Assembly (NCBI GenBank): GCA_030247885.1
Contig: JAPDRO010000012.1
Span: 62,001 to 126,000, forward strand
DNA from: Taxawa tesnikishii (nom. ined.)
Taxonomy: Eukaryota > Ascomycota > Dothideomycetes > Dothideales
Length of the DNA stretch: 64,000 bases
Direction of reading: 5' to 3'
How positions within the stretch are numbered: the first letter of the stretch is position 1; the number at the start of each line of letters is the position of its first letter. Of this stretch, positions 1 through 64,000 are shown piece after piece. Both the position numbers and the translations under genes were made by a program. The notes beneath the pieces are model-generated. The model was not told the origin of the DNA. It did not search any database and worked only from the letters and a program-made list of their open reading frames with translations.

Positions 1-1525
1 ATCGCACTGAGTTCCGTCCACGAGCGCTATGAGAGGCAGCACGAGTTTCCGTGCTTCTCCTTCGAAGATGACGGTAGCGTGCAATTCGCTCTGAAGCAGT
101 ACAATCTTGCTATCCAGAGATTGATTAGCCCCAGCTCTAAGGATCAACAGACCCTTCCGGATGTTCATCTCGTATCATGTATCATCTTTATCTGCATTGA
201 AGTGCGTATCTAACCCCCTCCCCTTCTCTCTTTGTCTTGACTGCTAAGCTCCGCAGGCGCTCAGAGGACATGTCCCGTCTGCGGTGGCTCTGGTCAAGAA
301 TGGCAGGACAATGCTCCAGCAAATTCGAAGCAGAGACCAGAACAGGAACAAACCCGCATCATCGACAACTTCTTCCGTTCCCGACCAGACACTCAACACA
401 GTATTCAACCGTCTTGAGCCCCAAGACAATTGTGGCAACGACGACACGGCAACCAAAGGGGAAAGCAAGACAAGACTGCAGCATGAGAACAACAATCAGA
501 ACAGGAATGCGTCTGCCGCTGCATCAAGGGAGCCTTACGTCTCCACCCAGGAACTTGAGACATTGTTCACTCGCCTCGAACTCCAGGTTGTCGAAGTAAG
601 CCCTATCGTAACCGACTTTCATCATCGTAACTGCGAAGAAAATAGTTATAACCCTGCAGCTTCCTGTTCAGCGCAAGCCTCAACGCACTCGCTGACCAGA
701 CCACGGCTCGCGGGCAGCGCCGGTTGGGGCTATCAGATCCGTAAAGACCTGGATGCCCTCCCCGTACCCATTGCGCCTTCCTTTACTTCCCTTGCGCAAG
801 TTCGCGACTCACTCGAGTACTATTGGCACGATTACATGGCTTCAACCGCCTTTGAGTATACCTCCGAAGCCGAGATCGCACGATTACAGAGATACGCGGC
901 AATCTTCAAGCAATGGTCGTCTAACTTCGATTCTTTCGTCAAGCTGCGCGGGAGCACACTCAGCGAAAGCGAGCGGCGGGGAGTAGCAGCGCTTCGAATG
1001 CAGAGAAACTCCCTATGGGCGTCCCTGAATATTCAGAAGCCCGGAGAGGACGATCAAATGCTGTGGGACGCTTACCTCCCGCTATTCAAAGAAAACGTCT
1101 CGCTAGCCGCGACCGCAGTCGGAGTATCCTTGGACGAGCTTGACGACCTCTCAACTCCAAGTCCTCCAAAAGCACCATGCTTTTCGCTCGACATCGGAAT
1201 CGTCGGACCGCTCTTCGCTCTGGCACGCAAATGCCGGCATCCGCTTATTCGACGACAAGCGATCAAGCTGCTCAGGGCGGCGCCGAGACAGGAAGGCTTC
1301 TGGGACGGGATGATGGCCGCACGGGTCGCGGAGCGGGTGGTCGAGCTCGAGGAGGAAGGTCTGACTGATGTGAAGGAGTGTGCTGACGTGCCGGATGCGT
1401 GTCGTATCTCTGAGATTTGGCCGGTCTTCGATTACGAGAGCAGGCAGGCTACGGTCCGATACGCAAGGCCGAACCGTGCGAGCGGCGTCCCCGGGAGAGA
1501 TCTCACTGAGACATTTGTGTGGTGA
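1..1525 (+). CDS. Zn(II)2Cys6-type transcription factor, C-terminal part (5' truncated)
   Basis: This is the C-terminal portion of a fungal C6 zinc-cluster regulator; the DNA-binding N-terminus lies outside the window. The frame is open from base 1. I place an intron at 202-256 (gtgcgt...ccgcag, phase 0). Joining the exons gives a run ending CIIFICIE followed by ALRGHVPSA, the usual leucine-rich middle region of this family. A second hallmark is the segment ARKCRHPLIRRQAIKLL followed by EGFWDG near residue 390 of the visible part, typical of the C-termini of many Aspergillus/Dothideomycete C6 regulators. The reading frame runs through a possible donor at 596, but no acceptor nearby keeps the frame, so I read it through. 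Stop TGA is at 1523-1525. The regulated pathway cannot be inferred from this half. The family assignment is firm; the specific identity is unknown. Confidence 0.8.
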
Positions 1526-2512
1526 TCCCGGGGTTCCCGACGAAGGCTATGGAAATGATGGCGTAACGGATAGCCGCACTTCTATTGTACGGTCTTCGCG
1601 ATGGCGACGACGATGCAGTAAATTACTATCCTACAGGATGCAGATGACGGAGCCATTCGTGTAAAGGCAAGGCCAAGGCTATCCTTCCTACCTCAAATAC
1701 GCGTCCCTCTGAACTACTGTAGACTGCTTTCCTACGCAGTCTTTGAAGTCGAGTTCTCCCTTTGACACTCTTCAGCTCGAGTTGCTTGTTTGCTCAAATG
1801 ATATGGTATGGGGAACCCATAAATCCTTGTGCATAGACTCTTCTGAAGACTAGCTCTCATTCGAGCTAGTCTACTCGATGGAGGCGGTACACCTAACTGG
1901 GCATCTATACTGCTGGAGCCCGAATGGCTGTTTCTCAAACTGCGTAGCGGGGAGGGTGAGCGATAAGAAGGGCATATGTATACTCAGACGAATTAGGCTG
2001 CTGGGGGCGTTAAGGTACACAGCATTATCAAATGTGATTATACCGAGGCGTGTTTTGGTACCGAACAAACAACACAAGGGAATTTGACTGCCAAAGCAGC
2101 TAAAGTCCGGCAAATGCGGTTGCTAATGGCTGGTGCTTGCGATAGTATACAACATGTTTCCTCCGTCGGCGCTCCGTCGGAAACTCCAGTGGTCGCCCCA
2201 AGAGAGGAATGATTTATTAGAGCTGTTACCTCCGGCGCAAGTACACTGACTTCCAGCTGACGGGCTTCCAGTCAACTGGAAACAGTTGACGGTCAACATT
2301 CTCTACTTTATCATACTAAGAATCTGTAAGTGCATGTATCGGCCGCCGGCTGCCCTAGATAGGAAATCCCACCTTCCTGTTCTAGACGGGCGTCTCCACT
2401 CCCGGCCAGCAAAGCCAAGTATAACAACAGCCAACAACTAATGACTCAAATAGATAGATACACCTGCTTCTAAACGCTAAACTCTCCAACCGTCCGTCAT
2501 TTCTATATCAAG
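1526..2512. other. Intergenic region, no gene seen
   Basis: About 1 kb between the truncated C6 regulator and the amidohydrolase. Only short unsupported open frames occur. Near 2248-2300 there is a small patch of inverted-repeat sequence (ccagtcaactgg, then cagttgacggtcaac). The last 100 bases before 2513 presumably hold the promoter and leader of the next gene, but I see no clear TATA box. Confidence 0.6.
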
Positions 2513-4395
2513 ATGCAGTTTCCCCTGTTGTCTATCAGGTCGTCGCTTCGTCGGGCGAGAGTACCCAGCGCGTTGACAACCCCGTGCGCAAGGCGAGGCT
2601 TCGCTCTCTCCATGCGGAATCGTATTGCAACGGCGGACATGTCGGACCGTGATTTAGCGGGCTTGAAGGTCAGCCGGGAGAGGTTGATGGAGGATATCCA
2701 CTACACCTGCCAGTGGGGGAAGGGCGAGGCTTGGGGAGAGTATGTTGACTTTGCTTTACTCCATCGAGTCTGCCTTCATGGAATGGCACGCCTAGGGGAT
2801 ATGGGCTCGGATGCCAGAAAGATCACCCACGGCACGCTTGATGAGCAAAAACATAAGAGTGGCTCCATATTCCTCATCAATGCTCCTCGAAGCGCATGTC
2901 AATGACGTGGATATGCTGGGATGCTGATATGTTCACCTCGCATTAGGGGACCGACGGAGACGGGCATGTCACGCCTCTCCCTCTCTGATACAGATAAACA
3001 AGCCCGAGACTGGTTCGTCGAAACGACCAAGTCCCTCGGTTGCACGGTTACAGTCGACTCAATAGGCAACACGTTCGCCGTACGGCCAGGCCAGAAGGAA
3101 GGCCCGCCCACGTTCGCTGGCTCGCATCTTGATACACAGCCAACTGTCAGTGCCTCTGCCTTCCCCTTCGCCTTTCGCATTGTCGGACTATGCTCGGCTA
3201 CGTTGCATTACCTCCAGAACCCGCCCTTTCTGACTTGCTCAATTCGCAGGGCGGTCGCTACGACGGTATCCTCGGAGTAACAGCCGCAGTCGAGATGCTT
3301 CGTACACTGAACGACAACGACATCAAGACCGCATATCCCGTAGGGGTCGTGAACTGGACCAACGAAGAAGGCGCCCGCTTCCCCATCTCCATGGTCGCGT
3401 CGGGTGTCTGGGCAGGCGAGATATCAGAGTCGCACGCACACAACCTGCAGGAGGTACGTTCTATCGGATACGACAGTCCCCAAATCCGCGCGCACTCGAA
3501 TTCCTCCGAGCAAGTTCAGGGATCGTGACGACGTTCTGACCCCCAGCAGGTAGGCGGCGGCACCGCAACCATGAAGTCCGAACTCGAGCGCATTGGTTAC
3601 CTGGGCAGCACAAGAGCGAGCCACGAAGCGATACCCATGGCCGCGCACTTCGAGCTTCACATTGAGCAAGGCCCCATTCTGGAAGCCGAGGGCCGCAAGG
3701 TCGGCGTTGTGAAAGGCGTGCAAGCGTACCGCTGGTTCACGGTCACGGTCAAGGGACGCGACTGCCACACGGGAACGACGAGTTTCGCGCACAGAGCAGA
3801 CGCCATGCTAGCCGCGGCAAAGATGATCGTGTACTCGCACCGCGCGGCGACTGCTCGCGGTGGGCTCGCCAGCACGGGTATCCTGACTCTGAAGCCAGGC
3901 TCCACGAACACGGTTCCCGGAACGGTCAACTTCAGTCTCGACATCCGTGCGCCGAGAGATGAGACGGTGCGAGAGGTCGAGGACGCGTGCAGGACGGCTT
4001 TCGAGGCGATCGCAAAGGGCGAGGATGTGGAGGGATTGAACGAGGGCAGCACGCCGAGCGATCGGCACTGCAGCGTCGAGTGGCGCACCGACAGCGACTC
4101 GCCGGCCATCAACTTCCATGACGACTGCATACAGTGCGTCAAGGACGCCGCCAGTGACCACTTCGGTACCTCGGAGGTGGAGAAGCTGACCAAAACGATG
4201 GTCAGCGGTGCGGGCCATGATAGCGTTTACACGAGCAAGAGAGTCCCGACGAGCATGTTGTTCATACCGTGTAGGGATGGAGTGAGCCACAATCCGGCCG
4301 AGTACTCCAGTCCGGAGGACTGCGCGATTGGTGCTCAGGTTCTCATGGGCGCTGTGCTGCACTATGATCGTCTGCGGGCGGATAGGGGACATTGA
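2513..4395 (+). CDS. M20-family amidohydrolase (hydantoinase/carbamoylase type)
   Basis: Four exons: 2513-2739, 2947-3145, 3250-3453, 3550-4395, giving 491 residues. The protein is a zinc amidohydrolase of the peptidase M20 family, hydantoinase/carbamoylase branch, which also holds allantoate amidohydrolase, beta-ureidopropionase and N-carbamoyl-L-amino-acid hydrolase. Metal-site motifs are in order: GSHLDTQPTGGRYDG (His136, Asp147), NWTNEEGARF (Glu181/182), HIEQGP (His247 and Glu) and a late SHNPAEYS histidine. GPTETGMSRL at about residue 77 forms across the first intron and supports that splice. All introns have GT-AG ends; the first (207 bp) is the longest. The first 30 residues are Arg-rich and nearly free of acids, which would suit a mitochondrial presequence. 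Substrate cannot be told from sequence alone; nitrogen salvage from ureides or carbamoyl-amino acids is likely. Confidence 0.9.
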
Positions 4396-4984
4396 TGCCA
4401 TTCCTTGCGTCTGTTGAGAAACGTTCCCCGAGAGTCTCCGTTGACGGTGTGATGGTACCAGCTCACACGGGCATGGTCCGAGGCAGAAATGGAACAAAAC
4501 ACAACCTTACCTTGGTACTCATAAACCTTTGTTGCTCAGTCATAGCGTACAGGCGAGTTCTGATGCCCCTTTGCATATCAACTCGCGGTTGGTGACAAAC
4601 AACGGGACCCGATGAACAGGTCTGGTACGTGCCTCTGTGAAGGCGAATTTGCGGGTGTCTCTGATCAGGGATAGAGAGAGCGGGAGCACAGCGTGGGTAT
4701 GCGTGCAGCAACCATGCCAGCGAGGGCGATGGAGCTGGTTGTCGAGCCTTACCTTCCTCCTAACTCAGCCTACACTTGCGTTCCGAATCCGTCGTGTGCG
4801 GACAGAGGACAAGGTCTTTCTGCTCCAAGTAAGTCCCCCCCCGTCTGAATATTACCAAAATGTGCCGGTCTTCCCTCAACGGAAACCCGTGTCCCATGAT
4901 GCGTTTCACTCCGACCCTGCGCCAGTGGAGATCCCAGGCTGTCTTTGCGATTCCGCGTTGAAGAAAAGAAGATCGTTACGGCGC
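4396..4984. other. Intergenic region, no gene seen
   Basis: Gene-free sequence after the amidohydrolase stop. Open frames here are short and show no protein-like motifs. It runs into a degenerate copy of the dispersed repeat family that starts near 4985. Confidence 0.55.
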
Positions 4985-5345
4985 AGATGCGGAGGTCATA
5001 GACACATCTCCACCACACACGCTAGCAAAGGCGGTAAAGAGCTGACGTACTGAAGTCTCCCGGAGCCTTTGCAACTCCGAGCGCGCTATCGCTCACCGCC
5101 CTCGCTAGCTTGATTGGGAAGAAGGGGCGATACGCATGTACTTTTGTCCGGCTGTTCTACCTCTTCGAAACAACCGTTCAAGTACGACGGTGAGATCGTA
5201 GACTCGTCCGTGAATGGCCAGGCTGGTCGTTTCGCCAGACGTCCGAACAGGAGGAGGCCATCACGCTTGGCAGCGGCCTATTGGGGGGCCCGTTGAGAGC
5301 ATCAGCGCTCCGCTGGTCATCAAAGGGGAAAAATACTGGGTAAGG
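4985..5345 (+). repeat. Dispersed degenerate unit, copy A
   Basis: A decayed copy of a short unit found repeatedly in gaps of this window. It shares the block ctcaccgccctcgctag (near 5095) with copies at 34.8 and 35.2 kb. It also shares a terminal block around 5310-5335 (ctggtcatcaaaggggaa) with copies at 23.4 and 34.97 kb. Translated, the terminal block reads GPVESISAPLVIKGE, comparable to GPIGSIRALLVTKGE in copy B. Upstream, HASKGGK near 5030 resembles YASKSGK of copy C. The reading frame is broken between the two halves. I do not recognise the family. Confidence 0.55.
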
Positions 5346-5736
5346 GAATGACGGACAGCGGATGGTGGAATGAATTCATTAGTGACAGATGATTGATGGG
5401 GACATATCGTGAGCATGTCGACCTTCTGTACTCTATCGGCTCGGTGCCGAAAAAAATAAAAAATGAACAAATAAAACAATATGCGATTGCAGGCAATCAT
5501 GTGGGTGATTTGCCTACGCCCCTTCTACTTTGCAACCCTGCAATGGGTGGCCTTTGTCCAGAGATGCCCCCAATATGCAGAAAGAAAAAGCAAAAGTATC
5601 CTAATCTTTCACCCCAAACGTAATCCTACACTCTACTCTACACCAAAACCCGAGGCCACGGCCCCTCTACCCAGCAATACAACGTCGAACAACGTCGAGC
5701 GAAAGAAAGGCCACATCCACCATCGTTACTCCCCAC
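5346..5736. other. Intergenic region downstream of CAP, no gene seen
   Basis: A-rich sequence (aaaaaaataaaaaatgaacaaataaaac at about 5450-5480) between repeat copy A and the CAP stop codon at 5737-5739. It probably holds the CAP 3' untranslated region on the minus strand. No coding potential is visible. Confidence 0.5.
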
Positions 5737-7584
5737 CTAACCAGCATGCTCCACAATCTCACTCACAAGCTGGCCATGCTTAATGACAGTCCTGATCTGC
5801 TCGGGCAGCGGCTGTTCCCTGTAATCCTCCTCGTCGCTGCTCGGGGGCAAGTTGACATTAACACTCGTGCACTTGCTGGTGAAGATCTCCGTCCCCAGGC
5901 TCTCCTTGCTCAGATAAATGGCCGCGCCATCGACCTGGTCGAGCATGATGGTCGGCAGCGTTCCGAGAACCTGGAGGGCGAAGTTGGGGGCTTTGATGAC
6001 GTCGACGGAAGAGACGAGGGAGTCAATGATGAGGTTTGTGCGGGCGGAGTTGTCGATGGAGACGGCGTTTGCTTTGCCGATGAGGCGAATGGTGGTGTTT
6101 TTGCAGCGCGAGATGAGGATGGATTGCGTGATGGAGACCTCGATTTCGATGGGTTGTTGTGCGTCTTCGAAGTTTTCCTGAAAGAACAGGGTGTCAATCA
6201 ACACGAATGCATGCGACATCGATCTGATGGAGAGGAAAAGTACGCACGATGATCCACTTGTTGCCGTCGAGCTCCTTCTTGCCCTCCTTCTTAGGGGTGG
6301 CAGCGCCGGCTCCACGCATACTTGCTGGCTTGGGTTTGGTCTCCGGACCGCGACTCCTGCTCCTCTCCATCGCGGGCGCGCTGGAACGAAGCGATGGGTT
6401 CTTGTGTGTCATTTCGCTCTTATCGACCTTCCGCAGTCCTGCCGTAACCGCCTCGCCCCGGTTCAACTGGTCAAAGACCGCTCCCATGTCGCCTGCGCCG
6501 CCGCTCTTAGCTGCCGGCTGTGGTGGAGGTGGTGGTGCGTTGTCGAAGTTGGGGAGAGGTGGTGGAGGCGGTGGCGGTGGTGGCCCTCCTGCTGGTGGAG
6601 CAGGGGCAGGTGCACCACCAGCGCTCTGACCTGCTTGCACCTGCTTGAGAGCCGCTCCAAGCTCAAGCCCTGTGGGTGAGTTGTTCCACGTGAGACCCGT
6701 GGGATAGTGCTGTCTGATGTAGGCTTGGAGGGATTTCCAGAGCGAGTAGTACGACTGGACCAAGGCCACGTGCTTAGCATCCCTGGGCGTGTCTGTCAGC
6801 ATGGCGTGCTGTTGTTCTGGCAAAAGCAGTATCTCACTTCTCCTTGTACTCCTTAAGCACTCGGTTTCCGAAGAGCTGCACTCCACCCAGCACCTCAGCC
6901 ACATAATCTGCAGGCTTGCCCTCGAAAACAACCCATTGCAGCGCGCCCATACCCTCGCCAACCATGGCCAAGTGATCCTTGAACGGGGATGCACGGTTGG
7001 CTTCGCGGATGTCGTTCACTGTGCTCATCTCCTGCTGCAGGTCCTTGATCAACTCGGAGAACTGGGGCGAGGTCATGTCAGGCTTCTTGGCCTTGGTGCT
7101 GACGTAGAGGAACTGACGCTGGGCGACGAAAGCCCTGGAAACCGCTTGTGCCTGGTGATTCGAGCGTCAGCAGAACGGCGTGGCAGCTGAGAAGGTGCAC
7201 CAAAAGTACCTGCTCCGAAATCTGCTTGTCCAATCCCTCTCCTGCGGTGACGAACTTCTTGAGATCTCCGTTCATGAGGGTGTCCATGTCAGCAACGGCA
7301 GCTGGCAGGGCAGCCTGTTGCGGTGCTGGTGGAGGAGCGACGGGCTGTTGTCTGGAAGCGGCAGCGAGATCTGGCATGCTCGAGGTCTTGCTCTGACTGG
7401 CAGCGATGCCGCCAACACCTGGAGGAGGGCCATTGGCGAGGGACTGGTCAAAGGAGGTGGCCGAAGACGCGATGTCCTCCAGACGGGAGGTTGCAGCTTC
7501 TAGTCTGCGCACGAGTTGGGTCAGCGCATTGTCGGGAGCGTGGGAGGAGGGTCTGTCGGCGCGGTAGTTCAGGGTGGTGGACAT
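5737..7584 (-). CDS. CAP1/SRV2: Adenylyl cyclase-associated protein CAP/Srv2
   Basis: Four exons on the minus strand: 7584-7210, 7151-6838, 6782-6248, 6177-5737, giving 554 residues. CAP/Srv2 recycles G-actin and cofilin and links actin to the Ras-cAMP pathway. Domains in order: an N-terminal coiled helix (ALTQLVRRLEAATSRLEDIAS, cyclase-binding type); the helical folded domain ending LKEYKEKDAKHVALVQSYY; a poly-proline stretch near residue 310 that would bind SH3 proteins or profilin; a WH2-like linker; and the C-terminal beta-helix CARP domain starting GNKWIIENFED. Each junction restores family-typical sequence. I chose ATG 7584 (MSTTLNYRAD) rather than the in-frame ATG at 7659, because the intervening residues look like leader sequence. 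Length matches fungal homologues. A divergent MAK32-like gene lies upstream. Confidence 0.95.
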
Positions 7585-8394
7585 GTCGGGAAGCAGTATC
7601 AACAACGACGGGTGGGGTGTATGATTATGGTTATGGATTGTGATGATGAGAGTCGACAAACAGACCGTTTGATGAGGGTGGTGAGGTTGTGCATGCCAGT
7701 GTTGGCCGCCATGATGGGCGATGGGCGATGGGCGATGGGCGACGGGTGGTTTGAAGGTCAGCTGGCTATGTGCTATGTGTCGACCCGAGAGGAAGGTTCG
7801 ACGCGTAGTTAGTTAGGGTAGGTTTGCTGCAGCGAGAAGTAAGGGAGTCAAGTTGGCTGATTGCTTGATTGATTTGCTGGATTGCTTGATTGATCGACTG
7901 GTTACAAGCACCCGCAGCCCGCAGCCTGCAGCTTCCCCTGCCCAGCGACCGGCCACTACCTCCGTTCTCCGTTAGTACCTTCGGAATTCGAGGCGTTGGT
8001 CTAGACCTCACGCGAGGCTGATGCTGGTGGGGTTGCCGTAACGTAGCGGGTGACAATGGCGAGAGGATTTGAATGACTTGTTCCAAGCATATATATATAT
8101 ATATCACAGGGAGGCCTGCATGCTGCGTGCTGCGTGCTCACCGGAATTGGGAGTGTTTACTTTCGGACCAGTTCTTCTCAGCCTTTCTGCCTGAGCAACC
8201 CCGTGCTTCCGGCTTGTCCTGCCGAAGCCTTCCGAACAACCGAGCCGCTCTCCGTACTCTGTGCTCTGAATCCTACCGCTACCGCTACCGCTACCGCTAC
8301 CGCCATGAACTTTCCATTGTCTCTGTCTCAAGCGTCGCCTCGTCACCTCTTCACCACCGCCGCCTTGGGCCTTGAGGTCGACCACTTCCTCAAA
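7585..8394. promoter_or_regulatory. Divergent intergenic region, CAP and MAK32-like genes, with simple repeats
   Basis: An 810 bp shared upstream region between two divergent genes. It holds a (gatgggc)n tandem at about 7713-7743, repeats of ttgattgat near 7860-7895, an (AT)8 tract at about 8089-8104 that could act as a TATA-like element, and a (ctaccg)5 hexamer tandem at about 8273-8303. No further gene is visible. Confidence 0.5.
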
Positions 8395-9766
8395 ATGTCC
8401 GACACTCGTGCAGAGCAGATTGACTTCTGCACATTAGGAATGTTCATAATCGGTGGGTGAATCCAACTTCATCTTTCTTTCCTTTTTGGGAGTGTTGAGT
8501 TCCGTATCGGGAAGCGACATCTTTCTGCATACCACAGTCCGAAGCTGTAACCCCCTTTCAGTGACAGGCCCGCTTCACAGCACGGCAATCCGGGGAGCGA
8601 GAAGCGAGAAGCGAGAAGCGAGATATGGAGTTCAAGAAAACAATCGTAAACCGCATATCAATTACCGACCGCAACCGGCCTTTATCAACGTAACCACACC
8701 TTTGTCATCTCGCGCCAACACGTGCCGAACCATTGCTGAAGCCCTCCATCGCAGACGACATCTACCCCTCACCATTCTCGCCGGATCAAACACCTCATCT
8801 CAACATAGTCGGCGGCGCCGGGACTTACAGTGCCATCGGAGCGCGCCTCTTCTCCTCGCCCCCAACATCTCACGCCGCGTCGGCTGGATCGTGGACTGTG
8901 GTACAGACTTTCCTCCCGAGCTCCGCTCCACCATCAGCAGCTGGCAAACCGGGGTGCTCCTCCGCGAACGCAATGTCCTAACCACGCGCGGCTGGAACGG
9001 ATATGGCGCCAACGAGCATCGCGCCTTCAAATATCTGACCCCTAAGCTGCGCATCACCGCCAGCGATCTCAATCCGACGTTGCTGAGTTCGAAATCCTTC
9101 CATCTGATCTGCAGCCCGACGCGCTGCGCCGAGCTCGTCGAGAGTATCATGGCGCTACGCACTCCGTCCCTGCCACGTCCGCTCTTCATCTGGGAACCCG
9201 TACCCGACCTCTGCCTTCCCTCGGAATTGGAGAACACGCTCGCAGCCTTGCGACACGTCGACGTCATCAGTCCCAACCACGCCGAACTGGCCGCTCTCTT
9301 CTCCTTCGATCCCAACAGCAATGACGGAACCGAAAGCGTTAACCGCAGGACCGTCGAGGACTGCAGCCGCAAATTGCTGGCTTCCCTCCCTTTCCCGGGC
9401 CACACTGTCTCCATTGTCGTGCGCTGCGGCAAGGACGGCTGCTATATCGCCTCGCGACGCACACGCACCAGTACCTGGTTGCCGGCCTATCATGACCGGA
9501 CCCCAGAGCGTGTCGTCGATCCTACGGGCGGAGGGAATGGGTTTTTGGGCGGGTTTGCTGTGGCATTGGTTAGGACGGGGAATGTGGTCGAGGCGGCCAA
9601 GTGGGGCAGTGTGAGCGCTTCTTTGTGCATTGAGCAGGTGGGCGTGCCTGTGCTGGAGAAGGAAGTGGGTGGGAAAGGGGCAGGAGGGAAGGAGAGGTGG
9701 AATGGGGTTGTGGTTGAGGAGAGGTTGAAGGAGTTCCAGGAACGGTGCAAGAAGAATGTTCTGTGA
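8395..9766 (+). CDS. MAK32: MAK32-like PfkB carbohydrate kinase family protein, with one apparent frameshift
   Basis: Exon 1 is 8395-8452. A 302 bp intron (8453-8754) follows, then exon 2 from 8755. The junction yields FCTLGMFII-DDIYPSPF and then VGGAGTYSAIGARLF, the N-terminal signature of fungal Mak32-type PfkB proteins. The frame then breaks inside the five-C run at 8859-8863: GARLFSS is in one frame, and ISRRVGWIVDCGTDFPPELR continues in the next. One extra C would restore a 356-residue protein. The kinase C-terminus is intact (VVDPTGGGNGFLGGFAVAL, where most PfkB kinases have a GAGD-type motif; here the catalytic Asp position looks altered, as in other Mak32 proteins). Mak32 in yeast is needed for L-A virus maintenance; its substrate is unknown. 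I think the break is a sequence error, because the whole downstream part is conserved. It could be a recent pseudogene. Confidence 0.8.
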
Positions 9767-10611
9767 AGGAGTTCGTGAAGGTGTGAGATCTGAGGTTTGG
9801 TTGGACGACGTTTGGTTATTGAACAGCACACTTAGCGATGGCGTTTAGGTTGGAACTTTTGCACAGATTGGGACGTAACATATACATAATCTCGATGACA
9901 ACACGATCATGATAGCATCGCAGGCTTGGCCTATATACAGAATGAATGAGAGCATCCTTCACTCTGTGATTCATCACTTCCGCCTACAATCTCCGATTCG
10001 CGGTGCTGATCTGCAGCTTTAGAAATCTGGCTCCCTCCATTCACGCGTAAGAAGCGCAAGTGAGGTAGTGGCGTCCCATTGACTGACACTAGCATATCGT
10101 TAGTTACCAAAGGGGTCCGTCACGTATAGCTTTCTTAGTCCATCCAACAATTTGTTGCATTACGAAAAAGTCTGTAGTTGACGTTCCTACGCTAATGTTT
10201 GTGCACGATGGAGCAGAGTAGTCTATGCGGGTGAAACATGGAAAGGATGAACCCAAGGGGAGGGTGGACATCTCGAAGGACACTGGAAGGAATACGGAGT
10301 GAGATGTTGTACTAACAAGCGTTCCGATTCTTGACTCTCAACACTGGATCCGCGATCTGCCCTGCAGTGAGGAAGCGAGTTGTGACCGATGGACTGAGAA
10401 GGGCACGTTTCGTTATTTTCCCTCCATCCTTGTAAGTTTACACGCCACAAACTCGCTCCTGGTTTGGTTCAGTCGATAGTACAGACAGCCTTTTGTACAA
10501 TGATACACGTTGCCGAAAATCCATACGTTTACCGCAAACCCTAGCCTCGACGAAACTCTTTTGTCTTCCGTGCAAGTTTCACGAACGTCCATCCCAAGAT
10601 CTTCCGTTCTC
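9767..10611. other. Convergent intergenic region, no gene seen
   Basis: 845 bp between the 3' ends of the MAK32-like gene and the bL28m gene. Short open frames only. It probably holds both 3' untranslated regions and terminators. Confidence 0.55.
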
Positions 10612-11328
10612 TTAAACTCGTGCCCCAACAAGTACTTTGTCCTCAACCGGTTGTTCCTCCATAAACGGCGCGCCTTTGTCCCCCTCAGCACCCTCTCCTT
10701 CGATACTTTCCACCACGAACTCCTGCATGCCAGGCTCCAACATTGCCGCTTCTTCAGGCGGCCTGGTCTCTAACGCAAGCGCTGCGTAGTCCACCTCCGG
10801 CAGACCCAATTCCCTTCGCTGGGCGTTGAACCTCTTCTGCACCGTCTCCGTCGCCATCACCATACACCTGAGCCTCCACCCGCCCATCCCCAGCTCTCTT
10901 ATCCGCGCGCTCTTCTCGCCGAGGAGGTAGTTGTCAAGACCTCCCACCTTGTCAATGGTCCTCAGCACCCTTGTGCTGACCTTTACTCTGATTCCGCGGT
11001 TCAGTGCTTTGGAGAAGAGGTATTTTTGCTTGATGTTGGGATGCCATGATCGTCGTGTCTTGGTCTCGGTGTCAGGAGAGACGTTGTTGCCGAATCGGAT
11101 GCGTGCTCCTCCATACAGGCCGTTGTTGGATTGCTTGTACCACAAGGCCGGTCCATGTGGGTATGCGGGCAGGTTTGCGTGCGCTTCAGCGAGGGCATTC
11201 TTGTTCGATTTCCAGGCCTGGCAGGATGTGTTGGAGAAGTTGCGGACGTGGGAGAGGAGGCAGGACTGAGGTCGGTTGTTTGCGAACATGATTGTTGAAG
11301 CAGACCTGAGGGCAGATCTCGTGGGCAA
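10612..11328 (-). CDS. MRPL24: Mitochondrial large-subunit ribosomal protein bL28m
   Basis: Single exon, 238 residues. This is the mitochondrial homologue of bacterial ribosomal protein L28 (yeast Mrpl24). The core RARIRFGNNVSPDTETKTRRSW-type segment is clear: GGARIRFGNNVS near residue 74, then TKTRRSWHPNIKQKYLFS, and later the RVLRTIDKVGGLDNYLL element seen in fungal L28m. The N-terminus (MPTRSALRSAST..., Arg/Ser-rich with no acids) fits a mitochondrial presequence. A second ATG at residue 14 could be the true start. The acidic C-terminal extension is usual for the mitochondrial form. It is transcribed away from ISA1, and both products act in mitochondria. Confidence 0.92.
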   Translation of the reverse strand: MPTRSALRSASTIMFANNRPQSCLLSHVRNFSNTSCQAWKSNKNALAEAHANLPAYPHGPALWYKQSNNGLYGGARIRFGNNVSPDTETKTRRSWHPNIKQKYLFSKALNRGIRVKVSTRVLRTIDKVGGLDNYLLGEKSARIRELGMGGWRLRCMVMATETVQKRFNAQRRELGLPEVDYAALALETRPPEEAAMLEPGMQEFVVESIEGEGAEGDKGAPFMEEQPVEDKVLVGARV

Positions 11329-11686
11329 TTGCGGGCGTCGTCAAAGGCGTGTTGTTGTGATTCTATGTATTTGAAGTTTACCCTCGCATAGTCGGCTCGA
11401 GCAGGACTGTTCTGAATGCGTCGTGGTTGACGCTTTGCGAGTTGATTCCCAGAAGTTCGATTTGGACTTGCAGCTCTGGCCACTGTAGCTCACCGTACCG
11501 GGGCTGCGACTGTGAGCCAATCGGAGCCGCAAGGTTTCCGGTGACAACTGTGACATCGACCCGCATGTTCGGTCTGATGATTTCAAAGACAAACATCGCC
11601 TTCACAAACAACCTGCATTCCACCCCTGCACCTACGACACCCTTCGCAAGGACGACTTTCATATCATCCGGTCTGGTCCCTCTACC
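11329..11686. promoter_or_regulatory. Shared promoter region of bL28m and ISA1 genes
   Basis: 358 bp between two divergent start codons. It has no credible coding sequence and must contain both promoters. The two products are both mitochondrial, so bidirectional co-expression is possible; no specific factor site is evident. Confidence 0.45.
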
Positions 11687-12513
11687 ATGTCTCTTCCGCG
11701 CGCAGTAAGCTTGACTGCGACCAATATGTTCCGGTTTGCCGCAGCAGCAGCACCACCTGCAGCCCGAAGATGCCCGCAATGCCTGCGACCGTTCTCCTCG
11801 CAACAGATCTTCCGCCAGCCATCACGGAGGAGTCTACAAACAGCAACGACGTATCGACCCCACAGCCTCCCGGCGGATATGCCGCCACCGCCACGGAATG
11901 CCGGTGTCCCAGACACATCAATAGCTGGCGGACGGAAAGTGGACGAAGTATCACAACAATCGAGTCGGGCACAGGACAGCACGCAAGCGCAGAGGTCCGT
12001 GAATCCGACCAGTGTCAGCATAACGGAAGGGGAGGCACAGAAACCCCAGCCAGTAAATCAACCATCCGCCGCGCAAGCGACTGCGCCGTCACAACCTGCA
12101 CCCGCAAAGCCAAGGAAGAGCAGGCTACGTCCAAGAAAGGCTGCGATGACATTGACACCAAAGGCTGTATTCCAATTACGAGAACTGTTGGACCAACCAG
12201 AACCAAAGCTCATCCGGGTGGGCGTTAAGAACAGAGGATGCTCGGGGTTGGCATATCATCTTGAATACGTGGACAAACCAGGAGCATTCGATGAAACGGT
12301 GGAGCAAGACGGAGTCAAGGTTCTTATAGACAGCAAGGCGCTGTTCAGTATAATTGGCAGTGAAATGGACTGGATAGAGGACAAGCTGAACGAAAGGTTC
12401 ATCTTCAGAAACCCCAATATCAGTAAGTACAGTCTTAAGCTGTGCGCAAGACAAACGCTAACATTTCAATAGCTGAGCAATGCGGCTGCGGAGAATCGTT
12501 CAGTATATCCTAA
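11687..12513 (+). CDS. ISA1: Mitochondrial iron-sulfur cluster assembly protein Isa1
   Basis: Exons 11687-12422 and 12473-12513 (intron 50 bp, gtaagt...aatag) give 258 residues. Isa1 is an A-type carrier that works with Isa2 and Iba57 in mitochondrial [4Fe-4S] cluster maturation. The C-terminal domain (about 152-258) carries the three ligand cysteines: Cys185 in NRGCSGLAY, and Cys249 and Cys251 in EQCGCGESF. The last two exist only after splicing, which confirms the small second exon. Residues 1-150 are a long Arg/Ser/Pro/Gln-rich region starting with a probable presequence; this N-terminal extension is typical of filamentous fungi. Start chosen at the first ATG. It is divergent from the mitochondrial ribosomal gene. 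Confidence 0.93.
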
Positions 12514-12690
12514 TCTAAGATACCACAATACTTCAAGCAGCAGCAGAGGATGCCAATCCTACATGCTATCTTTGTTTGGAATTTTAGCACGTGGGCCATT
12601 TCTCCGTTCTCTGGAATTGGCGTTAAAGGGCATTTGACACCGGCGTCCAACAAACTTGTATGAGATTCACCACGCTGCATAGAACTAGAC

Positions 12691-13168
12691 CTAGAATACA
12701 CCAGGCTCAAAGTCTACCACTCTGACGTTTTGGACGATGTCCTTCAAACTCGCCACAAACTCTAGGTGTGCTGGGTCCTTCTCCAGGTAGTACTGTCTGT
12801 CCTCTTCTGTCTCGAATTCGGAGACGAAGCCATGTGTGAAGCCACCCTGCAGAGCATGGGATGTCAGTATGATCATACGACAACGAGAGATGGTGGGGCG
12901 TAGCAACTACTTGGTTCCCCTCCGGGCTGTTGTCTCTTCCTCCTCCGTATGACTTGACGTATGGCTTGTTGCTTGTTGGGTGTACGCATTTGTCTTTTAG
13001 CGCGAGCATCCGCTTGCATGCCTGTGTTCTCGATCAGCCTCGTGTGACCTTGGGTTGTCAACTGAATGGGATAGAGGGCCGGCTGATCGTTATGTCACGT
13101 ACATCAGCGACCGCTTCATGGCCGATTGTCGGCTTGAACTCGAAAAGAACAATATGGACGATTGGCAT
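12691..13168 (-). CDS. Dabb (stress-responsive A/B barrel) domain protein
   Basis: Three exons on the minus strand: 13168-13103, 13021-12911, 12846-12691, giving 110 residues. The dimeric alpha/beta barrel (Dabb) domain fills the whole protein: MPIVHIVLFEFKP at the start, then GGFTHGFVSEFETEEDRQYYL, the classic Dabb strand-helix pair, and the C-terminal VRVVDFEPG strand. Both introns (81 and 64 bp) have GT-AG ends and are in phase 0. Fungal members range from stress-related proteins of unknown function to polyketide cyclases. With no biosynthetic neighbours, a metabolic cluster role is unlikely. The family is clear; the exact function is unknown. Confidence 0.9.
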
Positions 13169-13562
13169 GTTTGTGATTATTGGAGAGGTGGTTTGTAATT
13201 CGAAACCCGAGGGAATGTTCAATATAACCATTTATCCACCCTGCTCTATTCGCTCCTCTGTCTACGTACTATGACGTTTCCGAAGGCTTCCTGAACAGCC
13301 GAGACGTGTGAGCTATTCCTCGCAAACAACCACGACTACCGATGCTGCTGCTTGTATGTACTGGGCATTCCTCTCCCTCTATTAGCCTCTGGGCGTAGAA
13401 ACACGACGATATGTAGAGGAAACATTCTTATGCATTGCTTGCCACGCAACGCGCATCGTTTTACAGCTTGTCGCGTCTCTTGCTCCGCCAATCCCTCCGC
13501 ATCCTCCTCCGTCATTCATACAATCGAGCCTCTTAGGACGAGCAAAGTACTAGGCCTCAGAC
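13169..13562. promoter_or_regulatory. Divergent promoter region of the Dabb gene and DSC3
   Basis: 394 bp between the starts of two divergently transcribed genes. No open frame of note. It should hold both promoters; no named motif could be assigned. Confidence 0.4.
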
Positions 13563-14444
13563 ATGGCGGGCGCAGTCGACCTGGTCATACGTTTCACCAC
13601 TTCGATACCGGACCTCGTTTTGCACATCGCCTCTCCACAATCAATCAGTGGGCTCTCTTTAAAGCGACAGATTCGACAAGAGCTGCCTTCATCTGTAGCA
13701 GACAACCGCCTTCGTCTCATCTCTTCCGGCAAGGTGCTCGCTGACACTACAGCGTTGTCAAAGTCCATCAACATCCCAGCACCGCCTCCTCGTCTCAATA
13801 CAGATGCGACCAGCTCTAGGGACAAAGGCAAGAGCAAAGCTCCGTTACGGGCATCTCCGCCTCCTGCCAGCGTATCACGCGTCTACATTCACTGTGTCAT
13901 CGGCGATGCCCTCACACCTGAAGAGCTTGCCTCTGAGGCCGCAGCAGCAGCCGTCGCAGATGAGGCCTTGGTGACAAAGGCCCAGCCCGCGCAGCCAGAT
14001 GTCGCGCAGACAGAGGCTGCAATCAACACGACCACCTCATCTTCTGCGCCACGAGGCTTTGACCGCTTGCTCTCTGCAGGATTCAATGCTGCCGAGGTGG
14101 CTACTCTACGGACCCAGTTTCTCGCCATTCAAGCACATACCCACACGCCCGAGAACATGCCCACTGGGGACGAATTACGCGCACTGGAAGATAGGTGGCT
14201 AGACAGCGATGCGGGAGGGAACACAGCCAACGCCGGTGGAGGAGCTGACATTGGTGGCGCGGGCAGCGAAGATGGCGGGCTCGAAGACATGCTTTGGGGC
14301 AACATCATGGGCTTCTTCTGGCCCATCGCAGCGCTCTTCTGGCTGATGAGGGAGGAGGGAGTGTGGACGAGACGCCGGCAGATTGCGGTGCTCAGTGGCA
14401 TGCTAGTCAACCTTACTTTCGGCTTCCTGAGACTGACCAACTGA
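13563..14444 (+). CDS. DSC3: DSC E3 ligase complex subunit 3
   Basis: Single exon, 293 residues. Dsc3 is a subunit of the Golgi/endosome Dsc ubiquitin-ligase complex, which in fungi activates SREBP and degrades orphan membrane proteins. Residues 1-75 form a ubiquitin-like fold (VDLVIRFTTSIPDLVLHI, SLKRQIRQEL, RLRLISSGKVL). The C-terminal DUF2407-type region is GFDRLLSAGFNAAEVATLRTQF near 165-190, followed by an acidic/Gly-rich spacer. Two hydrophobic segments at about 246-263 and 275-291 fit the expected C-terminal membrane anchor. The length is normal for the family and there are no introns. Start at MAGAVDLVIRF is the only sensible ATG. Confidence 0.92.
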   Translation: MAGAVDLVIRFTTSIPDLVLHIASPQSISGLSLKRQIRQELPSSVADNRLRLISSGKVLADTTALSKSINIPAPPPRLNTDATSSRDKGKSKAPLRASPPPASVSRVYIHCVIGDALTPEELASEAAAAAVADEALVTKAQPAQPDVAQTEAAINTTTSSSAPRGFDRLLSAGFNAAEVATLRTQFLAIQAHTHTPENMPTGDELRALEDRWLDSDAGGNTANAGGGADIGGAGSEDGGLEDMLWGNIMGFFWPIAALFWLMREEGVWTRRRQIAVLSGMLVNLTFGFLRLTN

Positions 14445-15462
14445 ACTGGTCGTCGGCTGTTGAAATGGCGGTTGGCCGTCACAGCTCAGGAGCACTACGT
14501 GCAGGTCTATGAAAGCACAATCGGGCACCTCACTGTTTGCTTGGGCGCAAAAGGTGGAACAATTACGAGACAGGCCTGCATTGTTCGCCCTGCCTGTCTA
14601 TGAGACAGCACGTGCGCTTCCCGTCTCTGCAGGTGTCCGAAGCTCCAGGAGAACAGGCTCCGTTCAAGGTATCTGCAGGCGCGGTTCGTCAACATTCGAA
14701 AGGGCATTATTTTGGGGAGATCATCCGAGGCTCTGCGCGACTGGGCGGAAGTCATACTACCGTACCCATACATTATCGGTACCTTGGAGAAACACGGTGC
14801 AGGTTGGGGTTGCATACGCAACTGATATGAGGTGATTTGGGACGGAGGTTCGATGTGAGGTCTTAGGGTCCGATGCTCCGTGCTCCCGGTATCGGACAAC
14901 GCGGAGAAAGAGTGTTTCCAGAACAAGCCTCGCGGGACAAGCGCTAGACGGGAGCCTTCCATTGGCCGCAGTTGAGCACGACTGTCTGGCTAACACTAAA
15001 TGCATCTGGCAACAATTTCTTTCACTTTCCACTACGTTTGCGTAGTACACTTCCCAGCTCAAGGATCCTCGGTTGGTCACACTGCATGGCAACTGCCGGC
15101 CCTTGTTCACCCTATTGGGGCGGTCTGAGCAGCAGATGGCGTGAAGGAAAAAACAGCCACGCAATGTGAGACGCCGATCATTCGACCGCAAGGGTATACC
15201 TTATCAACCAGTGGATTGCCCATGCACACCATCCTTGGGTGCTGCAGAAAATTGTTACATAAAGCCCTCCTGGCCCGCTTCGAAGCCTTATCTCATATCC
15301 TATCTTGCGCAAAGCGTCCCCTGCTTGTCTTTCCACCCCTTTCGTTTAGACAGCCCGTGCGGCGCATCTACTCAGCTCGATTCGTACAGATCAAGTACAT
15401 ACATACCAAGCGGATTGGGAAGGGTCTGTCCAAGAAAAAGCAGGAAACTCCTAGACACGAGG
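14445..15462. other. Intergenic region upstream of permease, no gene seen
   Basis: About 1 kb. The translated short frames look random. The last ~100 bases contain the pyrimidine-rich leader typical of fungal promoters (cccctttcgtttag near 15340). Confidence 0.5.
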
Positions 15463-17628
15463 ATGACTTCGACAGCCGCGACGCCGATCGACCAGCTGCA
15501 GCAAGATGCTCGCCAACGGAAATTTTCTTCAGTGGAGATGGGTGATGGACATGGGAATACTGTCGTTGTGGACATCAATGATCTGAATGAGCAAGATGGT
15601 GTGCTCGCGCAATTTGGTTACAAGCCGGTATCGCCCACTGTGTTTTCTCTCCTCCCCATGTCTCTTCCATTAGCAGAAGCTCTCTGCGTAGCTTAGACGC
15701 GTAAAACCTCCCCGAATGCGACAACAGCCTGCCGAGTCGGGCAAGTCAGTTCGTGAAAACCGGATGCGACGGTGACGCGAATAAATCCGACCCTTTGCGA
15801 CTGCGAAAAGCTCCTAGCATGCGCCTTGTTCAATTCCAAGATGTTGCCGAAGAACCAAAGCAACAACTGAACGGAATCGAAAGCGACTTACCAACCCGGG
15901 CAACGAGATCCATGAGCGACTACTCCCATTGTGGGAACACCGACCAGCCAAGGAAAGGCAAAGCAGCGAGCCATATGCGACCAGTTCCAGAGCGCCCGTT
16001 TGAGTGAAAGCTGACAGTTCTGTCGAGGTTATGAAACGCGAGTTTGGCTTCTTCGCTACTCTCTCGTTCGCAACAAGTATTAGTGCTTGCTTCGCTACCA
16101 TTTGCACGACTTTTTCGTATCCGTTGTACGCAGGAGGCGCGGCATCAGGTACATGCGCACCCACGTCCGAATCTCGATTCTTACTAACATCATGCCAGCT
16201 GTCTGGTGCTGGTTGATCTCCGGCGTGGGTTGCATGTGTATCGCAGCGTCTGTCGCCGAGATTGTTTCCGCTTATCCCACATGCGGTGGTCTTTACTTTA
16301 GTGTCTCCCGACTTGCTCCTCCGAGGTGGATACCTGCCATTTCGTGGATCGACGGATGGCTGAACTTGCTCGGCCAAGTCGCTGGTGTCGCCTCTGTTGA
16401 GTTCGGAGCCGCTCAAATCCTTCTCGCTGCCGTTTCCATCGGATCCGATTTCTCATACACCCCGAACAACAGTCATGCGGTCGGGATCCAGGCTGCACTC
16501 ACTCTCTTCCATGGAGCACTCAACTCTCTCAATACAGAGTGGCTCGCCAAGATTACGACGAGCTATGTCGTGTTCCATGGCTTGACCATCATCACTTGCG
16601 CCATCGCGCTTTTGGCGATGTGCCCCGACCGCCACGATGCGACCTATGTGTTCACCAATGTCGATGCCGAATCTGGATGGACTCCCGTTGGCTTTTCGTT
16701 CCTGTTCGGTTTTCTGTCGGTGTCCTGGACAATGACCGATTACGATGCCACTTCCCACATCGCTGAAGAGATAGACAAGCCAGAGATCAAAGCCCCTTGG
16801 GCCATCTTCATTGCCATGGCTCTCACCTATGTTGTCGGATGGCTGTTCACCATCGTCTTGACATTCACCATGGGTGAGCCGTCAGACATCCTGTCCAGTT
16901 CGCTGGGCCAGCCAGTTATCCAGCTCTTCTACAACAACCTTGGCAAGGCCGGCTCAATCGTCTTCGCCGTCTGCGCCTTTCTCATCCTGAACACTTGCGC
17001 CATGACCGCCGTCCAGGCGACGGCGCGTACAGTGTTCGCATTCTCAAGAGACCGTCTGTTGCCCGGATCCAAACTTTGGAAGAAGATCAACAAGCGGACT
17101 GACACTCCCATCTGGGCCGTTTGGTTCTCCGTCTTCTGGTGCGCGGCGATCAACCTGATTGGTTTGGGATCGTACATCACCATTGCCGCCATCTTCAACG
17201 TCTGCGCCATTGCCCTGGACTGGAGTTATTGCATTCCCATCATGTGAGTGTCGACCCCGACCCCTTCCCCCGTCATCAATCGCAACACTGACCGCATCAG
17301 CTGCAAAATGTTCTGCGGGAGATTCCAGCCAGGTCCATGGCATATGGGCAAGTTCGGCTTCTGGGTCAACCTGTGGGCCGTCCTCTGGACCGCGTTCGTC
17401 AGCATCATCTTCGTGTTCCCGACCTTCTACCCGGTCTTGGCAGACGAGATGAACTACGCCGTCGTCATTCTCGCGGCTATCTTCTTGGCTGCTGGCGCGT
17501 ACTGGGTCATCAGCGGTCGCAAGTTCTACGTCGGTCCCATCTCCGAGACGCAGATATTGGAGGGAGTCGACACGCGGAAAGAAAAGGACGCTATGGAAGA
17601 GCAGAGCCCTGAGATCTCCAGCACATGA
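15463..17628 (+). CDS. APC-family amino-acid/GABA/choline permease
   Basis: Exons 15463-15627, 16028-16148, 16199-17243 and 17301-17628 give 552 residues. This is a plasma-membrane transporter of the amino acid-polyamine-organocation superfamily, in the fungal GABA/choline/carnitine group (Uga4/Hnm1-like). Features are DLNEQDGVLAQFGYKP at the N-terminus (residues ~40-55), which joins to VMKREFGFFATLSFATSIS, then about 12 hydrophobic segments. Others are SAYPTCGGLYFSVSRLAPP, the DYDATSHIAEEI signature before helix 7, and RTVFAFSRDRLLPGS. The first intron is 400 bp, unusually long here; its acceptor (tgtcgag at 16021-16027) is weak, but the junction is convincing. Substrate within the group cannot be decided. 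It stands alone between DSC3 and an RNase III gene. Confidence 0.9.
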
Positions 17629-18497
17629 TGGCCTTGTATGCATATATGTAGTTGTTGGAAGAGCAGACCCGGAAGTTGTTGTCACAAGCTGGGAACACCC
17701 CATCCTCTGGTTGATAGCGCATTGAGCGGGAAACCCCGTCGCGAAGCACGTTTGGACCACTGATGTATGTGTTCCTGTTGTGTATGAACTTGATTCAAGA
17801 CGTCGACCATGGGGATAATAGCGAAGGGAACCGACGTTCGCCACAGCCATCCGAAACAACCGATTGCATTGTTACCACAAGGCAGCAGCATCACTCTGGA
17901 AGGATTAAGAGACCAAAATGTACGATTTCTTGAGCCTTTCAAGGTGCTCCTAGGAGGCTAAGGCCAGAATGACACACTCTATAAGTCCAGATATGTTCCA
18001 CGTACAAGGATGCAGGGGAGTGCCGTTACCTTGTGATAGCGTACAACCAGTCGGATTCATTGACTATCGAGAACACCAAGGCGAATCATTCAGCTCACGA
18101 AGCCATGCATAGTTGGAACTACTAACAGCCAATCTTGATACAGCCAGCCACTGCTGCTTGCACATTTGTGTTCCCTCCAACTGCCACTATACCGCTCACA
18201 CAATTGTGCCCTTCCCCATGTTCTCAGTGCAACTGTGATCCTTCCTCCACCCCTAACAATTTTGTACATGCAACCGGATAGTTGCCTCATAACCCACGCT
18301 TTTCTGGATCTTTGTATACCAGATTGGTGGTATATCCGTGCTCCTCGTTGCAACTTTTGTCGCTTCCATCACTCCTGCAATCTCATGCAAGCAATCAACG
18401 CTTGCCTCATCAAAATGCTTCTACAAAAGCCTTCCCATATCATAACCTCAGCATTCTCGTAGCTCCTCAGTGTGACTTTCCTCGGTGTTCCTCTTCG
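17629..18497. other. Convergent intergenic region, no gene seen
   Basis: 869 bp between the 3' ends of the permease and RNase III genes. No credible open frame. It likely contains both 3' untranslated regions. Confidence 0.55.
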
Positions 18498-19808
18498 CTA
18501 AGTCTCCGTGCTTGCCTCGGCCGCCTGTTTGGCCGCTTCTTCCTCCATCTGCTTCTTCTTCTCCGCCCTAATCTCCTGAATCTTCTGGGCCAACTCCGCC
18601 ACGAGCGGGTCCTTCGTAGCCGCCATAGCGGCCTTGTTTCCAGCCACGACTCTGTTCGGTCCCTCGCCTTTGCCCAATAGCCTGTCCTTGTACTCGAATC
18701 CGGTAAAGTAGAGCGCGACGAAGAACTTCTGCGAGTGCTTCGACTGCTCCATCGGCCTGTCGTTCCTGTAGTCCAGCTTCGTGTCCCTGGTGAGTATTTT
18801 CTGCTGCAGCTCCTGCTTCGCGTTGCCGTTGTACACCTCCTCGGCGGCTTCCTTGCCGAACTCGGACAGCAGGATGGGCGCCCAGAGTTCCGTGAGCCAT
18901 TTCTCGGTCCGTTGGAAGCCGTTCTGCGGATCGGAGAGGATGATGGCGGCGACGTAGGCTTCGAACACGTCGGCGAAGATCTTCCAGCCTTTGCCTTCGC
19001 CTTTGGAACCCTTGCCCTTGGCTTGATCTATATGACGAAGCTCTTGCTCCGAGATCTGGAGGCGGTCGCGGAATCCGTAGGCTTCGGCGAACTCGCCCAG
19101 CGTCGTGTTCTTGACGAGCTTCTCCCGAACCTGGGCCTGCCTACCTGCCGAGAAATGGGGATAGCGCGAGAAGATGAGACGGGTTGCGATGATTTCGATG
19201 TAAGCGTCCCCAAGGAACTCAAGTTTCTCGTAGTCCAGGGTGTCGCTGGTGGCGTACTGGCGGTCGTACTGCACCTTTGACTTGTGCGTGAAGGGCGCTT
19301 TGGCGTAGGGACTCTCCGGATCGACGTCGGGTAAAGGCGGTAGAGGATACTTCTCGAGAGGGACTCCGGAGCTGAAGGGTGTAACGTCTGTATGAGAGAA
19401 AGTACTGGGCAGCGAAGCATCCAGTAAGTCGGTAGCGGAGCGTTTGTCGCGAGCAGACACCTCCTCCAATAAATTCGTCGCCCATTGAACACCGTCCTTA
19501 GAGAGACGCTCTTTCGTGACAGACGTCGATGAGGTGACGGCTTTCAGAGCCAACTCGAGAGCAGCCCATGGATCAGTCTTCATTGCCATCTGGGCCCACT
19601 CTTGCTGTGCTTGCTTTTGGTTGTTTGTGCTGAACTGGTTGTCGCTCGACCGATTGTTACGTTGGTGGTTCTGAGCACCTTGCCATGACTGGTGCTGTCT
19701 GCCGTTCTGGTAGGGGCGGCTGTTCGAGGAATAGTTTCTGTTGTCTTCGAACCTCTGTCTCTTCGGCGAAGAGGAGCGGTATCCATCGTTTGGACGCTTC
19801 GAAGCCAT
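18498..19808 (-). CDS. Ribonuclease III, Rnt1/Pac1-like
   Basis: Single exon, 436 residues. The enzyme cleaves double-stranded RNA hairpins in pre-rRNA, snRNA and snoRNA precursors in the nucleus. The RNase III signature KLEFLGDAYIEII spans about residues 195-206, with Asp201, and the second acidic patch is WKIFADVFEAYVAA with Asp280 and Glu283, so the four-metal-ligand set looks complete. A C-terminal double-stranded RNA-binding domain follows: KQELQQKI near 331, KKFFVALYF-type strand, then GNKAAMAATKDPL near 400. The N-terminal ~65 residues are Arg/Asn/Gln/Ser-rich, probably disordered. One nuclease domain plus one dsRBD is the Rnt1/Pac1 plan and excludes Dicer. Fungal mL44-type proteins are an alternative, but the intact catalytic residues argue against it. 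Confidence 0.88.
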   Translation of the reverse strand: MASKRPNDGYRSSSPKRQRFEDNRNYSSNSRPYQNGRQHQSWQGAQNHQRNNRSSDNQFSTNNQKQAQQEWAQMAMKTDPWAALELALKAVTSSTSVTKERLSKDGVQWATNLLEEVSARDKRSATDLLDASLPSTFSHTDVTPFSSGVPLEKYPLPPLPDVDPESPYAKAPFTHKSKVQYDRQYATSDTLDYEKLEFLGDAYIEIIATRLIFSRYPHFSAGRQAQVREKLVKNTTLGEFAEAYGFRDRLQISEQELRHIDQAKGKGSKGEGKGWKIFADVFEAYVAAIILSDPQNGFQRTEKWLTELWAPILLSEFGKEAAEEVYNGNAKQELQQKILTRDTKLDYRNDRPMEQSKHSQKFFVALYFTGFEYKDRLLGKGEGPNRVVAGNKAAMAATKDPLVAELAQKIQEIRAEKKKQMEEEAAKQAAEASTET

Positions 19809-20351
19809 TGTGATGCGTCGTCAAGTTCCCTCCCAGAGCGTGTCTCTCTTCAAAAATTATCCAGGGGCCCTTCACCTAACCACTTCTTCTTCCTTCACTT
19901 TCACGTTCGCCGAGTAGATTTTCTCGAGTTCAGCGGTGGGGCAGAACAAGAGCAGTAATGCAGCGTTTGTGTACGAGCGACCAAAGGGTACGCAGCCCTT
20001 AATCACTGTAATTCAGTAACGTACCTTAGGGAAATGTCGATATATGTTGGAGCTGTGAAGGCATGATACGCCGTAAGGATGGCTGAGGTCGACTGTCCTT
20101 GAAGCGCAAAGGTCGTGAGAAAGTTGCTTTGTCTTGGGTTAGCCGCAACTGGAACTCTCGGTCGCTGAAGCTGTGGTCACTCACCTGGAGAGAGAAAGAG
20201 AGGAAGAACTTCATACAGAAAAGTGAAGCTCAAGCTGCAGCACGCCAAGACTGTTTCGGTTCGGCCCGCACCTGCATGCAGCTCGTGACGCTGATCCTTC
20301 GTTCCGGGAATTGGGTGATCTCTCCGAAACATTTATTTCTCGCAGTCAAAG
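19809..20351. promoter_or_regulatory. Divergent promoter region, RNase III and IMO32
   Basis: 543 bp between two divergent starts. Short open frames only. No motif assignable by eye. Confidence 0.4.
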
Positions 20352-21412
20352 ATGGTTGCGACAAGACCGCTGGTGCGGTTACGGCATCCATGTCAGCCAC
20401 AATGCCTTCGCAACTTCTCAAGCACGCCTACCGTGCATAAGCTGAAACTTGCGTACGATCTCTACGAGCCGCCGCAAGGCTCAGAGGCCAAGAATGCTCC
20501 CATCGTCTTCATCCACGGCCTCTTCGGCTCTAAGAAGAACAACCGGAGCATGAGTAAGTTCGTCCTGTCCTCTCTCACTACCACATATGGCCCTTACTGA
20601 TAGCACGTCAGAGTCTTTGCCAAAGAGCTAAAGCGACCCGTCTACGCTATCGTACGTCTTTCTCGACCAACCCTTCTCGGTCGTGCCAAATCGCTAAGAC
20701 ACAACAGGATCTGCGCAACCATGGCGACTCACCCCATGATCCTCGCCATGACTACACCGCCCTCGCCGAAGACGTCGAAGACTTCATCACAGAACACTCC
20801 ATCGAACCGCCCGCACTGATTGGCCACTCCATGGGCGCCAAAGCCGCCATGACCGTCGCCTTGCGCAACCGAATCCCCATCTCCGCCCTGATCCCCGTCG
20901 ACAACGCGCCCGTTGACGCCGCCTTGAAATCCGATTTCGCAAAATATGTCCAAGGGATGCGCAAGATCGAGGAAGCAAACGTGCAGAAGCAATCCGAGGC
21001 CGACGAGATCCTGGCAGAGTACGAGCCCGCGCTGCCGATTCGACAGTTCTTGCTCACAAATCTGCTGAGAGGGAAGGACGGTATTCAGAGGTTTAGGGTG
21101 CCGGTCAAGATTCTGGCGAGCTCGTTGGATAAGATGGCGGATTTTCCATTCAAGGACCCGGACGAGGCGAGGTGGAATGGTCCGACGCTCTTTGTTAGGG
21201 GTACGAAGAGCCACTATGTCTCGGATGAAACCTTGCCGATTGTTGGGAGGTTCTTTCCGAATTTCAAGGTCGAGGATGTGGATAGTGGGCATTGGGTGAT
21301 TAGTGAGAAGCCAGAAGATTTCCGGAAAGGTGTGTCAAATCATAGCTTGTGTTTGAGAGAACATTACTGACGGTGTGAAGCTGTGGTGGATTTTCTGCAA
21401 GATCCTGAGTAA
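20352..21412 (+). CDS. IMO32: Mitochondrial alpha/beta hydrolase Imo32/ABHD11-like
   Basis: Exons 20352-20553, 20614-20651, 20708-21329 and 21381-21412 give 297 residues. The protein matches the Imo32/ABHD11 group of alpha/beta hydrolases. The N-terminus (MVATRPLVRLRH...LRNFSSTP) is a good mitochondrial presequence. Catalytic features in order: oxyanion motif FIHGLFGSKKNNRSM near residues 51-67, DLRNHGDSPH after the second intron, nucleophile GHSMGAK, and DSGHWV with the catalytic histidine. The last exon encodes only AVVDFLQDPE. The tiny 38 bp second exon uses the acceptor ending at 20613 (tcagag); the AG two bases upstream would give a stop. Yeast Imo32 is a matrix hydrolase processed by Oct1; its natural substrate is not settled. 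Confidence 0.9.
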
Positions 21413-21762
21413 GTGGCGATGGATAATCCGAATGTGCGTAAGGGATTTAAACTGGGGTGTACTTGACAATGGTTGTACGATGTGCGGTATAGTAGATCGT
21501 AATCTAGGAGAAGAGATACGCGAACATGGGAAAGGGAAAAGAGAACGCACATGTAGTGCCCAGAGAGCAGTGGTTACCTCTGTTATCAATACACCTGAAC
21601 CGAACAAAGGAAGATCGTCTGAACGTTTAAACGGAATTTCTTTTCTGCCATAAAGAGGTAGCTAACACGATGCCTCGACGCATTCCATCGCTAAACGCCA
21701 TGTCTCGCATACGCGTCAAAGCAAATCCATGTTCCCAACTTTGCCTCATGAAACAACCCCGT
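21413..21762. other. Convergent intergenic region, no gene seen
   Basis: 350 bp between IMO32 and the 3' end of the eS1 gene. Nothing recognisable; presumably 3' untranslated sequence of both. Confidence 0.5.
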
Positions 21763-22678
21763 TTACACGCTCTCCAAAACCTGCTCCTTGAACTCACGCT
21801 CCACCTTCTGGCCAGACTCGTTGGTGTCGGACTCGCCGTGGAGGTTGAGGAGGGCACCAAGGTCGAACTTGGGCTGCTTGAGGACCTTGACCTTGCGGAC
21901 ATGGACCTGTAGGATATCGTGTCAGCATCACGCCCCGTGCCTATCATAGAGATGCCATGCGCTGTATTTACATACGTTCTGGAGAGGGTAGATTCCCTGG
22001 GTAGCCTTCTCGATCTCACGACCAATGACCTCAGGAATGAGCTTGGCGGTGAGCTGGCTCAGGGTGCAGGAGCTGGCCTCACGGGAGATGATCTCGGTCA
22101 TCTTCTTCCTGATTTGCCTGATCTGCGAGCTGCGAGCATATGTGGTCTTCTTAATCTGGTTCGGGCGTCTCTTGGTGAAGGCGATAGCAAAAAGCCGAAG
22201 GAGATAATCATCGGTCGTCTTCACAGTGACATTGGCTTCGATCAGCGACTGCCACTTGCGCACGAGGGATCGCAATTTGTCGGTTGTGAAATCAAGACCG
22301 TGGAAGTTGGTCAAACAGTTCTTGCCCTGAACCTCGTCCACACGAAGCTTAACCTTGCGGAAAGCATGGTCTTCATCATTCTGCAGGTCAGCCAGCGAGA
22401 CCTCGAAAATTCGACCCTTCAGGGAGTCATTGGCGTTCTTGAGACCACTGGTGCGGTTGACCAGAGTCTTCCCGACATCGCGGACGGCGAAGGTGCTAGG
22501 AGCCTTGAGCGAGTACCAGTCCTTGAATGATACGTGAGTTTTTCGTTCCTCCAATGTGCGCTGCCATGCCGCGTGCGCAGATGCTGTATTGTAACCGTAC
22601 CTTTCTCTGGAAAGGGTCGGTGCGCTTCTTCAAGCCCTTCTTGCCCTTGGACAATCTCTTGTTCTTTCCTACCGCCAT
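21763..22678 (-). CDS. RPS1: 40S ribosomal protein eS1 (S3a)
   Basis: Three exons on the minus strand: 22678-22601, 22521-21976, 21906-21763, giving 255 residues, the same length as yeast Rps1. eS1 sits near the mRNA exit site of the small subunit. The N-terminus [19 protein letters not shown] is the universal basic start. Splicing joins DPFQRK to [11 protein letters not shown], followed by [22 protein letters not shown]. The last exon encodes [19 protein letters not shown] and ends in ...EQVLESV. Introns of 79 and 69 bp have standard ends, with one close to the start as is common for fungal ribosomal protein genes. Confidence 0.97.
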
Positions 22679-22994
22679 GTTTGCGATGTGTGACTGGAAA
22701 GAATAGGAGGTGAGGTCGTTGGTCGGTTGTCGAGGGAGTTGTCTTTTCGTTCGGTTCAGCGAAATCCACACAGGACTCAAGGCTTTCAAAATCTAGTGGT
22801 GAATGCCGGAGTTTAGCCTTCCGTGTGCGCGCCAAGCCTGCAAGGACGCCAGCCCTTGCAACTCCACTCTTCACTTCAATCCAACACCACCAAGAGAACG
22901 ATGCACACTCGGGATATACTCATAACAACATCGACTGTTTGTTACCGATTCTTGTCCAAAAGGCTCCACCGTAGGAACTAACGTAGTTTGCAAC
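22679..22994. other. Upstream region of RPS1, no gene seen
   Basis: Short upstream region of the eS1 gene on the minus strand. It contains T-rich/CT-rich stretches when read towards RPS1, but no defined element. It merges into repeat copy G. Confidence 0.4.
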
Positions 22995-23440
22995 CATCTT
23001 CCGGAGCTGTAAGTACATTGAGGCATAGTAGAAACTTCTCATCACGCTACCTCTCACCGCCTCGGTCTCTAAGAGGGCAAGATGTGAATATTCAGGTGCA
23101 TGTCTTCGTCTGAGCATACTTGAATTTTTTTTCCCAAACAATTTCGGAAACGCGCGCATGGAACAATTCGATAACCTGATCGTCCATGCACGCCGTGTCG
23201 CGTAGCCATCGTCACGGTAAAACACTCGCCGCCTTCGTTGGCTCAGGATCAGAGTGAATGTTGTCGTATCCTGCTTCCAGCGCTCTCGTAACCACCCTTC
23301 CATACTAACACGCCGACCTCGTAATTGGTACCATCTTTCCGTCCTGGTCCCCGGGTCCCCAGCGATAGCAACCAGCCATGAGCTGGTCATCAAAGAGGGT
23401 TCATGCTATTGGGTTCCGAGCTATGTCCTGAAAAACTGTC
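22995..23440 (+). repeat. Dispersed degenerate unit, copy G
   Basis: A decayed copy of the dispersed unit. Near 23010-23060, tagaaacttctcatcacg followed by ctctcaccgcctcgg aligns with copy E (cagaaacacatcatcacc) and copy B (ctcaccgccctcac). Its terminal block at about 23375-23430 translates to HELVIKEGSCYWVPSYVL, which parallels the LVIKGEKYWV end of copy A. About 300 bp between the blocks is highly diverged. Confidence 0.5.
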
Positions 23441-23885
23441 TGTACTCGTAATGTCAGTTTGCAACGCGCGAAAGAAAGCGTCGACGAGGCTGCTAGCCTG
23501 TTCAAACGAGGAGCGAGAGTGTTTCGACAGCGAACGGACAACGTTCAACGCATGGTATCGAATGTTCGTCAAGAGTACTTTATTTCCTCAATGCTATGCT
23601 GCCTTGCTCTGGTATCTCAACTACCGCTTGCCCTTGGGCCAGCCAACAAACAAGACTAGCCCAAACCTTTCAAATCGGTAATAGCAACGGCAACAACAAG
23701 AGGTTAAAAGAATGCTGGAGCAACTGTATGGGTATCATGGGAAGAGTAGAACTTCCTGTTGCCTGGAGTGTGAGGGAAAACAGAAGGCCATCAAAGAGAA
23801 GCCAAGTGAAACAGTGAAACAATCTTGTGTAGAAAGACAAGCAAAGAGGGAAAGACGGAAAGAAATGGGTATCATGGGATGTTTT
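23441..23885. other. Intergenic region, no gene seen
   Basis: No coding sequence supported. Around 23740-23885 there is a purine-rich stretch likely belonging to the 3' untranslated region of the minus-strand coiled-coil gene. Confidence 0.45.
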
Positions 23886-25597
23886 TCAGTCCATCCTGTC
23901 CATGCCGGCCCAGGAGACAAGACTGTCGCAGAGTTCTTGCCAAGGCGTTCTTGGGGACGGTAAGGGAGAGATGTCTTCCTCGTCCTCGTCTTCTTCCTCC
24001 TGGTAATCATGCCTGTCATCCTCCATCTCGTCCTCATCGTTGTCATACACGAACTGAACCTCTTCCTCGTCGGAGTCCTCAGGAGCGTGCTTCTCTTCTA
24101 CCACCGCTTCTGACTCTACCTCCTCCGTCTGCGTTGCCTGCTCCGCATACTGCGCTCTCCTCTCCTGCATCCCCATCCCCACACTCTCCTCAACCAACGT
24201 CTCTTCGTCCGCATCAACATCCCCATCCGCTCCATCCATCATCGCGACCGTCGACAGCCTCTTGATCGTAATGCTTTGCACACGTCCATGTCTTTTCCTC
24301 GTCATATCCAATTTCCAATCCCCTTCGTCGTCCTTTCTCTCACTATTGCGCGCCTTGGCCAGCTTCTCAGGCGTCGAGGATACGATCCCGTGCTTCTCTC
24401 TCCGCCGCCTGAGTCGAGCATCCACATCATCCCAGTCCGCTTTCCACCGATCCAGGTCGTCGACCAGTAGGATCTTTCTCCGGTACTGCTCGTCATCGAC
24501 ATCCGCATTTGCGTCGTGATCCCGGTCGAAGAGACCGTCGACCTGCACTTCCAGCGCCTTCAGCTGCAATTTCAAGAACAGCAGTTCTGAGTGGTCGAAA
24601 CCGAGATCAGCTTTCAAGGACTCGTTTTCGGATTTCAGGGACAAGACTTCTTGCGCCGAATCTTCCATTTGCAGGATGCGTTGATCGTTTAGGCGGCGCA
24701 CTTCCTCGTAGCGTCTGCGTAATGATTCGTTGGCTCGGCTCACGCGCTTCATTACTGAGCATGCCTCTTTCAGCAAGCGGTCGTCGATCTTTTTCTTCTT
24801 CGGCGTCGTATCTTGCACTTCTTCCTCCGGGCTCTCCTCCACCTCTTCGTCCGGCTCGTCCGGCTCGTCCGCCGCGCCGTCCAGCAAGAACGGCAGGCTC
24901 GATTCCCTGCTCTTGCTAGGCGTCACTTCCTCCGGTGAGGGCTGCTCTTCCGGCGACGGTTCGTCCATGAACAGTCCCGAATCTGCTAATTCGACCGGCT
25001 GGCGGGATTGGGTCTGAGGCGCCGTCAAAGCCGCTTCCAATGCATCCAACTTCCCGCTCAGTTCCTCTGCCGCGACAGCCGTGGGATCACAACGTAGGAT
25101 TTCCGAGCCCAGATTGTTCAGTCGCAGCAGCAGTTTCTGTGTCTCCGGCGTTGGCAGTGCATACTGCGGCTGCTTGCGGTCAACAGAACGCGTGACATCG
25201 CTGAAGTAATCGGAGAAAGGCGAGTCTTGCAGCAAACTATAGTGCGGGAGCGGATCGGTGTTATGGGAGCGTTGCGGTCCATCACGAGAGGAATCGGGCT
25301 GTCATGAATATTCGAGGAAGATGCGAAGCGCGTGAGGGGCGAGACAGCAGGGCGGGAGGGAGTATATAAGGAGTTGGAACGGTTGTATTGGTGGTGGGCG
25401 TCGGAGGGCAGGCTGCAGACGGATGCGAAACGGGTGTGTTTAGACAACGGTTTCTCACGTTTGTGGTAGCGCGACGAGGGTCCGGGAAAATGCCAGCCGG
25501 GAGGTTGAGAGGAGGACGAGGCCGAGGCCGAGGATGAGGATGCAGAGTTGGTCGAGGACATTTGAGAAATGGCTCCCTCTCTTGGAGACGGAGCCAT
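23886..25597 (-). CDS. Acidic coiled-coil protein of unknown function
   Basis: I do not recognise this gene. The main open frame covers 23886-25298 or slightly more and encodes a Leu/Glu/Lys-rich protein. Conserved-looking LLQDSPFSDYFSD is near its N-terminus. Then come a Pro/Glu-rich region, a coiled-coil stretch (KRVSRANESLRRRYEEVRRLND and SLKSENESLKADLG), an Arg-rich RLRRRREKHG segment, and a very acidic tail ending WAGMDRMD. The N-terminal ATG is probably 25597 (MAPSPREGAISQ), but its frame is offset by one base. Either an intron (for example 25226-25458, gtgaga...gcaag) links them to give about 492 residues, or one base is missing in a C run near 25270, giving about 570 residues. A nuclear or cytoskeletal scaffold is possible but unproven. 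Confidence 0.65.
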
Positions 25598-25984
25598 GGT
25601 TGACAGACAGGCTGGAGTGCGGGTGGTTCAGCCGTGTTTGTTTGCTGCAGCTGCAGGAGGGGACGAAAGCCTGTTCCTCGCGGTGAAAGGAGATGGCTGA
25701 AGCTTGGCACAGCGAAGTCAACGTCGCCGTGCATGACAATCGCGGGGCTCAAGCGGGCAATCCCGAGAGGTGCGTGAACTGAACCGTGAACTGAACCGTG
25801 AACCACATGCGGCAGCTTCGGGAAACGCGCTTAGCAAAGCACATGAGTTCACTTTTTTGGTACTGCTACGCGACACATTAGCCAACCTTTGAAACCCGAG
25901 ATACATTTGAACAACAGAACATCGGGTCATACAGTCAACTGGAAAAAGCGCATCTGGACACCCACGAGTCACACAGAACCCGCA
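25598..25984. promoter_or_regulatory. Divergent promoter region, coiled-coil gene and TRP2
   Basis: 387 bp between two divergent starts. It contains a direct repeat ctgaaccgtgaac (about 25780-25803). Amino-acid biosynthesis genes in fungi are usually under Gcn4/CpcA control, but I do not see a clear tgactca site here. Confidence 0.4.
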
Positions 25985-27806
25985 ATGGCTGGCCGAGTAA
26001 ATCTCAAGCGCCCCTCTTCCGTCGATCCATACTGACAGCAGCCCAGATAGGCATACAGCCTTCCCTCGAGGAAGTGCGGAAAGTCGTTGACTCCGCCATC
26101 AACCTGCCCAATCCTCCGAACCTTGTACCGATATGCGCCTCTATCTCCTCCGAGTTCCTCACACCGTCCTCAATATACCTGAAAATCTCCGAAAAGTCAG
26201 TGAGTCACAGGGAAGGTCGACCAGAAACAACATGCTCACGCGACGACAGCTCAAAATCTAAGCTTTCCTTCCTCTTTGAGAGTGCTGCAACAACAGAGAC
26301 CATTGGGCGGTATAGTTTTGTGGGAACAGGTCAGTATGCATCCAAGCTGCAGGATAGGCGGTCAGGACACAAGCGGCTAACATCCTCTTGCAGACCCGCA
26401 CAAGGTTCTCAAGACTGGTCCTGGCCATGGACCCGAACAGGACCCTCTACCTCTTCTCGATGCCGAGCTCTCAAAGGTGCGCGTCGCCTCAATACCCGGA
26501 CTGCGCCTGCCTCCTATGACGGGCGGCGCCGTCGGCTACGTTGGATACGACTGCGTCAAGTACTTCGAGCCAAAGACCAAGAGGCCGATGAAGGACATTC
26601 TGGGTGTACCTGAGAGCTTGTTCATGCTTTTCAACACAATCGTTGTTCTAGACCACTTCTTCCAAAAGGTCATGGTGATCACATACCTCCGAGTACCGGA
26701 CAGCATGGACAATCTGGAGAGTGCATATGAGGAGGCTAAGAAGACTATCACCGCAAACTTGAAGATTCTCAGGAGCAGGGACACTCCCTTCCCCTACCCG
26801 TCGCAGTCGCCGATCAAGCTGGGCAACAAATACACGTCGAACATCGGTCAAGAAGGTTACGAACGCCACGTACACCGCCTAAAGGAGCACATCACAAAGG
26901 GCGACATCATCCAAGCCGTACCCTCCCAGCGTATCGCTCGCCCCACATCTCTGCACCCTTTCAACATCTATCGCCACCTCCGCACCGTGAACCCCTCCCC
27001 TACCTCTTCTTCGTTGACTGCGAGGACTTCCAAATCATCGGCGCCTCGCCCGAACTCCTCGTCAAAGCGGACCAAGGCCGCATCATCACGCACCCTATCG
27101 CCGGTACCGTAAAGCGCGGCGCGACACCCGAGCAAGACGAAGCCCTAGCCACCGAACTCCGCAACTCCCTCAAAGACCGCGCCGAGCACGTCATGCTCGT
27201 CGACCTGGCCCGCAACGACGTGAACCGCGTCTGCGACCCCTCTCCACCCGCGTCGACCGCCTCATGGTCGTGCAAAAATTCTCCCACGTCCAGCACCTCG
27301 TCTCCGAAGTCTCGGGCATCCTGCGACCGGGTAAGACCCGCTTCGACGCCTTCCGGTCCATCTTCCCCGCCGGCACCGTCTCCGGCGCTCCCAAAGTGCG
27401 CGCCATGGAGCTGATCGCGGAGCTCGAGGGCGAGAAACGCGGCGTCTACGCCGGCGCCGTGGGGTACTTTGGGTACCGCAGCGTTGATGTGAATAGCGGA
27501 GAGGAGGAAGAGGGCGCCATGGACACTTGCATTGCTCTTAGAACGATGATGGTCAAGGAGGGTGTGGCGTACCTGCAGGCTGGCGGTGGCATTGTGTTTG
27601 ATTCGGATCCGTACGAGGAGTATGTCGAGACGCTTAACAAGCTCAAGGCAAACATGACTTGCATAGAGACGGCAGAGGAGAAGCACTATCATGAGCAGCA
27701 GGAGGAAGAGGAGACGAACGGAGTTAGTGCGAAGGAGGAGGCGCTGGGGCAGGATGTCGTGGAAAGGGGCGGGAAGGGTGTGCATGTGGATTTTGCTGCT
27801 GGTTAG
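25985..27806 (+). CDS. TRP2: Anthranilate synthase component I (TrpE/Trp2), with two apparent frameshifts
   Basis: Exons 25985-25996, 26047-26195, 26250-26329 and 26394-27806. The enzyme makes anthranilate from chorismate with glutamine-derived ammonia, the first step of tryptophan synthesis. Visible motifs: [26 protein letters not shown] across the third junction, [63 protein letters not shown], and [20 protein letters not shown] plus [11 protein letters not shown]. The frame steps back by one base twice: at the C run ending 27000 (VNPSP to YLFFVDCED) and at the C run 27237-27240 (VCDP to LSTRVDRLM). One C added at each would give a normal 551-residue enzyme. Both sides of each break are highly conserved, so sequence errors are more likely than a dead gene. 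The 12 bp first exon encodes only MAGR. Confidence 0.88.
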
Positions 27807-28004
27807 ATGATAGATGTGGTGAACGGAAGAAAGTAAAAGAGATGTTGGCATTCTGCATCACGGTTGACCACATCGGCTACGAAAAGATGCGGCAAGGAGA
27901 ATCATCAAAAAATGCTCTCTTTAAGATCGAGATCACTTTCGCTGCTGATGAAGTGTCATGACCGGCCTTCGCTCTCTTGTATAACTGCGGGAACTCTTGG
28001 GTGA
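27807..28004. other. Short intergenic stretch after TRP2
   Basis: Downstream sequence of TRP2 with no coding potential; it runs into candidate repeat copy H. Confidence 0.4.
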
Positions 28005-28225
28005 TTCTCTACTCGAGACATCCTGCAATAGCCTCGTAGAAGTGTACAGTTCGCAGGTCGGACACTATTCCGCGGTGTGTCAAGAGTGGTTAACTGATGC
28101 CTTTGGTAACCAGCGGCGCCTGACACAATCAACGGGGCCGCTGAACCTAGACCAAGGCTTCCTCATCGAAGTATCTGAAGGGCACGATGTGCGCTCCTTG
28201 GAGCATTTTCGGCCGTTGAACCTTT
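28005..28225 (+). repeat. Dispersed degenerate unit, possible copy H
   Basis: Weaker candidate copy. The translated block STGPLNLDQGFLIEVSEGHDV (about 28128-28190) resembles GPISSIRHVLVTEGEDLKV of copy E in spacing and hydrophobic pattern, but the nucleotide match is poor. It could be chance. Confidence 0.3.
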
Positions 28226-28633
28226 TCTACGGAAGATGCGAACCGGCAAGGTAGAGTGCGGTGCTACTGTGTTTCAAGCAGCCGAGCTAGCGGAGGCAGT
28301 CAGGCAGCGTGGAAAGATATTTGTGTCGTGAGAAGAGTTAATATAGGCCATGTTCATCTTCGTTTCGCATCCGTGTTGTCTTCGCGTTGGCATCGGCAAG
28401 CAGACGTCATCTCACCTCCGCGTCGACAGCTGACCGCGCTGGACGCGTGCAACCCTCATTCCACATCCCACCTCGCTCGCCCAATCTGAAAGCAACCTAC
28501 TCATCAGCCGTCCGGCTTGGAGAGATCACAGACTGGCTAATTCAAATGCGCCGCTGCATCGCCGTCGTTACGCTTGTGGGAGAAGGCTTCAACATGCCCC
28601 TGGAACGCGACGACAAAGTCACATTGAAGAAAC
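28226..28633. other. Intergenic region, no gene seen
   Basis: About 400 bp between candidate copy H and the F-box pseudogene. Nothing recognisable. Confidence 0.45.
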
Positions 28634-30127
28634 ATGGCCCGGCGGCTCATTGAGTGTTCGCCTCCTGAAATCATTCATCGGATATGCCGCTGTTTCACCG
28701 TTGACACTGCGAAGGATTTTCGTCTCACTTGCAAGACCTTTGCCGTTGTAGGAACCGGATACCTGACATTGGGTGAATTGCATCTCCTCTACAAACGCGA
28801 TTGGTTCGTCAAGGCTGGGGAAATATGCAGGCGTGATGCCATGAGAAGAGTTGCCAAAGCTCTCTTCTTCGAGGCCAATCGGTTGCAACCTTTCTCTACC
28901 AATGAATGGAAACAGAAACGTCTCGACAGAATGGGATTCGACGAGATTGCACACGCGTACGAGGAGTTATACGGCCGAATGAGCCTCGATAGAATAACGG
29001 AGCTTGCTAATCAGCGTTTACGATCGTTCCGCAGGACGCAAAGAAAGGAAGACAAAGCCTCGCTTGGCGTACTGCAGGCTCAGTACAACACCCATCGTCA
29101 CTTCTATGAAGGCCAGAAGCAGGTTGTAATAGAGGGAAGAATTTGACTTTCCTACCCTGTTTGCTATCTTTCACTGGCGCCCAAACCTGGGAAAGGTCGT
29201 CATCTCTCTGGGCCATGCACTGAGGCACGCAGCGGAGAGCAAAAACGCGCGTATCGGGAGGGTGTAGAATCACATTTCGGTGATGACACCGCAAAAGCAC
29301 ATGGCGTTCATCTGTTCACGACTACGCTTCTCGCCGCCACAGCAGCAGACCGCAAGCTTAAGTCTTTGGAGGCCAGGGCAATCTCTTCCGATTCCTCCAG
29401 GCAGCAAGATCGAGACATCTGGACCAAGATGCATAAAGTTATGAGCTCCCTTGAATCACTCCGCTTCATCCTCAAAACGCCTTGGTCAGAAGATAACCAC
29501 GGTTCAAGGCCTGACCTCGACGAATTGGATAGGATTCGTTGGACGATAGCGGACGGCTGCTTGAGGGGTTTCCTCCAAAGTGCGCCCAATCTGCGCAAAC
29601 TGCAGCTGTTGCTAGTTTTCTCAGATCGCGGTGACGATCTCATAGATCTCCCTAAATTCGTTGGCGATTTCACCTAGGAGTCACTCGAGATGATTAACGT
29701 TGGAAGATTTAGCGCGACCCGGAGCGATCTGGTCGAATTCACAATGCGGCACAAGGGCACATTAAAGCGACTGGCTCTGACTGATATGTATCTGAATGGG
29801 GAAGATGCCGATTGGGAACGCTGTCTCTCCGCCATCGCCGGGGACTTACCTCATCTGCAGAGGGTCCGCCTCAGAGGTAATTTTACGATTTTCTGGGCTG
29901 AATTGGTGGACGTTGAAGACTTTGCTTTCGGTGACCCTTGGAAATTCAAATACTCCTGCGCTTCCCCTTGGGTCCGTGCTATGGAGAGATGGGTCAAATA
30001 CGGTGGCCAGATGCCCGAGGAGGACTATGATAATGATGATGAGGGCATGTCCGACGGTCCCATAACATATGAAACTGACGAGAGGTTCTGGGATTCTGAT
30101 GACGAGGTGGACGGAACATGGGATTGA
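28634..30127 (+). pseudogene. F-box protein pseudogene
   Basis: A decayed fungal F-box gene. The N-terminus reads LIECSPPEIIHRICRCFTVDTAKDFRLTCKTFA in two adjoining pieces, a standard F-box (residues ~5-40). The rest is a long C-terminal region of the type seen in the large F-box families of Dothideomycetes, with leucine-rich-like segments such as LTDMYLNGEDADWERCL and LPHLQRVRLRGNF and an acidic tail. It is interrupted. After residue ~170 the frame must shift for about 110 bases (29147-29260, giving FPTLFAIFHWRPNL and VVISLGHALRHA) and then shift back, and an in-frame TAG lies at 29675-29677. Remaining frames are otherwise long and protein-like, so decay is recent. Unlike the frameshifts in TRP2 and STE11, the stop is a C-to-T type change, so this looks like true loss. 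Confidence 0.75.
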
Positions 30128-30414
30128 CCGGATACCTAGGGTTCGTCTGCTGTTCGCAACCCAAGAGAGAAGCTGCTTGGCTGTAGCGCAATGGATGTTG
30201 CACATGGCTATTTCCAGGGATGCACGTCTTTGTTGATGAAAGGAAAGGCTAACAGCACTAGTCCGTCTGATTCGTGGTCGCTATCTCCATGGCCGTTCGG
30301 AAACCCTTGCGAATACGTACGGATATACATGTCCGATTGTAAAGGACAGGCAATCTAACACTCGGAAGTTGAGTTGAGGTGCGCTCCGTTCAGCCGAGTC
30401 TCGTGCGTTCGAAA
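30128..30414. other. Intergenic region, no gene seen
   Basis: No coding sequence supported between the F-box pseudogene and repeat copy D. Confidence 0.45.
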
Positions 30415-30620
30415 CTGCTAGTGCGGTATTCGTCGTTGTGGCAGAAAGATGGGACCACCCCAGGAACCACATCGCCTTCATGAGCTTGGTGCTGGAAAAC
30501 ATATGCACGGACTGCCTCCGCTCTCTTCTCTGCTCATTTCAATGCCGCGCCACCTGTTGTGGCCCACTACCTGTGCGGCAACCCGCTCCATCTATCCGGT
30601 CGGTTTCATCGGTTGCACCA
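30415..30620 (+). repeat. Dispersed degenerate unit, copy D (5' unit of a tandem pair)
   Basis: Shares the block gtgcggtattcgtcgttgtggcag (about 30420-30443, cited in two pieces: gtgcggta and gttgtggcag) with copies E and B. Translated it reads ASAVFVVVAERWDHP, next to RAVVVVMAETHHHP of copy E. It lies about 400 bp upstream of copy E in the same orientation. Confidence 0.5.
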
Positions 30621-30814
30621 GCCATGCGCCGGTCTTTTGAGGAAGAATTTCGGAGGACATGGTCTGTCTGTTCCTGGTGAACAACAGCAGCTTGATGCTT
30701 GCAGCAAGGCCCCAAAGCGCTGTTCCAAAGCTGAACCGTATGGAGTACAAGCCTGCGTCCTTCACACCTTCGCAAACCCGGAAAGAGGGATTCGGAGCAT
30801 CAGGCTTTTCGTGC

Positions 30815-31075
30815 GGTAGTAGTTGTCATGGCAGAAACACATCATCACCCTGGCACTTTCACCGCTCTCCATAGCTTAGCCCTGAAGGATACACATGTTC
30901 GGACTACCTCCACCTTCTTCCCTCACAGTTCGAGCGTATCATACCCATCGGGCGCACTATACTATCGTCCGGCACTGACAGGTTGTGCGAAGGCTTTAAC
31001 GGTCCCATCAGCAGCATCCGCCATGTGCTCGTCACGGAAGGGGAAGATCTGAAGGTCACATGTCGTTGCTGTAAT
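30815..31075 (+). repeat. Dispersed degenerate unit, copy E (3' unit of a tandem pair)
   Basis: Contains the first block gtgcggtagtagttgtcatg (30815-30835), then accgctctccat matching the ctcaccgccctc block of B. It ends with a terminal block translating to GPISSIRHVLVTEGEDLKV (about 31001-31057). This is one of the best-preserved copies: the frame from about 30890 to 31060 is open. Confidence 0.55.
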
Positions 31076-31200
31076 ACGCTTCAAACAAACCATCCCCCGA
31101 TGAGGAAAGTCTATCATCCGACAGCTTTTGCGCTTGGACCGAAACCAAACCCGGCAATATCGCTCAAACAACCCCCCCAAGCCATCCACAACGCCCCATC

Positions 31201-34143
31201 TTACCTCCCCTTCCATCCTCTGGATCCCCCGCCCCCTCCCCTCCCCATCAACCCCCTCTCCTCGTCCTCCGTCAACGCCAGCGCAGCCCGAACGCTCCTG
31301 ACAAAATGACCCTCGCCGCCACACGTCTCCACAATGCCACTAACGACAAACAACCTCCAAACCTCCGTCGTCCTCCCCGGCACCCTACAGAAGAAGACTC
31401 TAGTCCCCCTCTCCCTATACCCCTTGACAATCTCCAACAAGACCTGGCTCGCGGCCGGATCCAGGCTGGTAACGCCGTGCACGTCAAAGATGACGTTCTG
31501 GTTGTGCTCGCTCCGCCTCACGGCCGGCAGGGCCGGGTGAGCGGCGCTGGTGCCGTGGGCCTCGATCCGCCTCAGCCGATCCTTCAGGCTGCCCGTGTTG
31601 GCGAACGTCAGCGGCTCGGGGATCTTGACGATGAGGCAGTGCGGGATAAACTCGGTCTCGCGCTCGCCCTCTGCGTTTTCGAACTCGGCCTCGGTGCCGG
31701 GCACGCGGCCGAGGATCTGGATGCGCGGGCGGGTGGCGTGCTTCATGAGGCGGAGGAGGGAGAGGCCGATGCCGACCGCGATGCCGATGCGCAGGTTCCA
31801 GAAGAAGGTGGTGAGGAAGATGAGCGTCATGAGGATTAGCTCCGAGTAGCCGGAGATGCGCCAGAAGTAGTGGATGTCGTGCGGTGCTTCTTCGATTAGG
31901 GAGTAGGCGACGACGGAGATCATGGCCGAGAGAACGCCTTTCTGTGGTCATAGGGTTAGCGGGTTGAGTGGTTACGGGGGGGAAGGAGAAAAGAGTGAAC
32001 AAGGGTGACACAACACACCGGAATGTAGTAAAAATACGGCAGCAGAAAGACGATGCAAAAGACACTGATAAGGCTCAGGAACACCGAGCTCATCGGCGTC
32101 TTCCCGCCCGTGCTCGCATTCACCTTGCTCCGGCCGTAGCCGCCGAACGCCGGCAGCGCCATGAACAAGCCGCCCAGGACGTTTGCCACGCCCAGCGCGA
32201 CCAGTTCGCGATTCGCGCTGACCGTCACGTCCTTGATGCCCTCGGCCTCCTCGACTTCCTGTCCGTCCTTGCGCTTCTTGCGCGTCACTTTGCCCGCGCC
32301 CGTCCCGAGACTCTTGGCCGCGACGCTGCTCTCGAAGAAGCCGAGCAGGGCGATGAGGAAGGCGGTGCTGAAGGCGTCGGTGGCGTGCGCGAGCATGGAC
32401 GGCCGGAAGGGGAAGTGCGCGCGGAAGGGCTTGCCTTTGGAGCGGATGTCGCCCAGGATGTCGAGGCCTTGCTCGTCCCAGGAGTTCTTCCACGCCAGCA
32501 CGGCGGAGAAGACGACGATGAGGAAGCGGTCGGGAATGTATGCTACCGAGGGGTAGCGGGGTTGGAGGCGCTTCTTGATCTCTCTAGGGGGGAAAGAACG
32601 ACGCGTATCAGTAAAAGGGTTGGGGGGGGGTTTCCCAAGGGGTTTTCGCGAAGGGGAAAGAAAAATTGGCCACGAGGGGATATATAACTCACCGCAAAAC
32701 CATGGTGATGGCGAAAGCGCCAAAGGACACCGCACACGTGAGTTTGTGCGCCCCGTGCCCGTGCTGGAGGAGGAAAATAATTTTGTCCAACGAGCTGCCA
32801 TGCGCGGCACCGCCCACATGGTTCGCCACGCTATCCAGTCCCATCTCCGGGATCAACTGGTCAACGAGAATCACGATGCCGATGGCGCTGATGAAGCCCC
32901 TCAGAAAAGGGCGGCTCAACACGCCGTCCAAGAATCCCAATCTACAGAGGCCTGCGAGTAGAATGATGGCACCGGAGAGACCGGTCACCGTACCCGCGAT
33001 CTGCGCATGCTTGGTCGTGTCCCAGTCGCCGTGGTGACCCCTGTTGATGTTCTCACGCACGACCTGGCCAGTCAGCAGAGAGCCGGCTGCTTCCGGTCCG
33101 ACGACCATCTGCGGACACGTGCCGAAGATGGCGTAGATGAACGGGTTGAAGACGAACGAGTAGAGGCCGTTGATGGGGGCTATATGGGCCAAGTTGGAGG
33201 CGTACGAGAGTGACATTGGAATATAGAAGGAGGCCATTGTGAGTGCTGCGACCAGATCACCTTGCAGGTATGACCATTTGTACTGCCTGATCCACTTTGT
33301 GACCGGCAGGTAGTAGTTCAGATACCTGCACAAAACGCTCGTAAGCCAACGAAGCAGAGGAAAAGAAGGAAAGAGAAGAAGAAGAAGAAGAAGAAGAAGA
33401 AGGGAAAAAACCCCTTTCACACAAGGGTAGGCTTGGACGACGGGGAAGTTGAACGTAAGGGAGAGATCAATATGGAGTGCTACATACATGGTCCGCGAGT
33501 TCTGCACGCCGTGCCGCTTTGCCAACCACTGCGTGGTGCTCCACTTCGATCTTCCGCCCAGCAGGCCATCGGTGACCGCATCACCAAGCAAGCCGTGAGT
33601 GTTATCGCCGCCCTCGGGACTACCGTGAAACCTCCCACCGTACCCATCTCTTGATTCCGAACTCGCAATGCTCAGTATACTGTCAGTGGTGCCATAGCCT
33701 ATGAGCCTTGGCCGCGGCCGGGACGAAATCGTCCCGTGGCTGCAGTTTTCCGACCCGCACCCTGACGCTTGATCCCAAAGCTGCTGCTGCAGCAATCGCG
33801 TGCGTACGTTTGGCTCCCCTCGCGTGTCCGTCGTACCTTCGACCTGCGTGGGGAGCTCACTTGGGTTTGCGGGAGCAAAGTCCTGCGAAGCGGGGTGGAT
33901 ACCGTCCTCCTCGAAATCCGGCCTGTTCTCGGGCGAAGGAGGATCGGAGGATCCGTTGGAGAGCGCAGACATTATTCTGGCGTCTTCCGGCGAGGCTGGA
34001 GGCATATGCGACTGTCGCAGACCGCTGGGGTTGACGGGGACATGCTGCTGGCCCGGCCGGAGGTGGGAAAGGGAAGAACTGCGTGAGTGGGAGGGCGAAG
34101 ACTGTCTTGAAGAGGCGCCCGAAGGCGGGTGGCTTCCTGGCAT
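31201..34143 (-). CDS. SulP/SLC26 anion (sulfate-type) transporter with STAS domain
   Basis: Four exons on the minus strand: 34143-33488, 33325-32693, 32583-32019, 31941-31201, giving 864 residues. It is a multi-pass anion transporter of the SulP family, closest in plan to the yeast YPR003C/vacuolar-type members. Residues 1-215 are a long Ser/Pro-rich cytoplasmic tail. The membrane domain starts YLNYYLPVTKWIRQYKWSYLQGDLVAALT and has VFNPFIYAIFGTCPQMVVGPEAAGSLL and PAFGGYGRSKVNASTGGKTPMSS. The C-terminal STAS domain runs from PEPLTFANTGSLKDRLRR through VIFDVHGVTSLDPAASQVL. Junctions: ...RTM-YLNYY, MVLR-EIKKRL and YYIP-KGVLSAM. The first intron (33326-33487) contains a long GAA/TTC tract. Substrate (sulfate or another anion) is inferred from family only. 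Confidence 0.92.
33374..33402. repeat. (GAA)n microsatellite inside a SulP intron
   Basis: About nine GAA units on the + strand, so a TTC/CTT tract in the sense of the gene. It lies between the donor (33487) and acceptor (33326), where it forms the intron's pyrimidine tract. Confidence 0.9.
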
Positions 34144-34714
34144 GTTGCACTATCTGTGTCTGCGCCCTCGTGTGTTTGTGAGGCGGTCGGCAAGGGCGTT
34201 GGAGATAATCGACGGGACCGTTTACTTTTACCGACTACTCGATAATCTTTTCCGGAAGGCATATGGTTGGTTCTGCGCGGAAACGCTTGCCCGAGGGGAT
34301 ACGCAGAACAGCGACGCAGGGAAGCTAATCAATTGGAAAAGCGCAACGACAGCACGAGTATACCGGCGTCTGTGTTCAGGGTTGAAGCGTGAGTTTGTTT
34401 GGAGGGTTCGAAGAAGAAAGCGGCATTTGCTCTTTAGACCTGGACCCGGACCCGGACCCGGACCCGGTAGACGGAACAGTGAGACGGCCGGGTGACTGGC
34501 TGGCTGGCTGGCCCCTGCAGCGGCGAATTTGGGGGATGAAGTGTGCCAAGCGCTTCCAAGCTTGTCAAACACGCACGTGCAACGACCACGAGCGCGTGAA
34601 GCTGTCTTCACCATGGCTATGTTTGATATCGCTTCTGACCGCGTGCTCTCCATCCTACAATCTTCTGTCTCGAAAGCCGGTCACGTTGGCTGACTGATTG
34701 CTATCACATGGCAG
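34144..34714. other. Upstream region of the SulP gene, with a hexamer tandem
   Basis: Presumed promoter of the SulP gene. It includes a (ggaccc)4 tandem at about 34441-34468 and tggctggctggctgg at about 34497-34511. No gene seen. Confidence 0.45.
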
Positions 34715-35010
34715 CACTAACACGCATGATTCGTCATTCTCTGATACGTGCGGTAGTTGTAGTCGTGAGGACGACAGACTCAGCGGTGTCACGCTGCTAC
34801 TCACCGCCCTCACTAGTCTGGCTTCGGGAAGGACATATGCGCCCACCTCTTCCGGCTCTTCTACCTCTCCGAAGAACTATGCCAAATCATTGCTCGTCCT
34901 GGCAACACAACCCGAAAAGGGCCAGCCAGCTCGTCGGTCCCATTGGTAGTATCAGAGCTCTGCTGGTCACCAAAGGGGAGTGCTTCATTCACCTTTTCGG
35001 GAAACACTGA
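34715..35010 (+). repeat. Dispersed degenerate unit, copy B (5' unit of a tandem pair)
   Basis: One of the best-preserved copies. An open frame from 34708 to 35010 (100 codons) spans the first block (gtgcggtagttgtagtcgtg near 34749), the ctcaccgccctcactag block near 34802 and the terminal block ctggtcaccaaaggggag near 34962. Its translation contains IRAVVVVVRTT, SRCYSPPSLVW, LPALLPL and GPIGSIRALLVTKGE. It has no recognised domain. Whether the frame is a gene remnant or chance is open. Confidence 0.55.
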
Positions 35011-35164
35011 GCAGATCGATTATTCCGCATTCCGTTTACGGTCTGATACATGCAAAGGCTTCCCGCACAGAGTCCTTCCCTCTCAAAAAGACCGAGGGAA
35101 AGTCAAGTACATGTACACCTACCAAAACTACGCTAGCAAGAGCGGTAAATTGGATGGCGCGATA

Positions 35165-35450
35165 GGAAGATGCCACTGCAATAGGCATGGTACTGGGAAT
35201 GAGGGCCGTTTGGGGGTCGCGCTACCACTCACCGCGTTCACTGGCTTCGATGGGCCGAAGCTATATACGTGCGGTTCTTCCGGCTCTTCCACCATCGCTT
35301 ACAACGCACACTCTAACCACAGGTGCTACGAGCGGTTTGCTCATGATGCGTTGCTCGCGATTTTCGTCAGGCCCCGTTGATGGTACGAGCACTCCGTTGA
35401 TCATCCAGGGGAGCGTTACATTCTCTTATCCGAGGGGAAACATCGTATGA
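35165..35450 (+). repeat. Dispersed degenerate unit, copy C (3' unit of a tandem pair)
   Basis: Lies about 425 bp downstream of copy B, same orientation. The open frame 35187-35450 translates to SRYHSPRSLAS, YIRAVLPALPPSL and GPVDGTSTPLIIQG, which line up in the same order as SRCYSPPSLVW, LPALLPL and GPIGSIRALLVTKG of copy B. Sharing block order and translated pattern supports common origin. Confidence 0.55.
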
Positions 35451-35586
35451 GCCGACCATTGCTACAACAGCACAGTGCCATGAACATTCGTATACCCACA
35501 CTTCTTCCCAGCCCTCTCATAAGTACAGACTGGTTCGGCCGAGAACGTAAACAAAACACGGCCCCGTCCCTCACGACGGAACTCCC

Positions 35587-37585
35587 TCATACTCCCACCC
35601 ATCGTCCCCCTCCTCCGCCTCCTCCTCCTGCTCTTCGAACTCCTCCTATTACTCGCACATTTGACAAAACCGTCAGCGCCGCGATCACAAACACGATAAC
35701 CGCGGCCACGGTCGGGACCACCACGGTCCTACTCGTCGCATCCGACGTCGCACGATAAGGGCACGTTTGATTCACGCCGCTGACCCAGCAACCCTCGACG
35801 TCCAGGTCGTTGAAATCGACCCAGAAGAGTTCGTTGCCGGAATTGTCCGGGTCGCCGGACGTCCAGTCGTCGATAGAGGAGCGGAGGTACGTGTTCTCGA
35901 GCGCGGTGCGCGGGGCCGAGAACGAGGAGCCCGAGGGGCAGGTGTCGGCGATGCGGTCGTAGGAGCCGCTCATCTGGCTGACGCGCCAGGCGTACGGCGA
36001 GCCGGAGGCGCGGCACGCGCCGTAGTGTTTCGAGGTGCAGTCGGCCACCTGCCATTGGCCGTGGCTGGACATGTTGAGCACGGCGCAGTGGGCCGCGGTC
36101 GTGTCTGTCGAGTTCTGATCGCGCGGCTCGCCCGCTTGCCACGACCATATCGTGCCCTGGACGAAGGACCGGTAGGCCGTGATGTTCGCGTCCGCGGTCG
36201 CGTTCGCCACTGTCGAGTTCAGGAACGGCGAGATGCCACATGAGGTGATATTGTTCACGGATGCAGTGGTGGCTAGGCCCGCTGCGGGCGTGTAGTCTGT
36301 GGAGAGCCAGGACGAGTTGACCGCTGCGAGGGAAGTCTGTCCGGCGTTGAAGGGACACCCGTCCGTGACTTCGCCGCTTGGAGACGTTGTTACAGGCCGG
36401 GACCGCGACAGATAGCCGGCGGGAAAGAGGGTGGATGAGTCTACGGAGGTGTTGTAACCTGCCATCTGTGCGTCAACTGTACCAAAGCCTACAAGCAAGC
36501 GCTTTTCTTGTCGCAGCTCGATGAAGCCCTCGCCAGGCCAGCCATCTGGTGTGTAACGGGTGCCATCAGGCCTGACGTTTGTCTGATAATATGCAGGATC
36601 CGGCTGATATCGCGACGGCGCTGCATACCAGCTGTTGTTCAGTTCTTGCCGTTGCGATTCTAGTTCTGGCGGCGTATAAAGATACGACGATAAGCTGGCA
36701 TTCAGTGTGCGACCCAGCGTATCGCGGTCTTGAGGCAGCTGAGATTCCTTGAGAGCTTGTGGACTTCCGCCAGGGTTAGAAGCTTGGGCAGCGGCATGTA
36801 TATTGAACGAGACGTGCATCAATGTTGCATTCAGGTTTGTCGCAGTGGCATCGAAATTCGATGCCAGGATATCCGTAATCAAGTCAAGATTAGTGTCATT
36901 GGAACATGTGTATGGCCCAGCTGGATAATCCCCACTGGGTGAAGCGGAACTGGATATGGTTCCTGCACTGCTAGCAGTGGCGGTCACGATGCTGAAGTCC
37001 GTCTCAGATGCGACCGTACTTGACGTTAAAACTGCTAACGATGTGGTTCCGGCAGCAGCGGTATCAGAGTCCTGCCGCCGTAGGGCATGCTCTTCCCCTG
37101 TACCTGCAGGCACAGCAGTCGTCGATGGAGTCTCTCTCCTAGCCAAGAGACCACCCGAAGAGAGTACAGCCGAGGTGATGCTGACAGCAGGACTCGTGAC
37201 AGGGGCAGGAGAAGCTGCAGCGCTGCTTGCCCCTCCCAGTTCTGCAGGGCAGAGCGACCAGAGCAGACGGCCCGCGTCCCAGTACAGGTCGATCTCGAAT
37301 CTTCGAAACCCTGCAGCTAAGAGGTTCGAGAAGCATTTCCTAGCTGCAGCGCCTTCGAACCGATTCTCAGCGAAGCAGGCCGCCCTTAACGAGATTCCAG
37401 GAACCGTAACGAAGTTGATGGGTACCTGCAGGGAGAGATCCCGTTGTGACTGGTGTTAAAGTCAACGGATGCCTCTTCAGCCCAACGGCAGAGGGGACGT
37501 GGGCTCTGCTTACGAGGAGCGCGGTATAGAGTTGGCCGGCCGGGACTGCTTCGGGGTCTGGGTCGTAGGACATGGAAGAAGACAT
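35587..37585 (-). CDS. MTC6: Maintenance of telomere capping protein 6 (Mtc6)
   Basis: Exons on the minus strand: 37585-37514 and 37425-35587 (intron 88 bp), giving 636 residues. Mtc6 is a fungal membrane protein named from yeast telomere-capping genetics; its biochemical role is unknown. The splice gives TALL-VPINFVTVPGISLRAACF, then GFRRFEIDLYWDAGRLLWSLCP, a family hallmark. Further marks are ELRQEKRLLVGFGTVDAQMAGYN and IWSWQAGEPRD, plus many NxS/T sites expected of a secretory-pathway lumenal domain. One membrane segment (TVVVPTVAAVIVFVIAALTV) lies near residue 600, followed by a short Arg/Gly-rich tail with a poly-glycine run. The hydrophobic N-terminal signal is weak, so the exact start (37585 or the ATG at 37573) is uncertain. 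Confidence 0.9.
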
Positions 37586-39258
37586 GCCGCCGTAAGTTAG
37601 CCGGCTTAGCCGGAGCGATGAGTTATCGGGCGGTGAAAAGAGGCGAGCATCAGCGGTGGGGAATGGAGAGACGTGAGTGAGGAGAAGGGTTAGTTACCTC
37701 CTAACAGATGAGCCTAAGGCATGAGCAGGAGGACGATCTACTGTGTCGCCGTTGAGGTTGCGCATAGGCGAAGCTGGCAGGTCTGGCCGCTCAACCTGAT
37801 CGATGCAGGGGTCGTGCCGCCGCGGGCTACAGAACAGCCAATCGGAGCGAGCAACAAGTGCTCGCGCCGTACCGCTGCCCAGGTTTTGATCTCGACCCAG
37901 GATGATGAGGTGACACGGCAATAATCGCAAGTCATCTTTCCGCAGCAGCAAACCCCGTATCTGCGCGATCGAATCGCCGGACGATCAAACAATAAGGCGG
38001 ATCCAGTTGTGGGCCCGCCGCTATCAGGTCGTCGTCGTGATGTTCAATCCCGTTGGCTTTTTCCTTTGGAAATGGTCATGGTGTCCCTCCGTCGGCAATG
38101 CAGTGTTGGCACACGTGAATCCTTGTTCGATGGACAGCCCTGACATCTGGTGATCAAGCAGACGCTATCGCCGCAGATTAATTACCGTTGAGCAGACAGC
38201 TGAGCACGCAGCACGCAGCACGCAGCGTTTGGCAGGAAATGAGACAGATGGCGTAAGAAAAACGTCCCGTCGGCACCTGGGCCGATATGGAAAAAGCAAC
38301 CTGTCCCGATTGGGATAGGGCATCAACGGCCACGCCATCTTCGATCTAGCTTTCCGTCCGCCTGTCAAGCGGGCCGCGACCACAACTATCTACCCTTTCC
38401 GTCCACTAGTCTGAGGTGGGATTCCAAAAACAACCCACGGAGAGGACGTTTGGCCGGGAACCCGCCTCCCTCTGTTCATCCTGACGCCGGTGGAGTTTGC
38501 CGAGGGTCTAGGAGGACAGTTTTGTCAGTCCCCACTCGATCCCCTGGGCATCATCTGGACTTCCCGATCGGCCACCTACGTGGAGGGCGCGCTTAGTTGT
38601 TCAAGGTTCGTCGTTTGCGGAGCGTGACAGCGGTGATGCAGTAGGGACCGGTTTCATGTTTGAGACGTTGGCTGCTCTCATCTCATCCTGCAGAGCAGTC
38701 GTTGCAATTTCCTGACCGATGGGTAAATTGTGGAATTGGCTACGCGACACAGGATGCAGGGAACAAAGAAATGCAAGGTACCAACAGCAACTCGTTAACC
38801 CGTGTCAACGGTACGGCGACAAATTCACTCAGACACGGGTCTGTTCTTGGCGTTTGCGTGTGCGTGGCTTCTACAGCCGACCGTGGCTGTGAGACAGGGA
38901 GAAGAACTCCGAGGATGACGTTGCGCAAGAGTGTAGCAGGAGCGCGGACAGGTCAGGGTTTGAGATGAGGGATTTGAGAATGCATTGAAGCGGTAGATAC
39001 ATTCGGTACGTGCGAGAAAACGTGACTGCGTAAACGATTGCACTTGGGTATTGTTACAAAAATCAGAAAGTAGCAAAAGCCGTCCAACACCAGTGCGAAT
39101 GGGTATAACAGAAGACCACCACAACCATGACCCATGACAGTAATTAGAAAATTGCATGTAGATCCTCCACGCCGGGATATGTGCTGTGCAACGAGTGGTC
39201 TGGTACCGAGGAAAATGTATGAGACTCGTAAGCAGCGTGACTATGAGCGCGCACACCC
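37586..39258. other. Intergenic region between MTC6 and flbD, no gene seen
   Basis: About 1.7 kb between the start of MTC6 and the 3' end of flbD, both on the minus strand. Short frames only. It should hold the MTC6 promoter and the flbD 3' end. No repeat copy was found. Confidence 0.5.
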
Positions 39259-40464
39259 TTAGTTGATCATTGAAGAAAGGCTCATTTTCTCTTTCGGTGA
39301 CTCGCCACCCTGGGAGAGCGCAGGGTCGAGGGTCATTCCGTTTCTGTGTGGCTCGGGTGTTGCGTTGCCGGCTGGAACGTGGTGCATGCTTGGCAGGGCA
39401 TTCCTCTCGCTCAGAGTCTGCATTTGCGAAGGCAGGTAGGAGACGTTACTCTGGAGTTGGGGTGGTTGCTGGGATGGAACATATGGTGCTGCCATCTGGG
39501 TGTTGAGCTGGGGAAGAGCAGACTGCTGGTGGTACTGCATCTGGGCATAGTCCATGGGAGCGCGGAGGGACTGCTGGCTCTGGTAGGCGTATCCGTTGGG
39601 ATTGAAGGGCTCCTGGAGCATCTGAGACTGCTTGTACTGAGAGCCATCGTGGGATCTCGAGAACTGCATAGGGATCTGGGTCTCCTCGTCGGAGCTGTAC
39701 CCGGGCATGCGCATCTGATTGAGGGAAGAAGCGCGGCGAATGTACGGCTGCTGTCCTCCGAGGGGTGGGAGCTCGACTGGAGAGTTGCCGTTCTGAGGCG
39801 ATCTGTTGGAGTAGGAAGAGTGGTCAGACATCAATGAGGGCTGCTCCGAGATTTGCGAGTAGGCGGATGGAGATGGAAGGGGCGACTCGAAAGGACGACC
39901 AGCGTTGAGGCGGTTCTGGCCAATCTGTGGGACAATGATGCTTGGTGGAATGTGAGCGTGCTGCTGGTAGATGTTTTGTTGCTGCTCGTAACCCCAAGTT
40001 GGGCGGGAGATGGCGCCGTTCGCGAAGTACATGGTCTGGTCGGGAAGAGCTTGCTGCTGGATAGTCTGGTGCTGGAAGGGCTGATGGTGAGGCATCTGAG
40101 CAGTCTGGCGGACTTCCATCTCGGCACGGCGCTGCTGGTTGCGTCTCCTGCGGTTCATGCTGCCATTCCACCAGTTCTTGACTGCATTGTCGCTTCGGCC
40201 GCGGAGCCGGCGAGCAATCTCAGCCCAGCGCTTGCCCATCTCCTGCACCATCTGCTCGATCAAGATACCCTCTTCAGGAGTAATGGGATCATGATTGAGG
40301 TTGGGCTTCAGGTTCTGGTGGAATCGCTCCCGGCATTGCTTGGGAGAGCGAGTCTGGATGAGAGAAGAGATGCGAACCCAGTTGTGGGCGCCCTGGGTTT
40401 GGACAAGCTGAAGGAGGTACTGGTCCTCGGTCTGAGACCAGGGTCCTCTCTTGTGAACAGGCAT
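39259..40464 (-). CDS. flbD: FlbD-like R2R3 Myb transcription factor
   Basis: Single exon, 401 residues. FlbD is a c-Myb type regulator; in Aspergillus nidulans it acts upstream of brlA in conidiation and also in sexual development. Two Myb repeats fill residues ~5-107: GPWSQTEDQYLLQLVQTQG with HNWVRISSLIQTRSPKQCRER, then ITPEEGILIEQMVQEMGKRW with AEIARRLRGRSDNAVKNWW. The regularly spaced tryptophans of both repeats are present. The rest is Gln/Pro/Ser-rich, as in activation regions, ending SPKEKMSLSSMIN, a conserved tail. The protein is longer than A. nidulans FlbD (about 310), mostly in the Gln-rich middle. A 6.3 kb gene-free region lies upstream, fitting complex regulation. Confidence 0.9.
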   Translation of the reverse strand: MPVHKRGPWSQTEDQYLLQLVQTQGAHNWVRISSLIQTRSPKQCRERFHQNLKPNLNHDPITPEEGILIEQMVQEMGKRWAEIARRLRGRSDNAVKNWWNGSMNRRRRNQQRRAEMEVRQTAQMPHHQPFQHQTIQQQALPDQTMYFANGAISRPTWGYEQQQNIYQQHAHIPPSIIVPQIGQNRLNAGRPFESPLPSPSAYSQISEQPSLMSDHSSYSNRSPQNGNSPVELPPLGGQQPYIRRASSLNQMRMPGYSSDEETQIPMQFSRSHDGSQYKQSQMLQEPFNPNGYAYQSQQSLRAPMDYAQMQYHQQSALPQLNTQMAAPYVPSQQPPQLQSNVSYLPSQMQTLSERNALPSMHHVPAGNATPEPHRNGMTLDPALSQGGESPKEKMSLSSMIN

Positions 40465-43400
40465 GCTTGCGGAGAAGTGTTTGAGGTTGCAGACGATTTA
40501 CGTTGCAACGATGGGCTGTTTGAGCGTTAGAGGGGGCTCTCCAACAACTTTATATAGGTGAATGGCAAGAAAAGCTAAAGGTGTCGTTGAGGGGAGGGGG
40601 CGCGTAAGGTGATAAACGTGATGGTGAATGGCGGGCAGGTTGAGGTGAGAGATTAAGCTTACCTAGAGGGTAGTTGGTGGTGAGGTAATACGCAGGTGGT
40701 GATGTCGAGAGAAGTGGGCCGGCGGAAGCGTTAAATGTTTGAGGCTGTTGTGTGCAGGCTGGATGTTTTGGAAGTTGAGGCAGATGAACGTCGAAACGGT
40801 ACGTATATGTAGGCCAGGCAGCAGGTGGTAAGGGAGGCCTCGCAACTTGGCAGTTGGTTCCCGATGCAGCAGGAGTAACTGTCGGTGCTGACAGAAACAG
40901 AATCTCAACGCTAACGGTGGAGAGTGTTGCAGTAGTTGCTGTTTGCACGAGGGGTAGAGGGGTTCCAAACCAGCGTTCTCGCCTCCAATAGTCGCAGGCG
41001 AGCAAGATGAGCCGTTGGCGTGCTGGTTCTGCTGGAGATGATGCTCGGGCGCACGTTCTTGGGATTCGATGTGTGGACGTTGGAGCGTTGGCTTTGGAGC
41101 GTCCTAGAGGTGAGCGTTCCAGGAGTGCAGGTGAAGACGCAGCGCAATGCGCCGAAAGGGAAAGGGCGAGCCCGCGAAGATGTACCAACGGCAAACGTTA
41201 ACTAGCAGTGGGACTGAAGTCACTGGGGCTCCTTGGCACACCCTCCAAAGGAAAAGCCCAAGCAGCCTGCCCGGCCCATTTCGAGGTAGCACGTCAGTGC
41301 TGCAAAACGTTATCCAGATCGCCGGGTGTGAGATGTGCAACAGGGGTAGGGAGGCCGGCGCGACTGCACGCTGCAAGAATAAATGCGGCTAACGTTAGTG
41401 AACGGGTCTTGGTGTCTCCGCTACCACCGTGCCAATCACGTACGCATACGCATACGCATAGCAGTCGCGAGCTTTGCGACGACCCCCTGCGCCCGCCGAA
41501 GGACCCGTCCACCCTCGTACCTAACCGCCTTTGACGCTAGCACACTCATGCCATTTCGAGCAGCCGACACGCGACAGACAGTCCAGGGCAGCGATAGCCT
41601 TTGCGACAGCCTCGCTAACCTCGGCGTCCGCGCCGTTGAGGGGGCGCTCCTTACCACGATCCACCTCATCCCACTCCTCCATTCGGACTGGCCCGGGCCT
41701 AGGTCGCTGTTTCTTGCTTTTTTCCTCGCCAACGGCCAATTCGGTTTCGAGACAGCAAGGGAAAAACGAAAAAACTGCCCGACGTTGCGAAAAACGACCA
41801 TTAATGCAATTGATAGTGCATGGCCGTACTGTGACCATTTATTTGTTTATGAACAGAAGGGTCCAATTTAATGACAATAACAATGCCTATCAGACACGAT
41901 TCACAATTCCAAAGCACGCCCGCACTGCTGGGACTCTGCCTCGCGCTGGCTGTGGCTATCGCTGTGGCTAGTGGCAAGGCCAACACGATGTTTGCGCTCT
42001 AGTTCTGTGTAGTTTAGACGCAGCGCCGCCAATGCGGTTTGCGAGCAAGGCATTGCGGGCGTAGGATCTTCGCCCGTGCCCGAGTCCTTGGTCATGAGGG
42101 CACGAGCAAGCAGGGATCGGCCTGCGTGGATCGAGTCGTACGCAAGACGCAAGATTCCCTTTGGCGAGTCCACCCAATTCTCACCAGTTGACTTCGACCC
42201 TACCGCTCACCGCTCCACAAGACTCGGCGTGGCCCGCTAACCTTCTTCTTCCCTCTCCTCATTTAGCAATATCCAAAACACACGACGGCCGTTGTCGACT
42301 TGCGCTGCGGCGTAATTTCTGCTACAACTGCTCATTTCCCCAAACATCATACAGGAGCAGTCATCGGCCTCTATAAACAGGAGGTCCCTTGCCTCAGCTG
42401 CCTCCACGTTTGCAACGCTCAAGCATGCAGATCATACCGTCATCCACCACCCTGCATTTGTGATCTCCTTTGCACCGCACCGTCGCCTGCACTGTCTGCG
42501 TACGCATCGCCTCCGGCATAACTAACTCACACTGCTGGACGCAAAGCGCGTGCGCGCATGAATGAAATGCAGGCACTGGCGATACGCAGCCGCGCACTTG
42601 TACACCACGGCAATGCAAAAGTAATGTTGAGCTCCACAACCGACGAATCGTCGTGCTGCAGTTGCTCTTCCAGCCCACAGGATAAGCTTGGCAGCCACCC
42701 ACCGCACGCAATGCAGAGGATGCAGGACGTTTGGAGTTGCCGCGAGTCAAACTGGGCCGCCCGTAAATCCGCAAAGCGAAAAAGTGAACCACTCACGGGA
42801 CAGAGATGTAACTCAAATCATCTGCACTTGGCAGCCCTAACAACCGCCGGACCATCCCATGTCGAGACACCCCTGTGCAAACTAACCCTCCAAGGTCAAG
42901 TTTCTGGGTGCAAAACGGTCCCTGTCCGGCCATAAGAGAGCCGACCGAAGGCAGAGGCTAACCCTTTTCAATCCGGCATGCCCGATTCCTTCTTCTGCCA
43001 TGGCCAAAGCAGGACAGCTGCCTATAGCCGGCATCAGAAAAGAAAAAGAACACGATGCTCACCCTGGTTGCTGCGTCTGAGACATGACCAATCTGCGCTC
43101 CCTCAGCCTGCGCGTTATCCGATCGTACCGGTAATCCTTAACGAGCGTGTTCTCTCCCTCATTTCACCTGCATAGCATCGCTGATTGCTGACGATACACT
43201 TCGGAAGACCCCAGGTGGATCCTGTCCGCAGCGCAGCATTCAGCACGTATTTGGCACACGTGGGCAACCAAAATGCTCTACCTAACGCTCAGAGACTTAC
43301 GGCCGGCGGTTCACTCCGTAGTATTGCCATCACGCAGCCTGCGCTGGAAGTGAGCGATGCCAAATACCAGAGCCAAGCCGGGTGAGGATGTTCGTTAGAT

Positions 43401-45942
43401 CAGCAAGCCCACTGCGCGTCAGCCCTTGTTAGCGCAACGGCGGATTTCGACAGATCTGTCCGCTGCTGGATCAACGCTATGCCGTGTCAGGGAATTTTAG
43501 GCTCCTTACGGCAGACCTTGGCTCAAAATTGCAACTGTGGCTGGTGGGAGACATCGATGATGCTGCCCGAAAGGTGGTGTTCTTTCCCTGCACGTAGACG
43601 ACGGACTGCAGATGAGTGCGATCTCCCCTCTGCCATGATGCTCAGCGAGCAGCGGCGACACATCACATTGCATGATCAAAGACATTGTCCATCGCAGTTC
43701 GTTTAACATTAGCGATCATCATGCCATTCAGTAGACCGCGGGCCCGATGCCGCTACTTTGGGACGTCTGAGGGACGTATGTGTTAATCAATACGCAAGCC
43801 ATCTTCATGACCTTTGCTCCACACGAACTTGTACTTGTGACATCGACGCCAGTGATATCTGCGCACCCTTCTTCGCCTCTTCGAACGGGTGACGATTATG
43901 AAATGGCAACAACCATGGTGCTGGCGCCTCTTCTCACCGAGGAATCATGCGACGCCGGCCGTCTCACAATGGCCCGCCTCCCATCGCCACGGACAGGTGT
44001 CACAGGGACCCCTTGCACTCCCATCGCTTGGCGAGCCGTATGACTGCCTTACTCTTGTGTGGTCACCATCAACTGGACGACAGGCCGTGCCGGGTTTGTT
44101 CCGCGATGAACCCTTTCAAAAGCAGCGGATTGAGTTACAGCGGCAGCATCGGCACGCGTCTGCGCGCATCAATACTCTAGCATCGGTGGAGATGTAGAAA
44201 ACACAGCCCGCGTAGAGCCGGCAGGCCTGAGTCACCACAACCTCGTCAAGAGACCCTCTCGGGAATGACCAGTGACGACTTCTGAAGGGCCACGCGACTG
44301 CGAACTCTATCTCACCGCCCAAATGTCTCAGATCGTGGTGTCGTGTCAGGAGAACTCTCGCGACTGGGCCGAGGTTGGCGGTCGCAATGCGCGTCCACGG
44401 AGAAATATTAGCAAGGAGAACGATGGCAGCTGTCACGAATGAGCTGCTGCGCTGCGGATGCTGGCGACTGTCTTGCTTGCAGGGATCTCTTTCTTGCAGG
44501 GATACGGGGTGTGCGACAGCAGACTAACAGATGACGCATATGACTGGCTGGTAACGGCTTGGTACCGGCTGAGGGGTAAGGTATCGCTGCCGAACCAACG
44601 GTCCTGCGTCTGGGGCGAGCTGACTCGATGTGTGGGAAATATTCTTCCCAGGGCGCACTCTTCAGATCGCCTAGCATGAGCACTACGTACCGCCCGGGAC
44701 CGGCCCTTTCTGATCTCTGGAAGAGCAGAGCGAGCAGTGCGACATCAATCTGCGACTTGCGCGACGTGAAGAGCACAGCATGCTGCATGCTGCATGCTGT
44801 GCGCAACGATCATATCTCACATGGCCGTTGGAAAAACGGCCCTTCCGTGATCTACATTGGCAACATCCGTCCTGCGGACCCTCGACACGTTCACTTCTCA
44901 TGATCCACCTCCGCTCCTCCCCTCCCTCTCTATCACGCAGTCACACTTCGGCGCACATTTAGTTTGCAGGTTCTTGGCCTCCTTGCTGTCACACGACCCT
45001 GACCGACTCGACTCTCCACCTCTTCCAATCCTGAACGCGCAAGCAGAGAGACGGGCTAAGCGGCTAAGCAGAAAAGGGCCTGTCTATGACGCCCAGATCT
45101 AAAATCTCGACCCGTCAACGAATCAAATCTCACGCTTTCAGGCAATTTTTGTCGCAAAGTCGGCGCCACGAGTGGCTGTGATCAACAACCTCACCTCCTA
45201 AGCAGCCTAGTTTCTCTCTGGACCTTCACTAGCATACACCAAAAGAGCTTCCTCTCTGACCGGAGCTTTTGCAAGTTGGACGACGTCCCGTTCAAACCAA
45301 ACGGTCCTTCTCATTCACGGTGGAAGGGTCCTCACGGAGCAAGGTCCGCATTTGCGAAGTGTCCAGTCCCCATCTCGCGCTCGCACCGACATGTCATGGA
45401 CCCTGCCAACCCATCGAGAGAGGCTCACTTGCAAACTCAAGATCGGCGAGTCAGCGAGACTCGCCGCCTGGGACGCAATCTCTTTACGCGAACCATTGTT
45501 TACGTGAAGAGGGGCACGCGATCCCGCGATCGTTCCGTCCATCGTGTGTCCTCGTATGATGAGACGGTGGCCTCGCATACACCCTCGATCTTGTGCTAGG
45601 TGCATATGCGAGACCTATCACAGCACGTTGGGACGCAACTGCGTGCGGGACCTTGGTTCCTCTCCCGTGCACTTGCTCCAGCTTGGCATTTGGACGTCTG
45701 AAAGGAGTAAACACACCGGACCGCACTGCAGTATACTTGTGCGAACATTCCGCAAGTTCGTGAGGGTACGTCTAGGCCATTGCCTGAAACGGCATCGAGT
45801 CATTCCCGTGTACGGGCAGCTGTCAGCCACACGGCGACCCTGCAGAGTAGCGATGACCTAATCCGTAAGTCGCAGGTGAATTACGACTGCATATGCATGC
45901 AAGCCTTACGCTTCCTCACTTCTTCCGGTGCACTCTCCACAG

Positions 45943-45998
<56 letters not shown>

Positions 45999-46745
45999 CA
46001 CTCTCCTCCTTCCGCACCCTGTCTGCGTCCCTCGGCTCAACCAACCTCTCGCTGCCAGCCACTGATCAAGTATCCCTTTGCCCCCTCCTTACAAGGATGT
46101 CTTGATGGTAACCTGGACATCTGACACCCACTTCACCTCCCCTGCTTCTCTCCTACCTCCTTCTTCTTTCTGTCAAACTCGGCCCTGCATCCCTGTATAT
46201 CCTGGTCATCTGCCAGCGACGCAGGGTCAGGAAGCTTGTTTTGACATATGGATATACGGATCCCGACCCTTAACGAGCCCGAACTACTCATCTGATCTTT
46301 TCGATGATCACGCCACCAGCACTGATATTGAACAGGGAGCATCTTCCGCCTCGTCACACGATCCGGCCCATCCGTGCCCGTGCACATGAAAAATAATGAT
46401 GCATCGCGAGCTTGACGGCTGCCGGAAGATAAACAGGCTTTCACGTAGAATTTTAGGCAGGCTCGGCAAGCATGCAGGATGTCAGCGGTATGAGTAGACC
46501 CCTACGCACCACGATTCGCCGAGTCGTGCGCTCGAACCCCTCCTCCAACATTGTTGCCCAGCCGAGACTGGCCGACTGGGCAAGTGTCGCTGTCATCGAT
46601 CCGAAACCGATTTTGCTACCACGGCTGCTCGACAAGACCTGGCCCACTCTGTAACGGGGTTCTGCGACCTTTCCCATGCCCCTTCCTCAGTATTCGTACA
46701 TTTTCGCAAAACCTCGAGTGCAAGCTTATTGTACAAGACACACAG
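40465..46745. promoter_or_regulatory. 6.3 kb gene-free region upstream of flbD
   Basis: The longest gene-free stretch in the window. Open frames are many but short and not protein-like; the largest (minus strand, 40550-41194) is Ser/Pro/Thr-rich and probably the flbD leader region. The next gene at 46746-47320 points its 3' end into this gap, so the whole region is upstream of flbD only. It contains (tacgca)n at 41441-41460 and a long (CA)n run at about 45943-45997. I see no tRNA, repeat-family copy or transposon in it. A long promoter, a long untranslated leader or a non-coding RNA are all possible. Confidence 0.45.
45943..45997. repeat. (CA)n microsatellite
   Basis: Nearly perfect dinucleotide run of about 25 CA units on the + strand, ending acgcacacca. 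It lies in the gap upstream of flbD. Confidence 0.95.
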
Positions 46746-47320
46746 CTAAGTATACATGCCCACGAGGGCCGACAGTTCCGCTTTCAAGTGTTCGTGCCTC
46801 TCCAATAAATCATAATACCGCTCCTTTATGAACCGACGCTTCTCTTTCTCCTTCTCCAACGCCGCGGACAACGTGGCGATTTTCTCCTCCGCAATCTCGA
46901 GCTGCGATACGTGGCGACGAGGCGTTGCGGCCGCTGCCGCTGCCCTGGTGGCGGAAGGGTCGGGGATTCTCGAGGGAGTCCTGTTGCGCAGGGGCGTTGT
47001 CAGCATTACCGGGGAGGTGGTGAGTTGCTTGAGGAAAGTTTCCGAATCGGATTTCATAGTTGGTTGGGGGAGAAATGCTGTTTTTGCGACTGGGTACTTA
47101 TTTGTCCCGAAACAAAAAAAGTAGTCGAAAGAATCGGGCATTCTACTTACTGAGGTGGGCGAGGGCCGGCTTTTGCTTTCGCGGTCTTCTTGCCTGACTT
47201 TCTGGCCGAGCAGGCGGCCAGTCCTGGCGTAGAGACGCGTACGGGGGTTGGTGGCGGCGCAGAGTATGTGACTTCGATGAACCCTTGATGCCGGCTCCTG
47301 GCGGCGTAACTGTCAACCAT
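46746..47320 (-). CDS. Small coiled-coil protein of unknown function
   Basis: Proposed exons on the minus strand: 47320-47151 and 46980-46746, with a 170 bp intron (gtaagt...gcaacag), giving 134 residues. I do not recognise it. The first exon is MVDSYAARSRHQGFIEVTY then a Pro/Lys-rich part (SGKKTAKAKAGPRPP). The second begins TPSRIPDPSATRAAAA and ends in a clear coiled coil (QLEIAEEKIATLSAALEKEK, KERYYDLLERHEHLKAEL). The splice restores frame exactly. An alternative is that only the second part is translated, from MKSDSETFLKQ at about 47057, since that frame is also open. The moderate confidence reflects this choice. Confidence 0.55.
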
Positions 47321-48124
47321 GGTGATTATGGTAGTGACGGTGAGATGGTGAGGGATCGTGGCGGTTAACAAGAGTGACTGTAGCGGCGGGCAAGCGGACG
47401 GTTTGGTAGGTGTGGTCCCTTCTGTCTTCTTCGAGTCTTGGACCGGGTCACTTGACCTCGTACGTGTGTTGCGTCATGGAGTGGATTGGGATGGAGGGTG
47501 AGATGGGGACTATACCCACGGTTTGTTTTGCTCAAAGGGAAGTGGCTTCTTGGTTGTTTGCTCGTTTGTTCTCCGTTGCTGTTGCCGCTTTCCGCATCTA
47601 TGATATCGCGCGGCATCTGCTACTTGCGTTCTTGTTTCCTCGTCTGATGCTCTCCGCCCGTGACTAGGCCCGGCACTACCAAGATACATCCTCCCATTTC
47701 CCGCCAACGAAGGCGGCGAGTGCCGAAGGTTCTGGCAGACCGTAACCCCTAGCACGCTACGCTCGCCGCCCTTAACTAGCATCGTTCCGCAATGGAGATG
47801 AGCAATCCCAACCCCCTTGCTGTATCCATACCGATTATTACTACACCATCACAACGGAGCACGCACAGTATGCGGCAACAGCCGGATGCTATCGAGCCAA
47901 TCCAGAATCCCGTCAGGAGTTCAAAGACGAATGGCCACAACAGCCGGGTCCTATTGACTGTACCAGCCTCCTAGCTGATTTTCAAAGGGAGATAGAGTAT
48001 TCCAACAGGAGGTCTGTGAGCATCAGGACCATCTATCTTTACATTGCCTACCAGTGCTTAGCTGTCGCCCTCTGCATCAGATGAAAAAGCGTAACCGCAA
48101 GCCATTCGGACGTATGTTGAAGCA
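47321..48124. other. Intergenic region, no gene seen
   Basis: Upstream of the small coiled-coil gene. No credible coding sequence. Confidence 0.45.
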
Positions 48125-48330
48125 TGACTGAAACGTCCCATCACACTACTCATCACCGCTCTAACCAGTGCAGACCTCGTTAGATACATACACCCGTCTC
48201 CTTCTCTGGTTTCGATCCAGACTTCGGTCGACTGTTCTAAGACACTGGGTTATCCACCAGATGGGTCGTCGACCTCGAAGAGAGATAGATTACGGTCCAT
48301 CGGTTGTGTCAGCGGTACGTTGGGTCCTGA
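48125..48330 (+). repeat. Dispersed degenerate unit, possible copy F
   Basis: Contains ctactcatcaccgctctaaccagtg (cited in pieces: ctcatcaccgctct and aaccagtg, about 48146-48170). This aligns with ctactcaccgccctcactagtc of copy B, and is preceded by gaaacgtcccatcac like the gaaacacatcatcac of copy E. The terminal block is too diverged to be sure. Confidence 0.35.
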
Positions 48331-48786
48331 AGGTGTGTACATCTCACCCACAGGCGGGATACAATACACCCCTTGCCGCGTTACACAGATGAACCTACTT
48401 ACTTCCCACCATCTCGAACCCGCTTCACCGTCAATCAGAAGGACAATGACTCTATTCAACAACGGGGCGTCACACATGTTGATCACAGACAGGACAAAAT
48501 GGGACGAGTGATGGCTGTCAGGGAGGTAGCGAAACAAGCCACCAAGCCCACATTTCATACAAAAGAAGTGGGAATCGCAGAAAACCCTCACGAACCACGC
48601 TTGTAGGGAAAGAAAAGAAAAGAAAAGAAACACCAATACCCACGAACACCGGAGCACGCGATGATCTTTCCCAGCGCCCAGTGCCTGCCCCATAACCATA
48701 CCCATAGCCATCCAATCTTAGCCTAAGTTGTAATGCAACCGCGCTTGCCCGCGTGTGGTATCTCCACCTCGATGCCGCATGCTAAC
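48331..48786. other. Intergenic region, no supported gene
   Basis: Includes a (gaaaa)n tandem at about 48608-48630 and the 3' flank of the UIM gene. A minus-strand open frame (48250-48711) is present but has no recognisable domain. Confidence 0.4.
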
Positions 48787-50376
48787 TCAAGCGTGCACCC
48801 CAACCTCGCTCCCCTCATCGACTACACTGCCCACGTCACTCCAGCTGTCGGGTGTCAAGATCCCATCATCGACCTCACTATCCACGCTCTCCATGTCTAC
48901 ATCTTCAATCTCGACGACGCTTCCGGATGCGTTGCTCCCTCGTCTGCTGGCAGCAGCAGCGCCGGTCGCATCGTGCCAGCTGGAGCGGGATGCGCTCAGA
49001 GAGGCGAAGGCGTCTTCGTCGGAGGTGAAACTGAGCGTCTCGGCCTCGTCGGCGGGCGAGAGAGTTGGCGTGCGAGCGGCGTCTGCGGAGTCGATGTCGA
49101 CGAGTTGAGGAGAAGCGGAGAGGGTGGCTGGTGTGTCGCGTTCTGCGGGCGAAGGAGAGGTGGCGGGCGACAGGGTTCGGGAGTGAGTTGCTGCAGCCTC
49201 GTGGACGGGGTCGTAAGGAGGTTGGCGAGAGCTCTCAATGCTCTGATGAGCGAGTCTGCGTTGGGTGAATTGAGGTGAGAGAGTGTACAGATCGTCTTCG
49301 TCGTGTGGCTGAGGTGGTGTGGAGGGTTCGGATAGAGCGCGGTGGTACTCGTTCATCCCGGTTTCGGGAATGGAGATGGGTGGGTTGGGGGTCAGGTCGA
49401 CGAGGGGCGTTGGCTCAACGTAGCCATATGGTCTCGATGGAGCAGGTGCTGCTGCCTTCTGTGTTCGTGCTTCGGCCAGGCTCGCTGCTATTGCGCGGGC
49501 CATATCCGTATCATCCTCTTCTTGCATCTGCTTCTGTGCTGCAGCTTCGCTTTCCGCCAGACTCAGTGACAGTGCCCGAGCGAGCTGCTCGTCGTAACTC
49601 AGATCCGCAGGTACAGCTTCCTCATGCTGAGGAGAGAAAGCTCCAGGAACTTCTGTAACTGCCACTGCCGGTTCTTTCTCTAGGGCAATCTTTGGAGGAA
49701 CAGGCGGCTTGGGAGTGACGGACCGGCCCATCTCGCTCAGGTCCGAGAATTCGTACTCATCGCTGAACGGGTTTCCACATCTCGAACCAGCCTGCAGCCC
49801 ACTCATACCCGGAGCGACAGCCTCCATTTCACGGACCTTCTCCTCCTTCTCCGAAACCCGGGGTTCTGCAGACGGAGGCGAAGGCAGCGCCTTCTCTTCC
49901 ACTCTGAGTGTCCCATCGCTGTTCACCAAGCTGTCGAAGCTTCCGGTCGGAGACCCGGCAGCCGTGGATTTCACGCTCTCCCGCCGTTGCTTGAGCTCCC
50001 ACATCTGCTGGTTCCTCCGAGCAAGATATTCCCTACCCAGACGCCTCCGTTCCTCCTCATCTACAAGGCTTTGGCTGGCATGGCCTGTTCCTCTGCGAGC
50101 GAATCCGTCGCTTGCTTGCTCCCGACCTGTAGCCACGGCTACTGCATGAGCAGATCCAGCTCTTTCCCGGGGCTGATTTGGAAGACGGCCTTCGAACGCA
50201 AAGGCTTCCGCCTCACGGCGGGTCTGAGGGTCAATGTCATCACCGAGAGAGCGAAGAGCTTCGGTGATCTTCCGGCGTTGCTCTTCTATCCATTCTTTGA
50301 CCTGGGGGTTCTCGTAGATGGCTATTCCCAGAGCGGCGAGAAGGGAAAGTGAGATGATAATGCCTGTGGGTTGCAT
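48787..50376 (-). CDS. Membrane-anchored protein with two ubiquitin-interacting motifs
   Basis: Single exon, 529 residues. Residues 4-20 (TGIIISLSLLAALGIAI) are a single N-terminal hydrophobic segment, likely a signal anchor. A basic helix follows (VKEWIEEQRRKITEALRSLG). Two ubiquitin-interacting motifs are evident: about 261-276 (YDEQLARALSLSLAES) and about 287-303 (EDDTDMARAIAASLAEA), each with the central Ala and following Ser. The rest is Pro/Ser/Glu-rich and probably disordered, with an NPFSDEYEFSD patch near 202 and an acidic C-terminus. Fungal proteins with this plan are annotated only as UIM-domain proteins. A role in reading ubiquitin at a membrane is inferred from the architecture, not shown. 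Confidence 0.8.
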   Translation of the reverse strand: MQPTGIIISLSLLAALGIAIYENPQVKEWIEEQRRKITEALRSLGDDIDPQTRREAEAFAFEGRLPNQPRERAGSAHAVAVATGREQASDGFARRGTGHASQSLVDEEERRRLGREYLARRNQQMWELKQRRESVKSTAAGSPTGSFDSLVNSDGTLRVEEKALPSPPSAEPRVSEKEEKVREMEAVAPGMSGLQAGSRCGNPFSDEYEFSDLSEMGRSVTPKPPVPPKIALEKEPAVAVTEVPGAFSPQHEEAVPADLSYDEQLARALSLSLAESEAAAQKQMQEEDDTDMARAIAASLAEARTQKAAAPAPSRPYGYVEPTPLVDLTPNPPISIPETGMNEYHRALSEPSTPPQPHDEDDLYTLSPQFTQRRLAHQSIESSRQPPYDPVHEAAATHSRTLSPATSPSPAERDTPATLSASPQLVDIDSADAARTPTLSPADEAETLSFTSDEDAFASLSASRSSWHDATGAAAASRRGSNASGSVVEIEDVDMESVDSEVDDGILTPDSWSDVGSVVDEGSEVGVHA

Positions 50377-51319
50377 GTTAGCTTTGCAACCTATAGAAAT
50401 AGTGTGCAGCCGGTATAGTATATGTTGCCATGTTCAAAGTGGATGTGGCAGCCTGGTGTGGCGTCGAGTTCCAGACCATGAGCACAGAACGTCATGGAAC
50501 GGTCGATAATCCAGAAGCGTGTAGTACTTTCGTACTCAGCCACACGATCTACTCGTAAAGGCAAGATTGCAGAGAAGAAGGGGGAGAGTGCGATAAGCGC
50601 CAAGGGGCAGCGGATAATGGAATACAACTGACCTTTGGCTAAGGGAGCAGGCATTTCGGCTGAACTTGTGCAAACTCCAGGTGCAGGCAAAATTCACGAG
50701 CTCACGAAGAACGAGTGTGGGACGAGAGAAAGAGGGACAAGAAGATACAAGGCATGATCAAATCCAGGAAGTAACAGGACTAGGCAGAGGGATTCCCAGA
50801 GTACCGTGGTAGAGTGACGCGGCTATGCAGTGGCGGCTGAACGCGGGGCACGACTGAGACATGTGCGCTCCCATGGCTCTGTGGAGATGGCGACTCGGTT
50901 CACCTTGGACTTCTCATACTATCACACACTCCATCCGTACATTAAGCGGACCGGTATTTCTTGATACGCTCTTGCTGTTTACTCGGGCTACGTTGTGGCT
51001 TCATCTGAATGTCACCCTTTCGAAGATCAGCTCGCAGTCGATGACATACAATGGGACTGATGCAGTGTCTTTGCTGTTTGCATGCCATGTTTTGTTTCTT
51101 TACATGCCACCCACTCGGCGGGCACTATCCTGGTCGGCTCAGGTAGTGACTATACGAGGGACAATAAAGCTGTACATGCATTCAATCAGCTCACGCTAAC
51201 AGAGGCGGTGAGTGGGTAGCGCTCCCCGCTGTTTCTGCCATGATCATATCTACGATAATAGGTGGAATAAGCAGTCCGGCAAACGAACTGGATACCGGGA
51301 TCAAATCGATCACATAAGC
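50377..51319. other. Intergenic region, no gene seen
   Basis: 943 bp between the UIM gene start and the 3' end of the DUF6594-type gene. Short frames only. Confidence 0.5.
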
Positions 51320-52239
51320 TCATCCAGTCCGTCCGCTTGTACCAACAAACACCACAAGCACAGCCGCATACGCAGAAGTGGCAGCCAGCGTCTCTGTATT
51401 CGAAGCTCCAAAACTCAGCGACAAACCAGCAGCACAAAACAGAACAGATACTGAAGTTGTTATTAGGCTACATGTGAGCGACGGCGCAAGCGTCATGACA
51501 AGCATAGGAACAACTAGCGACGCGCCACCTGCAAACGCTACCAGGAAACGGGCGAGCTTGTCGACGGCAGGGGAAACGTCTTCTGGAGGTTGGTGGTGCA
51601 GAAACTCGTCCATGCGTTCGTGCATTTCTTCCTTGGTATAGGTGATCCTTCTCGGGAGTATGTTCTTCAAGCGACGGCGGATGGGATCCGTGTTTGTCCT
51701 AGGTTTTTGGAATAGTCGACGGAACTGTGAGTTGTAGGGAGCGCTGGGCAGATCCGCGATGTCCGGAAATGCTTGCGTCAGGTCGGTTACTTTCTCTTGG
51801 GCTTGAGATCCATTAATGTTGCGTAGCTGGTTCATGTATTCGAAGTCCCGCATTGCGTTGGCTGAGAAGACGTCAGGAACATGCAGCGAGAGTATACATA
51901 GATACCACATATACCGTATTCATGCATGGTACGCTTGATCCTCTGCAGGCTGTCCTCTGATGCCGCTTGCTTCGTCCAGATGTCGGCTTTACAGCGTGCG
52001 AGTTCATTCTGGAGGTTGATGATGTTCAGTGTTTGAAGGCCCCGAAACATGAGGAAATCGGGATCCTCGTAGCCGACTCGGTACGCATGATGGAACAAGC
52101 GTTCTTCGTAGGACATGCCATCCTCGATCCGACCGGGCGTGTTTTTGCGTGCAGCAACCGCACCCTCAACCTGCTTGATGTCCCTCGTGTTTGAGTTGGA
52201 CATGATTGCAACGCTCTTGCGACGTTGGTGCTGGCTCAT
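51320..52239 (-). CDS. DUF6594-type membrane protein
   Basis: Exons on the minus strand: 52239-51915 and 51861-51320 (intron 53 bp, gtatat...ctcag), giving 288 residues. The layout is that of the DUF6594 family, common in fungi and of unknown function. It has an N-terminal helix with YRVGYEDPDFLMFRGLQTLNIINLQNELARCKADI, a middle charged region, and a C-terminal cluster of hydrophobic segments (LARFLVAFAGGASLVVPMLVMTLAP, LITTSVSVLFCAAGLSLS, TLAATSAYAAVLVVFV). The splice joins TMHEY-ANAMRDFEYM. Some family members sit near heterokaryon-incompatibility or secondary-metabolite genes, but none is seen here. Confidence 0.8.
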
Positions 52240-53850
52240 GGTGGTAGCTGTATCACACGTTCACGGGCGACGCATTGCGCCCCAATGGGGCTGGCTTGGT
52301 ACAGCCGGGGGCTTGCATGTATATGTACACACGCCCGACCAACCATGAGTCACCTAAGCAGCCATCGCAATCTACAGACCAACTAGGTCCTGGATGCAAA
52401 TACATAAGTGTTGTTTCCCACCAGTTTACGAACAGCAGCGTAACATCATCGTAGATGCTTTTCATTCTTTGTCAACATCAAGCGAATCAAAAGCCAGAAA
52501 AGACAGAAAGAAGATTGCCCGAACCCGAACAGCAGTTCAGCCAGCCATCTGGAACACCAAATTGCGGCCTTCACCAGCAAAGAGAGAGGAAATCTACGAT
52601 ACAGCACATTTCCCATAGCAAGATCTTCAACGACGACGGCTCCAGAGCCTCAGATGTCGAGCTTCCAACTCATACAGTTCTCTCGAAGGAGAAGAATCGC
52701 ATAAGCCAAATTGATAGGGCCATGAGTGAAGCTGTCGAAGTCTGCAAGCGCGTGAACAGTGGGTATTGGAGAGCCGGTCACAGAGTAAACCCCTCTGATT
52801 CAGGTGAGGCTGGGCAAGATGATGATGACGATAGTCAAAAATGGTTGAAAGTCAAGGGCCTTGGAATGATGGAAGTTTTCTGATGAGTTAGGTGGCTGGA
52901 GATCCGAATGTAGAGCTCATGGAGGGGAAAAGGTAAGATGGCTCAACTGTTGAGTAACGCAAACAGTCGCTTTCCAGGATAACCGCTGGAAGTCGCTGCA
53001 TGACTGGAAGTTGCGCCGAATTCCGATACCTGCAGGCGTCACCACCGCCGCACTGTTCATTGTCCTTCCAGCATCTCTGTCGTTCATTCGCAGCGCGTAA
53101 GCCCATTCAAGGAACCCGAGATACGGACCCATAAGGATAAACCAACAAAGTTGGCGCAACGTGTATTAGAGATAGATGTCACCTGGTCAGACGCGAGTCC
53201 AGAAGGGTGTCAATAGAATCATAGTTTTCTTTTGCCCTAGGAGTAGAGGGTTCGAGTCTGGGTGTGGGTGGCCTTCCTTTGCACCTCCCTAGTTGGACGT
53301 TGGCCGCCGTGGGCCTCGGAGCCTCGAGTAAACTCAGCGTTTGCCTGTGTCGAAGTCCTTATGGTCATACTGGCTATAGCCTTCTTGATTGGTTCCAGGA
53401 GATCCAGGTCCTGATGTGTTTCTACACGCCAACACACGATTGGACGTCTCTATTGCGAGGGGCTAAATCGAGAAAGTTAGTGGAGTAGTCGGAGCGAGGT
53501 TGGATGTAGCGAGCTTGATGTGGTGGTGAGGTAGCAGTCAGAGTGTGAATAGTCTCAACAATAGTCTTCAGACAGGGATAACTGATTGAAATAATCTTTC
53601 ATCATCGCAGGAGAGTATGTGAAAAGGAAAGGAAAGGTTTCGTAGAGGACGTACTGTAGACAGGAGGCTGATGCACTCGAAGATGCCTTGAGCAGATTGG
53701 ACCTCGGCATAGTCTGATCATGCATGCAAGCCATAAATAATCATGATTCGTGAATCGTCGTGTACTCCCGCAAGGCAGAATGCAGCTGACATCAAGGTGC
53801 TGCTAGAGAACTTCGAAAGTGTATCGCAATTCTTAGGTCGGACATCATCA
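52240..53850. other. Intergenic region, only doubtful open frames
   Basis: 1.6 kb between the DUF6594-type gene and SDE2. A plus-strand frame at 52455-52883 (SKEKNRISQIDRAMSEAVEV, DDDDD run) and a minus-strand frame at 52917-53159 (CWFILMGPYLGFLEWAY) look slightly protein-like. They have no recognised domain and no convincing exon partner. They may be gene remnants. Confidence 0.35.
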
Positions 53851-54774
53851 TCATTCCGCCCGGCCTTTGCCCTTGCCTTCGCACGCAGCTTCTGCTGGCT
53901 GTGCTGATACCCCATCGCCATCTTCCTCGTCTTCATCTTCACTCATGTCGTCTTCATCCTCATCCCATCCGAAAAAGGTCCTCGACTGAGCATCCTTGGG
54001 AGGCTTAGCAACCTTTTCCTCCTCACTGGAAGCGGCGCCAGCACCCTCGGCCTCGTCCATGCTCTCGTCGTCCTCTTCCTCCGCACTAGCAGAACTCTCA
54101 CTCCCAGTCCTGCCGTGCAACTCCCTCTCATTGCTAATCAGTCCAGCTTTGAGTGCTGCCACGACTGCATCCCTTGTCTTGTTTTCTGCCTCCTCTTTCG
54201 CCTCAACCCACTCTCCGTTCAATCTCACATTCCCCTTTCCCCTCTTGATCTCCTCCTCCTTCCGCTCTGCCGATTCCACGATAGCCTCCCAACGCTTCCT
54301 TCTCTCCTCCTTCTCCTTACGGTCCATCTCCGGCTTCATCGCAAGATACGTAGCCAGATTCTTCGCCTCAGTGATCGTCCTCAGTCGCCGGCCGTCCAGG
54401 TTCCGGTTTGAACCATTTGTGTCCTCGTTGCGACGGTTTTTGCGGGAAGACATGCGACCGCCTGCGGCCCGCAGCTGGGATCCGAAACCGCCCTTGCCTC
54501 CGCAGAGGCGCGCGGACAGGCGCAGAGGCAGGAAGTCCACATCCGGGCTGGGCAGGAGGGAGGAGAGAGGCGCATCGGATGCTGGATTGATCTGCTTGTT
54601 GGAGTTTGTGGAGAGGACTAGACGGTGTTCGAGCGCGTGCTCAGGAAGGCGGTCGGACAGGATGCTGGTGAGGGAGGAGATCGGAAGATCCGCGGCAAGG
54701 GGGATGGAGAGCGTGGAGGGGAGTGAAAGGCCGGGAAAACTGGAGAGGAGGATATTGATAGTCTGAGGCGCCAT
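53851..54774 (-). CDS. SDE2: Sde2, ubiquitin-fold splicing/telomere factor
   Basis: Single exon, 307 residues. Sde2 is made with an N-terminal ubiquitin-like fold that is cut after a GG pair; the C-terminal part then joins the spliceosome and, in fission yeast, supports excision of particular introns and telomeric silencing. Here residues 1-93 form the ubiquitin-like fold, ending LSARLCGGKGGFGSQLRAAGG, with the invariant GGKGGFG at 92-98 (cut expected between Gly93 and Lys94). The Sde2 core follows: MSSRKNRRNEDTNGSNRNLDGRR and IT-EAKNLATYLAMKPEM. The C-terminal third is acidic and ends GKGKGRAE. It is divergent from RPS10 across a 254 bp promoter. Confidence 0.95.
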   Translation of the reverse strand: MAPQTINILLSSFPGLSLPSTLSIPLAADLPISSLTSILSDRLPEHALEHRLVLSTNSNKQINPASDAPLSSLLPSPDVDFLPLRLSARLCGGKGGFGSQLRAAGGRMSSRKNRRNEDTNGSNRNLDGRRLRTITEAKNLATYLAMKPEMDRKEKEERRKRWEAIVESAERKEEEIKRGKGNVRLNGEWVEAKEEAENKTRDAVVAALKAGLISNERELHGRTGSESSASAEEEDDESMDEAEGAGAASSEEEKVAKPPKDAQSRTFFGWDEDEDDMSEDEDEEDGDGVSAQPAEAACEGKGKGRAE

Positions 54775-55028
54775 ATTGAAGGTGTTATCCGGTTGAAGGT
54801 AGTTGATGCGGCGCTTGTAGATACGCCTAGAGAGTTAGCTCCGAAGTGAAGAAAGGAGCGACACGCGAGTGCCAAGACACGGCTATCTCCGTAGCCTTCC
54901 CGAGGGCCGCCCACAATTCTATCCAAAACCAAAAGACTGGTGAGCTTCTTCACTGTTCGGACAGCCAGCGACAACCGCCAAAGAGACCACTAATCAACCC
55001 TCAACACTCAGTCGCCAACACCGCCAAC

Positions 55029-55772
55029 ATGTGCGTCCAGTATCATCACAACCAACACACTGCTTGGCATGCTGACATTGCTTTGCGCAGGTTGATCCCC
55101 AAGGAAGACCGCAAGAAGATCCACGAGTACCTCTTTCGCGGTATGCACACCACCTGAAATCTCCGAACTGGCAAGACTGCATCGCGCAGTATTTATCACA
55201 ACGTGATAAGGGAAGGCTGACACATGGTCACCACATACAGAGGGTGTGCTCGTGGCCAAGAAGGACTTCAACCTTCCCAAGCATGGCGACATTGACACCC
55301 GTAATTATATCCTTTCCCTCTCACCTCCCTACAATTCCCCCATTGTCGTTTTCTGACCGACTCTTGTATAGGCAACCTCTACGTCGTCAAGGCCTGCCAG
55401 TCCCTGAACTCCCGCGGCTATGTCAAGACCCAGTTCTCGTGGCAGTACTACTACTACACCCTCACCCCAGAGGGTCTTGACTACCTCCGCGAGTGGCTCC
55501 ACCTTCCCGCCGAGGTTGTTCCCGCTACCCACATCAAGCAGCAGCGTTCTCACGCTCCCCCTCGCGGCATGATGGGTGGTGAGGAGCGCGGTGAGCGCCG
55601 TGGAGGCCGTGGCGGCCCACGCGGCGACCGTGGTGACCGTGAGGGCGGTTACAGGAGACGCGAGCAGGGCGAGGGCAAGGAGGGTGGTGCCCCCGGCGAG
55701 TTCGCCCCCAGCTTCCGCGGTGGCTTCGGCCGTGGCCGTGGTGGTGACAGCGCCCCTGCCCCAAGCGGTTAA
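55029..55772 (+). CDS. RPS10: 40S ribosomal protein eS10, start codon split by an intron
   Basis: Exons 55029-55030, 55091-55140, 55241-55300 and 55372-55772 give 170 residues. eS10 is a small-subunit head protein, a target of ribosome-collision ubiquitination. Translation: M-LIPKEDRKKIHEYLFR, then EGVLVAKKDFNLPKHGDID, then RNLYVVKACQSLNSRGYVKTQFSW and YYYYTLTPEGLDYLREWL. The basic Gly/Arg-rich tail contains several RGG-type motifs. The first exon provides only AT; the G comes after a 60 bp intron (gtgcgt...gcgcag), so the start codon is split. The second exon begins g-ttg-atc, which gives the invariant MLIPK only if so joined. All introns (60, 100, 71 bp) have GT-AG ends. Confidence 0.93.
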
Positions 55773-56859
55773 GCGTTTCTTCAGATCAAAAGGATTCGTC
55801 GGTTTGGTTTGGTGCTGGGAATGGGAGGTTCCTACAAAAAGTGGCGCTTGCTTTGAGGGTCTGTTCCTTGCATTTAGAAACGAGGAATGTTCTATCAAGA
55901 CTGCGACGAGACAATTCTTTGCTTCATGTCCATGATACCCATTACCTTGCTGTGCCTCTCACTTGCAATCCTTCCGCTCCGTCCATACTTGACAGCATTG
56001 TCACTTTCATGTTTTCTTCTCATGTCTGCTTTCGTCGTGTCCGCTGTACTGAGGTTGTTCCTTTCGTGCTAACGGACACGGCCTGGCAGCAACTAACAAA
56101 CAATGGAGTTGACGCTACGGAATCCTACACACAACTGCCCAATCGCGCCTGAAGCAAGTGAGTTGCCATTCTCGAGACCAGTTGAATAGCTAGTGTAACC
56201 AACGGGACCGCTCGAGTCCATGCTGTCTAGCCGGGAACTCCATTTGTGTTGACCATACTTCTGAAGCTATGCCTGCTACCAGCCAACCTCGTTCGACATC
56301 TGTGAAGGCGAAGGACGCGGGTTGTATATCCATCTTTCAAAACGACGCTACAGAAAGCGGTAAGGCTCAGCGTGACAAGATTCCACGTTCACGAGGAAAG
56401 TCACTCGGATGTGGAATCGCTGCGAAAGGACCTTCCCATGCCTCGAGCTATTTGTGCCAGTATCGCTGCTGGTGTGTTTGGTAAGTGGCAGCGCGACCGA
56501 AAATATCTCAGCACGCCAAATCTCATCGCCTTCGTCAGCTAGACTTCGCTGAATAGCTATACGGCCCTTTTTCCGTACCAGTCTCATGAATGGGCTGTGG
56601 GCCTCTCGATCTTAGCCACAGCGCAAGTTGCGGGCGTGTTTTTCTTCCTGGAATATGCACCCAAAGAAGAATCACCGTGGAAGAACCGGTCCTGTTCAGT
56701 GTGAATCGTTATCTATTAACTTCAGCTATCTCATGTCCGTTGCCCATCGCATCCTCAGCACACCTCTGCTTCCAACCATCCGCAAAATCCAAAGAAGAAA
56801 AAAACATTTATCGTATCGTATCGTACAAGCAGAAAAGGGGTATCCCATTAAGAAAAAGA
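55773..56859. other. Intergenic region, no gene seen
   Basis: About 1.1 kb downstream of RPS10; only random-looking frames. It leads into a GAA tract. Confidence 0.5.
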
Positions 56860-56950
56860 AAGAAGAAGAAGAAGAAGAAGAAGAAGAAGAAGAAGAAGAA
56901 GAAGAAGAAGAAGAAGAAGAAGGAGAAGAAAAAGAAGAAAAAGAAGAAAA
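56860..56950. repeat. (GAA)n microsatellite
   Basis: About 25 GAA units on the + strand, imperfect at the 3' end (ggagaagaaaaagaagaaa). It lies 3' of the GPI-protein gene. Poly-Glu and poly-Lys frames across it are artefacts of the repeat. Confidence 0.95.
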
Positions 56951-57096
56951 CCATCTCTTGAAAGAACACCGCTCGCTAAATCATGTCCCATCACGCTCAT
57001 CATGCCAAAGTAGGAAGGCAAAAACCACCTTAACTTGCACCAAGATCGGGCAAGTGAGAAGGAAAAGAAAAGGAGCTGAAACGCAAGTCGTATGCC

Positions 57097-58595
57097 CTAA
57101 AGCAGCATACCCATAACCGCAACCACCAATCCGCCAACCACGCCCATGGAGCCCTTGACCGCAGCACCGGCGTTGGCGGTCGGCGCGGCCGTGGTGGTGG
57201 CGGCGGATGGCGAGGAGCTGGTTCCGCTTCCACCGGATGAGGATGAGGAAGCGGAAGTAGACGAAGGTGCGGCGCTAGACGAGGGCGGCACGCTGGTCGT
57301 TGAGGTCTCGGTTGTTGCGCCTGCTGCGGCGGAGGATGACTCCGCGGAGGAGACGGAGGAGGAGGAGGTAGTGACGGTGGTCAGGGTCGTGAGGGTGCTG
57401 GTTGGGAGCGTGGCGGCGGGTGTGGTGGTGCCTTCGGAGGATGAGGCGGAAGGAGATGCAGAAGCGGATGAGGCGGTGGCGGAGGCGGAGGCGGAGGCGG
57501 AGGCGCTTTCTGCGGATGGAGAAGTAGTGCCTGCGGCGGAAGAGGCGCCGGACGAAGCTGCAGACGTCGAGATCTCGCTCGCGATGGAGGAGGCGATGGA
57601 TGAGATCAGGCTGCTCGCGAGCGACGAGCTGCCGCTGGGAAGGGGAACGGGGATCGGGATGATGGCTGTCACGCTCGAAGTGCTGCTTGCGGACGAAGAC
57701 TCGGCAGAGCTCGAGGGCGTCTCGGTCGTGGTCACGGTTGTGGAGACTGTACTTCCTGAGCCTGCGGCTGCGCTCGACGGCGTCACTGTTGTAGTCACAG
57801 TCGTGGATGCCGTGCTACCAGAGGCAGGGCTAGAGCTGGCACCGACTGCTGCGCTGGAAGGCGTCACGGTCGTAGTGACAATGGTTGAAGCCGTGCTGCC
57901 GCTAGCGCTGCTGCTAACATCCGTGGCAGGAACGCTGATGCTGGACGGGATCACAGTGGTAGTGAGCGTGGTCGATGTCGTGAACCCCGAGGAGGCGGAG
58001 GAGGCCGTTTGTGGTCCAACGGGAGTAGGAGCGACGTTGTGGGACGAAGATGGAGCGGAAGAGCTCGCGGCCGAGCTCTGGGAGTAGGCTGGGAGCTCTG
58101 AGGCAGGGAAGCTGGTTGCGTAAGACGAGACGGTGACGGTGCTGAGCGCGCTGTTGAGAACCGAGAGCGCGTTCGTCGTGGTTGGAGTGCATTGAGCATC
58201 GCTGCATGAAGTGACGGTGTCGACGGTTGTGGACGTCTTGGTCACGATAGGGACGACGACCGGGACTTCGGTGGTCGAGTATACGACTCCTGTAACGGGA
58301 TTCGTCAGCGGTTATTCCCTTCGTTCATGAGTGAATTAGGATGTATGGAAGATAAATGTGTACCTGAGCCGAGCGACGACACTGGCGCAACGGTAACGGG
58401 CTCAATGGTGGCATTGGATCCCGGCACAACGACAGAAACGGTATATCCTTCATGCCGTTAGGGAGTGGAGAGGATACAGTGCGTGTGTGGGCTGTACAAA
58501 CCGTTCAGGGTGAGAGGAACTGTCATACCTGCGGAGCTCTGGCAAACGGCCAGCACTGACAATGCCGCCAACGCGATGCTGATCGAAGAAAGCAT
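57097..58595 (-). CDS. Ser/Thr-rich GPI-anchored cell-surface protein
   Basis: Exons on the minus strand: 58595-58529, 58447-58364, 58289-57097, giving 447 residues. A signal peptide (MLSSISIALAALSVLAVCQ) opens the protein. The mature part begins GYTVSVVVPGSNATIEPVTV and continues GVVYSTTEVPVVVPIVTKTS. A single Cys pair (CSDAQC) near 75-80 is followed by some 330 residues of Ser/Thr/Ala/Val, expected to be heavily O-mannosylated. Internal repeats of TTTVTPSSAA type are visible. The C-terminus NAGAAVKGSMGVVGGLVVAV ends in a hydrophobic tail, a typical GPI addition signal. It is a likely wall mannoprotein or adhesin; no ligand-binding domain is seen. Both small introns (81 and 74 bp) are in phase 1. 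Confidence 0.88.
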
Positions 58596-59500
58596 GGTGG
58601 GAGAGTGTTGAGGGGAGCGACGGTAGAGCACGTTTGGGGTGCGGGAACAGATGACCGATGAGCGAACTGTTCGAAAAGGTTTGAGACAACGGTTGAGCAG
58701 TCGAAGAGGGACGGACCGTTGTGGGTTGATGCTTTTGTACAGAGAGGAACAATGACCTACCACTCGCCTACTGGAAAACAGGATGGCAGGTCTAGCGTCA
58801 TTCGACATTCACATAGTACAGATGATGACAAGCAAAACGACCTACCCTGGACACTGGTTGCCCTACGCCAACTCACAGCGTACAAGAACCTTGTTTTTGC
58901 GCGAGGCAAATGAAAGATGGTATAGGATCTACGACAAGGATTAAGAGGCTATGCCAAGTTTCAGGATGTTCCTTTGTACAGCATCTTGGAACGATTGGAG
59001 CGAATGAAGCGCAGGTACCATGTGCGTGCAGGTGTTTGAGTGGCGAGCACATGGGGCCATTGGTTGTCATTGGTCCCAAGCGGTACACGAACAGACGGGT
59101 GGTTGATGATCGAGAGGTTGGTGATGCGGAGGGCTTGGAGAGGGCGGGAAGCGCACAGACGGCTGGTGGCTGGACAACAACTCGGCTGCAAGGCCTCTCT
59201 ACCGAGACATCAACCCTATCGAGACATCTTCGTTCTTGTTGGGGTGGGACACTCTCTGCGTTCGAACATGCGTCACTCAGTCCTACGGAAGCAGTATCAC
59301 CGACTTGTTGTTTGGGCTACACTTTTTAGCAGTCCTTGCAATGGCAAGTTCCGTATACTAGCAACCAGCCATAAAGGATCGTAGAACACACTCTGTCTCT
59401 TTGTATCCACAGTGTAGATAGAGCAGCTTCAGCACAATTCCCGCCTGGTCGTATCCCCCTCGTTGACTCCCCGGCCTCCACCAACCCTAAACCGCACTTG
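58596..59500. other. Intergenic region, no gene seen
   Basis: 905 bp upstream of the GPI-protein gene, extending to the 3' end of the ACT-domain gene. No credible coding sequence. Confidence 0.5.
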
Positions 59501-60025
59501 CTAACTTTTCCCCTTCGCCAATGCTCCCAACACCCCCATCGCTTCCTGCTCCCGTCCCTCGGGCACGAAGACATGGTCATGAAAATATCCCGCCACGACG
59601 TTACATGGCAGATTGGCCTCCGCAAACGCACTGCTAATCCTTGCCGTCAGCCCCACGGCCTCGAGGCTCGAGTGCACAGTCAGACTGATCATCCTCGACG
59701 GGCCGGCGATTTCCAACTTGCATTCCACCCGTCCGTGCGTTCCTCCAGCGATGGAGAACTCGGCATGGGCCTCGGCGCACTTCCTGGTCGTGATCACGGT
59801 GAGGCCTTCTTTCTCGACGGAACTGGCCTGAATGAACAGATCTGGTGGGAGTAGCTGGGGTGTGATTTCGATGTTAGCGGCATCAGTCGCGAATGAGACT
59901 TGGTGGACGGTAGCGAAGACGAAGGTAGAGGGATGGAGAGTTGGCTGCATGGAGCGCAGGAGATGGTCGAGATCCGTTGATCCTAGGACTGGGGCTGACA
60001 TGCTTCCCTTGGCAGATGGTATCAA
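59501..60025 (-). CDS. ACT-domain protein
   Basis: Single open frame, 174 residues; an intron in the middle cannot be excluded. The second half is a clear ACT fold: MISLTVHSSLEAVGLTARISSAFAEANLPCNVVAGYFHDHVFVP. This is the segment used by small fungal and bacterial ACT proteins (and the CASTOR-like group) to bind amino acids. The first half contains a second, weaker copy: FVFATVHQ and EKEGLTVITTRKCAEA, giving a tandem arrangement. No enzymatic domain is attached, so it is likely a free-standing amino-acid sensor or regulator. The alternative start at residue 9 (MSAPVLGSTD) is equally plausible and would match the family's usual start better. Confidence 0.8.
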   Translation of the reverse strand: MIPSAKGSMSAPVLGSTDLDHLLRSMQPTLHPSTFVFATVHQVSFATDAANIEITPQLLPPDLFIQASSVEKEGLTVITTRKCAEAHAEFSIAGGTHGRVECKLEIAGPSRMISLTVHSSLEAVGLTARISSAFAEANLPCNVVAGYFHDHVFVPEGREQEAMGVLGALAKGKS

Positions 60026-60573
60026 TATCGATAGGAGTTGTGTGTTGGATTGTGTGTACGATCAGATTGCGTCGCGCGACTGAAGTCGTTCCCGAGTGGA
60101 GAGAGCCGAAAGAGGGACCTGTATACAATCAATATGTGCTCGGTCGCACAAGGTAGCAGGAGATGAAAATTCATGTGAGTGGTCTGGCACGCCCTACGGA
60201 AAGTGTCCAGTTTTAACTAGACCGGAAGTTTGCGACACAGTGGGGAAGGCTTTGTAGGAGAAATGTTCCCTCGCGGATAGCAAGAGGGAGATATAGTACA
60301 GGTAATTCTAGTCCTCGCCAGCCGGATAAAACCCAGAGAGCAATACAGCAAAGTTGCAGATCCAGTGACATCGGCCGTCGAGGCTGATTGAGCGCTCGGT
60401 TCGCTCAATTCAAACCCTTCCGCCACGGATCCAACCCATATGCTCCCATTCCATCCCAGTCCGGTGTTACAGTGATAAAGCATGTTTTTTCCCATCGGCC
60501 ATAAAATCATGAAACCCAACCCTCAACATCTCTGTAACAACAGAAACAAGAAAAGCCAACACAGCAGACTCTC
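60026..60573. other. Intergenic region, no gene seen
   Basis: 548 bp between the ACT-domain gene and the 3' end of STE11. Nothing recognisable. Confidence 0.5.
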
Positions 60574-63500
60574 TCAAGCCTTGGGTGTGCAGAAAGGCGA
60601 CTCCAGCAATTCATCCGCACTCGGCCGCTTCTCATGCTCAATCTCAAAAGTCCTTTCCAGGAACTCTCTCGCCTCCTTGCTCGCCTGCTCCGGAATATCC
60701 GGCTTCGCACCTCCCGAGCCGCCGATCTTGAAAATAGCCTGCAGCTGCGTGCAATTCGGGTGCGGATGGCTGCCCGTGAACATCTCGACAATCAAGCAAC
60801 CCAAAGACCAGATGTCGGCTGCGCGGGTGTACGCGGTCTGCTTGACGACTTCGGGAGCCATCCAGAAGACGGAGCCTTGGAGAGAAACACGCGGGCCTCC
60901 GCGCCCTTTGAGTTGTGTGTTGGAGGAGAGAAGTGTAGGGTCGACACGCTTGGAGATACCGAAGTCAGAAATCTTAACAGATCCATGGTTGTCCACAAGG
61001 ATATTTGCGCCCTTGATGTCGCGGTGGATGATATCTTTGGAGTGGAGGTAGGCGAGGCCGGTCAGGATCTGGCGGACGAAATTGGTGATGAGGACTTCGT
61101 TCAGTGAGCCGTAGTTGACAAGCATGGTGGCGACGGAGCCGCCTGCAACGTATTCGAGGAAAATGTTCAGGTGGTTCTCGTCGGAATTCGAACCGAGGTA
61201 TTGCACGATGTTGGGATGCTTCAGCTCGCGAAGAAGGTCGATCTCGCGCTTCAAAGCTTCCACCATGTTATCCTTCTTCTTGTCGAGCTGCGTTCCGGAG
61301 GATGAGGGCATCTCAACCTGTTTCATGGCCATGAGCTCGCCCGTCATGGCATGCAAGGCTAGATAGACTGTCCCGAAAGAGCCTTGACCAATCATGGCGC
61401 CCTTCATGTACTTCATGTTCTCCCACGAATCTTGCTGTAGATAGTCGATCAGCTCCTCGTCGTCCTCATCACTATCCTCGGCAATGACCTGACTGAGGCG
61501 GGAGTTCAGCGAGCCACCGTTCTCTGTCACAGCCGGACTAACACTTGCAGTGTCGTCAAAGTAGCTTTGCATAACTGTGTTTCCATCCGGATCCGTGACA
61601 GCGAGATTGCCGTTGTTCGTATTCGAATCAGATCCACTGTGGCTATCGGCACTGAAGGATACGTAGGATTTCCTGTTTGGCTCCAACGGAGATTCCTCGT
61701 CCAGGGGCTCCAGAACAGAGGTTGCTACGGAGTCGCGGTAACCAGAATCTGACCGCCCAAGGCGCACAATAGACAAGGGACGAAGATTCTTGTTAGAACC
61801 GGGAGTGGTGTTCAACCAAGAGTCTGCGATCGTCGGCAAAGGCGGAGCATCCCTGAGATTGGATGCATAGCTGAAATTGCTTGCCATGCTAAGACGGTTC
61901 ATAGCCTTGCTCATCCTGCGGGATCTCCGTATTGACATGCGAACGGTCCTGTCCATGTCTTCCTTCTGAACATCGGGGAAGTAAGATGTCAAATCTTGCG
62001 TGATGAGCTCAGTAGGGGACGAGCTCCGTAAAAGTCCTTCAATTTCCGGGCCCTTACGCTCGCTGACGCTTGTGGGCTCGTTGACCTTTGTTTAGCTAAA
62101 GGCGCGAAGTAGGAGTTGTTCCGTTCTCTCTCCGCAAGGGACGCTGGCGACATCGGATAGCTGACTGCAGCCAATGGTTCGCCTGTGAGTCTTTCGATCT
62201 TACTCTTAGGCTTGTTGACGGGCTGAACCTCTATGGCGGGCGGTGAAGGTGCCTGCTGCTCTGCAATCTTCGCGGCTATGCGTAGTTGCTCCCCTCGGGT
62301 TCACCAGCATGGATCTTTCGCAGCATGAGGCGTCCTCTTTCGTTGCGTACGCGGTCGGCGCAGAGGCGAACAAGCTCTGCATCTCCCAATCGGCGACAAA
62401 ACGCGGGGTCCGGATCCGTGCCGTCTAGGATCCAAAAGCAATAACTCTTGAAGTGAGCTTCGTTCAAAGCGCCCTTCTTAAGGGACTTGAGGATCAACTC
62501 CTCGGATGTCTTGCAGCCCTCAACGCTCACAACGGAGGAGCGGCCACTGTCGTAGATGACCCGTATCAATGCCTTGTCAACTGGTAATGGGCTGCTGTAC
62601 GTGGCGAGGTGGTCCATACTCGGACTTGACTTGATGTGACCAGCAAAGCGTGCGGTCTGTGGAGTCTCGGCGCTTGTTGCGGCGAATCGCGAAGGTGGAG
62701 CGAACCTGCTCGTCTGCGGAGCGTCTGCCGTGCCCTTGCCATTCGACAGGGTTTGTCCAAAATAAGATGTGCCCTGCTCCCGTCCGATGTTCTCTCTTGA
62801 ACTCATGCCATCGTAGCGCTGCGTACGTGCAATTCTGTTTTCCTGGTCCACTAATGGCGAGCTTGGTCTTGACGAAGGTTTTGATTGCGAATACGAGAAA
62901 TCCGAGCCGTCCAGGCGTCGAGACATGCGCTTGTCGGCTCGAGATGTGACAGTAGGACGCGCTGAATGTGCTGCTCGAGGTGAGCCTGAGGACGGCGGGG
63001 TATGCGAGTTTCCGTCGAGCATAGCCAAGGAGTGCTGTAACAGTGTCAGCGCAGGGCACCAGAAGTTACTTGACCCGAGCGTCTCACTCACCCTGTTGGT
63101 GCTGCGTTTCGATGACCGCTTGTAAACAGTATTTCTCATGCTCTTTGCCTGGGATCCAATCCTTACTCGGTCGCCGATCTTCTTGACGCCCATCTCTTTC
63201 AATGTCGGCTGGTCGATCTCAATAAGCACCTCACCTGTGATGTTGTTCTCTATTTGCAGTGTAAGTATGTTGTAGTCGTATCTATAGGCTGCGCAAGGCT
63301 CACTTCTGAAGAGGTCAACATATTGAGCACAGTTGATACTACACAGCCAGTCTGCGACTCTGGCTTCGTCCCAACTTCTGCACGAACGAGCATTAGCATA
63401 GGAAGTCTGGTTAGTTGTTTAACCTCAACGTACCTCACAGAGTCAGAGATTTCGTAGCTCTCGGAGAACTCAGACTCTGTAGGGCTCGGGTGATAGGCCT

Positions 63501-63612
63501 GGTTTGCTGAGGCAGCCGGCAGTCTGTAGGAAGAGCCCTGCTGATATTGAGCGACATGACTCCCTCCACCTAACGGGGCAGGGTAGGGAGACTTGGACGC
63601 CAGCATAGCCAT
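60574..63612 (-). CDS. STE11: MAP kinase kinase kinase Ste11/SteC, with two apparent frameshifts
   Basis: Exons on the minus strand: 63612-63434, 63377-63304, 63249-63092, 63034-60574. Ste11 is the MAPKKK of the pheromone/filamentation cascade. Domains: a SAM domain across exons 2-3 ([22 protein letters not shown], then [25 protein letters not shown]); a Ras-association-like domain ([31 protein letters not shown]); and a kinase with GQGSFGTVY, the VAIK-equivalent [25 protein letters not shown] and WMAPEVV. The frame slips back one base at 62291-62294 (cccc) and at 62015-62018 (gggg). One base added at each gives 957 residues with unbroken conserved sequence, so sequence errors are favoured. 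The kinase domain itself is intact. Start at [10 protein letters not shown] is likely, but an upstream open frame exists. Confidence 0.88.
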
Positions 63613-64000
63613 TTGAGTGTAAGGTCCCGGTATGGTCGTTCAACAAGACTGTCCGCTGTTCGAGCTCGGGATCCAAAACGTGCAACGACCTCAAGAGGAA
63701 CTCAGCACCGTAAGTGTCCGTCACCGCAACATAACGCGCGGGGTCGCAATCACGAAATGTGTGCTGTGCGTGTGTTGTCGGCGCGGGGCTTGACTCGGTG
63801 TTGATGTCAAGCTTCGCAGTCGAGCGCTCCACTTCGTGGGGCTTTGGGTTATCACGGCCTGCGAGAGGAAGGGGCGTGTAGAGTTCGGGGTGTAGAGGTG
63901 TTGTTATGGGGGGCGGCGGTGGTGGTGGTGGAAACAGACGGGGGTTCGCTTGTGAGACAAAGGCCGTCAGATCCGTCAAAGAGCAGGGCCTCCTTGGATG
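63613..64000 (-). other. Upstream region of STE11 with an unassigned open frame
   Basis: A minus-strand frame runs from the window edge to 63470 and encodes a poly-proline segment (LFPPPPPPPPITTPLHPEL) and RSLHVLDPELEQRTVLLNDHTG. It overlaps the STE11 start in another frame. It may be an N-terminal extension of STE11, a leader open frame or an unrelated exon. The window ends too soon to say. Confidence 0.35.

Follow-up and report, generated by a model that had tools for sequence, protein, structure and literature searches.

A degenerate two-block repeat family between the genes of a filamentous ascomycete that looks like an old, apparently non-coding mobile repeat

According to the available text of PMC5063351, the A. 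fumigatus elements AfuSINE2 and AfuSINE3 are short (140-493 bp and 259-343 bp), non-coding and dispersed, as is the repeat family described here. Unlike SINEs, its units carry no tRNA or 5S head, Pol III boxes or tail, and no excess of target duplications is discernible at their poorly defined ends. CORE-SINE and Deu-SINE are SINEs with a conserved core domain, in which the conserved domain or domains are accompanied by a variable remainder; the present units differ from CORE-SINEs in that the conserved blocks are two rather than a single one. MITEs and foldback elements are short, non-coding, located near genes and found on both strands. The same is true of the units here, some of which have an inverted arm; unlike MITEs, however, they lack shared terminal inverted repeats, and the arm occurs in three copies only. 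Mitochondrial double-hairpin (repetitive hairpin) elements are compact intergenic repeats built on hairpins. The units are likewise compact and intergenic, with a candidate hairpin, but they reside in nuclear DNA, are longer and have just one hairpin that finds any support.

Fungal introner-like elements and the stwintrons of Hypoxylaceae are described as symmetrical repeats in the available part of PMC8469720. These elements (PMC8469720; see also PMC4457414) share with the present family its repeated, partly self-complementary and degenerate nature and its occurrence in filamentous ascomycetes; they are introns within genes, whereas the units here are intergenic and possess a second block. 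Among the papers listed by literature searches (outside Dfam, Repbase and most subscription papers), no matching element appeared, and four short motif strings matched none.

Copies of the family and their setting

The window, i.e., the whole 64-kb stretch of DNA that was analysed, contains a core repeat family that is real: each of five core copies is refound by a model of the other four (leave-one-out nhmmer, E 1e-11 to 1e-21). At a threshold of at least 14 bits, the unit model has 12 matches in the window, of which five are its training copies, and no match in the 21 controls (20 dinucleotide shuffles and the reversed window); across three models, the window matches number 12, 13 and 12 (training copies 5, 11 and 11) against 0, 0 and 0 in the controls. 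The intervals also align with one another beyond shuffled sequence. In Smith-Waterman comparisons of 12 copies, 39 of the 66 pairs in forward orientation outscore every one of 60 dinucleotide shuffles, compared with 2/66 when one copy is reverse-complemented. The units and partial copies are as follows.

1836-2030, minus strand: unit K, block 1 at about 1969-2030 and block 2 at 1836-1885; weakest member
4547-4733, minus strand: unit Am; leave-one-out block-2 E 1.9e-4
about 4999-5062, minus strand: inverted partial block 1 at the 5' edge of unit A; E 0.01, own complementarity z 4.1
5047-5336, plus strand: unit A, core copy; leave-one-out E 2.6e-12
10072-10117, plus strand: X, block 2 only; leave-one-out block-2 E 3.7e-4
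23016-23062, plus strand: B1, block 1 only; E 3.2e-5
23194-23410, plus strand: unit B; leave-one-out block-2 E 0.0045
28083-28340, minus strand: unit G; block-1 match E 0.0069, leave-one-out block-2 E 5.5e-4
30416-30689, plus strand: unit C, core copy; leave-one-out E 1e-12
30809-31058, plus strand: unit D, core copy; leave-one-out E 1.1e-12, closest relative C
34746-35009, plus strand: unit E, core copy; leave-one-out E 1.4e-21, least diverged, shortest terminal branch
35104-35166, minus strand: inverted partial block 1 directly upstream of unit F; E 4.1e-6
35171-35447, plus strand: unit F, core copy; leave-one-out E 1.1e-11, missed by block 2 alone when left out
about 47684-47722, minus strand: inverted arm of unit H1; E 0.0052
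47729-48004, plus strand: unit H1; leave-one-out block-2 E 5.8e-6
48112-48359, plus strand: unit H2; E 2.7e-4, block 2 alone when left out E 2.2 (not significant)
51006-51258, minus strand: unit I; leave-one-out block-2 E 0.0013
56158-56397, minus strand: unit J; E 1.4e-7, leave-one-out block-2 E 0.015
56476-56579, plus strand: J+, block 1 only, head to head with J; E 7.6e-5

Unit K, which belongs to the copy sets from the local scan onward and not before, is not recovered by block-2 leave-one-out (E 6.1); its support comes from a CM match (E=0.065) and a properly spaced block-1 match (E 1.1 over the whole window, 0.0045 in the local scan). That K, H2 and F (three of 14 copies) fail leave-one-out on block 2 alone would suit a chance likeness of intergenic sequence, but the leave-one-out E-values of the five core copies and the empty shuffled and reversed controls rule this out for the core family and leave it barely conceivable as an explanation.

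An earlier note on this DNA had listed part of the family. Its copies were recovered near the intervals it gave (A, B together with B1, C, D, E, F and H2), and the order of the blocks is the one it described. Its statement that the units always share one orientation proved wrong, since nine of the 14 copies with a 3' block lie on the plus strand and five (K, Am, G, I and J) on the minus strand. One of its weaker candidates, 48125-48330, is unit H2 on the plus strand as claimed, whereas the other, 28005-28225, also claimed as plus, overlaps unit G on the minus strand. Copies absent from the earlier list are situated at about 1.8-2.0, 4.5-4.7, 10.1, 47.7-48.0, 51.0-51.3 and 56.2-56.6 kb. The claim that no copy lies inside a gene holds with respect to Pfam-matched ORFs, none of which is overlapped by a unit (40 of the 92 ORFs of at least 150 aa were scanned), while some units do overlap unassigned stop-to-stop ORFs (e.g., 22920-23405 on the minus strand and 34817-35380 on the plus strand).

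Gaps between genes often hold two units, arranged directly or head to head; E and F, for instance, fall in the gap between a sulfate transporter gene and MTC6 (34.2-35.6 kb). The flanks of the units are unrelated, so the units are not segmental duplications: upstream flanks score above all 60 shuffles in 2/78 pairs (A-F, where the likeness is the additional inverted arm, and E-G, with a margin of one point), and downstream flanks in 1/78 (C-H1, running into the neighbours D and H2). Terminal branches in the trees are long and supported structure is scant. C and D are the sole neighbours that are also sisters (support 78 and 0.84), and neither E/F nor H1/H2 are sisters in either tree. A miniature LTR element (TRIM) with the units as its LTRs was rejected, as paired copies are closest relatives for C/D only. 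Identity in the trimmed alignment averages 0.42 (best pair 0.56); the copies are all mutually distant, and recent amplification is therefore not visible.

Two conserved blocks around a near-saturated spacer

A full unit is about 190-290 bp long. Block 1 occupies about 40 nt at the 5' side (ATCACGCTAn2-4CTCACCGCCYTCnCTAGCTTGG), and block 2 about 45 nt at the 3' side (GGTCCCRTTGn...CAGCn5GCTG...CAAAGGGG). They are separated by a spacer of 105-171 nt in 13 copies, which is nearly unalignable. With block borders set by hand, as also for hairpin stability and the divergence correlations, the mean pairwise z (13 copies, 78 pairs) is 2.44 for block 1, 0.95 for the spacer and 4.60 for block 2. X, in which no block 1 was found, is excluded from the block-1 and spacer counts, and B1 and J+ from the block-2 counts. 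The blocks evolve more slowly than the spacer, and uniform decay does not reproduce this pattern: in a simulation adjusted to match block 2, the spacer is expected to reach a z of about 9-13. Divergences of block 1 and block 2 are correlated across pairs (rho 0.32, p 0.004), as expected if both belong to one unit. Block and spacer divergences are uncorrelated, both over pairs (rho 0.07 and 0.13) and over copies (rho 0.21, p 0.48); if the copies merely differed in age, the two should rise together, and no such rise is seen.

Outside the window, the block-1 pattern matches bacterial contigs 17 times (about 30 expected by chance) and viral contigs six times; at these 23 loci the block-2 model reaches at most 13.3 bits (E 1.1), and the block-2 pattern has no match in the viral contigs. 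Block 1 of copy A resembles the 3' end of 18S. An 18S rRNA origin was rejected, as comparison of 14 copies with the segment gave z from -1.07 to 2.39 forward and from -1.26 to 1.63 reversed, the forward score of each copy was equalled or exceeded by at least 5/200 shuffles, and none of four profile models matched the segment.

Coding, intron-like and SINE- or MITE-like origins considered

The earlier note proposed relics of a small protein-coding gene family, with the terminal block (block 2 here) translating to GPI-x-SIR-x-LLVTKGE and the translated blocks better kept than the DNA. Block 2 is indeed open in the GP(I/V) frame in copies A, D, E, F and J. Nevertheless, signs of coding constraint are absent. 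Mismatch by codon phase is flat in block 2 (0.489/0.375/0.457, p 0.40, in the seven of 14 copies whose alignment needs no more than one gap) and in block 1 (0.413/0.342/0.397, p 0.84, 13 copies); this test is cleaner than the separate pairwise alignments, whose lax gap costs make their indel and phase counts only indicative. The length of block 2 differs from 45 nt in 8/14 copies (six of 46, one of 44 and one of 50 nt), so that the reading frame is broken within the block that is preserved best. Of 18 ORFs over copies C-F, none has a Pfam match at the curated cut-off (best E 0.044 among eight ORFs, none up to E 0.1 among ten further ones). Coding ancestry is thus rejected as scarcely credible, and the statement that translation is better kept than the DNA finds no support. 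Mutation by RIP was dismissed as well, the indices showing no bias above the gene-free background: mean TpA/ApT is 0.83 in 12 copies against 0.71 (sd 0.31), the mean RIP substrate index is 1.14 against 1.23, and both usual cut-offs (high TpA/ApT, low substrate index) are passed by 3/12 copies and by 43/300 background stretches.

Repeats derived from introns, of the introner-like or symmetrical stwintron kind, would account for some features of the 5' part. In 10/15 copies the end of block 1 shows YAG at a constant position (0.24 expected per random 12 nt), though YAG is itself part of the conserved block, GTA[AGT] occurs upstream in 11/15 (0.40 expected per random 82 nt), and A, F and H1 have symmetrical arms. 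Against this, block 1 is coupled to another block some 105-171 nt further on, and the elements described in the available text of PMC8469720 sit inside genes, whereas the units lie outside recognised ones. Such an origin appears very doubtful.

A decaying family of canonical SINEs or MITEs would fit the size, dispersal, both orientations and between-gene location of the units, and the inverted partial block 1 upstream of A, F and H1 recalls the arm of a foldback. The expected components, however, did not emerge. Strict A and B boxes occur in 0/14 copies, and loose A (2/14) and B (1/14) boxes are at or below expectation; no A or T run stands at a consistent place across the 14 copies; ARAGORN finds no tRNA in the window and Rfam offers no match to the units. 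The longest flanking direct repeat averages 5.00 against 5.22 expected in ten copies, whose poorly defined ends give this comparison low power, and unit E alone is flanked by an 8-bp direct repeat. Terminal inverted repeats are not shared, and the flanks hold nothing common. Nor is the inverted arm general: it does not pair better with its own copy than with swapped ones (p 0.47 over 15 copies), and a direct-orientation control scores no lower (mean z 0.50 against 0.31). A general foldback in the 5' half was rejected accordingly, being seen only in A and H1 and weakly in K, F and E. A canonical SINE or MITE origin is therefore regarded as improbable.

Two possible readings: selection in place or an old mobile repeat

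The main rival reading holds that selection preserves, or long preserved, each unit where it stands as a working element. This could be a DNA site or a structured non-coding RNA present in many copies; the two blocks would be its functional parts and the spacer would be unconstrained. The blocks evolve much more slowly than the spacer, and block-spacer divergences are uncorrelated while those of the two blocks correlate, both of which suit this reading. Furthermore, a hairpin is possible in block 2, and its covariation is modest (p about 0.01-0.02). In 13 copies, 79.0% of cells are paired against 75.1% in shuffles (7/500 as high), and double-change pairs number 7 against 3.3 (2/500 as high); a hand-anchored test of 14 copies gives p 0.016 for canonical and p 0.008 for Watson-Crick pairs, and G-U pairs outnumber A-C mismatches (22 vs 13). 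The stem of unit K (GACTAGC..GCTAGTC) is predicted to be stable despite an enlarged loop (folding z -3.17).

Other results weigh against a working element. The predicted stability of the block-2 hairpin is only mildly better than that of shuffles (mean z -0.60, with 5/14 copies below -1; other strand -0.79), random 46-mers giving a mean of -0.13 with 11/60 below -1. The count of further pair types is not significant (93/500 shuffles), and the inner stem taken alone finds no support (p 0.43). A block-1 hairpin was rejected for want of covariation (p 0.31-0.78; 14 rows, J+ included and B1 left out) and stability (mean z +0.52). Among 4227 Rfam families, the only match in the whole window at E<=1 is a sub-threshold snoR38 away from the units, and the region of E and F has none at E<=10. 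Finally, at least 14 copies in 64 kb would be very dense for functional genes. Taken together, selection on each unit in place seems possible but somewhat unlikely. It is slightly less probable that the units represent a class of nuclear two-block elements of filamentous fungi that is very abundant, has escaped description so far and is held between genes by selection. Such a class, whether an RNA hairpin with an upstream recognition block or a chromosomal DNA site, would occur once per about 4-5 kb in the window, with blocks that outlast the rewritten rest of the unit.

The reading of the family as a non-autonomous interspersed repeat that has long been inactive in a filamentous ascomycete is given about an even chance of being correct; the family looks like an apparently non-coding, old mobile repeat whose conserved core is unexplained. 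The suggestion of a non-autonomous element in the earlier note fits here. Unrelated flanks, long terminal branches and correlated block divergences speak for this reading. The units would have spread as mobile DNA or RNA into between-gene DNA on both strands and then decayed independently; during the family's active period the blocks may have been retained as cis-acting parts that a helper enzyme required, whereas the spacer could vary freely. On the other side, the searches for direct repeats, inverted repeats, a tail, an internal promoter and, among the scanned ORFs, a Pfam match to a transposition protein yielded no hallmark of transposition. It also speaks against this reading that no recent amplification is visible and that block and spacer divergence do not rise together, and selection on each copy in place would equally give slow blocks and a near-saturated spacer.

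If the units do derive from an old mobile repeat, they would add an unclassified family that may easily escape repeat annotation, because its copies average only 42% identity over the aligned unit (best pair 56%). The slow blocks around a near-saturated spacer constitute a testable case, which may represent either the cis-acting parts of a vanished element or a hidden functional class of intergenic sequence.

Copies of the repeat

The repeat family is real: core copies pair with one another in a low-stringency self-search of the window and are alignable, and leave-one-out nhmmer recovers all five of them (A, C, D, E, and F; E = 2.6e-12, 1e-12, 1.1e-12, 1.4e-21, and 1.1e-11, respectively). All family results refer to this single 64-kb window. 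The unit consists of a 5' block 1 (~40 nt) and a 3' block 2 (~45 nt), separated by a spacer of 105-171 nt (13 copies).

Copies in the window (both blocks unless stated)
1836-2030, -, K
4547-4733, -, Am
5047-5336, +, A
10072-10117, +, X, block 2 only
23016-23062, +, B1, block 1 only
23194-23410, +, B
28083-28340, -, G
30416-30689, +, C
30809-31058, +, D
34746-35009, +, E
35171-35447, +, F
47729-48004, +, H1
48112-48359, +, H2
51006-51258, -, I
56158-56397, -, J
56476-56579, +, J+, block 1 only

Among 12 copies, same-sense alignments exceed all 60 dinucleotide shuffles in 39 of 66 pairs (2 of 66 when reverse-complemented). At 14 bits or more, the unit model has 12 matches in the window (five of them training copies) and the block models 13 and 12 (11 training copies in each), while 20 shuffled windows and the reversed window yield none for any model. 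In leave-one-out tests using block 2 by itself, 11 of the 14 copies score above the best non-family match, whereas F, H2, and K fail. F is identified by its whole unit, block 2 alone being insufficient, and H2 by a whole-unit model trained without it (E = 2.7e-4); K is the weakest member.

The earlier note had described a constant + orientation, which does not hold: nine of the 14 copies with block 2 lie on the + strand and five (K, Am, G, I, and J) on the - strand, B1 and J+ adding two more on +. Its + candidate at 28.0-28.2 kb is overlapped by a - strand unit, and H1, I, J, J+, Am, X, and K had not been seen.

Arrangement and surroundings

Similarity stops at the unit borders. The 200-bp flanks are unrelated (2/78 and 1/78 pairs above all shuffles), except for an inverted partial block-1 copy beside A, F, and H1. 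Two units per gap are frequent, either direct (C/D, E/F, H1/H2) or head to head (Am/A, J/J+), as well as B1/B. Among gap partners, only C and D are sisters in both trees, which otherwise disagree and are weakly supported. Where the genes on either side of a gap are apparently co-directional, the impression from gene models based on ORFs and Pfam is that most units (B, E, F, G, H1, H2, and K) may be antisense to both of them, unit I being the exception and J ambiguous.

An 8-bp direct repeat, TCTGATAC, flanks E, the least diverged copy (34740-34747, at its left edge, and 35042-35049); it is a possible target duplication, although a single match of this kind in ten tested copies is near chance expectation. 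The octamer occurs elsewhere in the window once on + and twice on -.

By its gene content, the window seems to be nuclear and to come from a filamentous ascomycete. Domains recognised by Pfam in 40 scanned ORFs (of 92 with at least 150 aa) include Dsc3, MTC6, SDE2, Ras-binding/SAM, and kinase, and the best matches of the eS1 ORF are PDB chains 7r81 and 5oql, from Neurospora and Chaetomium. A snoR38-like C/D box RNA candidate (53532-53613, -) adjoins the SDE2-domain ORF; its 39.4 bits (E = 0.0063) fall short of the gathering score, 45. Microsatellites are present at 56850-56948 ((AAG)n, 99 bp) and 45944-45998 ((CA)n, 55 bp). A GAA run within the sulfate-transporter gene (33351-33402), read as a leucine run, looks intronic. 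A local 53-bp direct duplication (57767-57819 and 57848-57900, 81% identity) apparently has no link to the family.

Block conservation and predicted fold

In pairwise alignments among 13 copies (78 pairs), z averages 2.44 in block 1, 0.95 in the spacer, and 4.60 in block 2, with 28, 12, and 40 pairs, respectively, above all 50 shuffles. In star-like simulations with a single rate along the unit (three replicates per setting), whenever block 2 has a z of 4-5, a 120-nt spacer reaches ~9-13, and 57-74 of its 78 pairs exceed shuffles. Relative to the spacer, the blocks were therefore under constraint, in the active source or else in each copy. The blocks served to find most copies, a bias in the same direction that would not easily be the full cause of so large a contrast. 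Divergence of block 1 correlates with that of block 2 (rho 0.32, p = 0.004); spacer divergence follows that of neither block (rho 0.13, p = 0.27; rho 0.07, p = 0.56), nor is a block-spacer correlation found at copy level (rho 0.21, p = 0.48). Scores of the five core copies are higher both in the blocks and in the spacer, a result biased by their selection for alignability over the whole unit.

Block 2 can adopt a predicted hairpin, CCC.TTGn...CAGCn5GCTG...nCAA.GGG, for which the evidence is suggestive. Pairing reaches 79.0% versus 75.1% in shuffles (7/500 as high) and double-change pairs number 7 versus 3.3 (2/500); further pair types are unremarkable (93/500). Pairing drops to ~55% or less once the partner is slid. 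When pairs are counted in 14 hand-anchored copies, p is 0.016 for canonical and 0.008 for Watson-Crick pairing, the signal coming from the outer stem (p = 0.009) with no contribution from the inner (p = 0.43). Kinship without structure may also raise pairing above such shuffles, and stability only slightly exceeds that of shuffles (mean z -0.60, five of 14 copies below -1), compared with -0.79 for the opposite strand and -0.13 for random 46-mers. Pairing and stability tests do not support a hairpin in block 1.

Nature of the family

Of the features that define SINEs, MITEs, TRIMs, or known RNA families, the unit shows none for which a clear test was possible; for target duplications the comparison has low power, the unit ends being poorly defined. 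Among the open-access papers listed as matches (including PMC8216456, PMC4457414, PMC8469720, and PMC5063351), no matching family appears. The copies might be functional elements densely set between genes, a rather unlikely reading kept alive by the rate contrast and by the missing correlation between block and spacer divergence; for 64 kb to contain 14 or more working copies, however, would be extraordinary. Coding ancestry, as proposed in the earlier note, is not supported, given the lack of codon-phase bias among mismatches in block copies, frame-breaking block-2 lengths in 8 of 14 copies, and the lack of a Pfam match at cut-off among 18 ORFs over copies C-F. The RIP check it called for finds indices of the copies not above gene-free background (both usual cut-offs passed by 3/12 copies versus 43/300 background stretches).

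An interspersed repeat is favoured because that number of functional copies would be so high and because the copies resemble a single unit, dispersed in both orientations, whose flanks are unrelated and whose branches are long and independent. With confidence about evenly balanced, the family would be an old, non-autonomous repeat with two conserved blocks, for which past mobility is most likely.
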